NCBI GenBank assembly: GCA_964019415.1 | Contig: OZ025870.1 | Span: forward strand, 7,558,915 to 7,622,914 | Length of the DNA: 64,000 nucleotides | From: Ianthella basta | Taxonomy: Eukaryota > Porifera > Demospongiae > Verongiida > Ianthellidae | Direction: 5' to 3' | Part shown: positions 1 through 64,000 of the stretch, in pieces | Position numbering within the stretch: position 1 is the stretch's first letter | Layout: the number at the start of each line of letters is the position of its first letter | Notes under the pieces: model-generated | What the model was told of the DNA's origin: nothing | Databases searched by the model: none | What the model saw: the letters and a program-made list of their open reading frames with translations, nothing else | Position numbers and translations under genes: made by a program

Positions 1-87
1 TGATAACTAAGCATTAAGCAGGACACTCTTGGGAACATATGTTGTTTCCTTAATGTTTGGAGATGATTAGTGATATATACTTATATT

Positions 88-340
88 GCAACTAGAAAGA
101 AAAAAATCTACACAAACTATTAAAGATGTAGGGCTGGCATAAAAAGTACAGAAACAAGGAAAGGCTACTACACAGTGGAGCATTCATCATTGTCCCTACA
201 TTAATCAGTGTTGCACTCTTGCATGTAGGGATAATGGTGAATGCTCCATTGTGTATTAGCCTTACTTGTTTCTGTACTTTTTATGCCAGCCCTACATCTT
301 TAGTAGTTTTTGTAGAATTTTTATTCTTTCAAGTTTCTGC
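88..340. mobile_element. Palindromic MITE
   Basis: The left arm (88-205) and right arm (226-340) are inverted copies with only scattered mismatches; the core AGATGTAGGGCTGGCATA at 124-141 reappears inverted at 279-296. A single arm of the same family sits at 32107-32225 (copy B) and 62300-62418 (copy C), in intron 3 just after exon 3. Such near-complete inverted repeats without coding capacity are typical of foldback-type MITEs. Confidence 0.65.
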
Positions 341-1523
341 ACCTTTTTGGAGCGTATACTCAGATACCACACATTGCCACACCCACAAGACAGCAATGCA
401 GGTATATAGCCCTCATGTATTTATTCTGGAGCAGAAGTGCAGTGGCAGCTAGAAACTAGGCTCCGCACGAACTCAGAAACATCCATTGGAAGCTACCTCG
501 TAATAATTAATTGGCAGCCCACTGACACAACCACCGCGGATGTCCTTCTAAATGATGCGCTGGCTAACGGGGACCGAAGCTTGTCCTGTATGCACTTGTG
601 AACACTCATCTGACCACGTTGTGGAGCTATTGGCCGATAACTTAATTAAAAGAGGACTAAGCAACCAACCGTGGTATATATGTGATTACGTCATTGTAAA
701 ATGACATTTTGCAACTAGCAACGTCTCACAAAGGCTGGGAAACATCCATTTGAAGGCTGACTGCAGAGCCATCTAATGTACAAATGGCACTTACCTGCCA
801 AAAGCGGTATAGAACTGTGGCTAAATTATTCTCTTACTCCTTATTGTTTGTGAATTACAGCTGACGGAGAAGGATAATAATAATGATAAGAAGAAGACGA
901 AACATGAAAAAAGGCATCAACACTTTCTACTCGACGGCGCCCTGGCGCTTGGAAGTAAGATTAGCTATGAAAACTGTACAGCCTCCTTTCCTCACTGGCA
1001 GTTCCTTTTGTCGGTTCTTGCTTCTGTACAGGGGTAGCGCTACTTTCTGTTTATTTTACAGCATACAAACAACCATAGCTATCCCTACATAGACAGCACT
1101 ACTGTGCTTTCTGATTAATCATGTTCTGGACAACTAGTTGCAGCAACTTTTCCCTGATGATAAGTTGGAGTAAAATGATTCACTTGAAATGTAAGTAGCA
1201 GCACAGGTCTTTGATGGTTAACTGTTAATGCAATAAATTGCCTGAGATTGCAGTTAGCAACTGCATTCTTGTAGACCATTTTCAGGGAAAAAACCTGGTA
1301 CAATGCCTATGTGCGGCTTGCACAGCGACCTCCCGAATAAGGGGATGAAAATTTATTCTGCACCTTGTGTCATCAGGCGACCAGCTACCCACAACTAGAA
1401 GTTGAAGTGAAGGCAGATTCACTACAAGATGTGATGGTAAAGCTGATTCTATAGACTACTTGCATTGATCCATATGAGTAGTCCATTGATTCCCCTGTAA
1501 TGCGTGTCACAATACAGTGCGAG

Positions 1524-2351
1524 CATAGACAAACGAGGGAACGGGACTGGCAACGTGGACCAGAAGTCCGTATAAATTTCCTATCTGCAATACTGTAGTA
1601 GGTTCGTACAGCTTCCGTTTCCAAGGAAGGTGTTAATTGATTTTGTCTTACGAGGAATTTGTCTAAGATTCGCCGTATTTCGCCAGCCTCTTTTGTCGTA
1701 CTTACCGCATACCCGTCGGAAACCATGTGGCACGAAGTATTCTAAGCACTGTGAAGTTAGCACCTCATCAGCACACTTCAGCGTCAAAATCCTGGACTCC
1801 CAAAAGGAGGCAGTGTATACAGGCTAACTTGGGAGCGAAGGATTTCGCTCTGGATGAAGTCTACGGTAAGCTAACTGCCATAGAAGTGGCAAGTTAGCTT
1901 TGTTGAATTGAACAGATGCCAACTTATCTCAATCCTTTGCGTTGACTGACTGGAATTTCGGTCCAGATGGTAGGGGGTAACGACTGCTTATCGCATCCAA
2001 TCATGTAGAAGTTTATTGGTGGTTCAGAGGCAATACATGCTCTCATAGGGTGCAGAGGTTCCTGAAGATGTCCTTCGCTGTGCGAAAAAGATCTCCTAGG
2101 GTGAAAAATGGGTATTTGGACGAACGCCCGAAATCTCTGGATTTTCTCCAAGAACGAGACTGGAAACATTGCATATACCTCTTCCCACTGCGCGAAGTAT
2201 GTTGCTGCCAGTTTCGCTCCCAACGTGCTGAAAACGTTGCTGATGTTGGTGCACATCTCCCAGGTCGCCGCCATTTTCCTCAATTTCGTTGTTAACGAAG
2301 CGCACGTGATCTGTACGAACCTTGCCAGTCCCGTTCCCTCGTTTGTCTATG
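1524..2351. repeat. Insertion flanked by a perfect 30-bp inverted repeat
   Basis: Bases 1524-1553 and 2322-2351 are perfect inverted copies (core ACAAACGAGGGAACGGGACT). The segment is absent from the copy B intron. A further short match (GGTTCGTACAG) lies just inside both ends, at 1601 and, inverted, near 2315. The interior has short minus-strand ORFs of no known family. A DNA transposon remnant is possible but no transposase is recognised. Confidence 0.4.
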
Positions 2352-2673
2352 GTGCGAGTCATCTTGTACTGTTGGTAGAGAAACTGCCTTCGTTAGACTT
2401 GTTTACATGTACCAGTAGCTGTGGGTGGATGGTTGCTAAGTGATGCGAGATATGTATTACCCCAGATTTGGGAGGTCACTGCACAAGCTGCGCATAGGCA
2501 TTGTACCAGATCCTTTTCCCTAGAAAGCGGTCTAACTATGCGAGACAAGTTAGCAACTTAAGTAGTGTACCACAGCAGTGAGAGACTGCACAGTAATTCA
2601 ACAGTGTTCATGTGTGTTTTTGTGCTCTAGTGTAAGTCCATTCTGCTTTGTATGGTTTCTTTGTATCATGTAG

Positions 2674-3924
2674 AGTGCCTGTGCAAGCTGCCTGATCTGC
2701 ACAGTTTGGAAAGAAATGAAGTGAAAAAGATGCTGCATTTCACACTGAAGTCTCTCCTGGATAAAGGCTCTGGCTACCCTAAGGAACTTGTCAGAGAATG
2801 TGTCATGTTTCTACTAATTCCAAAGCCAATGGGAGTAGGGTCATATCCCATGTACCGTGCTTATGGACAGGGCCACATAAGGTTAGATGACTTTACCCTT
2901 AGTGATATGCTTTTGGTGGTTGGCTTCCACCCATGGAGCATACAACAACTTGTGAGCCAAGGGATTCAAATTGATGCAGCATCTGTTGTGACTGGAATCA
3001 AGGAGGTAACAAAGATAAAGAAGTCAGATACGGAAGATCATCGGTCCTTGTTATTGTTCCTGTATGAGAGGTGCACAAGAAAAAAAATGCAACTGTTTCT
3101 TGGCACAGCCATTTCTGTGAAAGAAAGACAACTTATTCAACAATTCTTGACAGATGGTGCACGACTCAGTGAGAACAACATGAAGTCTCTGCTCTCCTGG
3201 GATGCCTCACACTTGGTACCATCACTGGTGCGCTCTATTTTAAAGAGTGACCCACCACTGCATGTTAAGAACAGCAAGGGTGAGAGTATTGTTGGCATTG
3301 TGGCTAGGTATGACATGACTGACTGTGTTGAGGCACTAATGATGAAAGGAGTGAAAGTTTCTGATTTGGCTAGGATATGGAACAGACAGTCTGTTGCATC
3401 TGTTTTAAGGACACTTGTTAACCAAAGAGCTCTTACCCTTGGGGATCTGTCAGATGTATCAGATGATGTTGTCTCGCATGACATGTTGTCAGCACTGCTG
3501 CAGAATGGCATGAATCCCACTTTGAAGAATGCCAAAGGAGAGAGTGTGCTAGACATTGTACTACGTTTGCAAGCATATGATCTGCTGGAATATTTAGTAT
3601 CCCATTATCAGGATCTATCTTGTTGCTCCTTAGCTTCGGTTTTCGAACACCAACCAACCTTGAGAACAACTGTTGCAACTGAAATGATAAACAAGGGTGC
3701 CAGTGTTTGCTCATGCAAGGACAAGCTTAGCCCTGTGACAGTGTTGAATAGGCATCTAACCCAAGCAATCAGGAGAAAAGCTATGCAACAAGAGGTGCGC
3801 ACTATAATGGACAACCTAGTTCTTGTTCTGGAGAGGGGAGCTTCAGTACAGGATCTTGTTGAACTGGGTTCATCTCAGTTGACAACCCCTATCCACGTGG
3901 CTACAATAATTGCCATGCAAACAA
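2674..3924 (+). CDS. Copy A exon 6: ankyrin-type repeat region
   Basis: The acceptor is at 2672-2673 and the donor GTAAGT starts at 3925. The exon enters with two bases of a split codon and leaves with one, matching exon 6 of copy B (40012-41235). It encodes ankyrin-like helical pairs such as NSKGESIVGIVARYD and NAKGESVLDIVLRLQAYDLL. Near its start it keeps a block of about 83 residues (LERNEVKKMLHF to GFHPWSIQ) that copy B lacks. Further on it lacks about 72 residues that copy B keeps. The open frame runs 22 bases upstream of the acceptor and 80 bases past the donor, but that sequence is intronic by comparison with copy B. Confidence 0.85.
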
Positions 3925-6900
3925 GTAAGTGGGCATCTGGGTACTTAAATACAAAATGCAGCATCCATAACTTTAGTAATGTTAAATTGATATGCAATAC
4001 CTAGTGGTTACAGGAGAGATCCACATTCTATTGCTTGGGATAATTATACTGCATTCCATTATTAAGTGTAGTAATGAATTAAATTGCAACATTATCCTTG
4101 TTTATACACTTTATTAGGTATTAGCTGGTAAGCCTGCCTTTGGCCTCTGAAATTTCATTCAAATGTTTCCATGCAATGCTGATTACTGCACTATCCTTTA
4201 TTGTTTCTGGAAATTTTTGTGTCTCTGCCTTGTGTTCTTTTATAGAGGTACACATGACCCACCATTGAGTAGCTTCTTAGATGTACACAGATTGACAGTT
4301 TCATTTAATGTGCTTACCCTCAGAATGAGCAAAATGAATGTTGGCAGAATATAAACTTGGTTGTAGTGGGTGGTCAGAAGTTATGACATTATAATCAAAC
4401 ACACCTCCCTGAAGTACAGCCAGTCTCACTCAGTCCCAGTGTGCTTAACTGCTGATACTCTACATCCTCACTACAATTTGCTAGCATGTAACAGTCTTCC
4501 ACTGTTGGTGGTTCCTGTACATTTCCATTAAGCACTACTTCCTGATCATCTGCTGTTGCACTCTCTTTGTGTGTATTTATCTCCATTGTTACTACCTTGC
4601 AGTGAAAACTATATACCTAAAACTGGGTGTATTTGTTGTACATTTCTATACAGATAAATGCTCCTTTTTAGGTGTAGGCACTCAGATAATTCAGAGCCAT
4701 ATGTCTGCATATGCGAGCAATAACTGTATGCTCTTTCACTATCCCTGTTTATCCATCATGCTAGCAGCTTGTCTTCTTACAGTACTACATGGCGTCAGAA
4801 GGTCCTCTCCTTCTTAATGTTTATTTCAACATCCCCACATGCACTCTCTGTCATAGTCATATGCTAGGCTATATAGTGGTTTCTGGTGTGACAGCATCAC
4901 CATGTACTCCCAGAGTGACAGCAGTGACAATAGAAGATTTACCAATTGGTAGTACATGGTTGAACACTGCAGCATCTGAGCCAGAAATGATGCCAGACAC
5001 AACCTGCAAAACTCAGGCTTCACACCTGTGTACGTACATGGACACTGCACAGCTTCAGTTGGCTCAGCCTACTTCACGACTATAATTATTGTGCTTACTG
5101 GTGTTAATGAGCTCTCTTGCAATAATTGGAGCATAACTATAGTCACACCATGCACAAGTCAAGGCTCAGGGCAGTATCTGTCCCCTCCCAAGGCTGTTGT
5201 GGCAATGAGTCAAGTGACACCCGACTACACCATCCTTATACCCATCTTTAAGTCTAGAAAACGTTTAGCCCCTACTGTTTGTACTTTTTGGCAAGCACTT
5301 GCCAGTAGGTTCACATTCACTGAACCAGGAGCTGTCAAAATTGCTCATCTGGACCATTGGTCATGTTCCGTTTTGACAGACAATGGTTTTGTCCATATTT
5401 GGAAATTCAGTCACTTCCATGAAACTGTATATTAATTTGAGATGCAATCTTTATGTATAGAGTCTGGTGAGCTTGTTAAGCTCACACTGCTACCAGCTAC
5501 GTATATAGAGGCCTAGGGATCGAGACTGTGTTTGTTGTTTAGCCTTGTTAGGGCCCTAGTGTCAGCTGATTCCACTTGATTTGTGCTGTCACAAGAATGA
5601 CTAATGTCCATGCCCCGTATACTACCAGGAGAGCAAATTGGATATGCACAGCATATGTTTTAATGTGTGGACACACTCTGAGTGTTTTGCATTCCTGAGA
5701 ATGGCTATTGAGGGCATTGTCCACTGATTGCTAGTATCTGATTATTTAGAACACTCCCTTAATAAGAGCACTCTTCAAGGGGTATGCTCATGGCAGAACA
5801 CACATTCAGTGCCCTGCAAGTTCTATTTCAACTGAGTTCTGCCTTCCACCTTAACTGGGAGCTGGCCATTTGCCACGAGGCTGACAAAGGAAGAGGCAGG
5901 GGTGTGTATGGTATAGATAGCAATAGCAGGGACTGCTACATGCAGGCCAAATGCTGTTTTTCACACTGAAGCTCCTTATTTGTGCTAGTTGATGATGGAA
6001 ACCCACCACTAGCACAAGTTACAGAGGAGCAGGATCAGCATGCCACCAACAAAACATGCTCTACATTATGTTTGTCATGTAGACGCCTGCACACAAGAAA
6101 TTTTAGTATGATCATTGCAGTGGCTGGATGCTGCATGTCACTTTGGTAGACAATGTGTGTGTACTAGTAGGACCAATGGAATGTGTGAGTAGTGGTGTAG
6201 ATACCAGAGCACCCATTCAATGCATACATCTGGCTCACATGATCACTGAGACATCTTGCACAATACATTAGAGCTTGCAGCGCTCACTTGGTAAAATCCC
6301 TGAGATGACTATCATCATCTTTGCTATGTGCTGTATTTTATGTAGAATTATTTAGTGGTGGATAGGGAAATGATTCCATGACAATGTTAACATCAATAAT
6401 GTATCTCACCTTGCTCCTGCAGGATTCTGTCAACTGTTGGAGGTGGTCATCAGCAAGTGTGGTACTCTGTCAGGAAATCAGTATGTGAACTCCCAAGGCC
6501 AAACACCCCTTCATGAGGTTGCTCTCAGTAAGGGTAAACCACCTCATTGTCTTTTTGACCTACTACTCAAGGTGGGAGTTGACCCTAATGTAAGAGACAA
6601 GAGACAAAAAACTGCTATAGAGTACTGCACTGTAACAGGCAGAGACTCGACTTACAGCAAACTGACTGATTATCAAAAGGCTTTTGATGAAGATAAGCCA
6701 GATCAGGTTCCTCTTTCTCCAACTACTGAACAGGTAAAGCCAGAGGTGTCAAACAAAGCTGACACGAAGCCTGATCCTCATTTGCATAAGCAGGAGGAGA
6801 ATGAACCAGATGTGAAGCAGCCTGCTGTAAGCAAGCACACTTTGCCGGCATTGGTTGACTTGTCTATTAAGATGGTCAATATGTATGGCCTCAAAGAGCC

Positions 6901-9900
6901 ACAAAATCTTGCAAATGAGGAGCTAAGTAGCACACCTCAGACACTGGACGAGGAAGATTCACAACTGAATGATGATAGTTTGTCATCATCTGAAGAAGAA
7001 GAATCTGTTGGCTATGGGCTGCTGGCTCAAACAGAACATGTAGCCAAGAAGCAATCAGATGTGCAGAATGATTCACAGAATGATTTTGATGGGCTAGCAT
7101 GGGAGGTAGACTGCACAGAAAAGTTCAGGAAACACCTGGGTGGCCTGCCAGAATATCTTCGAAGAAAAGCAATTTCTGTTATTCAACGTCTTGCTTCTGG
7201 AGAGTGGCATCCTCGCTTTCGAAAGTGTGTCACTGGGGAGCAATCTTTGAATGTATATGAGCTAAGACTGACCAAAGGAATGCGCATTATTTGGCAAAAA
7301 GCCATAGACTACTCATCCAGGTGTTCAGAGGGCCCAAACAAAGTTGTATACTCTGAGATTATTCGCCTATGGGATGTAGTCAAACACAAGGACATACAGC
7401 AATCTGTGGATTATGTAACAGATTCACTTCAAAAAGGAAGATATTCAAATGTGAAGTTAAATTTGCAGCAGCTTACGTCTCAATCAGATGAGGTTGTATC
7501 TACAAGAGATCGTTTCCCTAGGCTATTTGTATGTGGTGAACTGAAGCAGGACCACAAGGATGCAGTCTTTTCTCCATCAGCCCTTCCCGGTGAACGGGAC
7601 TACAATGTCATTACCTTTTATGCTTTCTCTTCTGCACTTGTTCAGAGTATTCTATCTAGTGGAAATCACAGGCAGGACTTTCCTTTCAAGGGCTGGCCAG
7701 AGGAACATGATATTATCAACTTGCCTGAAGGACAGACTATTCTCCTACTTGGTAGAAGTGGAACTGGAAAAACAACCTGCTGTGTGTATCGCCTTCTGAA
7801 CCAATGTAGCATGTATTGGAAAAAGGCAGCAGGACCTTACTTTAGGCGAGTACCCTTACTGTTTATGAAGCAGACTCCTCTTGTACCTGAGGATGATGAT
7901 GGCTCACACAGCACCCATCCAGTACAAGAGAGGCAAACTGATGTACCCTCTCTAGTACCTGGTTCTATGTCGGCATTATCCAATGAAGAAAGGAGAGATA
8001 ATGTGGAGCAAGAAGACTTATACCAGAGTTGCCGGGAGGAAATGGAGAATACTTCAAGTGGAGTTGCTGCTGCTGTTACCCAGGAAATAACATCTACAGG
8101 GATGGATGTCCTACAAGAAGTTCAAGAGGGATCAATGCCTACAGAAATAGAAGCAACACAAGAAGGTAATGTATGTCTGGACCACCTTCGGCAAGTGTTC
8201 ATCACTAAGAACCCTGTCCTTGTTTCTCAAGTAAAGAAGAAATTTTATGATATGGCAGCAAGTGCTCATCACATGAAGCATCATCTACAGTATGAAACTA
8301 CAGCACTACCACCCACATTCCAGAATATTGCTGATCACAATTTTCCTATATTTCTGACATCATTTCAGTGGTTGAATCTGTTAGATGCTAGCTTAGGTGA
8401 TGGAGAGCCCTTTTTTCCTCGTAGTGAAGGTGGCGTTTTGCTAGTTGAGTTGAAAGATTCTACAGGAGAGTTTAGTAGTAGTCATGATGACATTGAGTTG
8501 TTAGATGAATTGGAGTCTGACTTTGAAGAGGATGAAGAGGTGAATGCAGTTCAGGCTGATAGAAGGGTGACACAGAGGTCAGGGGCTGATGTCTGGCGCA
8601 TTGTGGACAGTGCATACTTCTGTGATGTGATTTGGCAGCAAATCACAAAGCGTTTTTCTGAATTGCGGCGTAAATATGACCCTGTCTTAATATGGATGGA
8701 GATTCGGTCTTTCCTGAAAGGGTCATATGAAGCTCTAATGACAGGAAATGGACACCTGGATCTTGCTGAGTATGAGAAGATTGGTGCTAAAAGAGCCAGC
8801 AATTTCAGTATAGAGAGAAAGGAAGTGTACAAGCTCTTTACAGAGTATGAGAAGTATCTCTCACAGAATCGGCTCATTGACCAATGTGATTGGGTGTTTG
8901 ATCTCTTCAGGCGTCTTACAAAGCAGAGTGAAGTTTCGTTTGTAATTCATGAGGTATACATTGACGAGGTACAGGATTTCACTGAAGCAGAATTATATCT
9001 CATTATCCATTGTTGCAGGTTCCCAAATCGCCTTTTTGTTTCAGGAGACACAGCACAAAGTATAATGCGAGGAGTGTCATTTCGCTTTCAAGATCTCCAT
9101 TCACTGTTTTATCATTTCAGTGAATCCTACCTTGCAAGAGGAGCGAAGAAAACACTGCAGTTTGTACCAAAATTGCACAAACTCACTCAGAATTTTCGTT
9201 CACACTCTGGGATTCTAAACCTTGCTGCCCTGTGTATAAGGTTAATCCAGCATTTCTTCCCACATTCTATTGACATTTTGCCTGAAGACTGTGGGTTATT
9301 TCCAGGCCCTCTACCAGTTGTACTACATGCTGCTTCAACTAGTGACTTAGCTATCATCCTGAAGGGCAACAGGAGGGAAGCCTCCACTATTGAATTTGGA
9401 GCCCACCAAGCAATTCTGGTACAGTCGGATGAGGCCAAGAATACATTACCTAATGAACTAGCTGGTGCTATTGTGCTAACCATCTTTGAGGCCAAAGGAT
9501 TAGAATTTGATGATGTCCTGCTGTACAACTTCTTTGCTGATTCAAAGGTATGGATAGAGATATCCTATTATAATGGAGCTAGAATATGTTTGGGTTGCCG
9601 AAGGCGCCCCTATATTATTTTCACTTTTATGTCTTCGTATGGCTTCATGTTCGTATATATGTATGTATATATATATAAAGACCACCAGTGCAAGTTACAG
9701 TGGCCCTGGGCCAGTATGCGCACCATTTGCACCACGATGTGCCAGACAGTAAATGCGCTCAATGGCTGAAGAAAAAGACCACCAGCACAAGTTACAGCCG
9801 GTCAGAACCTGCACCGCCGCCATTGGAGTTCATGCTGCAGCAAGCAAATGTAAGCTTGCCTAAGGGCAAGCCATTGAATTGAGGGTGCATGGAAAGAAGT

Positions 9901-12900
9901 TCAATGGCATGTCCTTAGGCAAGTTACATTTGCTTGCTGCAGTGTGCACTCCAATGGCGGCGGTGCAGGTTCTGACCAGCTGTAACTTGCGCTGGTAGTC
10001 TTTTTCTTTAGCCATTGAGCGCATTTACTTTCTGGCACATGTGGTGGTGCGAATGGTGCTGGTGCTACTGTAACTTGCACTGGTGGTCTTTTTCTATGAC
10101 CAACTAGCGCAGATACTCTACTGACACATGTGGTGGTGGCTACTGTAACTTGCACTGGTGGTGGTCTTTTTCTATGACCAACTGGCGCAGCTACTCTACT
10201 GGCACATGTGGTGGTGGCTACTGTAACTTGCACTGGTGGTCTTTTTTTCTATGACCAACTAGCACAGATACTCTACTGGCACAGGTGGTGGTGGCTGCAA
10301 TATTGTAACTTGCACTGTGTGGTGGTGGTGGTGGTGTTTTTACTAGAGCAATGGCGCATATACTGAATGCATGCATTGTACTGGCACCATGTGGTGGTGG
10401 TGGTGGTGGTGGTCATTTTCATCTAGGAATGCATGTGGTGGCCGTAATATTGTAACTTGCACTGTGTGGTGGTGGTGGTAGTAGTATGTGGTAGCAGCGC
10501 CTGATGTGGTGGTCTGTTTTCTTGCAGCTCTAGCACATAATATTATACTGGTGTGCTCATTGCAACTTCCCCTGTGGTGGTGGTGATGGCGGTTGTATTT
10601 ATCTATGTGGTGGTGTAGTAGCTGGATATTGTGGCTGGATAGTTGTGAGCAAGTGTACATGTTGGTGCTGCTCTGCTCCAGCATAGCGGCAAATGCCTAC
10701 AAATTGGTGTCAAAATGTGATTGTACAAAACATCGCCTCCACTTTGTGACTAATTAAGCAATACTGCTAATGACATGAGGAAATTGGTCATCTAACTACA
10801 TCCACTTAGTATCATGACTTAGCAGGGCTGGGTCGGTAAGATATGCAATGAACCTCATTTTTCTCGGCCATTTTGCAACTAATTAAGAAATCCTGCTAAT
10901 GACGTGAACAGTTGGATTATCTGGCTAGGTCCATCAAGTCTCATGACTGAGCGGGCCGGGCTGGTTGAATACATCATACACCTCACATATATTGGCCATT
11001 TTGAGACTAATTAAGAAATCCCGCTAATAACATAGGAAGGTGGACCACTTGGATGTGTGCACCAAGTTTCACGTCTCAACGAGCCCAGTTGCATTAATAT
11101 ACAAGATGCCACTATGCATCAATATAAATGCGCCATACATTAAGTGTTATGCTATGCACATTTATATTAGGATTTTGCAGGCTGCTTGTAGAACGAAGGC
11201 CTAATCAAAAATTCTGCCTCATTTAAAAGTCTTAAAATCTCCCATACTTCAAAGGCACACCTATCACATGTTCGTGAGGGGTGCCTAACCCCCCGGGAAT
11301 TATATTATATTATATTATATTATATTACCACCACCACCACCACCACCACCACCACACAGTGCAAGTAACAATGGGACCACCACATGTGGCAGTAGAGTAA
11401 ATGTGGTAGTTGGAGATAGAAAAAGACCACCAGTGCAAGTAACAGAGTGCAGAACCACGTGTGCCAGTAGAGTGTATGCACTAGTTGGTGGCAGAAAAGA
11501 CCACCAGCACAAGTAACAAAGGGTCAGGACCACATGTGCCCTCAGAGTAAACAAATGGGAATCGGAATTGGGATCAGTAATGTAATTAACATGCATTAGG
11601 GGAATCCCTTTAGCGAGCAGCCCACAGTACACACAGACTTATACACAAGCAATTTGGTCAGTCAGAGTGAATCAGTTTAAATTTGTGTTCAGTGGGCAAT
11701 GTTTGTTGTTAGGGGGTGCAGTCACTGAAAATCCTGCCGCCATGGCCTGGGTGCGATCCATTGACATCCCATAATCTCTGGCTCTTGAACCTTGAACCTT
11801 GTACCTTGCACTCTAGCCCACCAGCACCCCAAACCCCAGCACATTACTTGGTGGTGGAAAAGACTACCAGCGCAAGTTACAGAGGGTCAGGACAAGCACG
11901 AGCACCATTGGAGTGCCCGATGCAGGAAGCAATTGTTACTTGCACAAGGGCAGCCCATTTAATGGCTATAATAGAAGGAGTACCAAATTCTGCTGCCCTT
12001 GTGCAAGTAACAATTGCTTCCTGCATCGGGTACTGTGGGCTGCTCGCTAAAGGGATTCCCCTAATGCATGTTAATTACATTACTGATCCCAATTCCGATT
12101 CCCATTTGTTTACTCTGAGGGCACATGTGGTCCTGACCCTTTGTTACTTGTGCTGGTGGTCTTTTCTGCCACCAACTAGTGCATACACTCTACTGGCACA
12201 CGTGGTTCTGCACTCTGTTACTTGCACTGGTGGTCTTTTTCTATCTCCAACTACCACATTTACTCTACTGCCATCAAGGGAAATGTTGGCAATGTCTGCC
12301 AGCAGAGATCTCTGTAGGTCATCGAACTTCTGAAGCTGCGAGGATAGAAAACAAGGGGCAGTTCGCAAAGTGTAGAGCATCTTGGGTAGGGCAAAAGCAT
12401 TTCTGAGAAGGCAGAATCCATCATGTGCATGGAGCAACCGGAGCCTGTCCCCCATCAAAGCCAAAGCTGAGGTTTTGGCTCCAATGGCGTCCTCGATCCC
12501 TTCAATTGAGTTACCAACCGGTGAACCCAGGAGGGTGGCATGGTCTTGGCTCACCACACAAAATTGAGGAAAGGCAGCAAGCATCAACTGTCTTGTGGCA
12601 GGGTCGTCACAGATTATCTCCGACTTTCTGTGGTTCAGCTGGAGACCCATGTCACCAGCGACTCGTTCCACCATGCGCACATCTCTCAGGACTTCCTCCA
12701 GACTGCCTCCCAGGGTCCCATTGTCTAAGTAAAACACTCCAAATTCTCCTCTCAACTGCATTAACATGTCATGAATGGTGAGGCAGAACAGTAGGGGGCC
12801 CAAGGGGTCTCCCTGTTGTACGCCTTCAGATGACTGAAGGACAGATTCCCCAAAGAAAAGGGAAGATGGGCTGCTATATGCCGAGTGAATGAGTGGATAT

Positions 12901-15900
12901 AGCTCAGGCACCATCTCTCTAACTGCTGCGAGCATCTTGTCCCGGTGCAGGCAGTTAAAAGCATTCTGGAAGTCCAACTTCAGGATGAGGTGCTGTGGCT
13001 GCAGGTTGTGGAGATATATGCGGGTGGCATGGACAGCAGCTTCGGCTCCGCGTGGAATGCCATACCCCAGCTGCTTGGGTCTCAAGAGCTCTGCCATGGC
13101 CTGCATAATCCTGTTTCCGGCACATTTAGCTACCAACCGTCTGAGGGTACAGCCAACAGCAATTGGCCTGACTCTGCCGTCCTTCTTCTCTAGGGCTATT
13201 AAAGAAGCTCCGAAAAAATAGGGGCGCGTGATGGGTAAGGTCTTCCCCTCTAGGAACAGGTTGGTGAATGAGGTAAGCGCTCTCAACAGTTGAGGACCAC
13301 CCCCCTCCTCCACTGTGCCAATCATGTCTTTGAGGTGTTGTGGGCGAAGCCCATCCGGGCCACCCGCTGAGCCACAAGGGAAGGACCTGATAGCCCTAGC
13401 CACCTCCTCCGGAGATACCTGGACAGCTTGACCCTCAGTAGGAGCGGGAGGGGGACAATAGTTGGGGTGGGGGGCAGGGTGTTTGTCTTTGAGGGCCTGT
13501 AAGGTTCTGTCATTGGGTTCTGCAATGGAATCTTCCGAGCTGGCAAGTCGGACTGCCCCCTTAAAGTCCCCCTCTTCTAGTTTCGATGCCACCCTGACTG
13601 AGAGAGTCTCCAGGGGATCCCGGGGTTGTCTACGGCACTGCTTGACTGAACTCTGCTGGGGAGATTCTGGGTCCGCTTCCTCTCTGATCATCTGGTTCAC
13701 ATGGGAGGCCAGACTTCTGCGGTGTCCACCTCGCTTCGGTACTCGAAGACAACGGGGTGCAAATTGGAAGAGGCGATCCCACGAGGCTGCGCTGTTGTCA
13801 GTTGAAACCAGGTCGAGGATGGTGGCTAACTTTCTGGCAGCCAGTCCTCGGGACGCCCGGGGGATTCGCTTAAGAATGTTCACCGATGGTCTTCTAGGAC
13901 GAAAATCCTGAGCAGGGGTTCTCTCCCTCTGGGGGAGCGAGGATGGAGGGTTCCGCGAGCCTGGGCACCGATCCTCCACTGGGCCGTGAACACGAATGAG
14001 CCCCGCTTTCGTTAATGGCATTGTGCGGAGGCAGATCGGACATTGTGCGCGGGAGGGATCTTCGAGCTGACTGGTCGATTGACACTCCGATGGTTTGGGC
14101 CGATCGCTGACCTCGATCGAAGACATACTGTAGACAATTTCGCTGCTTGACAAATGTCGAAGACGCAGTTCTGATCACAGTTCTGATCACTCGACTCAAC
14201 TCAACTCAACTCAACTCAACCCAGCTCGAATCTGCGCGCCATCAGCCGCCATCTTGCCATCCACCATTATATGTATGTATATATGTATATATGTATTTAT
14301 ATTATATTATATTATATTATATTATATATTTATTTATTTAGATTAGTGGTGTATATTGTTACTTGCACTGTATATATTATATTATTCACTTTAGATTAGT
14401 GGTGTATATTGTAACTTGCACTGTATATATTTCTGTCATTGCAAATGGCGGCGCTAATGACGTTCTTTACAAAGCTTTAAATCGTCTCTAATGGCATTTC
14501 GCTGTCTTTGAATCGAACGAAACGTGGTCATGAACATGTGTTAATAGAGTGATACTAATATAAAGCCGCGCGCTCGACGCTCTCTGTGTGCTAGGCTCAA
14601 AACCATCTTTCTTTGTAATTCGCCCTATATCCAAAGAACGCAAAGTGCTTATAGAACATGTTTAAGTAATAGTACTGTAGTAGGAAGCTTACCTAACTGT
14701 TTTCCTGCGAGCTACAGCCCCAAATACAACAGAAGTCTAATGACCCGTTGGCCAATAATGGCAGACCAGCGAATCATGGCATATATAGCTAGCCATGATG
14801 TGCTCATAGAGTCATCATGGGGTAGCCTTTCAGCCGGCACACTCCTCCTCCAGGCACAAAGTAACAATTACATTCTCATTCAGAATGTCATTACTATAGA
14901 TCAAAAAGCAGTTAGCAAACATTTGACAGTAGGGGTGCTTTCACCAGATGACTGGCTGCTCTGGAGACTTGAAACTCCTGCTAACCCAACAGTCTGGTGT
15001 ATCTTGATGTATCTTTCAAGCCAGCAACAATGCTGTACCCCCTACTATCTGATTTACTGAACATACATGGGGAAATTGCTAGCAAGTAGTTCGAGTTCGG
15101 GGGTGCCGCACGCCCCGGTGCCCCACGAGTTTTTTTAACTCGAAATACTTGTTTGTTTGCACTAATCTCCAAAACCACGTGGAGGATTCGCAGCAAATGC
15201 GGTCTGAATGTCTAAGCACTAGATGGAGGTTGTCCTAGGTAGTGTTTTTGTGCAAAAGTTTGCAAAATGAACATTCCCAACATTTCGCCGTGCTTAACTG
15301 TGGGCAGCCATCTTTGTTTTACAGATGACAGACAGTCAGAATGAGGAAGTCGAAGTACAAAGAGAGAATTACAAAAGAGGAAGTTGACGGACCTGCTGCA
15401 AATTTAAGTGCTGGTAACCTATTACCTAATTTTGGGACCCTGCCCTTTGGTCCTAAGACTTCTAGGCTCCAGTAGTCAAATACAGCCATCAACACAGCAT
15501 AGTTGGGAAACCAGTATAAAATCGTACCACCTTGTTATCAGCAATGAATGTAGCTTGCACTAGTGTGTGCTCTTTCTCTAAAAGGGACCTTTCCAAATTG
15601 GCCTTCAATGAAATGGTCTCCGCATTAAACGTAGCTGTAGTATCACTGGCACTAGCATCGCTGTCAAGGGTTGCTGCTGTAGCCTCCTCATTATCAGACC
15701 TGCCTTTGCCCATTTCTATAGCTAGGGAAGCGATAGATAAATCAACTAAAATCAAGGCAAATTCACTTTAAAACTTCGTTGACATGTTTTCTTCATTTTG
15801 TGGTTATCTCTGCTCTTTGAGGAGTTCTGCTCGCAACGATTCTCCTCTTCCCATTGTAGAACACCATCGGTACCTAGTCAACATCATCTGGGTCCTTCAT

Positions 15901-18900
15901 AGATTTCCTGAGCAAAATGGTTGATGCTCCTACTTGTCATGAGATACTACTCTTACCGTCTTTGGTGCTGAGATCTTCAGGGAAATAGTGGAAGGTAACT
16001 GTGGACGTGTTGGAATGATGAATGGCGCAGCTCACGGCACAGGTAGTGGTTGGCATGGCTCAACATGCACTCTGGTGGCACACACAATCCAGGTGAATAA
16101 TCAGCGATGACTACAGCATACTGCGACAGACAAACAACTTTTAAGTATGGAGGTGAAACAGTGGCAAGGCACCATGAACTGAATGGCTTTATGACCACAG
16201 CCCTACGTATCTATTTCAATAGGTGCATGGTTTCTATTGCCTACCATAGAAAACCATGTGAAACCGTGACATCATTATTTAAGTGGTCTATAGAGTCATA
16301 GATCCAGTTGCTATGGTAACATGCATCTGGGTCATGCATGTGTTGTGTGCTTATATGCTGTGCAGTTGCCTGTGCATGTATAGATATGTGTAGCTTGTTT
16401 GTTGTCTGTGCACATGCTATTGTATGTGTAGCTTTTACATGTCAAGTAAATCTCTGCCACACAGCCACCAAAGAGAGCAAGTATTTTGAGTTAGGTTGGT
16501 GGTTGATTAAATGGCTGTTCTGCCTACTATATAGCTATGACTACCTTTTCTGCCATGGCCCTATGTGTGAGACAGAATAAATGCATTACACATGTCGCAG
16601 TTCTTGGTCACACATGGTAGTCTCGTACCCAGACCGCTTTCTCCCCTCCATTTTAATATTATGACGTAATTGGTCGCGTATGACGTCATGATTAAATGGC
16701 CGGCGGACGGGTGGGGTCTGGGGGTACGAGACCACACACATGGTGCTATTACATGATTTTGTAATTCCTTCTAGGATGTTGACATACTCATACTGTACTA
16801 TAGTTCTAAGTCATGTTGCTGGCACCCTTCATTATGTGGTACTGCACAACGTACTCCCTTTTAGGCTGGTCAGGAGTGGAGACTTGTGTTACAGTACCTG
16901 AACAGTAAAGGTGTTCCTATTCACAGTGACTTTCCTATCCTTGACCAGTCTGTATTGAGACCTTTGAAGTTTGATGAGAGGCAACATCGTTGTCTCAATG
17001 CTGAACTGAAGTATTTATACACTGCTGTAACCAGAGCCAAGTGCAATCTGTGGATCTTTGACACCGACCGTGTGAAACACAGTCCAATGTACTACTGTCT
17101 GCTGAAGAAAGGGCTTGTGCGTATTTTGTCAGCATCTGACATGACTGGTGCAGACATTGACAAAAAAGGTTTTGTGCAGGAGTCATCCCCAGAGGAGTGG
17201 AAATCCAGAGGAGACTACTTTATGAAGAAGAGACTGTGGGAGCCAGCACAAAAGTGCTATGGCAAGTGTGGTGAGAAGGTACTAGCTATGGAAGCTGAAG
17301 CCTATCTCATAGAAAGCATGGCTAGAAAAGCTAGTGAACAGCCAAAGGTATCCCGTCAGCTTTATTGGCAGGCTGCAGAACTGTTCTTGCAGTGTGCAAC
17401 AAGCCCTGACAATCTCTTTCAGAGACATTTGAAGAATGCTGCTACCTGCCTCTGCAACAGCAAAGAATGGCACACTGCTGCTCAGTTGTATGAAAGCATA
17501 CAAGAGGTTAGCTCACAAAGCACAGTATGTTGAGGTGGGGTGTTTAAATTAACTAGTTGTCTTACATAAGATGACTAGTTGTCTGTAGCAGTGTGATATT
17601 CAATGTTTTTCCCAGTATCAGCATTTATAGTGATAATAATACATCCATACAGGACATGTTCAGTTAAAGTTTAGAGAATTAGGTTGCATTTTCTTTCTCT
17701 TTTTAGTATTCAATGGCCTTCAAAGCATATCATCGAGATCGATACTTTGAAAAGGCTAGTGAGATGAAAGAGAAGCAAGGAAAGTACCACGAAGCTTTGC
17801 AATGCTTGCATGATGTTGGAAAATTCCCCCATGCTTTAAAGAAAGCACTGGATTTCAAGCAGAGAGGCATTGAGGTAACCTATACTGGTCTCACTGTAGA
17901 AGATTTAGCTTACAGAACAGCCAGACATCACCACAACAGACAGGAACTTAAACTGATGAAAGAGTGTATTGATCTGTTACCAGATGTTGATGATAAGGTA
18001 AGACTATTGAAAGTGGCTAAGCTCTACAAAGAGGCAGTTACCCTCCTGGTAAAAGAGAATCTCCTTCAAGATGCATTCAGAATTTTAGCTGCTCAGAAGG
18101 AATATGATAAAGGCATTAAACTGGCAACCAGTAAAGACCAAGGTAAACAAGTGCTTAGATTCCTTCTCATGAAAGCCCGTGCCTTGCCTGTGGTGCGGCA
18201 TGCAATTAGAGAGATTTGTGCCTTTCAAGAAGAGCTTGACTCATCAGCAGCTGCTCCAGATTTGTCACGGTTCAAGGAAGAGCTGAAGACTGACTTGTTG
18301 CCCATTCTAGGGGAAATGTCCACTACCGTTAACAAGTATCACTTGATGAAGGAATGCCCTTTGCTGTGCATGGAAATGACCATTCTAGAGTGTATCTGTC
18401 ACTTAGATGCAGCTAAGATGAGAAGGCAAAGATTTTCGCTGAATGTGTTTGGAATGGTTGAGCAAATGAGGATCTGGATTGGATTGGAGTTGGCCAACCA
18501 CACCACCTGGCAATCTGATGACATGAAAGTCATCTTGAGGCAATGTGAAGCTGTTGTGGACTGTTTCTGCAAACTCAGCCAAATACATGACGTTGCTAAG
18601 GATGTAAGTGATACCTCTTGCAGCCTTCAGCAGTGGTACTGTATTGAAACGGACATTACTTCTTTTATAGTGCCCAAGGACCAAGATGTGTGGGTAAGCT
18701 TTGACAAGTGTCTGACACCGAACGCTGCGACAGGCGAAGGTGCCTTGAAGCTTGACAGTAAAAAGGTAATGCGCCAGTTGAAGCATCATCTTTGTCACTC
18801 TCTGAAATGTTGGCTGAGCATCTGCAGGAAAGGGGTTGAAAGGAAGGCTGCATTACCTTCTGTTGATTACCACAATGTGATATCTGATTGGACCTCTGGT

Positions 18901-21183
18901 CACATGCTGGAGGCTGGACCAATGGAGGAATTTCTCAGATGTTGCTGTGAAGCAGTTTATCTAGATGTAATCAGCACTAGTACTTTCCTTCTGGAAACCT
19001 TATTACATCATTCTAACTTGGACAAGATAATCCAAGAAATGCCAGAGGAGTTACTTAAAGTATTTGCAGAGAAGCTAGTGATGAATGAGCCAGATATTTC
19101 TAAGCATAGAAATAAATTGAATCGGAAAGTGAAGGAATTGCTAGCAAACAAGGAGTTTGGCAAAGTAATTAATGCCTTTCCTGTTAAGCACAGTGGGACT
19201 GGAAACAAGTCAAAGGCAGCCCTCCTTTCTTACTTTTCACCAAAGACATCTGTCTATATTCCATTGAGTGACATGCACCTTGTACTGCTTGATGAGTACC
19301 CAGTAGTGAAGGAGGTACTTTTGTCCCAGTACCTGCCTAATGTCTGCCGTGATATCAATGCCTTCATGTCTGCGTGGTGGATGAATGGAAGCCATGAATT
19401 GTTGCAATGTATGGTAAGAACAGATGTCAGTGATGGCTATCATTTGGATGACCATGGTAAAACCATTCACTGCTTCCTACTCTGGATTAAGGCTTGTAAT
19501 TTGTTTAACTTGCCTGACCCAAAGCCACTAGCTTTCTGCAAAATTCTGTGTGATCGTTTCTTTAGTTGTGTAATCCTGCGGAGGTCAGTAAAGAAGAAGT
19601 TTGACCCCGTGAATGCTCTCATCATTTTGGAGCTCCTAACTGCAACATTGGTCGCAATGCTGTCTTGCCAAGAAAGTATCTTAAGAATGCAAATGAGTAC
19701 CTTTCCAGGCTGTGTTCCTTACCTGTATGAGCATTTTGTACAACTGTTTAATGATTCATGCTCAAAGAGAGTAAAAGAGAAGGGAAAGGCCTTCCACTTG
19801 ATGGATGTTGTGTACCAAGGTGTGCATCAGTATCGAAATGTTCAGCAGATGGAAGTTGAAGCACGTCGCCTCTTGATTGGTGTGATAGAGCTAATTCTTG
19901 GAAAGCGCTTCAGAAACTACAATGTACTCAAGTATGTGATACTTGGAAAGAATAATGTGAGGAATGGGACACTGAGGAGATACTGTATACTGCTTCTCAC
20001 CCTACTGGGAAATTTTGAATTCCTTGGACAATCAGAGTGCTATCAGTACCGATATGAGCTGGTCGGTGTTGTTCAGTCAGCTACTGCTGGGATTACTGGC
20101 AAAGAGCCTGGAGACAAAGAGGTTATGGAACTGTGCAACTATCTCTGTGCAGCAGTACAATATGCAACCTGTACCAGTGATCTGTTCCATTTTGCTTCTC
20201 AGCTTTGCTGCTTTGGCGAGAATAAACTTGCCATGATTCAAAGTAATGATGCAGAGTGGACCTTAAACTTCCAGCCTGTCCACTTGGATGCAGTGCCCAA
20301 CGTGCCATTTCCTAAACTCCTTTTCGCTGCTCATCCAAATGTCATGTCTTTGCCTCCACCATCTCCCCATTATCCTCCAAACGTGCAATCTGGAAATAGT
20401 GAAACACCTTGGCCAGATTCAGCCGAGGCCTCTTCACCCATTGATATTGATTCTGGTGAACCGTTTATTTCCACTTTCGATCAGGCTTTTGAGGACACTG
20501 CTAACATATCCTATGACAATGAAGAAGAGGAAGGTATCCCTGCACTCGATATAGATGAACAGGCAGCAGATGTCTCTGCAGAGAAGGAGTTCATCAAGAG
20601 TGGATGGTGCAGTGCTTGTGGTGTGGAGGTAGTGAGTGCACAGCACCCTAATCCCAATCCTGAACAGATAGAAGAGCACAGCGAGGCGCCAACGGCCAGT
20701 GATACCATTCAGCACCATATTCAGTCAACAGCGCATGCAGACAATGTGAAAGGATACAGGGAATTTGATGAATTGAAGATTTCCTACCAGCAGAATGTTT
20801 TGCCGTTAGCAAATGCCACTCTGAATCACCCAGAGGCACCAATTCAATACGATGTTCGGCATTTTGACAAGCTGATTGACAAGTTGCAGAAATCTTATCA
20901 GGAGCTACAGCAAGTGCTGACTCCCAATGTAGCAGGACAAACCTCTCGTCAGTTTTGGAGTGGAAAGTGTAAGCTGTTAAAGTCTCGAGCTAGTGAAGTG
21001 AAGACGTGTGTTGAGCAGTTGAAAGGGATGCTTCCCAAGGTGGAGCCAGTGGCAGCCAGCCAGGATCAACAGGAGTCTTTAGATGACATTGAAGATGGGT
21101 TGGAACTAGAGGAACTGGCTCCAGAGCCAGCTGTAAATAGACTTGAAAAGACAGTGAAGAGGCACAAAGAGAAGCACAACTGA
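2674..21183 (+). CDS. TRANK1-like TPR/ankyrin/UvrD-helicase protein, copy A (3' four exons; 5' end outside window)
   Basis: Exons 2674-3924, 6423-9547, 16865-17524 and 17707-21183 join in phase to 8511 nt of whole codons plus two leading bases that complete a codon from an upstream exon. The product carries ankyrin-type repeats, a RelE/ParE-like segment, a UvrD/PcrA-type SF1 helicase core and a C-terminal helical solenoid, the arrangement of animal TRANK1 (TPR and ankyrin repeat-containing protein 1). Family knowledge suggests an ATP-dependent nucleic acid motor or scaffold; the substrate is not known from sequence. The TPR exons must lie upstream, because bases 1-70 resemble the first part of the intron that follows exon 5 of copy B (about 39652 onward). 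No frameshift or stop is seen inside the exons, so the copy looks functional. Its 7.3-kb intron 7 is filled with mobile DNA. Confidence 0.86.
3925..6422 (+). other. Intron 6 of copy A
   Basis: 2.5 kb versus 432 bp in copy B, so about 2 kb was gained or lost. I see no recognisable element: short open frames at 4789-5435 match no known family, and there is a small hairpin at 5981-6016. GTAAGT donor and CTGCAG acceptor are clear. Confidence 0.5.
6423..9547 (+). CDS. Copy A exon 7: ankyrin end, RelE-like segment and helicase motifs I-V
   Basis: The acceptor is at 6421-6422 and the donor GTATGG starts at 9548; the exon ends in phase 0. It opens with an ankyrin repeat (NSQGQTPLHEVALSKGKP), then an acidic low-complexity linker, then a RelE/ParE-like segment at about 7097-7395 (WEVDCTEKF, LGGLPEYLRRKA, RLTKGMRIIWQKA). 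Helicase signatures follow: Walker A GRSGTGKT at 7751-7774, Walker B DEVQD at 8963-8977, motif III GDTAQS at 9044-9061, motif IV NFRSH at 9191-9205 and motif V EAKGLEFDD at 9488-9514. About 400 residues lie between Walker A and B, including an acidic stretch, longer than in bacterial UvrD. Copy A has a few extra residues (ESYL) before ARGAKK compared with copy B. Confidence 0.9.
9677..10092. repeat. Imperfect inverted repeat (hairpin 1) in copy A intron 7
   Basis: Arms 9677-9878 and 9900-10092 are inverted copies, roughly 85-90 percent identical by eye, around a 21-bp loop. Both contain the recurring motif ACTTGCACTGGTGGTC or its complement. It is the left edge of a hairpin-rich block reaching about 14430. 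Confidence 0.7.
10069..10320. repeat. 76-bp minisatellite
   Basis: Three tandem units of 73-84 bp, each starting CTGTAACTTGCACTGGTGG and containing CTATGACCAACT and CTCTACTG.CACA, begin near 10069, 10143 and 10220. A (TGG)n-rich degenerate region follows to about 10680. One frame of the minus strand gives a repeated peptide (RKRPPVQVTV), but coding is not supported. Confidence 0.7.
10320..11386. repeat. TGG-rich, AT-rich and unrecognised repeat DNA
   Basis: Contains (TGG)n runs at 10318-10500, short ancestral-looking repeats such as CTAATTAAG(A/C)AAT.C three times at about 10750-11030 (spaced near 125 bp), an (ATATT)n run at 11300-11330 and (CCA)n at 11331-11355. No coding potential recognised. 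Confidence 0.55.
11387..12273. repeat. Perfect 244-bp inverted repeat with nested 39-bp inverted repeat (hairpin 2)
   Basis: Arms 11387-11630 and 12030-12273 read as identical inverted copies over all 244 bases, separated by a 399-bp spacer. Inside the spacer 11916-11954 and 11992-12030 form a second perfect 39-bp inverted pair that abuts the outer right arm. The right arm also forms the 3' end of the reverse transcriptase ORF on the minus strand. The perfect match indicates either very recent formation or continued correction. Confidence 0.85.
12144..14153 (-). mobile_element. Non-LTR retrotransposon ORF, probably RLE type, 3'-truncated
   Basis: A 669-codon minus-strand ORF. N-terminal C2HC zinc finger (CPICLRTMPLTKAGLIRVHG with Cys downstream), then a basic linker and reverse transcriptase blocks: RPIAVGCTLRRLVAK, HLILKLDFQNAFNCLHR (first Asp), QQGDPLGPLLF and YLDNGTLGGS (catalytic box). 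The second Asp of the usual Y-x-D-D box is Asn, so this copy may be inactive. The thumb (LYTLRTAPCFL) runs into the inverted repeat arm at about 12273, after which the frame is foreign and the expected C-terminal endonuclease is missing. Zinc finger placement and thumb wording recall elements with a C-terminal restriction-like endonuclease; that assignment is from memory. Confidence 0.75.
14185..14345. repeat. Microsatellites upstream of the retroelement ORF
   Basis: (CTCAA)n at about 14192-14221 and TATAT/ATTAT-rich repeats at about 14262-14340. Confidence 0.75.
14341..14437. repeat. Direct repeat pair of about 50 bp
   Basis: Two adjacent copies containing GATTAGTGGTGTATATTGT then ACTTGCACTGTATATAT (14341 and 14393). 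They carry the same ACTTGCACT motif that marks hairpins 1 and 2 and form the right edge of that block. Confidence 0.65.
14437..15140. repeat. Dispersed repeat family DR1, copy 1
   Basis: Similar over about 700 bp to 30935-31690 (intron 2 of copy B) and 61127-61880 (intron 2 of copy C); shared wording includes CAGCCCCAAATACAACAGAAG and the opening CTGTCATTGCA. As copies sit in different introns, this is a mobile repeat. No coding capacity seen. Confidence 0.65.
15400..15770 (-). pseudogene. Fragment of DDE transposase N-terminal region (Harbinger/ISL2EU-like)
   Basis: Minus-strand reading gives ADNKVVRFYTGFPTML, and after a frameshift VLMAVFDYWSLEVLG, the wording that precedes the catalytic DDE domain in transposases annotated as DDE superfamily endonuclease 4. 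The N-terminal part (LEKEHTLVQATFIAD) is open; the catalytic region is absent. A decayed fragment within copy A intron 7. Confidence 0.45.
15771..16608 (+). other. Intronic DNA without recognised content
   Basis: Remaining part of copy A intron 7. Short ORFs only; nothing recognised. Confidence 0.5.
16609..16744. mobile_element. Small TIR MITE with 10-bp target duplication
   Basis: Terminal inverted repeats GTCTCGTACCCAGACC (16620-16635) and its complement (16715-16732, two extra G) are flanked by direct repeats CACACATGGT at 16609-16618 and 16735-16744. A duplication near 10 bp is in the range known for Mutator-like elements. 113-bp body with no coding capacity. Confidence 0.6.
16865..17524 (+). 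CDS. Copy A exon 8: helicase motif VI and start of C-terminal solenoid
   Basis: The acceptor is TTTTAG ending at 16864; the donor GTATGT starts at 17525; 660 nt in phase 0 at both ends. It begins AGQEWRLVLQYL and carries the SF1 motif VI YTAVTRAK, whose arginine is the expected ATP-sensing finger. Helical TPR-like repeats follow (GDYFMKKRLWEPAQKCYGK, NAATCLCNSKEWHTAAQLYE). The open frame continues a few codons past the donor before a stop; joining at GTATGT to the next acceptor restores the same reading as copy B. Confidence 0.87.
17707..21183 (+). CDS. Copy A exon 9: C-terminal alpha-solenoid and acidic tail
   Basis: The acceptor is at 17705-17706 and the stop TGA is at 21181-21183. The exon starts YSMAFKAYHRDRYF, continuing TPR-like helices from exon 8 (EKQGKYHEALQCLHDVG), and runs over 1150 codons as a mainly helical region typical of TRANK1 C-termini. 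Toward the end there is a proline- and acid-rich linker, a GWCSACGVEVV segment and a basic lysine-rich end. No catalytic motif is recognised. It is about 37 codons longer than the matching exon of copy B. A block at about 18140-18430 is almost identical to copy B while its flanks are clearly diverged. Confidence 0.88.
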   Translation, partial: YSMAFKAYHRDRYFEKASEMKEKQGKYHEALQCLHDVGKFPHALKKALDFKQRGIEVTYTGLTVEDLAYRTARHHHNRQELKLMKECIDLLPDVDDKVRLLKVAKLYKEAVTLLVKENLLQDAFRILAAQKEYDKGIKLATSKDQGKQVLRFLLMKARALPVVRHAIREICAFQEELDSSAAAPDLSRFKEELKTDLLPILGEMSTTVNKYHLMKECPLLCMEMTILECICHLDAAKMRRQRFSLNVFGMVEQMRIWIGLELANHTTWQSDDMKVILRQCEAVVDCFCKLSQIHDVAKDVSDTSCSLQQWYCIETDITSFIVPKDQDVWVSFDKCLTPNAATGEGALKLDSKKVMRQLKHHLCHSLKCWLSICRKGVERKAALPSVDYHNVISDWTSGHMLEAGPMEEFLRCCCEAVYLDVISTSTFLLETLLHHSNLDKIIQEMPEELLKVFAEKLVMNEPDISKHRNKLNRKVKELLANKEFGKVINAFPVKHSGTGNKSKAALLSYFSPKTSVYIPLSDMHLVLLDEYPVVKEVLLSQYLPNVCRDINAFMSAWWMNGSHELLQCMVRTDVSDGYHLDDHGKTIHCFLLWIKACNLFNLPDPKPLAFCKILCDRFFSCVILRRSVKKKFDPVNALIILELLTATLVAMLSCQESILRMQMSTFPGCVPYLYEHFVQLFNDSCSKRVKEKGKAFHLMDVVYQGVHQYRNVQQMEVEARRLLIGVIELILGKRFRNYNVLKYVILGKNNVRNGTLRRYCILLLTLLGNFEFLGQSECYQYRYELVGVVQSATAGITGKEPGDKEVMELCNYLCAAVQYATCTSDLFHFASQLCCFGENKLAMIQSNDAEWTLNFQPVHLDAVPNVPFPKLLFAAHPNVMSLPPPSPHYPPNVQSGNSETPWPDSAEASSPIDIDSGEPFISTFDQAFEDTANISYDNEEEEGIPALDIDEQAADVSAEKEFIKSGWCSACGVEVVSAQHPNPNPEQIEEHSEAPTASDTIQHHIQSTAHADNVKGYREFDELKISYQQNVLPLANATLNHPEAPIQYDVRHFDKLIDKLQKSYQELQQVLTPNVAGQTSRQFWSGKCKLLKSRASEVKTCVEQLKGMLPKVEPVAASQDQQESLDDIEDGLELEELAPEPAVNRLEKTVKRHKEKHN

Positions 21184-22950
21184 ATACGTATAGTGTGCAA
21201 GATATATTATGTGTTGGTTAAGTGTGCATCAGTACATAGCTACATAGTCTTCATAGTTGTAGTCTAGAGCACAGTACAATTAATGTGTAGCCTATTTTTG
21301 TACAATATATTGTTAACAGTATTTCTTTATGCTTCCTAGGTTCCAACGTCTTAGTAATGTCTCTTTACCATTATGAATTTAAAATGGAATATAGTAGACC
21401 ATAGATAGTGCATGCAGAGCCTGAGTGCAAAATGGCTGAAAGATGCAGACAGTATTCCTTCCTTATACATGCATGAGTGTTGTCTTGTAACCCAGTCCCC
21501 CCAGAGGTGCATGGTCTGGTACTTTTGTTCGATATTTTGATACTGCCTCTGAGATGTTTTGCCAACATCTTGGCAAGTGCCCCCAATTAATTCATGACAT
21601 ACACCTTGACAGCCTGCATATCTTGTGCACTTTTAGCTGTAGACCTCTGTTGTACTGGTTAGAAGTGGATTCTCGTCAGTGTGCTTGTGTACCTATGCCT
21701 CTGAAAGTGGTTGATCAGAAATACCTGATAATCTGTAATCACCTATTGGGGCGATTGCAATGATGTTGGGAAGCACCCCTCCCTTGCAACAGTTTAAATA
21801 ATATTATACTTGTTCTGGTCGCAGATGTGTATGGTGTTAGATGGAGTTGAATAGGCTCAGCATCAAAGCTTCACTGGGGATGTCAATTCTTGGCAGAACA
21901 AAATATCTAGCCACCCAGGTCTATATGATACTTTGTAGCTGCCATCGCCTGATATACCAAATGTTTACTCAAATATTGCACAATTGTACCAGACCACCTG
22001 TCTGGTTTACATGACTATATATAGCATGAGTATACAGCACTGACAGTATTATAGTGGTATAATATAGAAAGCACAGTTATGTATAATCATACGTATAAAC
22101 CGTTTTTTGTATGTGTAATTCCCTGTCACAAAACATAATATTGAAGGTTACAAAAACTAGAAGAGAGACAAGAAACATGTGCATGCATGTCATTGCACAT
22201 GCCAGTACAGTCACATACAGCATGAAGTTACAGCCACAAGAGATCCTGCTTGCTACTCCTCCCAGCCATCCCAGCACTGCTGCTGCATTCCCCCACTGGA
22301 TGTCTATGGATAGCCCCTGCAGGTACAGGTACAGGTATGTAGGTATATTTTGTATGGCAGAACTAGCATACGTATACATAGCATGCACAAAACAATCTTT
22401 ATAGGAAATATTGTAGGTTTGTGTTTCATGAGCTTTTTGTGAAGATCATTGAAAGGAATCATTATAACCTCACAAACATGCGTTAGTTATTGGTTATTTA
22501 TTTTGTCACTAGCCCGATGAAGCACTTTTAAGCTTATCAGGCCAAGGAATTAAATGTTTGCAGTATGCTGTCTCTGAGAGGGTCACTCAGGCCAGGAAGT
22601 ACCTTAACAATAAATGGTAATGGTTTATGATATCTAAAACATCTGGTCAGACCATGGCCTAGGCAACCTGGGCAGCTCTCACAATGGAGAATTCTGCATT
22701 AATGCCGTCAATAACTGTGTTGGGTTCTTTGTGCTGTGCTGTCACCCAGTCTGATCTCAGCTGTGCTATGCATTGCTTTTCTAGATCATGAAATAGCATG
22801 CATTGATCTGGTGCAGAGGCCCCACCCTGTGTAGGGACAGGAGCCTGTATAGCTTTTAAGGGAATTAGCTCTCTTTTTTTGTATGTACATCTGCCCCAGT
22901 GTATGGCGACTCATGAAGTATAACATCATAAGCACCTCCTGTAGGAGAGA
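21184..22950. other. Intergenic DNA downstream of copy A
   Basis: Contains the 3' flank of copy A; no canonical AATAAA immediately after the stop codon was seen. No repeat or gene recognised. Confidence 0.45.
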
Positions 22951-23029
22951 TGTCACATACATGCACACATCCTGCTATGAAGGTTGAGAATACTGTAGGA
23001 AATAGTCCACCTCCCCAACCATGCCTTAG

Positions 23030-23390
23030 AAAGGCAGTGAGAAACGAATGGGGGCAATCGTTCGCAAGACAAGGTTCGTCAACTTGGTGTTGGAGGGAAA
23101 GGTTACCTGCAAGGCATTTCTTCTTTGGAGCCACCCTGCTAGCCCTGGGAAATAAGGACGGGGAATAAGACCAATAGCAGTGGGGTGCACCCTATGCAGA
23201 TTGGTGGGCAAGTGTGCTTGCAACAGTGTAAAGCGGGCCATGGCAGCTCTTCTGGCACCCCATCAGCTGGGTTTTGGTGGTCCCTTGGGGACAGAAGCAG
23301 CAGTACAGCCGAGTGTACCTGCGGGACATGCCTGATCACCATCTTGTGTTAAAACTGGATTTCAGAAATGCCTTTAACAGCCTGTTGGCC
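23030..23390 (+). pseudogene. Reverse transcriptase fragment, same family as 12144-14153
   Basis: Spread over three frames: FVNLVLEGK, then FFFGATLLALGNKDG, then RPIAVGCTLCRLVGKCA, then LVLKLDFRNAFNSL. Each block matches the RT ORF at 12144-14153 (FTNLFLEGK, FFGASLIALEKKDG, RPIAVGCTLRRLVAKCA, LILKLDFQNAFNCL). Frameshifts and stops show decay. The fragment stops about 60 bp before the Penelope terminal repeat. Confidence 0.7.
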
Positions 23391-23445
23391 ACAGTTGACA
23401 AAGGCCTTTGTGGCTGAAAAGAAACCTTTGTGGCTAGGGGTAGAC

Positions 23446-24526
23446 ATGCTTGATCTATTACCGGACTTCACTAGCCAAGAGTTTGAAGGATAATTGCCAA
23501 ACGTTTCGGCAACCATGCGGTTGCCTTCATCAGTGGCGGTACAAAACAGAAAGTGACTTGCTTAATATAGGCTAAGATGGCGCTAATGTGAGTGACAGCA
23601 GTTGAGGTGACAGGTGATAAATAAACTTAAGGGGCAGGTTGGGCGGAAATCAGGGAAGCATGCAGGGTACAGAGGTGGTGTCTAACAGGAAAATAAGGAG
23701 TTGTACACTAGGGGCAATGTTCCATCATTTCTGTTTAATGTGTTGGGGTGAGACCTAATGTGAATTGACTCTAATGTAAGTCTGTGGTAGTAATGGGGTT
23801 GCTGCTCCAGTACTCTGATGCTATTCCAGTCCACAGGGTGGTGGTGGCTCCATGCGTGCTCGGCCAGTGCTGAGTTTGCACAGTCCCCTGACTCCACCGC
23901 CTTCCGATGCTCCTTCATCCGCTTATTCAGGCATCTGCCTGTCTGGCCTACATAAGTGGCTGGGCAATCTGCACATGGGATCTGGTACACGACACCAGCC
24001 AGCTCTTCTGTCGGGACACGATCTTTGGGTTTTACCAGGAGCTGTCTGAGGGTGGTGTTAGGACGGAATGAGACCCTCACTCCTAGTGGAGTGAGGACTC
24101 TGCGTACTGCCTTGGACAGACCACGTACATAGGGGAGGCTGACAACTGGGCCCTGGGACTGGTCGTCCGTGTGCCTGGTGCGGGTTGGTGTGGAGACATT
24201 AGAGTCAATTCACATTAGGTCTCACCCCAACACATTAAACAGAAATGATGGAACATTGCCCCTAGTGTACAACTCCTTATTTTCCTGTTAGACACCACCT
24301 CTGTACCCTGCATGCTTCCCTGATTTCCGCCCAACCTGCCCCTTAAGTTTATTCATCACCTGTCACCTCAACTGCTGTCACTCACATTAGCGCCATCTTA
24401 GCCTATATTAAGCCAGTCACTTTCTGTTTTGTACCGCCACTGATGAAGGCAACCGCATGGTTGCCGAAATGTTTGGCAATTATCCTTCAACTCTTGGCTA
24501 GTGAAGTCCGGTAATAGATCAAGCAT
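23446..24526 (-). mobile_element. Penelope-like element, 5'-truncated, with inverted terminal repeats
   Basis: Arms 23446-23777 (332 bp) and 24196-24526 (331 bp) are inverted copies with few differences. The minus-strand reading between them gives LPYVRGLSKAVRRV and a GIY-YIG-type endonuclease domain: GVVYQIPCADCPATYVGQTG then RMKEHRKAVESG. These are the final domains of Penelope-like polyproteins, which carry RT plus GIY-YIG and often show inverted or tandem terminal repeats. The RT itself is missing, so this copy is not autonomous. It lies next to the RT fragment at 23030-23390. Confidence 0.78.
23682..24080 (-). CDS. GIY-YIG endonuclease ORF of Penelope-like element
   Basis: 133 codons, open from MRVSFRPNTTLRQLLVKP to the stop. 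Nuclease signature Y-IPC-C with YVGQTGR and RMKEH; reading continues upstream in the same frame without Met (YVRGLSKAVRRVLTPLG). The C-terminal 30 residues lie inside the terminal repeat. Confidence 0.7.
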   Translation of the reverse strand: MRVSFRPNTTLRQLLVKPKDRVPTEELAGVVYQIPCADCPATYVGQTGRCLNKRMKEHRKAVESGDCANSALAEHAWSHHHPVDWNSIRVLEQQPHYYHRLTLESIHIRSHPNTLNRNDGTLPLVYNSLFSC

Positions 24527-24990
24527 TTGTGGCTGATCGCAAAAGATACTGATCATGCAATCCTTCCGGCCAGTTATTACATTAACTCACTCAAAGCCAG
24601 TGCATACACCAGGAACTAAGGTGTATGAGGTCACACCAGAATGTGTCTATGCGAGATCAATTGCTAGCTTGCGATCAACATCTAACCAGTGGACAGGTTT
24701 ATAGAATGACTAGCACTACTGGTAATAGTGTTCAGATTGAGGTGGTATGTGTGTAAACAAAGAGGGTTGGGTATAGTAAATGTTCCTGGCATGGCCAAAT
24801 GCTGCTGGCTATGTGACATAGTCAGGTTAACATTAATTCCCTTGCTTAATTGTACATGTGTCCATAAATGTAAAAGGCTCTGGAACTAAACCATTGAGGG
24901 GGGAGGGCTTTGTGTTAGAAAAATAATTCACAATTATAACTCATTTATGCAGAATGATACCTATTTCATATTACATACATATATGGTCAT
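24527..24990. other. Intergenic DNA without recognised content
   Basis: Short ORFs only; nothing recognised between the Penelope and gypsy remnants. Confidence 0.45.
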
Positions 24991-24999
24991 AGAAGGACA

Positions 25000-26380
25000 T
25001 TTTGATCTTGATTGAAGATCTGCATTGTGATTGGCTGTGCTGCAATATGATAAATGACATGGACATACTGCCTGCAAGGGCAACGGGAGAGGCCAAGACA
25101 TTGGAAGCAGTGGTGGAGCGGGCCAGACTCCTGATGACCTTGGACGACCAGGCCTATGAAGCAGTTGTCTGGAAGGAGCAGGTGATGTGGAGCAGCTTAA
25201 GGAGCAGATTGGGAAGCTAACTGAACAAGTTGCTGCTCTGACAACAGCGTCACTTCGCACTACCAACCGGGAGCAGAGGCGCTGTTTTGCATGCAACCGC
25301 ATGGGTCACATGCAGCGTGACTGCCCTTTCCGCCGCCAAGGCTCAGAAGGGTCGTCGGTGCTTCACATGCAGCAGACAAGGCCACTTGGCCAGAGAGTGC
25401 CGCCAGGGAAACGACCAAGGGGTGTCTGTCAAGAGCAATGGGTGCCCCTGACCTCCACAGTAAGCTCTCACAGCAGCATGGTCACGGTGGCAGCTACAAA
25501 GTCAAGGGTAACCGGAGTGGAGGTGATGTTGGACTCTGGCTCATCAGTGTCTCTGGTGCAGCAGCAGGTGTTGTTAAGGGTGGGAGGCATTGAGCAAATC
25601 TAGGGTGAAAGACACCTGCAACTAGTGACCGCATCAGGAGCTCCCATACCAATTCTGGGACACATCCGAAGCTCCATCCAAGTAAGTGAGATGAAATTGG
25701 TGCATTCCCTTGTAGTTGTAAGGGAATTGGTGGCCCCTGTGATCCTGGGTGTAGACTTTTTGCATGACAATGGGTTGGTGCTTGACTTCACTCAATCGCC
25801 AGTCCAGGTGCACAGAGCCACTGCAGTCATGTGCAGTTGCTCCAGAGGGGGGAACCCCAGAGGATGTTGTTGATGAGGCGCAATCCCCAAATTTGGGTTG
25901 ACTTCCAGTGTTGAACTCCCAGAACATGCAGGAATGGGGTTCACAACCAATGTACACCCCTTTCACCTCTTCCAAATGGCTCCTGGTGCAACAGACGTCA
26001 CCTGCCACTTCATTCTCATTACAGGAAATCCTGTCAGGGTGCCGCCCTGACGCATCCCTATCCAGTACCGAGAGGAAGTTCAGAGACAGCTGGAAAAGAT
26101 GCTAGACCAAGGCATCATTGAAGAAAGTAGCAGTCCATGGATGGCACTGGCAGTGTATGTATGTAAGAAGTCCGGTAAGCTGCACATGTGTGTAGACTAT
26201 TGTGAGCTCAATAAGCGTACAACAAAGAACGCATACCCACTTCCATTGCCCAATGAAGTTCAATATCAGTTGGCAAGGTCTGTGATCTTCTCCAGACTAG
26301 ACCACAAGAGTGGGTACTGGCAACTACCCGTGCATCCAGAAGACCGTATGAAGACAGCCTTATTGCCCAGTCTATGAAAA
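25000..26380 (+). pseudogene. Decayed Ty3/gypsy gag-pol fragment
   Basis: Two CCHC zinc knuckles, CFACNRMGHMQRDC and, after a frameshift, CFTCSRQGHLAREC; then an aspartic protease core (VMLDSGSSVSLV, followed in another frame by APVILGVDFLHDNGLVLDF); then the start of a gypsy RT (IIEESSSPW, FSRLDHKSGYWQLPVHPED). Reading breaks off before the RT catalytic box. Multiple frameshifts make it inactive. No LTR identified. Confidence 0.78.
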
Positions 26381-26885
26381 ATTTTCAGATTCCTTTGGAC
26401 AATATCACTTGGACTGCATGACATGTCCCAAACGAACCTTGTTGAAGTAGCAATTGCTAATAGTTTCAGGGTGACTGACATTGCAGCACTGTTTGCACGC
26501 TATGTCAAGGAGGACGCCAGGTCCACAAAGATCTTGTGTGATGCCTCAAAGCCCTAGTCAGTGACAGTTCACAAGGGTACTGGGGGCGGTCGGCCTCTAG
26601 AATCTTGCCCACTTTGCAGCTCTTTTTCACCTGGAAGTTCTCTCCTTTCTCCTGTGCATGTTGGTGCATCAGATCAGCACCAGTGATCACAATGACTGGT
26701 TCCTCTAGTGCATTCCTGCAGACCATGGCAGAGCTGGGCTAAACTAGCTGTCCATGTAGTGGGAAACCCTGCATGACTGGGGCCAAAAACATCTGCTGCT
26801 TCAAAGTGCAGTTGTGTTCATATGTAGCAGTATGAGTGCCATTGGAGTGTGTGATGCAAGAATTCGAAAGACATGCAACTTGCAT
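26381..26885. other. Intergenic DNA without recognised content
   Basis: Short unmatched ORFs; possibly further decayed gypsy sequence but no motif supports it. Confidence 0.4.
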
Positions 26886-27357
26886 AAGGAGGGAATGGAT
26901 CAGTGGCTGTTGGCGGTGACCAGTGACCCGGCTGCTAAAGGGTCGGCTAAAGATATGGAGGTTGCCGGTGCTGGTCCGGTTCACTGCCATTTTCCCCTTC
27001 CCCCCTCTTTCCTTACCATGTGTAGTTCCAAACGTTGTCTTTCATTAGCGTCACCATGGTACATAGACCATCTTAATCAACATTTCCGATAAGTCACTGA
27101 TTAGTCAGTGCCCGGTGTGGGAGTTTCAAAGGAGGCTCTGGATAGAGCCTGCCCACATTGGTATATAAGGAGGGAATGGATCAGTGGCTGTTGGCGGTGA
27201 CCAGTGACCCGGCTGCTAAAGGGTCGGCTAAAGATCTGGAGGTTGCCAGTGCTGGTCAGGTTCACTGCCATTTTTCCCTTCCCCCCTCTTTCCTTACCAT
27301 GTGTAGTTCCGAATGTTGTCTTTCATTAGCGTCACCATGGTACATAGACCATCTTAA
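26886..27357 (+). repeat. Direct repeat of about 190 bp
   Basis: 26886-27078 and 27168-27357 are close to identical (shared GGGAATGGATCAGTGGCTGT and CACCATGGTACATAGACC), offset 282 bp. The second copy runs into the reductase-like exon. It suggests a local tandem duplication. Confidence 0.75.
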
Positions 27358-27580
27358 GAAACAGATTGCTGTTCTCCATGAGAATGATGCTGACCTGGAT
27401 TGGGTGGCTGTGTGTCCACCTTACATCACCAGCTCTGCCTTCACTGGCAACTATGAGGTGAAGGAGAATGAGATGCCTCACTGCAGGGGTTCTAAGCATC
27501 ACATTGCTGATCTGATGGTGAAATATTTGAAGGATGACCAGTACCTCGGCAAAACCATTGCAAGTGGTGACACTCAAGGC
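27357..27580 (+). pseudogene. Biliverdin/flavin reductase B-like C-terminal exon or fragment
   Basis: Reads KKQIAVLHENDADLDWVAV, CPPYITSSAFTGNYEV and HHIADLMVKYLKDDQYLGKT. This is the C-terminal pattern of NAD(P)-binding flavin/biliverdin reductases (BLVRB type: LDWVAVxPPHI, GxYxV, DLxxFMxxCL). The Rossmann N-terminal half was not found upstream, so it is either a last exon of a gene whose other exons I cannot see or an isolated fragment. The open frame continues past the domain to 27676. Confidence 0.5.
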
Positions 27581-28290
27581 TGTACCATTCCCTATTTACA
27601 CATGTTCCTTTCATTAACATTCCTTAAATGCTCTTTTAATTGTTTGCTTTTGCACAGCTATAATGCACAGCTATAATGTAGGTATTCATTAGCAGCTAGT
27701 ATATGGAACTCATGTATGTATATACAGTTTAGCACAGTTCTATACATGCAGTAACATGAGAAAAAATGTGCACAATTGAGAGTGCTCTACTTTCATTAAG
27801 ACCGGTGCAGGGTGTTTAATTTACAGTTAGTGCCAGCCAATGTCTTGTTTGTAGCATTGATCTCAGCTACATACGAAAAGACCGTTCACATAATCTTCAA
27901 TTAGCTAGAATATTGGAAGGGTCCTATACACTGAAAACTATTGTTAAATGACACACTCAATCCGCAGGAGAATCCACAATCCATATGAGAATCACTAATG
28001 TATCCCTGCCTGCACCCCATGAGATCAGTTGTACCCACATAATCATGCTTCTGACAATGCACTAAAGAGTATGATTTATTTCGTGGCCATGGCATGACTA
28101 TCAAGTGGCTTTTCAGGTGAGTTAAAGAAGAATTGTGACAACGTGTCAGTCTGCAAACACATAACTACTCCAGAGACAGAAAGGTGCCGGATTCCAGTCC
28201 CTTGACTTCATCTCTTCCATGAAGGCAGACAACAAATTTCAGAGTCTTCTTCAGTTACAAAAGGTACAAAAATGGCTCAAGATGATATAT

Positions 28291-28427
28291 TCAATCAATC
28301 AATCAATCAATCATTATTAGAGTGCACCACACCAGATGGTGCTAGGACACAGATAGGTCCAATGTAACACTATCACAATGCTACATAGACTAAATATGGA
28401 CATGTGGAGGTTGCTACATGAATAATA
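28291..28427 (-). mobile_element. LINE 3'-end fragment upstream of copy B
   Basis: Inverse of the 3' end of the LINE at 35222-36927, including the (TGAT)n tail, here as (ATCA)n at 28291-28313. Only about 115 bp of 3' UTR remains, typical of extreme 5' truncation at insertion. Confidence 0.75.
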
Positions 28428-28728
28428 GAGAAATGGGTAATATCTATTTTGTACCATACGTAGGTAACATTACTCACGCGTGGCATGCAACCGACACTTC
28501 AACAGTAGTAGCCCTTTTCCCAGTTCTTAGCCTAGACGGAATAGCGCTGGTAATATATATACTTCGAATTTTTGGGGGCGTCCCTTCGGGTTTTTGTTAA
28601 ACTCGAATTCGAAGTTTGTGGGTGTGGCGTTTCGAATTCCTTGAGTTCGGGAGAAATGGAGGCCGTCGATGGCAAGTTGCGATAGTCTCTCGTAGCCCTG
28701 GTCTCCTTCCTACAACCTGCCTCCATAG

Positions 28729-28736
28729 TATAAATA
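28729..28736 (+). promoter_or_regulatory. TATA-like box upstream of copy B
   Basis: TATAAATA lies about 180 bp upstream of the copy B start codon, inside a stretch conserved in copy C (58481-58488). It could set the transcription start. Conservation may only reflect recent duplication, so this is tentative. Confidence 0.3.
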
Positions 28737-28917
28737 GAGAAAAAGGTCGGCTACGCGAGACCAAATCAGCTACGGAAACTGTTTTTACATTGTGTGACCC
28801 TCACATAAGGGTCTTCTCGAGGACGTTACCCAGCTGCGTACCTCCTCCTGAAGTGAGGCCTTCTTCTTCTTCCAGCCATCTTTTGCGATCTCGGGACATT
28901 GCTTGGCCGGGACAGCC

Positions 28918-28950
28918 ATGGCTGCTGGCGGGTTTCCCGTGAATGCTGTG
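28918..28950 (+). CDS. Copy B exon 1: start codon exon
   Basis: A short first exon, ATG at 28918-28920, encoding [11 protein letters not shown] and ending at donor GTAGGT (28951). The start was chosen because its phase joins exactly to the TPR exon at 29023 and because the same 33-nt exon with the same flanks is found in copy C (58669-58701). The internal methionine-like starts in the next exon are not needed. The next exon is only 72 bp downstream. Confidence 0.72.
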
Positions 28951-31900
28951 GTAGGTGATATACGGTGGCAGTAACAGTTACTTTCTTTATATTATGTTTA
29001 GAGCAATGTCTTTCACTCACAGGCATTGTTGGAGAAAGCCCAAAAGTGTCACGACGAAGGAAACGCAGCATTCCGTAACCACCGTTACAGCAAAGCTCAA
29101 GAGAAATACGAACTTGCTCTGTCTGTTGTTTGTCAACTGTATGAGAATTTCAGATGGGATCCGTACGTTATGTCTGTGATTGTGGAGAAGGACGAGAAGT
29201 TGTTGTGCAACTTGTCCAAAGTTCATCGCTTGCAGGGACACGGGATGGCAGCTGTTGAAGTGGGCAAGTCCTGTGTGGAGAAGTATCCTGAACATGCCAA
29301 GGTACGTACGTACGTAGGGTGCAGATTACGTAGTTCTTGCTGGGTAATGGTCAAAAATTATGCCCAGCTTTTTGTGAAGGTGAAGTTGCAGTCATCTTTA
29401 GGGTAAACTGCTAGTAAACATTGGGTTTAGATATGCCTGACCTGGTCTTCAAAGCTGACAAGGTAGAAGTATGTTGCTGTACAGTAGACCATACAGCAAT
29501 GTCTGTTTGTCCTGGTGTGGGAACTGGTGTCGATAACATGTGCCTAATCCCATTGGATGGTGTGTCCAGTGGAGTTGGAGTGCTCTGCTAAGGCTGAAGT
29601 GGCTATGTCACTGTTGCATACTGACCTTTGATGTTCTTTCATTCATTGGACTAAAGTCCTACTGGTTTGTCCTATGCAAGCTCTCAGACTGTTTGAGCAA
29701 GGAATACGGTAGACGACACACGATCTCTCTCGTTCGGGGACCGGGTCCTTGGGATGTACCAAGAGTCATCTCATCATATCGTGTTTGTTGAACGGAACGT
29801 GAATTGGATGCTTGGTTCTATTGAGTTTATGTGATGGTGGAAGTCTTTGACAAGGTCGGTTTTCATGGTGCAGCACGTGTCATTGACATATCTATTCCAA
29901 AACCAAGGAGGGGAAGAGAACGAGCGAAGTGCCCGGGACCCAACATCTTCCATCACGAGGTCCGCCACAACAACAGAGACTGGCGAGCCCATGGCAGTGC
30001 CATGCACTTGCCGATGGAAGGAGTTGCAGAACGCAAAGTAAGTGGCATTGAGGCAGAACTCAAGCAAGGTGGTGATCTCAGTTGACGTTAGTGACGTACG
30101 ACCCGTTAATGAAGCGTCATCCTGGAGACACTGGGAAGCAATCTGGATGGCAAGGTCTATCAAGACTTTAGTGAAAAGGGAAACTACATTGAAGGAAACC
30201 AAGGTCTCGTGCGAAATCAGCTGAGTTGCGAATGCTGTGTTCTGTGTTGCCTGCTAGTGGTGCTAGGATCTTGGTGAGATGCTTGGAAAGCTGGTATGTC
30301 GGTGACTGTAAAGGACACTATCAGTTGGAGTGGTGTTTCTGGTTTGTGGATTTTGGGGAGGGCATACAAAAGGGGGATGCGTCTGGCTGAGGAAGAAAGA
30401 CGGTCGTAGAGTTGTTGGGAAATGAGGTTGGAATGTCTGAGTGACAGGAGGAGGGCATTCATGCATCTTTGGAGTGCGGCCATTGGATCATTGTCTACCG
30501 GGTCATTGGTGGAAAACGTAGATAGCATGTTTGGGATTCTTGTCTGTCTCCGGTCAGGTCATGGCCTGGGCAGCCTGGGCAGCTCCGCCAGGCATACATC
30601 ACCATGGAAAACTTCAAAATTTATATTTTAATAAGTCATCAGCCACTTTGGTCGTTTTTATGCATACTTGCTACAATGCCTGCCTTCAACATGCCCTTAG
30701 CTTACATGGCCCCATACCCCCGTTCCCAGAGGCTGTTCCCTAGCAATGCTCTATGGCAAACTGTTTAACTGTGTGCTGCCTCTTAAAAAAGGTTGGTAGC
30801 AAGTAAGCAAGCTGCAAATCTAGTCTTCTAGGTAATTATTGTAAGTAGCTACCATAGCAGTGAAAATTGTACTCAAACTTGTACATAAAGCTAGAATGGG
30901 TGTTTGTTTCACTCATGCCAAAAATATACTATATCTGTCATTGCACGTGCCAGTGTTCAAGTTGTTTATACAAAGCTAAAAATTATCTTTAATGGGGCTT
31001 CACTGTCTCTCAATGGAACGAAATGTGTTCATGAATATGTGCTAATAGAGCAATTCTAATAAAAGCCTTGTGAAGGACACTCCTGTGAGATACCTCTTCA
31101 ATTATCATGAACAGACATTGCAGAATGGCTGCGCTTGATGCTTTCTGTTTGCTAGGATTGTATTCATCTTTCTTCATATTTTGTATCAGAGAACACAAAG
31201 TGTGTATAGAACACATTTAAGATAGAGAAAGTAATACAATAGTAGTAGAATGCTTACCTAACTGTTCTCTGGTGAGATACAGCCCCAAATACAACAGAAG
31301 GTGAATGACTTGTTGGCCAATGGTGACAGAGACAAGTAATTGTGAATCTTTGGAATTCCATCTAGGGTAGCCATTCAGCCAGCATAGGCACAAAGTAACA
31401 TGTATATCCTCTTTCAGAATGTTATGCCAAGCAGTAAAGCGGTCAGGCAAGGATTTTGACAGTTTGGTTGGGATGATTTCACTGTATGATTACTACTCTG
31501 CCTGGATAGAAGACTTGAAACTGCTGCAAACTTGATCTGCAAATAGAAAGTGCTGTGTCTGAGGCCATCTGCATCCCCAACTATTGAACATTCACAGTAT
31601 ACACGGGGAAGTTACTAGTAAGTATTTTGATGTTTAGGAGCGTAGGTGCCCACAAGTGTTTTGAACGCAAAATACATGTACTTGTTACTTTGAGGAGGAT
31701 CAGGTTGAAATTGTTCTGGTATTACCAATCTGAGTATTCATCTTCAGCTGTTCACTGATGTGAATGGAGCTCGCCCTGTCATGCATCAGTGCACCAGTGC
31801 AATTCTCATCTCCATTGTCTTCCATCCTAAACGCTAACGCAAAGTTATCATTTCCGTGCATCTATAGGGTATGTACCGCCTTGCTGAGGCTTACCGTGAT

Positions 31901-34900
31901 CAAGCAAGTGGGCTGAAAGGTGGACAGAGGAGTGACTTGCTGTTGAAGTCTGCTGAGAACTTCAGTCGAGTGTTCACACTTTCTGAAGAGAAGCTAGCAT
32001 ATTATGAGTGCTTAATGTCTGCCATGGAAACAGGTATGTTCTCTGTCAATGCATGTATTACCTTAAGGCTACAACAGTAATTTTTGTTTGTATGTTCGGA
32101 CTATAAGGTGCGACAATCTTGCATGAAGGGATCATGGTTAATGCTCCACTGTGTAACAGGCTGTACTTGTTTCTGCCCTTTTCATGCCATACTTACATCC
32201 TTACTATATATTTTTGCTGAAAATTAGTACTTTTTGAAGTGATTTGAAACTACATAGATATCAGGTATGAGGAATCTAATGTAAGTCATGACTCAACTCA
32301 ACTCTACAGTTGCATACAACAAGGTCTAACATTACTTCCAAGCACACCTGTTGCTTCGCGTACCCTATATCTATCCTATGTATCGGGCTGATTGACACGA
32401 AAGAAGATCGTACCGCAACCACATCTAAAGTTCGTTCGAGGTATCACTCTCCCACGGGACGGTACTGTAACAGCCTAGCAGTTGTCCAGGAGTTTGCTGC
32501 TAACTCAGAGCTGACAGCGATCGGTAGTGACGCTGGCACTTCATCTATTTTGTCGATGGACAAGTCCGGGTTGGAGTATTATCCCACACCAAGGAAGGGG
32601 GTACGTATGCAGGCAATTCTGGATGAATCCACGATTGAAGACCAGCTAGAATCGCCAGAGAACTGCATCATCTTCACCAAATTTCCCTTGTCTTCGTCAG
32701 CAATTACCTTTCGGACCATTAATTAATTGAGTAACACTTGGAGTGTGACACGATTTCCACTCTATTCTTTCTTCTATAACTCACACAAGCTGTACCGACG
32801 CAAAACTTCGGGAAAGTGAATCAGACCCATAACTCTACCTCTGTACCAAAAATTGTGCAGGTCTGATTTTGTCCCTTTAGCCGTACCTACTACCTTAACC
32901 TTCTGTTACAGCTGTTTACCTTCAACACGTTTTGCTGTGTTTGGTCTGACTAAGTCTAACTTAGATCGTGGTCTCCTCCCAACAACAGCTCAGCTTGAGA
33001 GACAGCGTAGTGCCTTGGGGGGGTCAGGTGATAGGTAAACAAGACGTTTGCCAATCGTGTGCTCAGAGTACCTTGAGTGACTTTCTTCAACCCATGCTTA
33101 ATTTGGACAGCAAGTTCTGCCAACCCATGAGATGCAGGTTGATATGGCGCTTATGTTAAAAATGTCTGATTCCATTCACCTTTAGGAACAGCTCAAATTC
33201 ATCACTGGTGAAACACGTGCCATTATCAGTCACTACTATCTCTGGTACACCAAACTGCACAAATACTTGTTTCAGACACTCCATTGTGGTACTTGATGTG
33301 GCAGAAGAAGTAGAAATGCTTCAATCCACTTCGAGTGAGCATCAATCAAAATTAGAAACATTCTGCCCAGGTATGGAACTGCATAATCCAGGTGGACTCT
33401 CGCCCAGGGTCGTGTGGGCCATTTCCATGGTTGCATCGGGGTCTCTGGAGGTGCTGACTGATTCAGCTGGCACTCCAGGTGCGCACACATTGCTCAATCT
33501 CCTTGTCTATCCCCGGCCACCGCACATACATCCTGGCAAGTGATTTCATCCTCATCATTCCTGGATGTCTCTCGTGCAGCTCATGCAAGACCATCTCCCT
33601 GCCTTGTTTTGGCACAATCACCCATGATCCCCACGAGATGCAACCCCTAATGTACTGACAACGCTTCGGATGAAAAAGGCCAAACTTAGGGTTACCTTGG
33701 TCTGACCAACTTTGTTACACATACTGAAGGACAGATGCCAGGGTTGGATCTCTCTTGGTCCAAGAACGAATCTGATCTGCTGTCACCGGTGAGTCGGCAA
33801 GATGTTCCATCAGCAGGACCAACTCTGGTGGTGTCGGAACCTCAGCTGGTACTGTGGGCAGTGGCAGCCTGCTTAATGTATCAGCATTACTGTGTGCTTC
33901 AGTCTTGCGGAAGACTAGGGTGTACTCATATGCTGCCAGCAACAGTGACCACTGATGGATCCGGGCAGACGCTTGGGGGGAGGTGTTCATTGAACAATGG
34001 TTTGTGGTCCGTAACCAACTCGAATGGATGACCAAAGAGATATGAATGAAAATGTTTAACACCAAACACACATGCTAACCCCTCCTTTTCTATCTGAGAG
34101 TAGCTCTTCTCTGCTGTGGACAATGTACGAGAGGCAAAGCCAATGGGTCTTTATGTGCCATCTGGCATCCGATGTGCCAGCACGGCACTCACCCCATATG
34201 CAGATGCATCACAGGCCAAGGTCAACAGAAGGCTTGCATCAAAGTGCACCAGGAGCTTGGATGATGTCAGTTACTCCTTGGACTCACGAAATGCCTTCTC
34301 CTCTTTGTTGACCAACACCACCTTGAGTCTTGCCTCAACAACTGGTACAGTGGCACTAGTACTGTGGATACATCTGGTAGGAATTTGCAATAATAAGTCA
34401 ATAGCCCCAGGTACACTTTCAATTCTGATACAGACTTGGGGCTCGGTGCCTCTACCACAGCTTGCACCTTGTCGGCCAGTGGGTGCAAACTCTCCTCATT
34501 GATCTGATGACCAAGATATGACACAGAGGGCACCATAAACTCACATTTGCTCTCATGAGCTCGCAACCCTGCCTTCTCCAAGGGATCGAGCACCATCTCC
34601 AACCTCTGGAGGTGTTCCTCCTGAGTTGCGGCTGAAACCAAGATATCCAAATAGGCAATCACTCCGGGGATCCCTTGCAGTACACTCTCCATGACCCTTT
34701 GGAAGATACCTGGTGCCAAAGAGATGCCAAATGGAAGCCTTGTGTATTGAAACAACCCTTTCTGAGTGTTGATCACCACAAGCTTCTTCGACTCTTCGTC
34801 TAATTGTGGCAGCTGGTAGGCCTGGCTCAAATCAACTTTTGAAAACAACTTTTCCCTGGCCTGTGTGGCAAACTGGTCTTCCACCTTCAGGATGGGATAC

Positions 34901-37900
34901 TTGTCTCATTTGGATACAGCATTCACTGCTTGCTTAAAGTCACCACAGATACGAATACTTGTATTGTCACTCTTCAGCACCACCACGATTGGTGCAGCCA
35001 AATCTGCAAACTTTACTGGTTCTAGGGTGCCTTCTTCCACCAGACGACTCAGCTCTGCATCTACCTTATCCCTTAACGCATAAGGAACCAATCTCGCCTT
35101 GCAGAACCGAGATCTGGCCTCTGGATCAGTAACAATCTTCACCTCATGACCTCGCAGGGTTCCCAGCCCTTCCAGGAGCAGGGTGGTTTCCACAGAAACA
35201 GAGGGTGTAGGGACCAAATACTGTCGTTGGTGTTGCTAGGCCAAGCAGAGATGGTCAAATGGAACGATGGCATGTTAGTAGCATTCATTGATTTTTCAAA
35301 GGCCTATGACAAGGTGAATCGGGATAAGTCGTGGTCCTGTCTCCAGAGTGTGGGGGTGAAGGGGAGTTTTTTAAGGTTTCTGCAAGAGTTGTATGAAGGG
35401 AGTGTGCGTAAGGTGAAGGTGGAGGGACAAGTTAGTGAGGACTTTAAGGTGAACATTGGACTACAACAAGGATGTGTCTTGACGCCGTTACTGTTCTCTT
35501 TATACATCAACGGAGCTGTAAAGAAGCTGAAGGAAGGGAAATGTGGCATAGAGTGTGGTGATGAGATCGTTCCTGGTCTGCTGCTTGCTGACGACACATG
35601 CTTAGTAGCTTCAAATGCACCAGATTTGATGAGAAGTATGGATGTGTTGGTGGAATGGTGTAAGGAATGGGGAGTGACAATCAATGTTGCCAAGTCTGGA
35701 ATCATGCATATCTGCAATAGAAAGGTGAGAACGTGTGGTATGACATATGAGGTGGATGAGGAGACAATTCCCATGGTTTCTTACTACAAGTATTTGGGCT
35801 GCAGTATTGATGAACACCTTGATCTGAAGGAGATGGTAGAAGATAGGGCAGAGGCTGGGAGAAGGGCTCTTGGAGTTTGTTTTCAAAGGTGTTGGGCAGA
35901 GATTGACATTATATGACAGTTGGTATATTTAGGAAGTTAATGGGGTTGCTGATTGAGTTGACCTTGATGTATGGGGCTGAGATTTGGTGATGTAGTAGAT
36001 GTTTGGAAGCTATTGAGTAGGTTTGACTATGTGCCCTCTGAATGTTTTTGGTGTGGGCACACTTCACCCCAAGACATCCCTATGGTTTGAAATGGAAATG
36101 ATGCCCTTGGTGTGGAAGGCGAAGATGCAGTGTGTACGATTCCGGCTGAAGGCAATGAGTGCTGCAGCATACGAGGGCAGGTTACTGAAGAAGATTGCTA
36201 GACACACTATGGGATGTGGTAAGGGTGCCTGGGTGAAGAACATAGCTAAGTGTGTTGGTGACTTTGGGTGGAGTGGTATGGGAGCAGATGCTGTGAAGAA
36301 ATCTGTCTGATTTGGAGATTCAGGAGATGTTGGAGAGTGTTGCATTGAGGAGGGTGACGTCAATGATGAAAAAGGACATGGAAGACAAGCCAAACCTGAG
36401 TATACTCAGAGAGATTGCTGATCTTAAGCTAGAATCGAGCTATGCATTGGTGAAGGAGAAGAGGGAGAGTACGATGTTAATGAAGTTTAGGGGAGGAACA
36501 GCAGCATTTCAGATGGAGGTTGGGAGGTGCCAAGTAGTGACGAGGGATGACAGAGTTTGCAAGGAGTGTCAAAGTGGAGAAGTTGAGGATGTCTGCCATT
36601 GGCTGCTACAATGCCCTGCCTGGGACCACATCAGACAGCCCCTGCTTACACAGCCTGGGATGGACATCTGGCCACAGGGGACCTCTATTAAGAAGCAAAC
36701 TGCCATCATTCTGTCCGCAGCTGGTAACAACACTAGTATTTTGAAATGCATCAGATCCATGTGGTGTGCCCGTTTTGGTCTATAACTCTATTATTCATGT
36801 AGCAACCTCCTTCACATGTCCAAGTCTCTGTACCATTGTGATAGTGCTACATTGGACCTATCTGTGTCCTAGCACCATCTGGTGCAGTGCACTCTAATAA
36901 TGATTGATTGATTGATTGATTGATTGATATAGATGGCCGCCGTGTGGGGTTAGCAAAGAACCGTTGTCGCGCTGCTCAGAATAGGCCTGCACAAGTGCGC
37001 CGAAGTGTCCTGATTTTTCTTGACTGCGTCAAAGGTTGCACCCGACTCCTCTTTATATATATATATAAAGAGGAGTCGGGCACAAATTTGTCCCAATTTT
37101 CTTGGCCGCCTGCTGACGAATTGCCACCAAATGTTCCCAGCCCTGCGATGCCGTGGTGTAGGCTGCACAATAAAGTTTTTGTTCTTTAATGGCCCACAAC
37201 CAAGGAGGGAGAAGCGAACACATTTTTGAGAAAACTCATCCGCCGACCCTTCCCGCATCCGGTTGCAGTTTGCTACCAGACTTTCTCAGAGGCACCACAC
37301 TGTGCCTTAGAGCGTTATCAGGGGAAAGGTGTTCGGAGATGAACTATTCTTGCAGCGTACCAAGAGAGAAACATTTGGGCGCACTTGTGCACCAAACTCC
37401 TCCGACGGCGGAGAGTGGATTGCTACCAAACTTTCCCAATCATCTCATCTGTTGCTGCTATGTGTCAAGATCACCATCATTTTTTAAAGCTGGCCTATTC
37501 TAAGGAGCGCAACGACGGCTCTTCGCTAACCCCACACAGCGGCCATCTTTATCAGTGGCAGTTGCCATTTGCCATAGAGAGCTCAAGCAGAACTTTGTCC
37601 CGCCTTTCTCACGTGCCTGTGAATGGATTGCCACCTAACATTCAAAGCATTACGACGTCGTGCTGCAGAGTGTACTGAATTGTCGTCGTTCTACAATAGC
37701 CTACAGCTGAGGAAGGAACGCGTACGGCGAAAGAGGTTAGGCCAAAATTCACACGCTAACCTCCCACGCACGTGAAAGGTTCACCATCTAACTTTCAGAG
37801 GCCCAGGGATACTGCACTATGACATACAGCGTCGCAAGTGATGGGGAACGGGTGAACAGGGCTAAACTTAGGGCTTGCCGAAGGCAGGGGCCTTGCAGCT

Positions 37901-40900
37901 AGTGAAGCCATACAAATACCTAAATCTGAAAACTGTTATCAGTAATATGTTACTCTTCCTGTATCTGTCACATTTCTGTTCTGTTAGGGTCTCTTCATGT
38001 TGTGCCATCAGTACCTGCCTCAGAGAAAGATTCATTGGCTCTGTATGTGTTTGAGCAACTGCAAAAAAGGAAAGGCAGACCAGAAGAAGTGGCCCATTTT
38101 ATACACACTATTCTTAACATGTCCCCAAATGTTCTGCAGAAGATTGCCACTCCAATGATTCCAGCTTGCCTTCAAGACTGCCCTCTTTCCATGCTCCCAT
38201 CGTCTAAGTTACCTCTGGCTGATGTGAAAGTGCTACTAGAGAAGGGAATGATGGTTGATATGGCAAGTGTTTGTGAGAATATTAAAGGGAGGAAGGAGGA
38301 GCTGGAAGATACATTTGAAGCCTTGTTTGTTCGGTTGCCATCCAGTGAGAAGTCTCCTGACCAGCTCCAAAGAGCTGTAGGGACTGCAGTTGTGAGCAAG
38401 GCTGGTTTAATTCTGGTGATGCTTTTGAAGTATGGTGCAGTTTTTCCTGATGATCCCAAACTGAAAGCTTCTGTCTTCTCCTGGGACACTGAAATTCTTT
38501 CTGTGCATGTTATTAAGAGTGCCATGAAAGGAGAGTTTCCTAAAGATGTATCACACACTGATATTGTTCAAATCCTTAAGCGAAGGGCTGAATGTGTACT
38601 TGCATGGGGAGACAAAAATGCAAGCCATAAGAAGTATGATGCTGCAAGGAACAATTTTGAAGAAGCCATTGAGTGCTATTTCTGCATTGAAAGGTTCACC
38701 CAGAAGAAAACCAGGGCAGTGGTAAGTATGAGGCCAAAGATTTGTGTTGTTTCTCAGTTCATGAATGTGCTGCTGTGAGATTGATCGATAGTACATAGAC
38801 ATGATGTATGGTGCAGCATGCATTGAATTGAATGGGAGTATGGGAGATGCAATTTTATAGTTATAAAGTTACATATATACTCAAAATTGATTGTAATCAG
38901 GGTGCCATCTAGTCTAGCAAGCTAGCCCAACTTCCATTCTCAGCACTTTCGTAGATCAGCATGACAGGCTGTAGGTTTTGAGCGGGAGGTGGCCTGGTTG
39001 GGTGGCATGGTAGTTGGAATTGTTAGTAGGCACTTGTAAACACTCATATTTGCAACAGATTGTGGAGCCAGTTCCCCCTCTCAGGTGGTTGATATGTGAT
39101 GATTGATCTACATGGATCCTTTGTAAAGCGATGAAAGGAAGCATATTGCATGATGGTTTGGCTTGTTGTCACACATTATAGAAGTGTCACTGGTAATTGT
39201 TGACTGCTACAGCAAATCCTAACTCATTCCATTCCCTGATTTTCCTGCTTTGAGTACCTTTGCTAAGCATAAGGTATACTTTCACTCTATGTTAGGAGCC
39301 TTGAGATTTCAAATGTGTCAAATGGCCAGATTGCTCTTGACGTAGAGTCACTGCTGGATGTTGCACCACCAATGTTATGCAACATTTAGATTGTGAGCAA
39401 GTACATAGCTCATTGTGCTTTCTTCATACTGCAGGCATTACAGAGGATGGCAGATGTGTATGTTAAGAAAGCTGAAATTGCAAAAACCAAGGCAGAGGCT
39501 TCTCAGATCAGGCAGGATGGTCTGGACTTGTACTTAAGATCTTTTCGACTTCAGAGAGATCCAGAAGTGTTTAGGAGCATGCTAACTGTTGCAATTATGG
39601 AAGGAGAAGGTGTGTTTATTGTAGTGAAGTTGATTTGTTATAGTAAACTGTGATAACTATATACTAAGCAGAATGCTTTTGAAAACAAGAATATTGTCTA
39701 TAATGTTTAGAGATGATCCCAGTACAGTAGGCATATTTTGCAGCTTACCATGTTGTGACAACTAGTGTCACATTAACCTCTCACTGAAGATGAATTTAAG
39801 TGGAATGATCCGATTGAAATAATAGTAATGACACAGGTCTATGATGGTCAACGTTTAAAGCAATAGATTGTCTGAGATCACTGTTAGCAACCTATGTAGT
39901 GTACTGCATTAGCTATGAGAGGCTGCACAGTACTTCAGTGAATATTCACATGCTTTTCTATGCTTTACTGAAGGTTTCGTCTGCTTTGTATGGTTCTTTG
40001 TATCAATGCAGAATGCCTGCGCAAGCTGCCTGAACAACTTGTGAGCCAAGGGATTCAAATTGATGCAGCTTCTGTTGTGACTGGAATCAAAGAGGTAACA
40101 AAGATAAAGAGGTCAGATACTGAAGATCATCGGTCGTTATTATTGTTCCTGTATGAGAAGTGCACAAGAAAAGAAATGCAACTGTTTCTCGACACAGCCA
40201 TTTCTGTGAAAGAAACACACCTTGTTCAGCAGTTCTTAATGGATGGTGCACGACTCAGTGAGAACAACATGAAGTCTCTGCTCTCCTGGGATGCCTCACA
40301 CTTGGTACCATCACTGGTGCGCTCTGTTTTAAAGAGTGACCCACCACTGCATGTTAAGAACAACAAGGGTGAGAGTATTGTTGACATTGTGGCTAGGTAT
40401 GACATGACTGACTGTGTTGAGGCACTAATGACGAAAGGAGTAAAGGTACCTGTTTCTGATGTGTCAAGGCTGTGGAGCAAGCAACCTTCTGCATCTTCTT
40501 TGAAGGCGTTCATTAGCCAGGGAGCACAGGTTACTCTTGGTGATCTCTCAGTTGTTGTATCCACTAGGAAAAACAAGCAGGCTACATCAGAAGAATGTGC
40601 AAGCATGGCCAAGCTGATTTGTGCAAAACTGTCTCCCGAGGACTTTTGTTCTCATGACGCACAAGAGTGGCTTAGGCAATGCATACAGGATCACTTGAAA
40701 GAGATAGTAGAGGTTCTGTTGAAGTATGGCGTCTGCCCTAGTGACAGGGATGCTTACCAGTTGTTGTCATGGAAGTCGGCTCGTGTCACACGTGACATGC
40801 TCTCAGCACTGCTGCAGAATGGCATGAATCCCACTTTGAAGAATGCCAAAGGAGAGAGTGTACTAGATATTGTGCTACGTTTGCAAGCATATGATCTGCT

Positions 40901-43900
40901 GGAATATTTAGTATCCCATTATCAGGATCTATCCTGTTGCTCCTTAGCTTCGGTTTTTGATCACCGACCCCATTTGAAAACAGCAGTTGCAGCTGAGATG
41001 ATAGATAAGGGTGCCACTGTTCTTCCATACAAGGATATGATCAGTCCTGTTACAGTGTTGAATAGGCACCTAACCCAAGCAATTGAGAGAAAGGCTGCAC
41101 AACATGAGGTGTGCACTATAATGGACAACCTAGTTCTGATTCTGGACAGGGGAGCTTCAATAAAGGACCTTGTTGCATTGGGTTCATCCATGACAACTCC
41201 TATCCATGTGGCCACGAACTATGCTACACTCACAGGTAAGTTAGCTTCTGTTCACTTGAGTAATGTTGCAGGATGAATGATACAGCATTAGCACTGTTCT
41301 AAGTTGTGCAGTAGTAAGTCTAATGAGTGTTCCACTGCAACTGTGACTGTTAGTCTTGTGCACCAGACCCACTGACCCCTGCGGATGGTGTGCGAGACTA
41401 CTGTGACTCTGTTATTGTGGACTATGTTAGTATTTGCCTGCTCTCACTGGACAAGTCCCTGCAATGGTGATCACGTTCTTGAGCCATATGTTATGTTTTG
41501 AGAAGTAGCGCTGAATAAACAAACGAGACAAATCCTTCCCAAAAGAATTCCTTTGAATTTGTGGCTTACAGTATCGTATTACTCTTACTTGTTCTTATAG
41601 CAGTCATTCAATTTTACATGTTTATGTTCTTAAACAACACATATTGTATTAATATTACTCCTTGCAGGATTCTGTCAGCTACTGGAAGTGGTGCTCAACA
41701 AGTGCGGTACTCCTGCAGGAAGTCAGTTTGTAAACTCCCATGGACAAACACCCCTTCATGAGGTTGCTTGCAGTAAGGGTAAACCAAGTGATGCTCTTTT
41801 TGATCTCTTGCTCAAGGCAGGTGTTGACCCTAAGGTAAAGGACAAAAATCAGAAGACTGCCTTAGAGTACTGTGCTAGAGCTGGGAGAGACTGGACTTAC
41901 AGCAAACTGAATGACTATCAAAGGGCTTTTGAGAAGGAAAGAAAAGGAGGAAAGGAGAATATGGAGAAGGAGGAGAAGACGGTTTCTCAGGGCATATTGG
42001 CAATGCCCAAGGAACAGAAAGATGTTGATGCATGTACTCATCATATAAAGCCGCATGTGGAACAGGAGCCAGTTTTGAAGGAACCAGATGTAAAGAGCTC
42101 CACTGTGCAGGCTTTGGTTGACATGTCTGTTAAGATGGTCGAGATGAATGGCCTCAGAGAACAACCAATTCTTCCAGCTGAGGACTCAACTAGCGCATTG
42201 CAGGTTCTGGATAAGGAGGACTCATTTCTGGATGATGACAGTTGGTCATTGTGTGAGGAAGTGGAGGAGACTTTTAACTGTGGGCAGTTGATACAATCCG
42301 ACCATGTACACAAGAAGCAGCCAGACATGCAGGGTGTTTCACAGGGTGACTTTGATGGGCTAACATGGGAGGTTGATTGTACTAAGAAGTTTTGGAAGCA
42401 GTTGGGTGGCTTGCCTGAATTTCTACGTAGAAAAGCAATTACTATTATTCAACGTCTGGCATCTGGAGAGTGGCATTCTCAGTGTCAAAGATGCATGGGT
42501 GGGGAGCAAGCCTTGGAGGTGTACAGTCTGAAACTGACCAAGGAAATATACCTAATTTGGCAAAAGGCCATAGACTACTCAGCCAGGTATTCAAAGGGCA
42601 TGAAGAAAGTTGTGTACTCTGAGATTATTCGCATGTGGGATGTAGTCAAGCACAAAGACATACATCACTCCGTGGACTATGTTACAGATTCCCTTCGAAA
42701 AGGAAGATGTTCACATGTGAAATATAACTTGCAACAATTTGAACCAGCTAAAGAGCATCAAGAGACAAAAGAACACATTCCTAGGCTATTTGTATGTGGT
42801 GAACTGAAGCAGGACCTCAAGGATGCAGTGTTTTCTCCATCAGCCCTTCCTGGTCAAAGGGACTACAATGTCATTACCTTTTATGCTTTCTCTTCTGCAC
42901 TTGTTCAGAGTATTCTATCCAGTGGAAATCACAGGCAGGACTTTCCTTTCAAGGGCTGGCCAGAGGAATATGACATTATCAGCTTGCAAGAAGGACAGGC
43001 TATTCTCCTACTTGGTAGAAGTGGAACTGGAAAAACAACCTGCTGTGTGTATCGCCTTTGGAACCAATGTAGCATGTATTGGAAAATGGCAGCATGGCCA
43101 TGCATTAAGCGAGTCTCCTTACCATATTTGAAACAGGCTGTGGTACCGATGGATGATGGTGACCTGAACAGCACCTACCCAGTGCAGGAGAGGCAACCTG
43201 TACCTCCTCCAGTTCTTGGTGCTGCACCAATAGTATCAGATGATAAAAGGAAAGGTAAGGTAGTTGACTGGTCAGGTGTGCAGCAAGGGGATTGGTGCCA
43301 GAGTTGGATGGAGCAAGTAAAGAGTGCATCACATAGGGCTGCTGCTGCTCAAGAAGCAACACCCACAGAAGTGGATGCTACACAAGAGGATAAAGTATGT
43401 CTCGACCACCTACGACAAGTGTTCATTACAAGAAACCCTATCCTAGTTTCACAAGTGAAACAGAAATTTTATGATCTGGTAGCAGGTACTTATCATATGA
43501 AGGAACACCTAACATTTGAAACTGCATCTTTGCCTCCTACACTCCAGAAAGTTCCTGATGGCAATTACCCTCTGTTCCTGACTGTATTTCAATGGTTAAA
43601 TCTTATAGATGCTAGCTTGGGTGATGGAGATTATTTTCTCCCTCGCAGTGACGAAGGCATTTTGCTTATTGAGCCGATTAGTTCTACAGGTGAATTTAAT
43701 ACTAGTTGTGATGTCATTGAGCTGTTTGATGACTTTGAAGACGAAGAAGAGGTGCATGCAGTTAAGGCTGGTAGAAGGGAGACACAGAGGTCAGGGGCTA
43801 ATGTCCAGCGCATTGTGGACAGAGAATACTTCTGTGATGTGATTTGGCAGCATATCACAAAGCAGTTTATTAAACTGCGGCAAAAATTTGACCCAGTCTT

Positions 43901-46900
43901 AATATGGATGGAAATAAGATCTGTCTTGAAAGGGTCATACGAAGCTCTTATGTCAGGAAATGGGCATCTGGACAAAGCTGAGTATGAGAAGATTGGTCCT
44001 AAAAGAGCCAGCAATTTCAGCTTGGAGAGAACAGAAGTGTATAAGTTGTTTATGGAATATGAGAAATACCTCTCAAAGAATCAGCTGATTGACCAATGTG
44101 ATTGGGTGTTTCATCTCTTTAGTCGTCTTATAAAGCAGAGTGAAGTGTCGTTTGTAATTCACGAAGTATATGTTGATGAGGTGCAGGATTTCACCGAAGC
44201 AGAATTATATCTCATTATGCATTGCTGCAGATTCCCAAGTGGACTTTTCTTTACTGGAGACTCAGCGCAGAGTATAATGCATGGAGTGTCATTTCGCTTT
44301 CAAGATCTTAATTCACTGTTTTACCATTTCAGTGCAAGAGGGGCAAAGAAAACACTCCAAATTGTACCGAAAGTGCATCAACTGACGCAGAATTTCCGTT
44401 CTCATTCTGGTATTCTTAACCTGGCTGCATTTTGTATAAAGTTAATTCAGCATTTCTTCCTTATTTCTATTGACACTATGCCTGAGGACAAGGGGTTGTT
44501 TCCAGGCCCTGTACCAGTTGTAGTACATGCATCTTCAACTAGTGACTTAGCTATCATCCTGAAGGGCAACAGGATGGAAGCCTCCACTATTGAATTTGGA
44601 GCCCACCAAGCAATTCTGGTCCAGTCTGAAGAAGCTAAGAAAACTTTGCCCAGTGAACTAGCTGGTGCTATTGTGCTGACTATATTTGAGGCCAAAGGAT
44701 TAGAATTTGATGATGTCCTCTTGTACAACTTCTTTGCAGATTCCAAGGTGAGCATTAGGGTGTATATAGCACATACAGTGCACAGGGTGGTATAATCTTG
44801 TTAACCATAATAGCTATTGACTTTTCTTTAGTAAGCAGTTCATAGTAGCTAGTGGTTGGCCATCTTTATGCGTTAGGGTTATATTTCAATGTGCAGGGCT
44901 GCACTATAATATGCTCACATACATAGATTTATTCACACTAACTAAGATCACAACAAATGCAGATGTTTCAGCACCTTCATCATTGAAATGATGCTGTGCA
45001 ATTACAGTAAAATCATCTTGTGCAAGTATGGTGTTTCTGATAGTTGTGCTAGAGAAATGCCATTGCAAGCACAATGGGTCAGAATTAGTGCTGGATGATA
45101 CTATTGATGCATAAAGGGAATTGATATGCAGTAGGGAGATTGGCTGCATATTACTATTGGGGCAAGCAAAGAAAGTCCCTATAGTAAATTGGAAGGTAGC
45201 AGGACTCTACAGTGGGGTTTGTCATGGATTCTGCCCAGCTCTGTAACCTAAGTGTGCCAGTTCTATTTTTCTGTCCTATGCCAGAATCACAGAATGGCAT
45301 GATGATGTCACAGAATGCTTCTGGTGACATCATTATGCCATAATATAGTCGTGTCCGTTAAGGTCAGTTAATCCCCTAACGTTTCTGCACACTGTGGCGT
45401 CAGTCATTGTGTGGAATACCACGAACACGTATCAACAGCTCTTCCTAAATGGCCCTGGATAGCTTGCAAAGGCGCAGAAGATGTCCACCACAACGTCTTA
45501 TGGCACTCGGCAGTGTTGCTAGTTAACGAAGATAGAATGTAAAGCACTCCTCCCTGTTCTAGGATGAGATTACCACCAGGACCATCTCACATCCCCAACA
45601 AAAGTCGTACCAAAACTCAAATGAGGGCGCTTATTTACGATAAGCCACTTACTGCACGCTATCAATGCCGTACTGTATATTTACTGCACTTGCCCTCGGG
45701 CGCTTCGCACCCTCGGGACTTGTGCAGTAAATGCGTTACGGCATCGATAGTATGTAGTAACTAGTACTTATTGTTAAAAAGTATTTGTACACCCTGCTAC
45801 ACAAGTGTTCCTTCAGAAAGGACAGCTGGCGACATCGCCACAGAAAGGAAATTATGCAGACAACATTGCTGGTCTCTTCATGGTGATTCTCTTCTAGATG
45901 TATCAAAGCATTAAGCAATGTTGATCAATCTTGTCTTCTGACATAACTCTCATTGTGTCATGCCTATCCATCTGCAGTAAAACAGTACAAATTCAACAGT
46001 ACTTATCTGGATGTGCCCAGTACATCACTGTTGTGGTTCCAGCCCTTGCCAATTACAGCAGGAGTCCTGGCCTGCAAGTGTCTGTACGTACTTTGACCAA
46101 ACTAATATTTGGCCTCCACATTTTTGAGCTCCCTGGTACTTATCAGTCCAACACTACAACAGTGCTGTTTGTAGATTACACTACTGCCATGCAATTCAAT
46201 CTTTAGAATCACGTATTAGCTCCATGCTTCCACTGCCTTAGCTGAGTGTTTGTTGACAGCTACAAACTGAAACTCAATGTAGAAAGAAATGGTATGTGGA
46301 CATCCACTCACAGTGTAGGAAAGCTCCTCCTCTTGATGTCACATTCCACAGTGTACACATTAATTGATCAGGGTCATGAAATTCTTTAGATGCATTAGCA
46401 ACCATCATTTAATATTTAATGATTTAATCCCCTAAATCTCATCTAGGGTGAATAGAAATATCAATCTCCTGTGATGCATGTGCCATTCTTACCCTTAACA
46501 AGCATTGCAGATGTTCTATAAGGAATATAAGCTGATATCTTGCATGTACTGTGACACTGTCTGGAACAATTACACTGCACATCAAATGGTAACAATTGAC
46601 TATCTCCAGAAATTTGCTAGATGAAATATCCTGAGGTAGCACTGTGTCACCCTTAGTGTCCTCAATTTGCAATGGCCTATGGATGGTCAGCCCAAACACA
46701 AGACACAAAACTCTATACTGTATGATTGATGTCCAGGTCACTAAACATTGTATGAAACTCAAGTCCTTCCTAGTCCCTTCCTCAGGTATCTACCTGCGCA
46801 ACACTTGTTCAGCTGCCAATGAAACCCTCTGCCTCTGAAAGCATTTTCTTTTATGCCTCCAGCTGTTGAACAAGCTACCATCTGATATCAAGCAGACCAC

Positions 46901-49900
46901 TTCACAGTGTTTAAAATGTTTGCTTTATTCTCATGTAAGCATTGTTTTAAGACTTTTAGCTAGTCATTGCTGTGTAATTTATTAATGTATCATTTACGTA
47001 TAAGCTGATATACTTTCTTAGTAATATTATTCATTGTCATTGTTGACCACTCGTCACCACATCTTGCTTGTACCATTCTATCTCTCTATATAAATAGAAG
47101 TCAGGCAGAACCTTTGTCCCTATTATTCTTGGGTGACTGGGAATGGATGGCCACCAAACTTGCCCAGCACTTTGATGCCGTGGTGTAGGCTGCACAACAA
47201 GATTAGTGTTCCTCAATAGTTGATGGTCAAGGAGGAGGCAGCAAATGAGTTTTTGAGAAAACGCGTTTACTGAGTCTTCCCTTGTCTGGCAACGGTTTGC
47301 CACCAAACTTTTCAGAGGCTGCTCACTATGCCTCAGAGCGTCGCCAGGGAAGAGTTGTTTAGATACGGCTACTCTTGCTGCTTACAGTGGGGCAAAGCTT
47401 GGACACAATTTGTGCACCTGTCTCCTCTGGCAGCTGCTGCTGGATTGTGACCAAACGTTACCAATCAACTCAGCCATTGTTGTACCTTGTGGCAATGGGT
47501 CCCATCTTTGTAAAAAGCTCAATCAGGTATCAGGTAATCAGGTATCTTATTTATACTGGGGAGCCTTTAGCCATACAGGCTATTCTCCCAGGCACCCAGT
47601 AGAGAAAAGTAAGAAAGAAAACAAAGTACAATGCAGAAAATGGTAATAATGGTGTTGTGAATAAAATTGTCAATTGATGATTTCATGCATCATGCTAGAA
47701 AATATGAAAGTCAGATGTCATGCGTGCGGACAAGCAGATAAGAGTTAGGAAAATTCAATTCTGAAAATATCAATTCTGAGCTGCGCAAAGATGGTTCATC
47801 ACCAGCCACCTGACAGCCACCTTTAATCAATGGAAGTTGAGCTGGAGCAAACCTGTTGTGATGGAGAGCGAGAGGATGGTTTGCTGTGACACCTGTAACA
47901 AGTAGTACCATGACTTCTGTATTGTTGCACCACCACTGGTGTGGAACATGGAAAGTGGTTAACTTTAAACAAGTCATGCTTGCATATTTCAACAATCCTT
48001 TATACGTATGTATTCCTTCTTTCTGTCCTTTATATAAAATTATTATTCCTTCATTCGTCCTTTATGTTGTTCCTTCATTACCTGACAGTGTATACACATA
48101 ATACATTGGAGTATTTGTGCAAATTAATCTTTGCTGGGGGGTTCCTAAATTATGAGAGTGTCCCCATAATTATCTATAATTATGGGGACCTGGATTCTCA
48201 TTCTTGAGGATCCCCATTCTCATATGGCACCCTCTTTCTTCCTGTGTCTAGGAGCGGATGACCACCAAACCTTCCCAGACCTACAACATTGAGCCATAGA
48301 GTGCACCGTAGTGTTGATGTTCTCTGTTAGCCTAGAGCTAAGGAGGGAGCAAAGATAGCGTTTTGGCAATTTTGTCTGCCAAGACCCTGGGTACGGGAAC
48401 AGCTTGCCATCAAACCTGCCCTTTCTATTGTCTATGATCAAACTTTGACAGGGACACCATTGAGTGTCACAAAGGGAAGCTCGAGGCTTGGGGGAATGGG
48501 TGTATGGGGCCAAGCTCAAGGCTTGCCAAAGGCGGGCATTGCAGCTAGTTGTTTGTTTGTAATAATTAGTTCAAAAAGGATGAGAGAGCATGCCACTAAT
48601 AGAATAGTGGCCTAATACGTTTCAATGTTATATAGTGATGGTTTGTTCCTTTTCATTGAGGGCCTTAATAGTGTCATCCAGGCTAGCTGCTCACCTACAT
48701 TGAATAAGATGAAGTAATTAGTGCACGCGTGTGTGTATGTGGTGTGTGTGCTGGGTGTTTGCATGCTGTGCTCTTGCCTGTGCATTGTGATGACATACTT
48801 ACCAGGAATTCTCTTACACAGCAGTCAAAGAGCAAAAAGAGCAAAGTTTCAAATTGGGGTGGTGTACTATATATAGCTAGTTAATAGAGTTGTAGCGGTA
48901 AAGAAGACCAAATTTCTGCTGGTTGGTGCTCAAACTTGGGTGTTACCATACCATTATGTGATTTCCAACATGACATGATGACATACGTACAGTACATGCT
49001 ATAGATCTTCATCCATGTTGTTTGTACTCATCATTGTAGTAACTTGTACTATGTACTCACTCTCAGGCTGGCCAAGAATGGAGGCTTGTGTTGCAGTACC
49101 TGGAAAGCGAAGGTGTTCCTATTCATAAGGACTTCCCTATCCTTGACCAGTCTGTATTGAGACCTTTGAAGTTTGATGAGCGCCGACATTGCTGTCTCAA
49201 TGCTGAACTGAAATATTTATACACCGCTGTCACCAGAGCCAAGTGTGATCTGTGGATCTATGACACTGACCCTGCAAAGCACAGTCCAATGTACTACTTT
49301 CTGATGAAGAAAGGGCTTGTGCAGTCCTTGTCAGTGTCAGACATGACTAGTGTAGACGTTGAGAAAGTGTTTGTGCAGGAGTCATCCCCAGAAGAGTGGA
49401 AATCCAGAGGAGATTACTTCATGAAGAAGAGTCTGTGGGAGCCAGCACAAAAGTGCTATGGCAAGTGTGGTGAGAAGGTACTGGCTATGGAAGCTAAAGC
49501 CTTTTTCTTAGTGAGCATGGCTAGAAAAGCCAGTGAGCAGCCCAAGGTATCTCGGCAGCTTTGTCAACAGGCTGCAGAGCTGTTGTTGCAGTGTGCAACA
49601 AGCCCTGACAATCTCTTTCAGAGACATTTGAAGAATGCTGCTACCTGCCTCTACAACAGCAAGGAATGGCACCCTGCTGCTCAATTGTATGAAAGCATAC
49701 AAGAGGTTAGCTCGGAAAGCACAGTATGTTCCTCCATGGCTGTGACATGTGATAATTAAGATTAACTTAATGTCATTGGGTATGTAGTGTGTCCTTCTAT
49801 ATGGAGATTTCATGTATACCCCAGTAATAATATTATTACATAAGGCACACATGCGTACTGCCTTGGAAGAGAAACATGGTACAATGAGAAAAAAGGAATA

Positions 49901-52900
49901 AGAAAACAACAGGTCATATACTAAATCTACAACAAGTTGCATTGCCTAAATACATAATTATGTTACTGCAGTCACACACACATTGGCTATATCACAGTTG
50001 GCCTTCCGTGATGGCACGGTCAAAATCAATGCCACAGTCAACTGGCCGTCTGGATGATCTCGATCCTCTGATTGCCCTGACTGCAGAACGTAAGAGGGCA
50101 AATGAGATGCAGCACCTAATCAGGTACATGATCTGCAAAAAAGGGATCTGTTTCTTGTCAGAGAGAGTATCGGCAATTCTTTTAAAAAAGATGGTACACT
50201 CCCTTGCCATACCTCCAGTGGAAGCAAAGACCAAAGGTGTGAAGACTCCATGTTCAACTTCTCTCACCCTTTCAGCATATTGTCTCTTCTTCTCTTGCTC
50301 ATGCATGTGGTATACCTCAGTCAGCTACAACTGGGGGGGTATTCAAGCTTTGTTATTTCCAGGACTGGATGATTTTGTAATCATACCCTGTTGGGTGTTG
50401 GTGTGTATTCGAAGATGAAGTACAAACTCATGGAGAGTGATATCCCATGCACATTGTTGAGAGGAAGATGACCAAATTTCATTAGCATGCATGAAATGAT
50501 GAGGAGGCTGTCCTGCCAAGATGGCTCTTTTTGTGGCTTAAAACTGACTGTGAAGTGGTAGGCTTGATTGCATGCCAAGGTGCTAAGTTGATGCATTTGT
50601 CTCCATGTGGAAGAGGGTTCCATACAGTGCACATTGCCTGCATTCCATAGAACAGTTAGCACAGAAGTCAAACTGGTGATGGACAAAATGAGAAGCTGTT
50701 CCTTCGCACATTGCTTTTCATGCGTATTTGTACCAATTCTTACTCAGTATGCAAGGCTTGGTTATAACTATTAAGTGTTCATGCCCTGCTAGTTGTTTCT
50801 GTGTCTGATAGTCTCCTAGAGCAAGGTACTACAGTAGGTGATACTGTAGAGTAGATTTCAGAATGGTTGGCCAAAATGGCAAATGAGCAAATGGCCAAAT
50901 GGCGTGACATCACTTTTAGATTTACTGCTTGCCATTATGTCACACCTATATAATGTCCAGTATTGATTTTTTCTATGGATGTCACGCCAATTTGCCATTT
51001 TCCTTGTGGACAACCAGTCTGAAATTGACTGTAGGTTCCCAGGGATGATGCAGTAGTGACCAAGTGAGGCGAGGTCACTATTTCATCATCCTGTGGGAAC
51101 TTACTATCTAAGAGCCAAGTTCTAGGTGACTACAAGGTGGGAGTCTTCAAGACACAGAATAGAGAAAAATGGAATACATAGCTGAATAGCGGAATATGGA
51201 ATAGTTGAATAGTGGAATAAAAATATAAAAAGAGGGGATGCCTTGTACTCAAACAAGTGCTGCTGGCATGTGTTTGTGCCTGGAAAAGTTTCAAAGTTCA
51301 AACGAAACCAGGGAAATGGGTATGTTGATGACTCAGTTGAAGTGTTTTGCTCAGAAATGCTTATTTGAATGAAAACAAGCAGCTAATTGTAGTTTTCCTC
51401 ACAGATAAACTCAAGAAGGGTGCCATACTCTGTTCCATGTACATAAGTAGGGAGATTCGCGAGGGCTGCAACTGTGCTCTTCAAAACAACTCTTCCTGTG
51501 GGTGTTGCAACATCACAGACCCCTCTGCTCCAGTATCCACTTCTATGGTAACTGGGACTCCACCTGGATAGGTGTGGTGCAGCTCTCACCTAACCAAAAT
51601 AGAGAAAGCTTGTCTTGTTCTTCATCCTGTTCTGTCGAGGTTAGCTAATGTGCTTGGACTGGATCCTTACCGGCTGTCTTGTGTGCTCAACTAGTAGCCT
51701 TGTGCAATTGGTACCTTTTGGCTAGATGAGCTTTGTTATGGCAATTGGCTTCAAAGTACAATCTGTAAACCATAAACTCGCTACTAACTGGTCAGGAGTA
51801 CCACTGCAACTGGGAAGGTTTAGAGTGAACTGGACCCTAGGCAAGCTGACAGAGGGCAGGTTTATTGCCACACAGAGTCCTGGCATTGGCATCTGTGATC
51901 TCCAGGCTCTGGGCAATGATCAGTGCTTGGTCCAGGATCAGGTCAGGCTCCGACAACAGTTGCCACTGGTGAGCCTCGTTCTGTAGGACATTGACTAAGC
52001 GATCTCTAAGTTACTGACCTATAGATGCTTCAAATTCACACCGTATGGCTATCCTCTGTAAGTCTGCCAAGTATACTGTAACTCACTCAATGGGTTCTGC
52101 TGGTGCTGATGGAACTGATAATGTGCAGTCATGACAACCTTGAAAATGACTATGAAGTGTGTCCATTAGGTCTGTTTGGCAAGAATGCCGCACTTTCTTT
52201 CTTCCTTGATACCATTGGCTTCAAAGTACAATTGTCTGTGATCCACGTTCTACAAGATGGACTTGTCTCTGCGCAGACTGCCTCTATCCTCTCACAGCTG
52301 CGCCCACCATAAAACTTGAGAAAGATGCCACCTGCGTTGCCTGAAAGTGTAATGCAGTCAGACACAGGACACGAACACCAAACCCAGGCATCCAGTGACT
52401 TGGAACACACAACAGCAAGTCTTTAATAGCAACTTCAAGAACACGAGGCACAACGCTTGCCCTGAGCATTGGCAACAACATGTGTTACACAACACATCAT
52501 ACCGAATGCTGCAATGCACAAGAGCAACATGAACACTAAAATCAAGAATGCAATTACAAGCAAGCATCCAAGATGAAGTAAGAAAGCATATTGAGCAAGT
52601 ACGTATAACCAAGCATGTGCAATACTAGGCAAGCATCCAGAATAAGCATGGTACGTACATGCACATCTCCACACTCCCTCCCCCTTAAACAAAAAGTTGC
52701 AATATTGTGCAGTAGCATAACAGTGAGTTAAGTAACAGTGGCCGGGGAATGAAAGCTAGATCAGAGGAGGTGAACCAGAAATTAGCTACATGCCTGAGAA
52801 ATAACTGGCTTGTTGCTGTTCGACCAGATATGATATGCACTTGAATCAATCTGCTGAATGTGCTAGATTGCAATTACTGTAGAAACCAGATGACTAGCTC

Positions 52901-55900
52901 TTCAAACATATGCTATACAAATACTTAATACTGAAACAATGAACCATGTGCAGTTACTCTTCTAAATGGTCTCCGCAATGACACCCACTTGTAGTACATT
53001 TGCATGAGGAAATTGCCTTCTAATGATATGGAACACTTGCTAGCTCTGTGTGCTGTTTAATCCTCTAAGTCTCATTGTGTGCATCTGTATGTATAAGTAT
53101 GTGTCTGTTTGTCTGTCTGTAGTTGTGTGCTTGTGTGGTGTGAGTGTATACATACGTATGGTGTATGTATAATGTGTGTTTGCATGCATACGTCTGTAGG
53201 TGAGTGTGTGTACATGTGGTATGTGTGTATGATGTGTGTGCATTTACACGTGTTCATGTGTGAGTGCACTCTTGTGTGCATATGGTACATGTGTGTTTGC
53301 ATACGTGTGCTGTGGTGAGTAGGTACACATGTGTGTATGTTTGTTTGTGCTTGTGGATGATGTAGTGACTGAACGGAGCAAGTACGTACTTTGAATTGGA
53401 CCAGTACTCTGGTAGCTCATGTTTTAACTCGATTGCTTGTTCTTACTCCTTGCTTCATGCAGTATTCAAAGGCCTTGACATTGTATCATCGAAGTCAAAA
53501 CTGGAAAAAGGTTACTGACTTACTAGAGAAGCAAGGAAAGTACCAGGAATCCTTCAACTATTTGCAATCAACCGGCAAACATCTCCAAGCATTGAAGAAA
53601 GTTCTGGATTTCAAGCAGAGAGGCATTGAGGTAACCTGTACTGGTCTCACTGTAGAAGATGTAGCTTACAGAACAGCCAGACATCACCACAACAGACAGG
53701 AACTTAAACTGATAAAAGAGTGTATTGATCTGTTACCGGATGTTGATGATAAGGTAAGGCTATTCAAAGCAGCAAGGCTCTACAGAGAGGCAGTTACCCT
53801 CCTGGTGAAAGAGGATCTCCTTGAAGAGGCATTTAGGATTCTAGCTGCTCAGAATGATTATAATGAAGGCATTAAATTAGCAACCAGCAAAAGCCAAGGT
53901 AAACAAGTGCTTAGATTCCTTCTCATGAAAGCCCGTGCCTTGCCTGTGGTGCGGCATGCAATTAGAGAGATTTGTGCCTTTCAAGAAGAGCTTGACTCAT
54001 CAGCAGCTGCTCCAGATTTGTCGCGGTTCAAGGAAGAGCTGAAGACTGACTTGTTGCCCATTCTAGGGGAAATGTCCACAACTATTAACAAGTATCACTT
54101 GATGAAGGAATGTCCATTGCTGTGCATGGAAATGACCATTCTAGAGTGCATCTGTCACTTAGATGCAGCTAAGATGAGAAGGCAAACGTCTTCACCAAAT
54201 GTGTTTGGAATGGTTGAGCAAATGAGGATCTGGATTGGATTGGAGTTGGCCAACCAGTCAGGTGACACCACCTTTCCCGGGCGATGTGATGACATGAAAC
54301 TCATCTTGGGGCAATGTGAAGCTGTTGTGGACTGTTTCTGCCAATTGATTCGAATAGGTGATATTGCTACAGATATTAGTGAGACCACCTGTAGTCTTCA
54401 GGATTGGTACTGCATTCAGAAGGATGTTAGTTCTGTTGTCATCCCTAAAGAGCAGGATGTGTGGGTAAGCTTTGGTGAATGTGTGATACCAAACACTGTG
54501 ACAGATGAAGGTGCCTTGAAACTTGACAGCTCAAAGGTAATTTGCCAGTTGAAGTTTCATCTGTATCACTCTCTGAAGTGCTGGTTGAATATTTGCAAGA
54601 AAGCAATTGATAGGCAGGCTACACTGCCTTCCTTTGATGTCTACCACCATGTGATATCTGATTGGACTACTGGTCACTTGTTGGAGGCTGGACCAATGCA
54701 AGACTTCCTCAGATGCTGTTGTTTAGCAGTTTACCTGGATATGGTCAGATCGAATGCTGTCATTGTGGAAGCCTTAGTACTCAACTCCAATGTGGACATG
54801 GTCATCCGTGAAATGCAGGAGAGGTCTCTCAGTATCCTTGCAGAGAAGCTACTGGTGAAGGAGGCAGATGTTCATGAACGTAGAAAAAAATTGAAGAGGA
54901 GAGTGAATGAATTGCTAGCAGGCAAGGAACTTGACAAAGTAATTAATGCCTTTCCTATTAAGTACAGTGAAACTGGAGAGAAATCGAGGAGAGCCCTCCT
55001 TTCTTACTTTGCACCTGAAACATCTGTCTATATTCCATTGAGTCACATGCACCTTGTGCTGCTTGATGAGTACCCAGTAGTGAAGGAAGTACTTTTGTCC
55101 CAATACCTGCCCTTTGCCTGTCGTGATGTCAATGCCTTCATGTCTGCATGGTGGATGAAGGGAAGCAATGAGTTGCAGCAACTTATGACAAGATCATTCA
55201 ATGATGATTATCATCTGAACTACATGGGTAAAAACATACACTGCTTCCTGCTCTGGAGTCAGGCTTGCAATTTACTTGACCTGCCAAAGCCAAAGCCACT
55301 GTCTTTATGCAAGATTCTCTTGGATCGCTTCTTTAGTGTTGTAATCAGACGTAAATCACTGAAGAAGTTTAACAGTGTCAATGCTCTTGTGATTTTGGAA
55401 CTTCTAGCTGCAACTCTGGTTGGTATGCTCTCTTTCCAGAATACTGTCCTGAGGGAGCAAGTGAGCACTTTTCCAAGATGTGTTCCTCATCTGTACGAGC
55501 ATGTTGTACAGCTTTTTGATGACTCACGCTCAAGGAGGGTGAGAGAGAAGAGGACAGTTCGCTTGATGGATGCTGTGTACCAAAGTGTGCAACAGGATCG
55601 AAATGTTCAGGGGATGGAAATGGAAGCACGTCGTTTCTTGATAGAAGTAATTGAGCTAATCCTTGGAATGAGTTACAAGCATGTTAATATCCTGAATCAT
55701 GTAATTACGGGGAAGAATAATGTACGGAATGGGACACTGAGAAGATACTGTATACTGCTTCTCACCCTGCTGGGAAACCTTGAATTGTATGGTCAAAGGG
55801 AGTGTTACCAGTACCGACATCAGTTGGTTGGTGTTGTTCAGTCAGCTGTACCTAAGATTACTGACAAAGAATCAGCTAGCTTGGTGATGGAGCTGTGCAA

Positions 55901-56828
55901 CCATCTATGCAAAGCGGTGCAGACTGCAACCTGTACTAATGACCTGTTCTACTTTGCTTCACAGCTCTGTGTCTTTAGTGAGAAGAGGCTTGCAGTTATT
56001 CAGAGCAATGAAAGGAGGTGGACATTACAATTCCAACCTCTTCCATGGAGTGAAGTGTCCAATGTAGTGTTTCCAGAACTCTCTTTCATGACTCATCCAG
56101 CTGTTATGACGATTCCTCAGTCATCAGAGGATGGGTTTAATGTATCATATGAGTATGATGAAGAGGAAAGTGCCCCTGGGCTTGACACAGAGGAGCAGGC
56201 TCTAGAGGTCTCATTCGAGAAGGAGTTTATTAAGAGGGGATGGTGCAGTGTTTGTGCTATGCAGGTAGTGAGTGAGCAGCGCACTAACCCCAGCCGTGAA
56301 GACATGGAAGAGCAAGGTGATGCGTCTGTTGCCGAAGACCTTATTCAGCAACATATTCAGACAAGCATGCACACAAACAATGTGGATGGATACCAGATCT
56401 TTGAAGAATTGAAGAGTTCTTTCCAGCAGCATGTTTTTCCACTAGTAACGACTATTCTGCACCATCCAAAATCAAAGACAATGCAGAACAATGACCGGCA
56501 ATTTGACAATCTGTTTTACAAGCTGCAGAAATCGTATCAGAAGCTACAGGATGTGTTGACTCCCAATGTAGCAGGACAAACCTCTCACCACTTTTGGAGT
56601 GGCAAATGTAACCTGTTAAAGACCCAAGCTGGTGAAGTGGAGAGGTTTGCCTTGGAGTTGAAAGGGATGCTGCCTGATGTGGAGCCAGTAGCAGCCAGCC
56701 AGGTTCGACAGGAATCTTCTGATGACAATGAAGTTGGGTTGGAGCTAGAGGAACAAGCTCTAGAAAATGCTGAAGGTAGGCTTGACAAAAGAGGAAAGAA
56801 GCACAGAAAAGCAAGTGAATCTAGATAA
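28918..56828 (+). CDS. TRANK1-like TPR/ankyrin/UvrD-helicase protein, copy B (complete)
   Basis: Nine exons (28918-28950, 29023-29301, 31868-32033, 37988-38721, 39435-39609, 40012-41235, 41668-44747, 49067-49723, 53463-56828) sum to 9714 nt, one uninterrupted frame of 3237 residues. Order: N-terminal TPR helices (about residues 12-160), helical linker and further TPR (160-462), ankyrin-type repeats (462-950), RelE/ParE-like segment (about 1100-1200), SF1 helicase with Walker A GRSGTGKT at 1320-1327, DEVQD at 1707-1711 and motif VI YTAVTRAK at 1949-1956, then a C-terminal solenoid. From memory vertebrate TRANK1 is near 2900 residues, so this is somewhat long. The family's role is poorly understood; helicase activity is inferred from motifs. 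It lies between copies A and C in the same orientation. Confidence 0.88.
29023..29301 (+). CDS. Copy B exon 2: N-terminal TPR pair
   Basis: 279 nt, phase 0 at both ends; acceptor CACTCACAG ends at 29022, donor GTACGT at 29302. It encodes two TPR units: [20 protein letters not shown] and the following [19 protein letters not shown]. The GNAAF and Y/A spacing is the usual TPR signature, implying a protein-binding surface at the N-terminus. Copy C differs at only a handful of bases. Confidence 0.88.
29427..30540 (-). pseudogene. Penelope-like element remnant in copy B intron 2
   Basis: Minus strand, from the right: LYALPKIHKPETPLQLIVS (RT start), a run to [20 protein letters not shown] and RYVNDTCC (RT catalytic box, first Asp changed to Asn), then GIY-YIG wording YRIPCSN and CIGQT. 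The stretch between RT and nuclease is missing. The nuclease region here has internal stops which copy C does not have at the same places. Inactive. Confidence 0.8.
30935..31690. repeat. Dispersed repeat family DR1, copy 2
   Basis: Similar to 14437-15140 and nearly identical to 61127-61880 (copy C). Non-coding. Confidence 0.65.
31868..32033 (+). CDS. Copy B exon 3: third TPR unit
   Basis: 166 nt, acceptor CTATAG ends at 31867, donor GTATGT at 32034; ends one base into a codon. It encodes [19 protein letters not shown] and a second helix ending SAMET, continuing the TPR of exon 2. It is separated from exon 2 by a 2.6-kb intron with a Penelope remnant. The same exon is present in copy C at 62061-62226. 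Confidence 0.84.
32850..35220 (-). pseudogene. Ty3/gypsy pol remnant in copy B intron 3
   Basis: Minus strand, right to left: RT (GDFKQAVNAVSK, FSKVDLSQAYQLPQLDEES, IAYLDILVSAATQEEHLQRL), RNase H with altered wording, integrase zinc and core ([45 protein letters not shown]). The RT box reads YLDI where Y-x-D-D is usual. Frameshifts break it into four readable pieces (34906-35217, 34267-34884, 33715-34071, 33190-33490). The gag-protease end is missing because the right end abuts the LINE at 35220. Confidence 0.82.
35222..36927 (+). mobile_element. 5'-truncated LINE (non-LTR retrotransposon)
   Basis: RT blocks in order: LVAFIDFSKAYDKVNR, NIGLQQGCVLTPLLFSLYIN, LLLADDTCLV (intact A-D-D), SYYKYLGCSIDEHLDL. 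After two frame breaks the C-terminal part continues (36023-36310, 36312-36785) and ends with a Cys/His cluster CKECQSGEVEDVCHWLLQC. A 3' UTR and a (TGAT)n tail end at 36927. Endonuclease and RT start are missing. Its 3' end is repeated inverted ahead of copies B and C. Confidence 0.82.
36928..37905. repeat. Dispersed repeat family DR2, copy 1, with inverted head
   Basis: Starts after the LINE tail with an inverted piece (36931-37060), a perfect 40-bp palindrome (37041-37080), then the forward copy, ending GGCATTGCAGCTAGT-like (here GGCCTTGCAGCTAGTG). Contains repeated wording such as GGTGTAGGCTGCACAA. Similar copies: 47085-48550 and a tail at 60893-60921. Non-coding. Confidence 0.65.
37988..38721 (+). 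CDS. Copy B exon 4: helical linker and TPR-like repeat
   Basis: 734 nt, acceptor TGTTAG ends at 37987, donor GTAAGT at 38722. Its two leading bases complete the codon split after exon 3. It encodes a mostly helical region (SEKDSLALYVFEQLQKRKG) ending in a TPR-like unit (HKKYDAARNNFEEAIECYF). No catalytic motif was recognised. Copies A and C of this exon lie outside the window. Confidence 0.82.
38722..39434 (+). other. Intron 4 of copy B
   Basis: No repeat or gene recognised. Confidence 0.5.
39435..39609 (+). CDS. Copy B exon 5: helical TPR-like exon
   Basis: 175 nt, acceptor CTGCAG ends at 39434, donor GTGTGT at 39610; ends one base into a codon. It encodes ALQRMADVYVKKAEIAKTK and LDLYLRSFRLQRDPEVFRS, completing the TPR-like run from exon 4. 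The donor is weaker than its neighbours, but phase fits exon 6 exactly. Confidence 0.8.
39610..40011 (+). other. Intron 5 of copy B
   Basis: 402 bp; parts align with 1-70, 1120-1270 and 2535-2640 of copy A intron 5, which fixes the relation of the window start to the missing copy A exons. Confidence 0.65.
40012..41235 (+). CDS. Copy B exon 6: ankyrin-type repeat region
   Basis: 1224 nt, acceptor AATGCAG ends at 40011, donor GTAAGT at 41236. Ankyrin-like pairs include NNKGESIVDIVARYDMTD and NAKGESVLDIVLRLQAYDLL. Relative to copy A it has lost about 83 residues right after ECLRKLPE, and it keeps about 72 residues (around LKEIVEVLLKYGVCPSD, an ankyrin-like helix pair) lost in copy A. Both differences keep the frame. 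The segments at 40252-40441 and 40792-40960 are nearly identical to copy A. Confidence 0.85.
41236..41667 (+). other. Intron 6 of copy B
   Basis: Includes an imperfect inverted pair AGTCTTGTGCACCAGACC / GGATGGTGTGCGAGACT at about 41353-41401, possibly a worn MITE of the 16620 family. Confidence 0.45.
41668..44747 (+). CDS. Copy B exon 7: ankyrin end, RelE-like segment and helicase motifs I-V
   Basis: 3080 nt, acceptor CTTGCAG ends at 41667, donor GTGAGC at 44748, ends in phase 0. It encodes an ankyrin repeat (NSHGQTPLHEVACSKGKP), an acidic linker, a RelE/ParE-like segment (WEVDCTKKFWKQLGG to YSEIIRMWDVVKHKDI), and the helicase core: Walker A GRSGTGKT from 43014, Walker B DEVQD from 44175, then GDSAQS, NFRSH and EAKGLEFDD. 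All catalytic signature residues are present, so the ATPase is probably active. The long insertion between Walker A and B is retained. Confidence 0.9.
45661..45748. mobile_element. Hairpin MITE
   Basis: Arms 45661-45700 and 45711-45748 are inverted copies (TTTACTGCAC and ATGCCGTA in both) around a GC-rich turn. No coding capacity. Confidence 0.55.
46640..46980 (+). pseudogene. Possible LINE C-terminal fragment
   Basis: The plus strand reads LLNKLPSDIKQTTSQCLKCLLYSH, with the W/L-N-K-L-P-x-x-I-K spacing common at the C-terminus of jockey/CR1-like ORF2 proteins. The rest is too worn to assign. Confidence 0.4.
47085..48550. repeat. Dispersed repeat family DR2, copy 2
   Basis: Shares wording with 37061-37905 in order (GGTGTAGGCTGCACAACAA, GAGTTTTTGAGAAAAC, CCTCAGAGCGT) and the same end (GGCGGGCATTGCAGCTAGT). 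An extra stretch of about 700 bp lies in the middle (47520-48230). Confidence 0.6.
48160..48189. repeat. 30-bp palindrome
   Basis: GTCCCCATAATTA, four-base turn, then its complement; perfect 13-bp arms. Inside DR2 copy 2. Confidence 0.8.
49067..49723 (+). CDS. Copy B exon 8: helicase motif VI and solenoid start
   Basis: 657 nt, acceptor CTCTCAG ends at 49066, donor GTATGT at 49724, phase 0. It carries YTAVTRAK (motif VI) and TPR-like helices (GDYFMKKSLWEPAQKCYGK). It is one codon shorter than the copy A exon because copy A has an additional lysine near its VQESSPEEW block. Confidence 0.87.
49992..50306 (-). pseudogene. C-terminal fragment of a retroelement endonuclease/RT protein
   Basis: The minus-strand ORF reads EKKRQYAERVREVEHGVFTP, LVFASTGGMARECTIFFKRI and ISFALLRSAVRAIRGSRSS. 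This wording is familiar from the C-terminal end of invertebrate retroelement proteins that carry a restriction-like endonuclease. No RT is present. Confidence 0.6.
50843..51034. mobile_element. MITE with imperfect terminal inverted repeats
   Basis: The left end (50843-50920, ATTTCAGAATGGTTGGCC, GGCGTGACATC) is mirrored on the right (50975-51034). About 190 bp, non-coding. Confidence 0.55.
51031..51104. repeat. Short hairpin repeat
   Basis: Arms 51031-51061 and 51073-51104 (GGTTCCCAGGGATGATG with its near complement, GTGACC) around an 11-bp turn; directly abuts the MITE at 50843-51034. Confidence 0.55.
51850..52140 (-). pseudogene. Ty3/gypsy gag fragment
   Basis: The minus strand reads LRDRLVNVLQNEAHQWQLLS then EPDLILDQALIIAQSLE, the gypsy capsid C-terminal pattern (LRDRLV, LLSEPDLTL, A..IAQ). 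Preceded by DLQRIAIRCEFEA. One stop is visible. No other parts of the element nearby, though ATTGGCTTCAAAGTACAAT occurs at both 51741 and 52213. Confidence 0.7.
53086..53346. repeat. GT-rich cryptic microsatellite
   Basis: Long (TG)-rich stretch with TGTGTG, GTATGTGTG and TGCATACGT variants, 120 bp before exon 9 of copy B. Confidence 0.75.
53463..56828 (+). CDS. Copy B exon 9: C-terminal alpha-solenoid
   Basis: 3366 nt, acceptor CATGCAG ends at 53462, stop TAA at 56826-56828. Starts YSKALTLYHRSQNW and continues TPR-like helices (EKQGKYQESFNYLQSTGKH). The open frame extends 72 bases upstream of the acceptor, but that is intron judged by copy A. The end has an acidic linker, a GWCSVCAMQVV segment and a basic tail. 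It is shorter than copy A by about 37 codons, mostly in the proline- and acid-rich linker before the Cys segment. Confidence 0.88.
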   Translation, partial: YSKALTLYHRSQNWKKVTDLLEKQGKYQESFNYLQSTGKHLQALKKVLDFKQRGIEVTCTGLTVEDVAYRTARHHHNRQELKLIKECIDLLPDVDDKVRLFKAARLYREAVTLLVKEDLLEEAFRILAAQNDYNEGIKLATSKSQGKQVLRFLLMKARALPVVRHAIREICAFQEELDSSAAAPDLSRFKEELKTDLLPILGEMSTTINKYHLMKECPLLCMEMTILECICHLDAAKMRRQTSSPNVFGMVEQMRIWIGLELANQSGDTTFPGRCDDMKLILGQCEAVVDCFCQLIRIGDIATDISETTCSLQDWYCIQKDVSSVVIPKEQDVWVSFGECVIPNTVTDEGALKLDSSKVICQLKFHLYHSLKCWLNICKKAIDRQATLPSFDVYHHVISDWTTGHLLEAGPMQDFLRCCCLAVYLDMVRSNAVIVEALVLNSNVDMVIREMQERSLSILAEKLLVKEADVHERRKKLKRRVNELLAGKELDKVINAFPIKYSETGEKSRRALLSYFAPETSVYIPLSHMHLVLLDEYPVVKEVLLSQYLPFACRDVNAFMSAWWMKGSNELQQLMTRSFNDDYHLNYMGKNIHCFLLWSQACNLLDLPKPKPLSLCKILLDRFFSVVIRRKSLKKFNSVNALVILELLAATLVGMLSFQNTVLREQVSTFPRCVPHLYEHVVQLFDDSRSRRVREKRTVRLMDAVYQSVQQDRNVQGMEMEARRFLIEVIELILGMSYKHVNILNHVITGKNNVRNGTLRRYCILLLTLLGNLELYGQRECYQYRHQLVGVVQSAVPKITDKESASLVMELCNHLCKAVQTATCTNDLFYFASQLCVFSEKRLAVIQSNERRWTLQFQPLPWSEVSNVVFPELSFMTHPAVMTIPQSSEDGFNVSYEYDEEESAPGLDTEEQALEVSFEKEFIKRGWCSVCAMQVVSEQRTNPSREDMEEQGDASVAEDLIQQHIQTSMHTNNVDGYQIFEELKSSFQQHVFPLVTTILHHPKSKTMQNNDRQFDNLFYKLQKSYQKLQDVLTPNVAGQTSHHFWSGKCNLLKTQAGEVERFALELKGMLPDVEPVAASQVRQESSDDNEVGLELEEQALENAEGRLDKRGKKHRKASESR

Positions 56829-57464
56829 TAAGCAAAACATTTTTACTTGAGTATTACATGCATTTGTATTTGTGCTCACCTATAAGTTATATACCTTACT
56901 GTACTTAGCAGATATTGTCATTCATGAACAAGGTACTGTATGATCGAGGGTTGTGCCTGTACTGCTTTATACTGTGTATTACTACGCAGTCAGAGTTTTA
57001 CAGTATGCATTACAAAAACAGTTACAATTTCATGCATGCATAATATTGTACTCTCACATTTATCACTGTACTATGCCCGTAGTGTTTACCTGCTATACCC
57101 ATACCCGTCTGATGTCTGTACCCTTGGTCTGTTACGTGTGTACCCATACAGATAGCCATCCATATACTCTTAGGTGCTACAGAATGGTAATGATTTTATC
57201 TCTCCTGCTTTACATCTGTACTATATTGGCCAGTGGGATGGGAATATTATACTAGCAGGAGTGCTGCCTTCAGTGGGGTTTGCAGCATCTGCTATGGTGA
57301 GTTGTATGCTGGTGAGTCAAGTGGTGAATATTGAAACAATAGATAGTAGGTGTGACAATGGGGAGTTGCATTTTAATCCTTGGATGACAAAATAATTTTG
57401 CCAATAATCCAAGACAGGGGAAAATGAAGGAAAAGAGGTGATAATGCCATGAGAACTGCACGAG

Positions 57465-57607
57465 AGGTGCACTATGCCTCGTACCCAGTCCCTATTTCCA
57501 TTCTGACTTCTGCTTGGGAGGGAAATAGGGCCTTGTAACATTTCCCTCCTGAGTGGAAGTTGGAATGGAAATAGGGACACGGTATGAGGCGAAGGTGCAC
57601 TATGCCT
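57465..57607. mobile_element. Small TIR MITE with 15-bp flanking direct repeat
   Basis: AGGTGCACTATGCCT occurs at 57465-57479 and 57593-57607. Between them CCTCGTACCCAGTCCCTATTTCC-like and inverted GGAAATAGGGACACGGTATGAGG-like ends pair, with a second inner inverted pair (GGGAGGGAAAT / ATTTCCCTCC). Its end resembles the MITE at 16620 (CTCGTACCCAG). Confidence 0.55.
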
Positions 57608-58002
57608 GCCTGTGAGGCACATTCTGGGTGGCTTTACTTTTGTCTTGCATGCCAGACGTTCCAGTGGTCAGTTCAGAGGAGAATCCACAATCCATATGAG
57701 AATCACTAATGTACCCCTGCCTGTACCCCATGAGATTAGTTGTACCCACATCATCATGCTTCTGACAATGCACTAAAGAGTATGATTTATTTCGTGGCCA
57801 TGGCATGACTATCAAGTGGCTTTTCAGGTGAGTTAAAGAAGAATTGTGGCAATGTGTCAGTCTGCAAACACATAACTACTCCAGAGACAGAAAGGTGCCG
57901 GATTCCAGTCCACTTGACTTCATCTCTTCCATGAAGGCAGACAACAAATTTCAGAGTCTTCTTCAGTTACAAAAGGTATATAAATGGCTCAAGATGATAT
58001 AT

Positions 58003-58140
58003 TCAATCAATCAATCAATCAATCAATCATTATTAGAGTGCACCGCACCAGAAGGTGCTAGGACACAGATAGGTCCAATGTAGCACTATCACAATGCTAT
58101 ATAGACTAAATATGGACATGTGAAGGAGGTTGCTACATGT
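58003..58140 (-). mobile_element. LINE 3'-end fragment upstream of copy C
   Basis: Same fragment as 28291-28427, with a slightly longer (ATCA)n run and retaining AAGGAGGTTGC as in the source LINE. Confidence 0.75.
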
Positions 58141-58480
58141 CATATTATTCATTTCTATATTATTCATCATGAATAATATAGAAAAGAATAATATCTATTT
58201 TGTACCCTACGCAGATAAAATTACTCACGCGTGGCATGCAACCGACACTTCAACAGTGGTAGCCCTTTTCCCCAGTTCTTAGCCTAGACGGAATAGCGCT
58301 GGTAATATATATACTTCGAATTTTTTGGGGCGTCCCTTCGGGTTTTTGTTAAAGTCGAATTCGAAGTTTGTGGGTGTGGCGTTTCGAATTCCTTGAGTTC
58401 GGGAGAAATGGAGGCCGTCGATGGCAAGTTGCGATAGTCTCTCGTAGCCCTGATCTCCTTCCTACAACCTGCCTCCATAG

Positions 58481-58488
58481 TATAAATA
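58481..58488 (+). promoter_or_regulatory. TATA-like box upstream of copy C
   Basis: Same TATAAATA, same distance from the start codon as in copy B. Both copies also have a small ATG ORF (MEAVDGKLR then stop) upstream of the box, which would be outside the transcript if the box is used. Confidence 0.3.
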
Positions 58489-58668
58489 GAGAAAAGGTCG
58501 GCTACGCGAGACCAAATCAGCTACGGAAACTGTTTTTACATTGTGTGACCCTCACATAAGGGTCTTCTCGAGGACGTTACCCAGCTGCGTACTTCCTCCT
58601 GAAGCGAGGGCTTCTTCTTCTTCCAGCCATCTTTTGCGATCTCGGGACATTGCTTGGCCGGGACAGCC

Positions 58669-58701
58669 ATGGCTGCTGGCGGGTTTCCCGTGAATGCTGT
58701 G
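58669..58701 (+). CDS. Copy C exon 1
   Basis: ATG at 58669-58671; 33 nt encoding [11 protein letters not shown], donor GTAGGT at 58702. Identical to exon 1 of copy B, which supports this start. Confidence 0.72.
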
Positions 58702-61700
58702 GTAGGTGATATACGGTGGCAGTAACAGTTACTTTATATTATGTTTAGAGCAATGTCTTTCACTCACAGGCATTGTTGGAGAAAGCCCAAAAGTGTCACG
58801 ACGAAGGAAACACAGCATTCCGTAACCACCTTTACAGCAAAGCTCAAGAGAAATACGAACTTGCTCTGTCTGTTGTTCGTCAACTGTATGAGAATTTCAG
58901 ATGGGATCCGTACGTTATGTCTGTGATTGTGGAGAAGGATCAGAAGTTGTTGTGCAACTTGTCCAAAGTTCATCGCTTGCAGGGCCACGTGATGGCAGCT
59001 GTTGAAGTGGGCAAGTTCTGTGTGGAGAAGTATCCTGAACATGCCAAGGTACGTACGTACGTAGGGTGCAGATTACGTAGTTCTTGCTGGGTAATGGTCA
59101 AAAACTATGCCCAGCTTTTTGTGAAGGTGAAGTTGCTGTCATCTTTAGGGTAAATTGCTAGTAAACATTGGGTTTAGATATGCCTGATCTGGTCTTCAAA
59201 GCTGACAAGGTAGAAGTATGTTGCTGTACAGTAGACCATACAGCAATGTCTGTTTGTCCTGGTGTGGGAACAGGTGTCAGTAACATGTGCCTCATTCCAT
59301 TGGATGGTGTGTCCAGTGGAGTTGGAGTGCTCTGCTAAGGCTGAAGTGGCTATGTCACTGTTGCGTGCTGACCTTTGATGTTCTTTCATTCGTTGGGCTA
59401 AAGTCCTACAGGTTTGTCCTATGCAAGTTCTCAGACAGTTTGAGCAAGGAATACGGTAGACGACACACGATCTCTCTCGTTCGGGGACCGGGTCCTTGGG
59501 ATGTACCAAGAGTCATCTCATCATATCGTGTTTGTTGAACGGAACGTGAATTGGATGCTTGGTTCTATTGAGTTTATGTGATGGTGGAAGTCTTTGACAA
59601 GGTCAGTTTTCATGGTGCAGCACGTGTCATTGACATATCTATTCCAAAACCAAGGAGGGGAAGAGAACGAGCGAAGTGCCCGGGACTCGACATCTTCCAT
59701 CATGAGGTCCACCACAACAACAGAGACTGGCGAGCCCATGGCAGTGCTATGCACTTGCCGATGGAAGGAGTTGCAGAACGCAAAGTAAGTGGCATTGAGG
59801 CAGAACTCAAGCAAGGTGGTGATCTCAGTTGACGTTAGTGACGTACGACCTGTTAATGAAGCGTCATCCTGGAGACACTGGGAAGCAATCTGGCAAGGTC
59901 TACCAAGACTTTAGTGAAAAGGGAAACTACATTGAAGGAAACCAAGGTCTCGTGCAAAATCAGCTGAGTTGCGAATGCTGTGTTCTGTGCTGCCTGCTAG
60001 TGGTGCTAGGATCTTGGTGAGATGCTTGGAAAGCTGGTATGTCGGTGACTGTAAAGGACACTATCAGTCGGAGTGGGGTTTCTGGTTTGTGGCTTTTGGG
60101 GAGGGCATACAAAAGGTGGATGCGTCCGGCTGAGAAAGAAAGACGGTCATAGAGTTGTTGGGAAATGAGGTTGGAATGTCTGAGTGACAGGAGGAGGGCA
60201 TTCATGCATCTTTGGAGTGTGGCCGTTGGATCATTGTCTACCGGGTCATTGGTGGAAAAGTTAGATAGCATGTTTGGGATTCTTGTCTGTCTCTCTCTTG
60301 TTCTAGACTACTTTCGCACGTTTTGTTCACAACTGAGACTGCGAGTATTTCCTTGGAGTAGTTATTGCCGGGGGGAACCAATTATCGCCAACTATAAATG
60401 GTTTGCACAGACCGCTTTTGGCCCCAGTCCGTTTTTTCGTGACAGATCTACAGAGAGAATATACGATTTTCCAGGCACGATCCTATGCTGCTAACACAAA
60501 GGAGCCCCAACGGTTGTCCTCAAACTCCTGCCGTGAGCGTCAACCAATCATGACCCAACACTCCCAGCCATCGCAGTATGTGCCTCAACTTGATCTAAAG
60601 GGAGTGGCATGCGCAAATAAACGGCTGCTGAGGAGTGTGCGGCGAAAACCAATAATGAATTGACCGTCCGGCATCTTGGATCTATGAAAAGCATAGGCAA
60701 AAAGCTATCTACAGGACGCATAGGAATCATGCACTGGACCCTCTACAGGATGCACTAGACATCCTACAGGACATACTGTACCCTCTTGCACAGAATAGGA
60801 CATACTGGACCCCCTTACAGTATACACTCGACCACCTAACAGTATGCACTGGAACCATTACAGGAGGACACACTGGACCCTCCTACAGGTGCTTGCCGAA
60901 GGCGGGCATTGCAGCTAGTGTATATCATATATCACCTATAACAGGGTAATCCTCACATTTATTAACTCTGCCACACCAACTATGTCATTTTCTCTATTGA
61001 GCTGCAAATCTAGTCTTCTAGGTAATTATTGTAAGTAGCTACCATAGTAGTGAAAATTGTACTCAAACTTGTACATAAAGCTAGAATGGGTGTTTGCTTC
61101 ACTCATGCCAAAAATATACTATATCTGTCATTGCACATGCCAGTGTTCAAGTTGTTTATACAAAGCTAAAAATTATCTTTAATGGGGCTTCACTGTCTCT
61201 CAATGGAACGAAATGTGTTCATGAATATGTGCTGATAGAGCAATTCTAATAAAAGCCTTGTGAAAGACTCTCCTGTGAGATACCTCTTCAATTATCACGA
61301 ACAGACATTGCAGAATGGCTGCGCTTGATGCTTTCTGTTTGCTAGGATTGTATTCATCTTTCTTCATACTTTGTATCAGAGAACACTAGGTGTGTATAGA
61401 ACACATTTAAGATAGAGAAAGTAATACAATAGTAGTAGAATGCTTACCTAACTGTTCTCTGTTGAGATACAGCCCCAAATACAACAGAAGGTGAATGACT
61501 TGTTGGCCAATGGTGACAGAGACAAGTAATTGTGAATCTTTGGAATTCCATCTAGGGTAGCCATTCAGCCAGCATAGGCACAAAGTAACATGTATATCCT
61601 CTTTCAGAATGTTATGCCAAGCAGTAAAACTGTCAGCAAAGTATTTTGACAGTTTGGTTGGGGTGATTTTATGATTACTACTCTGCCTGGATAGAAGACT

Positions 61701-64000
61701 TGAAACTGCTGCAAACTAGATCTGCAAATAGAAAGTGCTGTTTCTGAGGCCATCAGTATTACTGCATCCCCAACTATTGAACATCCACAGTATACACGGG
61801 GAAGTTGCTAGTAAGTAGTTCGATGTTTAGGAGCTTAGGTGCCCACAAGTGTTTTGAACATGAAATACATGTACTTGTTACTTTGAGGAGGATCAGGTTG
61901 AAATTGTTCTGGTATTACCAATCTGAGTATTCATCTTCAGCTGTTCACTGATGTGAATGGAGCTCGCCCTGTCATGCATCAGTGCACCAGTGCAATTCTC
62001 GTTTCCATTGTCTTCCATCCTAAATGCTAAAACAGAGTTATGATTTCTGTGCATCTATAGGGTATGTACCGCCTTGCTGAGGCTTACCGTGATCAAGCAA
62101 GTGGGCTGAAAGGTGGACAGAGGAGTAACCTGCTGTTGAAGTCTGCTGAGAACTTCAGTCGAGTGTTCACACTTTCTGAGGAGAAGCTAGCATATTATGA
62201 GTGCTTAATGTCTGCTATGGAAACAGGTATGTTCTCTGTCAATGCATATATTACCTTAAGGCTACAACAGTAATTTTCGTTTGTATGTTCGGACGATAAG
62301 GTGCGACAATCTTGCATGAAGGGACCATGGTTAATGCTCCACTGTGTAACAAGCTTTATTTGTTTCTGTCCTTTTCATGCCATACTTACATCCTTACTAT
62401 ATATTTTTGCTGAAAATGAGTACTTTTTGAAGTGATTTGAAACTACGTAGATATCAGGTATGAGGAATCTAATGTAATTCATGACTCAACTCAACTCTAC
62501 AGTTGCATACAACAAGGTCTAACATTACTTCCAAGCACACCTGTTGCTTCGCGTACCCTATATCTATCCTATGTATCGGGCTGATTGACACGAAAGAAGA
62601 TCGTACCGCAACCACATCTAAAGTATGTTTGAGGTATCACTCTCCCACGGGACGGTACTGTAACAGCCTAGCAGTCGTCCAGGAGTTTGTTGCTAACTCA
62701 GAGCTGACGACGATTGATAGTGAGCTGGCACTCCAACTATTTTATCGATGGACAAGTCCGGGTTGGAGTATTATTCCACACCAAGGAAGGGGCTACGTAT
62801 GCAGGCAATTCTGGATGAATCCACGATTGAAGACCAGCTAGAATCGCCAGAGAACTGCATCATCTTCACCAAATTTCCCTTGTCTTCGTCAGCAATTACC
62901 TTTCAGACCATTAATTAATTGAGTAACACTTGGAGTGTGACACGATTTCCACTCTATTCTTTCTTCTATAACTCACACAAGCTGTACCGACGCAAAACTT
63001 CGAGAAAGTGAATCAGACCCATAACTCTACCTCTGTACCAAAAATTGTGCAGGTCTGATTTTGTCCCTTTAGCCGTACCTACTACCTTAACCTTCTGTTG
63101 CAGCTGTTTACCTTCAACACGTTTTGCTGTGTTTGGTCTGACTAAGTCTAACTTAGATCGTGGTCTCCTCCCAACAACAGCTCAGCTTGAGAGATGGTGG
63201 TAGTGCCTTGGGGGGTCAGGTGATAGGTAAACAAGACGTTTGCCAATTGTGTGCTCAGAGTACCTTGAGTGACTTTCTTCAACCCATGCTTAATTTGGAC
63301 AGCAAGTTCTGCCAACCCATGAGATGCAGGTTGATATGGCGCTTATGTTAAAAATGTCTGATTCCATTCACCTTTAAGAACAGCTCAAATTCATCACTGG
63401 TGAAACACGTGCCATTATCAGTCACTACTGTCTCTGGTACACCAAACTGCACAAATACTTGTTTCAGACACTAGCTCCATTGTGGTACTTGACGTGGCAG
63501 AAGAAGTACAAATGCTTCAATCCACTTCGAGTGGGCATCAATCAAAGTTAGAAACATTCTGCCCAGGTATGGAACTGCATAATCCAGGTGGACTCTTGGT
63601 CGTGTGGGCCATTTCCATGGTTGCATCAGGGTCTCTGGAGGTGCTGACTGATTCAGCTGGCACTCCAGGTGCGCACACATTGCTCAATCTCCTTGTCTAT
63701 CCCCGGCCACCACACATACATCCTGGCAAGTGATTTCATCCTTGTCATTCCTGGATGTCCCTCGTGCAGCTCATGCAAGACCGTCTCCCTGCCTTGTTTT
63801 GGCATGATCACCCGTGATCCCCACGAGTTGCAACCCCTAATGTACTGACAACGAATCCCTTTTGGATGAAAAAGGCCAAACGTAAGGTTACCTTGGTCTG
63901 GCCAACTTTGTTGCACATACTGAAGGACAGGTGCCAGGGTTGGATCTCTCTTGGTCCAAGAACGAATCTGATCTGCTGTCACTGGTGAGTCGGCAAGATG
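58669..64000 (+). CDS. TRANK1-like protein, copy C (5' three exons, rest outside window)
   Basis: Exons 58669-58701, 58770-59048 and 62061-62226 have the same lengths, phases and splice sites as exons 1-3 of copy B. The encoded TPR start [11 protein letters not shown] and [20 protein letters not shown] differ from copy B by only a few residues. No stop or frameshift is visible. The window ends in intron 3, in the same gypsy remnant found in copy B, so ankyrin and helicase exons are expected to the right. Confidence 0.84.
58770..59048 (+). CDS. Copy C exon 2: TPR pair
   Basis: 279 nt, acceptor CACTCACAG, donor GTACGT at 59049, phase 0. Encodes the TPR pair beginning [17 protein letters not shown]. 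Compared with copy B the changes are few and mostly conservative (A to T, R to L, C to R, E to Q, G to V, S to F). Confidence 0.86.
59174..60288 (-). pseudogene. Penelope-like element remnant in copy C intron 2
   Basis: Orthologous in position to 29427-30540. Reads [39 protein letters not shown] and [20 protein letters not shown] then [12 protein letters not shown]. The nuclease part is open over 112 codons (59174-59509), unlike copy B. Same Asn in the RT box. Confidence 0.8.
60700..60921. repeat. Degenerate 22-bp minisatellite plus DR2 tail, specific to copy C
   Basis: About seven degenerate units around ACAGGATGCACTGGACCCT lie at 60712-60895, followed by a DR2 tail (CTTGCCGAAGGCGGGCATTG) at 60893-60921. 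Absent from copy B. Confidence 0.65.
61127..61880. repeat. Dispersed repeat family DR1, copy 3
   Basis: Same position in the intron and nearly same sequence as 30935-31690. Confidence 0.65.
62061..62226 (+). CDS. Copy C exon 3: third TPR unit
   Basis: 166 nt, acceptor CTATAG, donor GTATGT at 62227. Encodes [19 protein letters not shown] to SAMET; one residue differs from copy B (D to N after QRS). Confidence 0.84.
62227..64000 (+). other. Intron 3 of copy C (partial)
   Basis: Matches 32034-33810 of copy B, including the MITE half (62300-62418), and runs off the window. Confidence 0.7.
63040..64000 (-). pseudogene. Ty3/gypsy integrase remnant in copy C intron 3
   Basis: Minus strand: integrase zinc region [20 protein letters not shown] with [12 protein letters not shown], then core [16 protein letters not shown]. 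Same insertion as in copy B, truncated by the window end. Confidence 0.78.

What the first reader, a model, noticed from the sequence alone, without database searches (positions are those of the whole stretch)
2674..64000. Tandem array of at least three giant TRANK1-like helicase genes
Three head-to-tail copies of a gene of about 3200 residues that fuses TPR, ankyrin repeats and a complete SF1 helicase. Copies A (visible part) and B are intact. Tandem multiplication of a large ATPase scaffold with binding repeats is a pattern often seen in immune or genome-defence families; UvrD-like helicases also occur in bacterial defence (for example GajB of Gabija). A defence role here is inference only.
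Basis: partly seen in the sequence, partly recalled or inferred. Interest (0 to 1): 0.75.

Follow-up and report, generated by a model that had tools for sequence, protein, structure and literature searches.

The report
Tandem array of giant TRANK1 genes
A eukaryotic genome, probably of an animal, carries four head-to-tail copies (three intact) of a giant gene resembling the vertebrate interferon-induced gene TRANK1, and each encodes a domain with the fold of bacterial RelE/ParE toxins in front of a helicase motor, an arrangement also found in a little-studied bacterial protein family.

Summary
The array is real and larger than reported: four head-to-tail copies over about 175 kb. They are the only places that matched the coding part of the helicase exon genome-wide (41 of 785 candidates scored). 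Z lies upstream of the window, A is partly inside, B wholly, and C starts at 58,669. Z, A and B give stop-free spliced models of 3735, 3635 and 3237 residues (dN/dS about 0.35). C is broken. B and C are a recent duplication, mosaic at their 3' ends.

Best reading: a bacterial conflict protein turned into an inducible defence effector; vertebrate TRANK1 is interferon-induced. Activity, bacterial descent and defence role are inferred, and there is no sign of diversifying selection.

The parts
2674..3924 (+). Copy A, exon e5 (ankyrin region); earlier exons of copy A lie upstream of the window
   Evidence: ORF 2631-4001, Ank_2 below cut-off; AG/GT borders conserved in four copies
6423..9547 (+). 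Copy A, exon e6: last ankyrin repeats, RelE/ParE-like domain, SF1 helicase motifs I-V
   Evidence: PF00580 3.4e-9; motifs; splice model
7082..7427 (+). Copy A, RelE/ParE-fold domain (near-invariant Glu and Arg retained)
   Evidence: fold of the homologous B segment; conservation; coordinates
16865..17524 (+). Copy A, exon e7: helicase motif VI (AVTRAK) and 'SSPEEW' stretch
17707..21183 (+). Copy A, exon e8: C-terminal region of 1158 aa (no Pfam match, fold not predicted), stop at 21181-21183
28918..28950 (+). Copy B, exon e0 (start codon)
   Evidence: ATG conserved in four copies
29023..29301 (+). Copy B, exon e1 (TPR)
   Evidence: TPR_2 3.5e-4, below cut-off
31868..32033 (+). Copy B, exon e2
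37988..38721 (+). Copy B, exon e3
39435..39609 (+). Copy B, exon e4
40012..41235 (+). Copy B, exon e5 (ankyrin region)
   Evidence: Ank_2 1.1e-6
41668..44747 (+). Copy B, exon e6: ankyrin end, RelE/ParE-like domain, helicase motifs I-V
   Evidence: PF00580 4.7e-8
42348..42693 (+). Copy B, RelE/ParE-fold domain; near-invariant Glu298 and Arg306 (numbered from the ORF start at 41634) are Ser and Tyr here
   Evidence: AlphaFold2 and VIA-align
49067..49723 (+). Copy B, exon e7: motif VI and 'SSPEEW' stretch
   Evidence: UvrD_C_2 0.0017, below cut-off
53463..56828 (+). Copy B, exon e8: C-terminal region, stop at 56826-56828
58669..58701 (+). Copy C, exon e0
58770..59048 (+). Copy C, exon e1 (TPR)
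62061..62226 (+). Copy C, exon e2; the rest of the broken copy C lies downstream of the window (to about 86,150)
27966..56065 (+). Segment duplicated as 57677-85370 (gene B against gene C; four blocks of 95.7-97.1% identity, about 22.7 kb in all, then one of 90.6%, with unaligned gaps)
   Evidence: self-comparison of 264 kb

Best explanation
The window cuts through a four-gene array of TRANK1-type proteins that grew by unequal exchange and gene conversion. Each protein is a motor-effector scaffold: N-terminal TPR and ankyrin repeats, then a RelE/ParE-fold domain, then an SF1 (UvrD/PcrA-like) helicase, then a long C-terminal region. The core (RelE/ParE-like domain, helicase, 'EEW' stretch) is shared with a widespread unnamed bacterial family that also carries ankyrin repeats, so it most likely descends from a bacterial conflict-type protein. 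Most likely working: the repeats bind partners or foreign components, the helicase engages foreign or aberrant nucleic acid using ATP, and the RelE/ParE-like domain acts on mRNA, on ribosomes or on nucleic acid held by the motor, giving an inducible antiviral or genome-defence effector. Shown here: array, gene models, predicted fold, helicase similarity to the bacterial family, purifying selection. Inferred: bacterial descent, defence role, enzymatic activity and the order of events.
Against: No diversifying selection. PADLOC finds only partial, generic helicase matches. Of ten neighbouring genes at seven bacterial loci, scanned with Pfam only, none got a defence-type name; three had no match and several are housekeeping. 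The N-terminal segments of the eukaryotic and bacterial families match weakly by profile (hhalign P 5e-4, probability 31%), so common descent of that domain rests on fold, position and the helicase. The window's own segment has no RelE/ParE match in Pfam. ParE-type members of the superfamily are not RNases (recalled), and catalytic geometry was not tested. No expression data for this organism.
Confidence: 0.5

Rival explanations
1. The array is an ordinary recent tandem duplication of a conserved cellular helicase (RNA metabolism or genome maintenance); copy number reflects chance and there is no defence role.
For: dN/dS about 0.35 overall and no consistent excess of amino-acid change; one copy is already decaying; some bacterial relatives sit next to housekeeping genes such as MurJ and RuvB.
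Against: Vertebrate TRANK1 behaves as an interferon-stimulated or innate-response gene in several species; a toxin-fold domain and repeat scaffolds would be unusual for a maintenance helicase (inference).
Confidence: 0.3
2. The RelE/ParE-fold domain is a non-catalytic module (protein or ribosome docking, or a regulator of the helicase); the helicase alone does the work.
For: B lost two near-invariant residues of the domain yet stays intact and under selection; ParE-branch members of the superfamily do not cut RNA (recalled).
Against: Conserved Glu, Arg, Arg, Trp and His positions across the 53 aligned rows, and an Arg and a His invariant in 65 bacterial segments, look like an active or binding site.
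Confidence: 0.4
3. The copies are an assembly artefact (haplotypes or collapsed repeats laid in tandem).
For: B and C are 96-97% identical in blocks that add up to about 22.7 kb.
Against: A shares only 64-77% protein identity with Z and B in the long exons, and Z and B share 74% in the helicase exon (85% and 96% in two others); there is no N in the 264 kb.
Confidence: 0.04

Closest known systems
TRANK1 (TPR and ankyrin repeat-containing protein 1; architecture recalled)
   Same: TPR and ankyrin repeats followed by a UvrD-like SF1 helicase and a long C-terminal part; single giant protein
   Different: Here four tandem genes in one genome; the RelE/ParE-like domain is not, to my knowledge, described for TRANK1 (no paper in the held library has both whole words TRANK1 and RelE)
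Unnamed bacterial family annotated 'UvrD-helicase domain-containing', 'ankyrin repeat domain-containing' or 'AAA family ATPase' (for example Pseudoduganella L027, Silvanigrella L091; also on 138 plasmid records)
   Same: Same order RelE/ParE-like domain, SF1 helicase, 'EEW' stretch; ankyrin repeats present
   Different: 62 of 80 ORFs are 900-1060 residues stop to stop; ankyrin repeats follow the helicase instead of preceding it; no TPR block or giant C-terminal region seen in those scanned
RelE/ParE toxin superfamily (RelE, YoeB, HigB, YafQ, ParE) and the CRISPR effector Cami1
   Same: Predicted fold of the domain
   Different: Embedded in a giant multidomain host protein; antitoxin partner not looked for; activity unknown
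Gabija GajB
   Same: UvrD-like SF1 helicase
   Different: Only partial, generic model matches; a GajA partner was not looked for; other domains differ

Membership tests
TRANK1 family | N-terminal TPR plus ankyrin repeats | tested here: met
   TPR_2 in e1, Ank_2 in e5/e6; several of these hits are below the curated cut-offs
TRANK1 family | UvrD-like SF1 helicase in the middle of the protein | tested here: met
   PF00580 above cut-off in A and B; motifs I-VI
TRANK1 family | Direct sequence match to a named TRANK1 protein | not testable with these tools
   The homologues listed carry no TRANK1 name; the family name rests on recalled architecture
RelE/ParE superfamily (the fold is claimed here, not membership) | RelE/ParE fold | tested here: met
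RelE/ParE superfamily (the fold is claimed here, not membership) | Sequence-profile match above a curated cut-off | tested here: not met
   Ten family members: best Gp49 3.1e-4, 21.2 bits against cut-off 23.9; the window's own segment has none. Bacterial relatives: ParE_like in 19 of 65, best 2.2e-5 (bit score not shown there)
RelE/ParE superfamily (the fold is claimed here, not membership) | mRNA cleavage on the ribosome, or topoisomerase poisoning | not testable with these tools
   No biochemical data; catalytic residues not superposed
Bacterial RelE/ParE-helicase-ankyrin family | Helicase core closer than to any solved SF1 helicase | tested here: met
   Up to 92 bits against under 22.9 bits for any solved helicase; hhalign 4.7e-26. 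SF1 families without a solved structure were not compared and no tree was built
Bacterial RelE/ParE-helicase-ankyrin family | Homologous N-terminal domain | tested here: inconclusive
   hhalign P 5e-4, probability 31%; same fold and same position
Gabija (GajB) | Full-length match to GajB | tested here: not met
   Window exons: only partial matches of about 20-145 residues, best 3.9e-10
Gabija (GajB) | Adjacent GajA nuclease | not tested
   No search for GajA was made

The most novel reading that the evidence does not exclude
TRANK1 proteins are eukaryotic descendants of a bacterial RelE/ParE-helicase-ankyrin conflict protein and work as interferon-inducible, helicase-gated toxins that stop translation or destroy viral RNA. 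In this genome the tandem array has split the job: Z and A keep the toxin residues, whereas B has lost them and acts as a decoy, sensor or dominant regulator.
Probability: 0.2. Interest if true: 0.9.

Novelty: new variant of a known kind. Interest (0 to 1): 0.62.

Why it matters
[quoted passage not shown] one 2015 paper states that little is known about its function in any species. A bacterial toxin fold next to its helicase, in the same order as in a large bacterial family, gives a concrete biochemical hypothesis and residues to test. A natural array in which some copies kept and some lost the conserved residues is a ready-made comparison.

Tried and rejected
GajB/Gabija as closest relative: rejected, matches generic and partial. 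Assembly artefact: thought unlikely; independence of the second contig set is not shown. Viral source: two weak matches of 83 residues in viral contigs with the eukaryotic alignment, none in phages with the bacterial relative. Diversifying selection: looked for and not found; five 80-codon windows of Z-B reach 1 or more, on few changes. Faster change of the RelE-like domain than of the helicase in B: 9 of 62 against 20 of 245 conserved columns, Fisher p 0.14, not significant; B changed faster than Z or A in both. Defence context of bacterial members: no defence-type Pfam name in ten neighbour genes of seven loci; PADLOC was not run on them. Literature on TRANK1-like expansions in invertebrates: nothing relevant listed. 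Identity of the species: not found; homologues are unnamed. The C-terminal exon has 6 relatives in the database, of which P0121, P0124 and P0122 are B, A and Z themselves, and no Pfam match; its fold was not predicted. PDB sequence searches with the helicase exon showed only ankyrin-type chains among the best 60 rows. One search matched 'rele' inside longer words and was useless; one search repeated it with whole words (0 papers).

Papers: search listings; passages read in PMC6880163, PMC5702629, PMC12133567, PMC8195618, PMC4505898, PMC12231911; nothing else read.

Full report
WHAT IS THERE. The window is C3:7,558,915-7,622,914 of a 209-Mb genome in 96 contigs. No tRNA was found in the window. 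Long plus-strand ORFs carry UvrD-helicase and ankyrin matches. With 100 kb fetched on each side, tblastn and self-comparison show four head-to-tail copies: Z (-89.1 to -45.9 kb in window coordinates), A (-35.3 to 21.2 kb), B (28.9 to 56.8 kb) and C (58.7 to about 86.2 kb). Genome-wide, the helicase ORF of A gives 41 scored rows of 785 first-look candidates: four cover the coding part (1298-2637 bits) and all are these copies; the other 37 match only residues 1057-1131, almost all of which lie past the splice donor in a repeat. PF00580 gives the same four places (19 of 19 candidates scored). A further 40 kb on the left hold nothing.

GENE MODELS. Exon borders conserved between the copies give complete models of Z (3735 aa), A (3635 aa) and B (3237 aa), without stops, with AG/GT at every intron and matching phases. 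They rest on conservation between copies and open frames; no transcript was available. Z and A carry an extra N-terminal TPR/ankyrin module (exons e2p and x) that B and C lack. In C a deletion of about 370 bp removes the end of the helicase exon (the NFRSH motif and motif V), exon 7 is shifted by one base and the last exon ends early. The truncated helicase exon of C is also listed in the protein database, identical over 923 residues (P0001); whether that entry comes from an independent assembly is not known.

HISTORY. B and C match in four blocks of 95.7-97.1%, about 22.7 kb in all and including introns, whereas the 3' end of C matches A (88.8%) and the 3' end of B matches Z (93%). Synonymous divergence along Z-B ranges from 0 to 0.85 between 80-codon windows. 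This is the mark of unequal exchange and gene conversion. dN/dS is 0.361 (Z-A), 0.345 (Z-B) and 0.358 (A-B), hence purifying selection, with no clear diversifying signal.

FUNCTION. Passages seen: TRANK1 in a human ISG list, +4.7 log2 after dsDNA stimulation in crocodile cells, named as an induced ISG in infected bat organoids, regulated by IRF7 in chicken with the remark that little is known of its function in any species, in a human IFN-beta signature, and in an Aplysia co-expression module beside SAMD9 and DTX3L. This supports, but does not show, a defence role for the family. Neighbours of bacterial members gave no defence-type Pfam name in ten genes of seven loci. The most likely working is an inducible scaffold in which a helicase presents nucleic acid or ribosomes to, or gates, a RelE/ParE-like effector; this is inference.

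NOVELTY. The TRANK1 family is known; the four-copy array, the toxin-fold domain, the core shared with a bacterial family and the loss of two near-invariant residues in B and C were not found in the held papers with the searches. Those searches are listings by words; preprints were not searched and most subscription papers are not held.

Noticed in passing
12147-14174 (-): 676-aa ORF with reverse transcriptase (RVT_1 2.3e-19) in the e6-e7 intron of copy A; the region has GC 54% against 43-45% on either side: probably a retrotransposon.
   Followed up: no
35077-35913 (+): Second, different RVT_1 ORF (1.1e-22) in an intron of B; a 718-aa ORF at 152390-154543 is distantly similar (27%) to it and to 65355-66134 in C.
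   Followed up: no
27146-27673 (+): Fragment with weak NAD(P)H-binding similarity (2.2e-4, below cut-off) upstream of B, 91% identical over 81 residues to one upstream of A (-37.2 kb): perhaps part of a neighbouring gene copied along with the array.
   Followed up: partly
9671-11518 and -31.5 to -23.4 kb: Repeat element in introns of A in direct and inverted copies; the run-off of the e6 ORF into it matches 37 further places of the genome, one of them in the array itself.
   Followed up: partly
L088, L104 and L096 (whole loci): Variants of the bacterial helicase architecture: L088 (Sel1 repeats) and L104 without the N-terminal motif by my pattern, and RCC1 repeats after the helicase in L096.
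   Followed up: no
plasmid hits H1-H25 (no locus fetched): The bacterial RelE/ParE-helicase-ankyrin family is on 138 plasmid records (103 Shigella, 13 Escherichia); in the 25 rows shown it is annotated as UvrD-helicase, ankyrin, AAA ATPase or hypothetical, or not at all.
   Followed up: no
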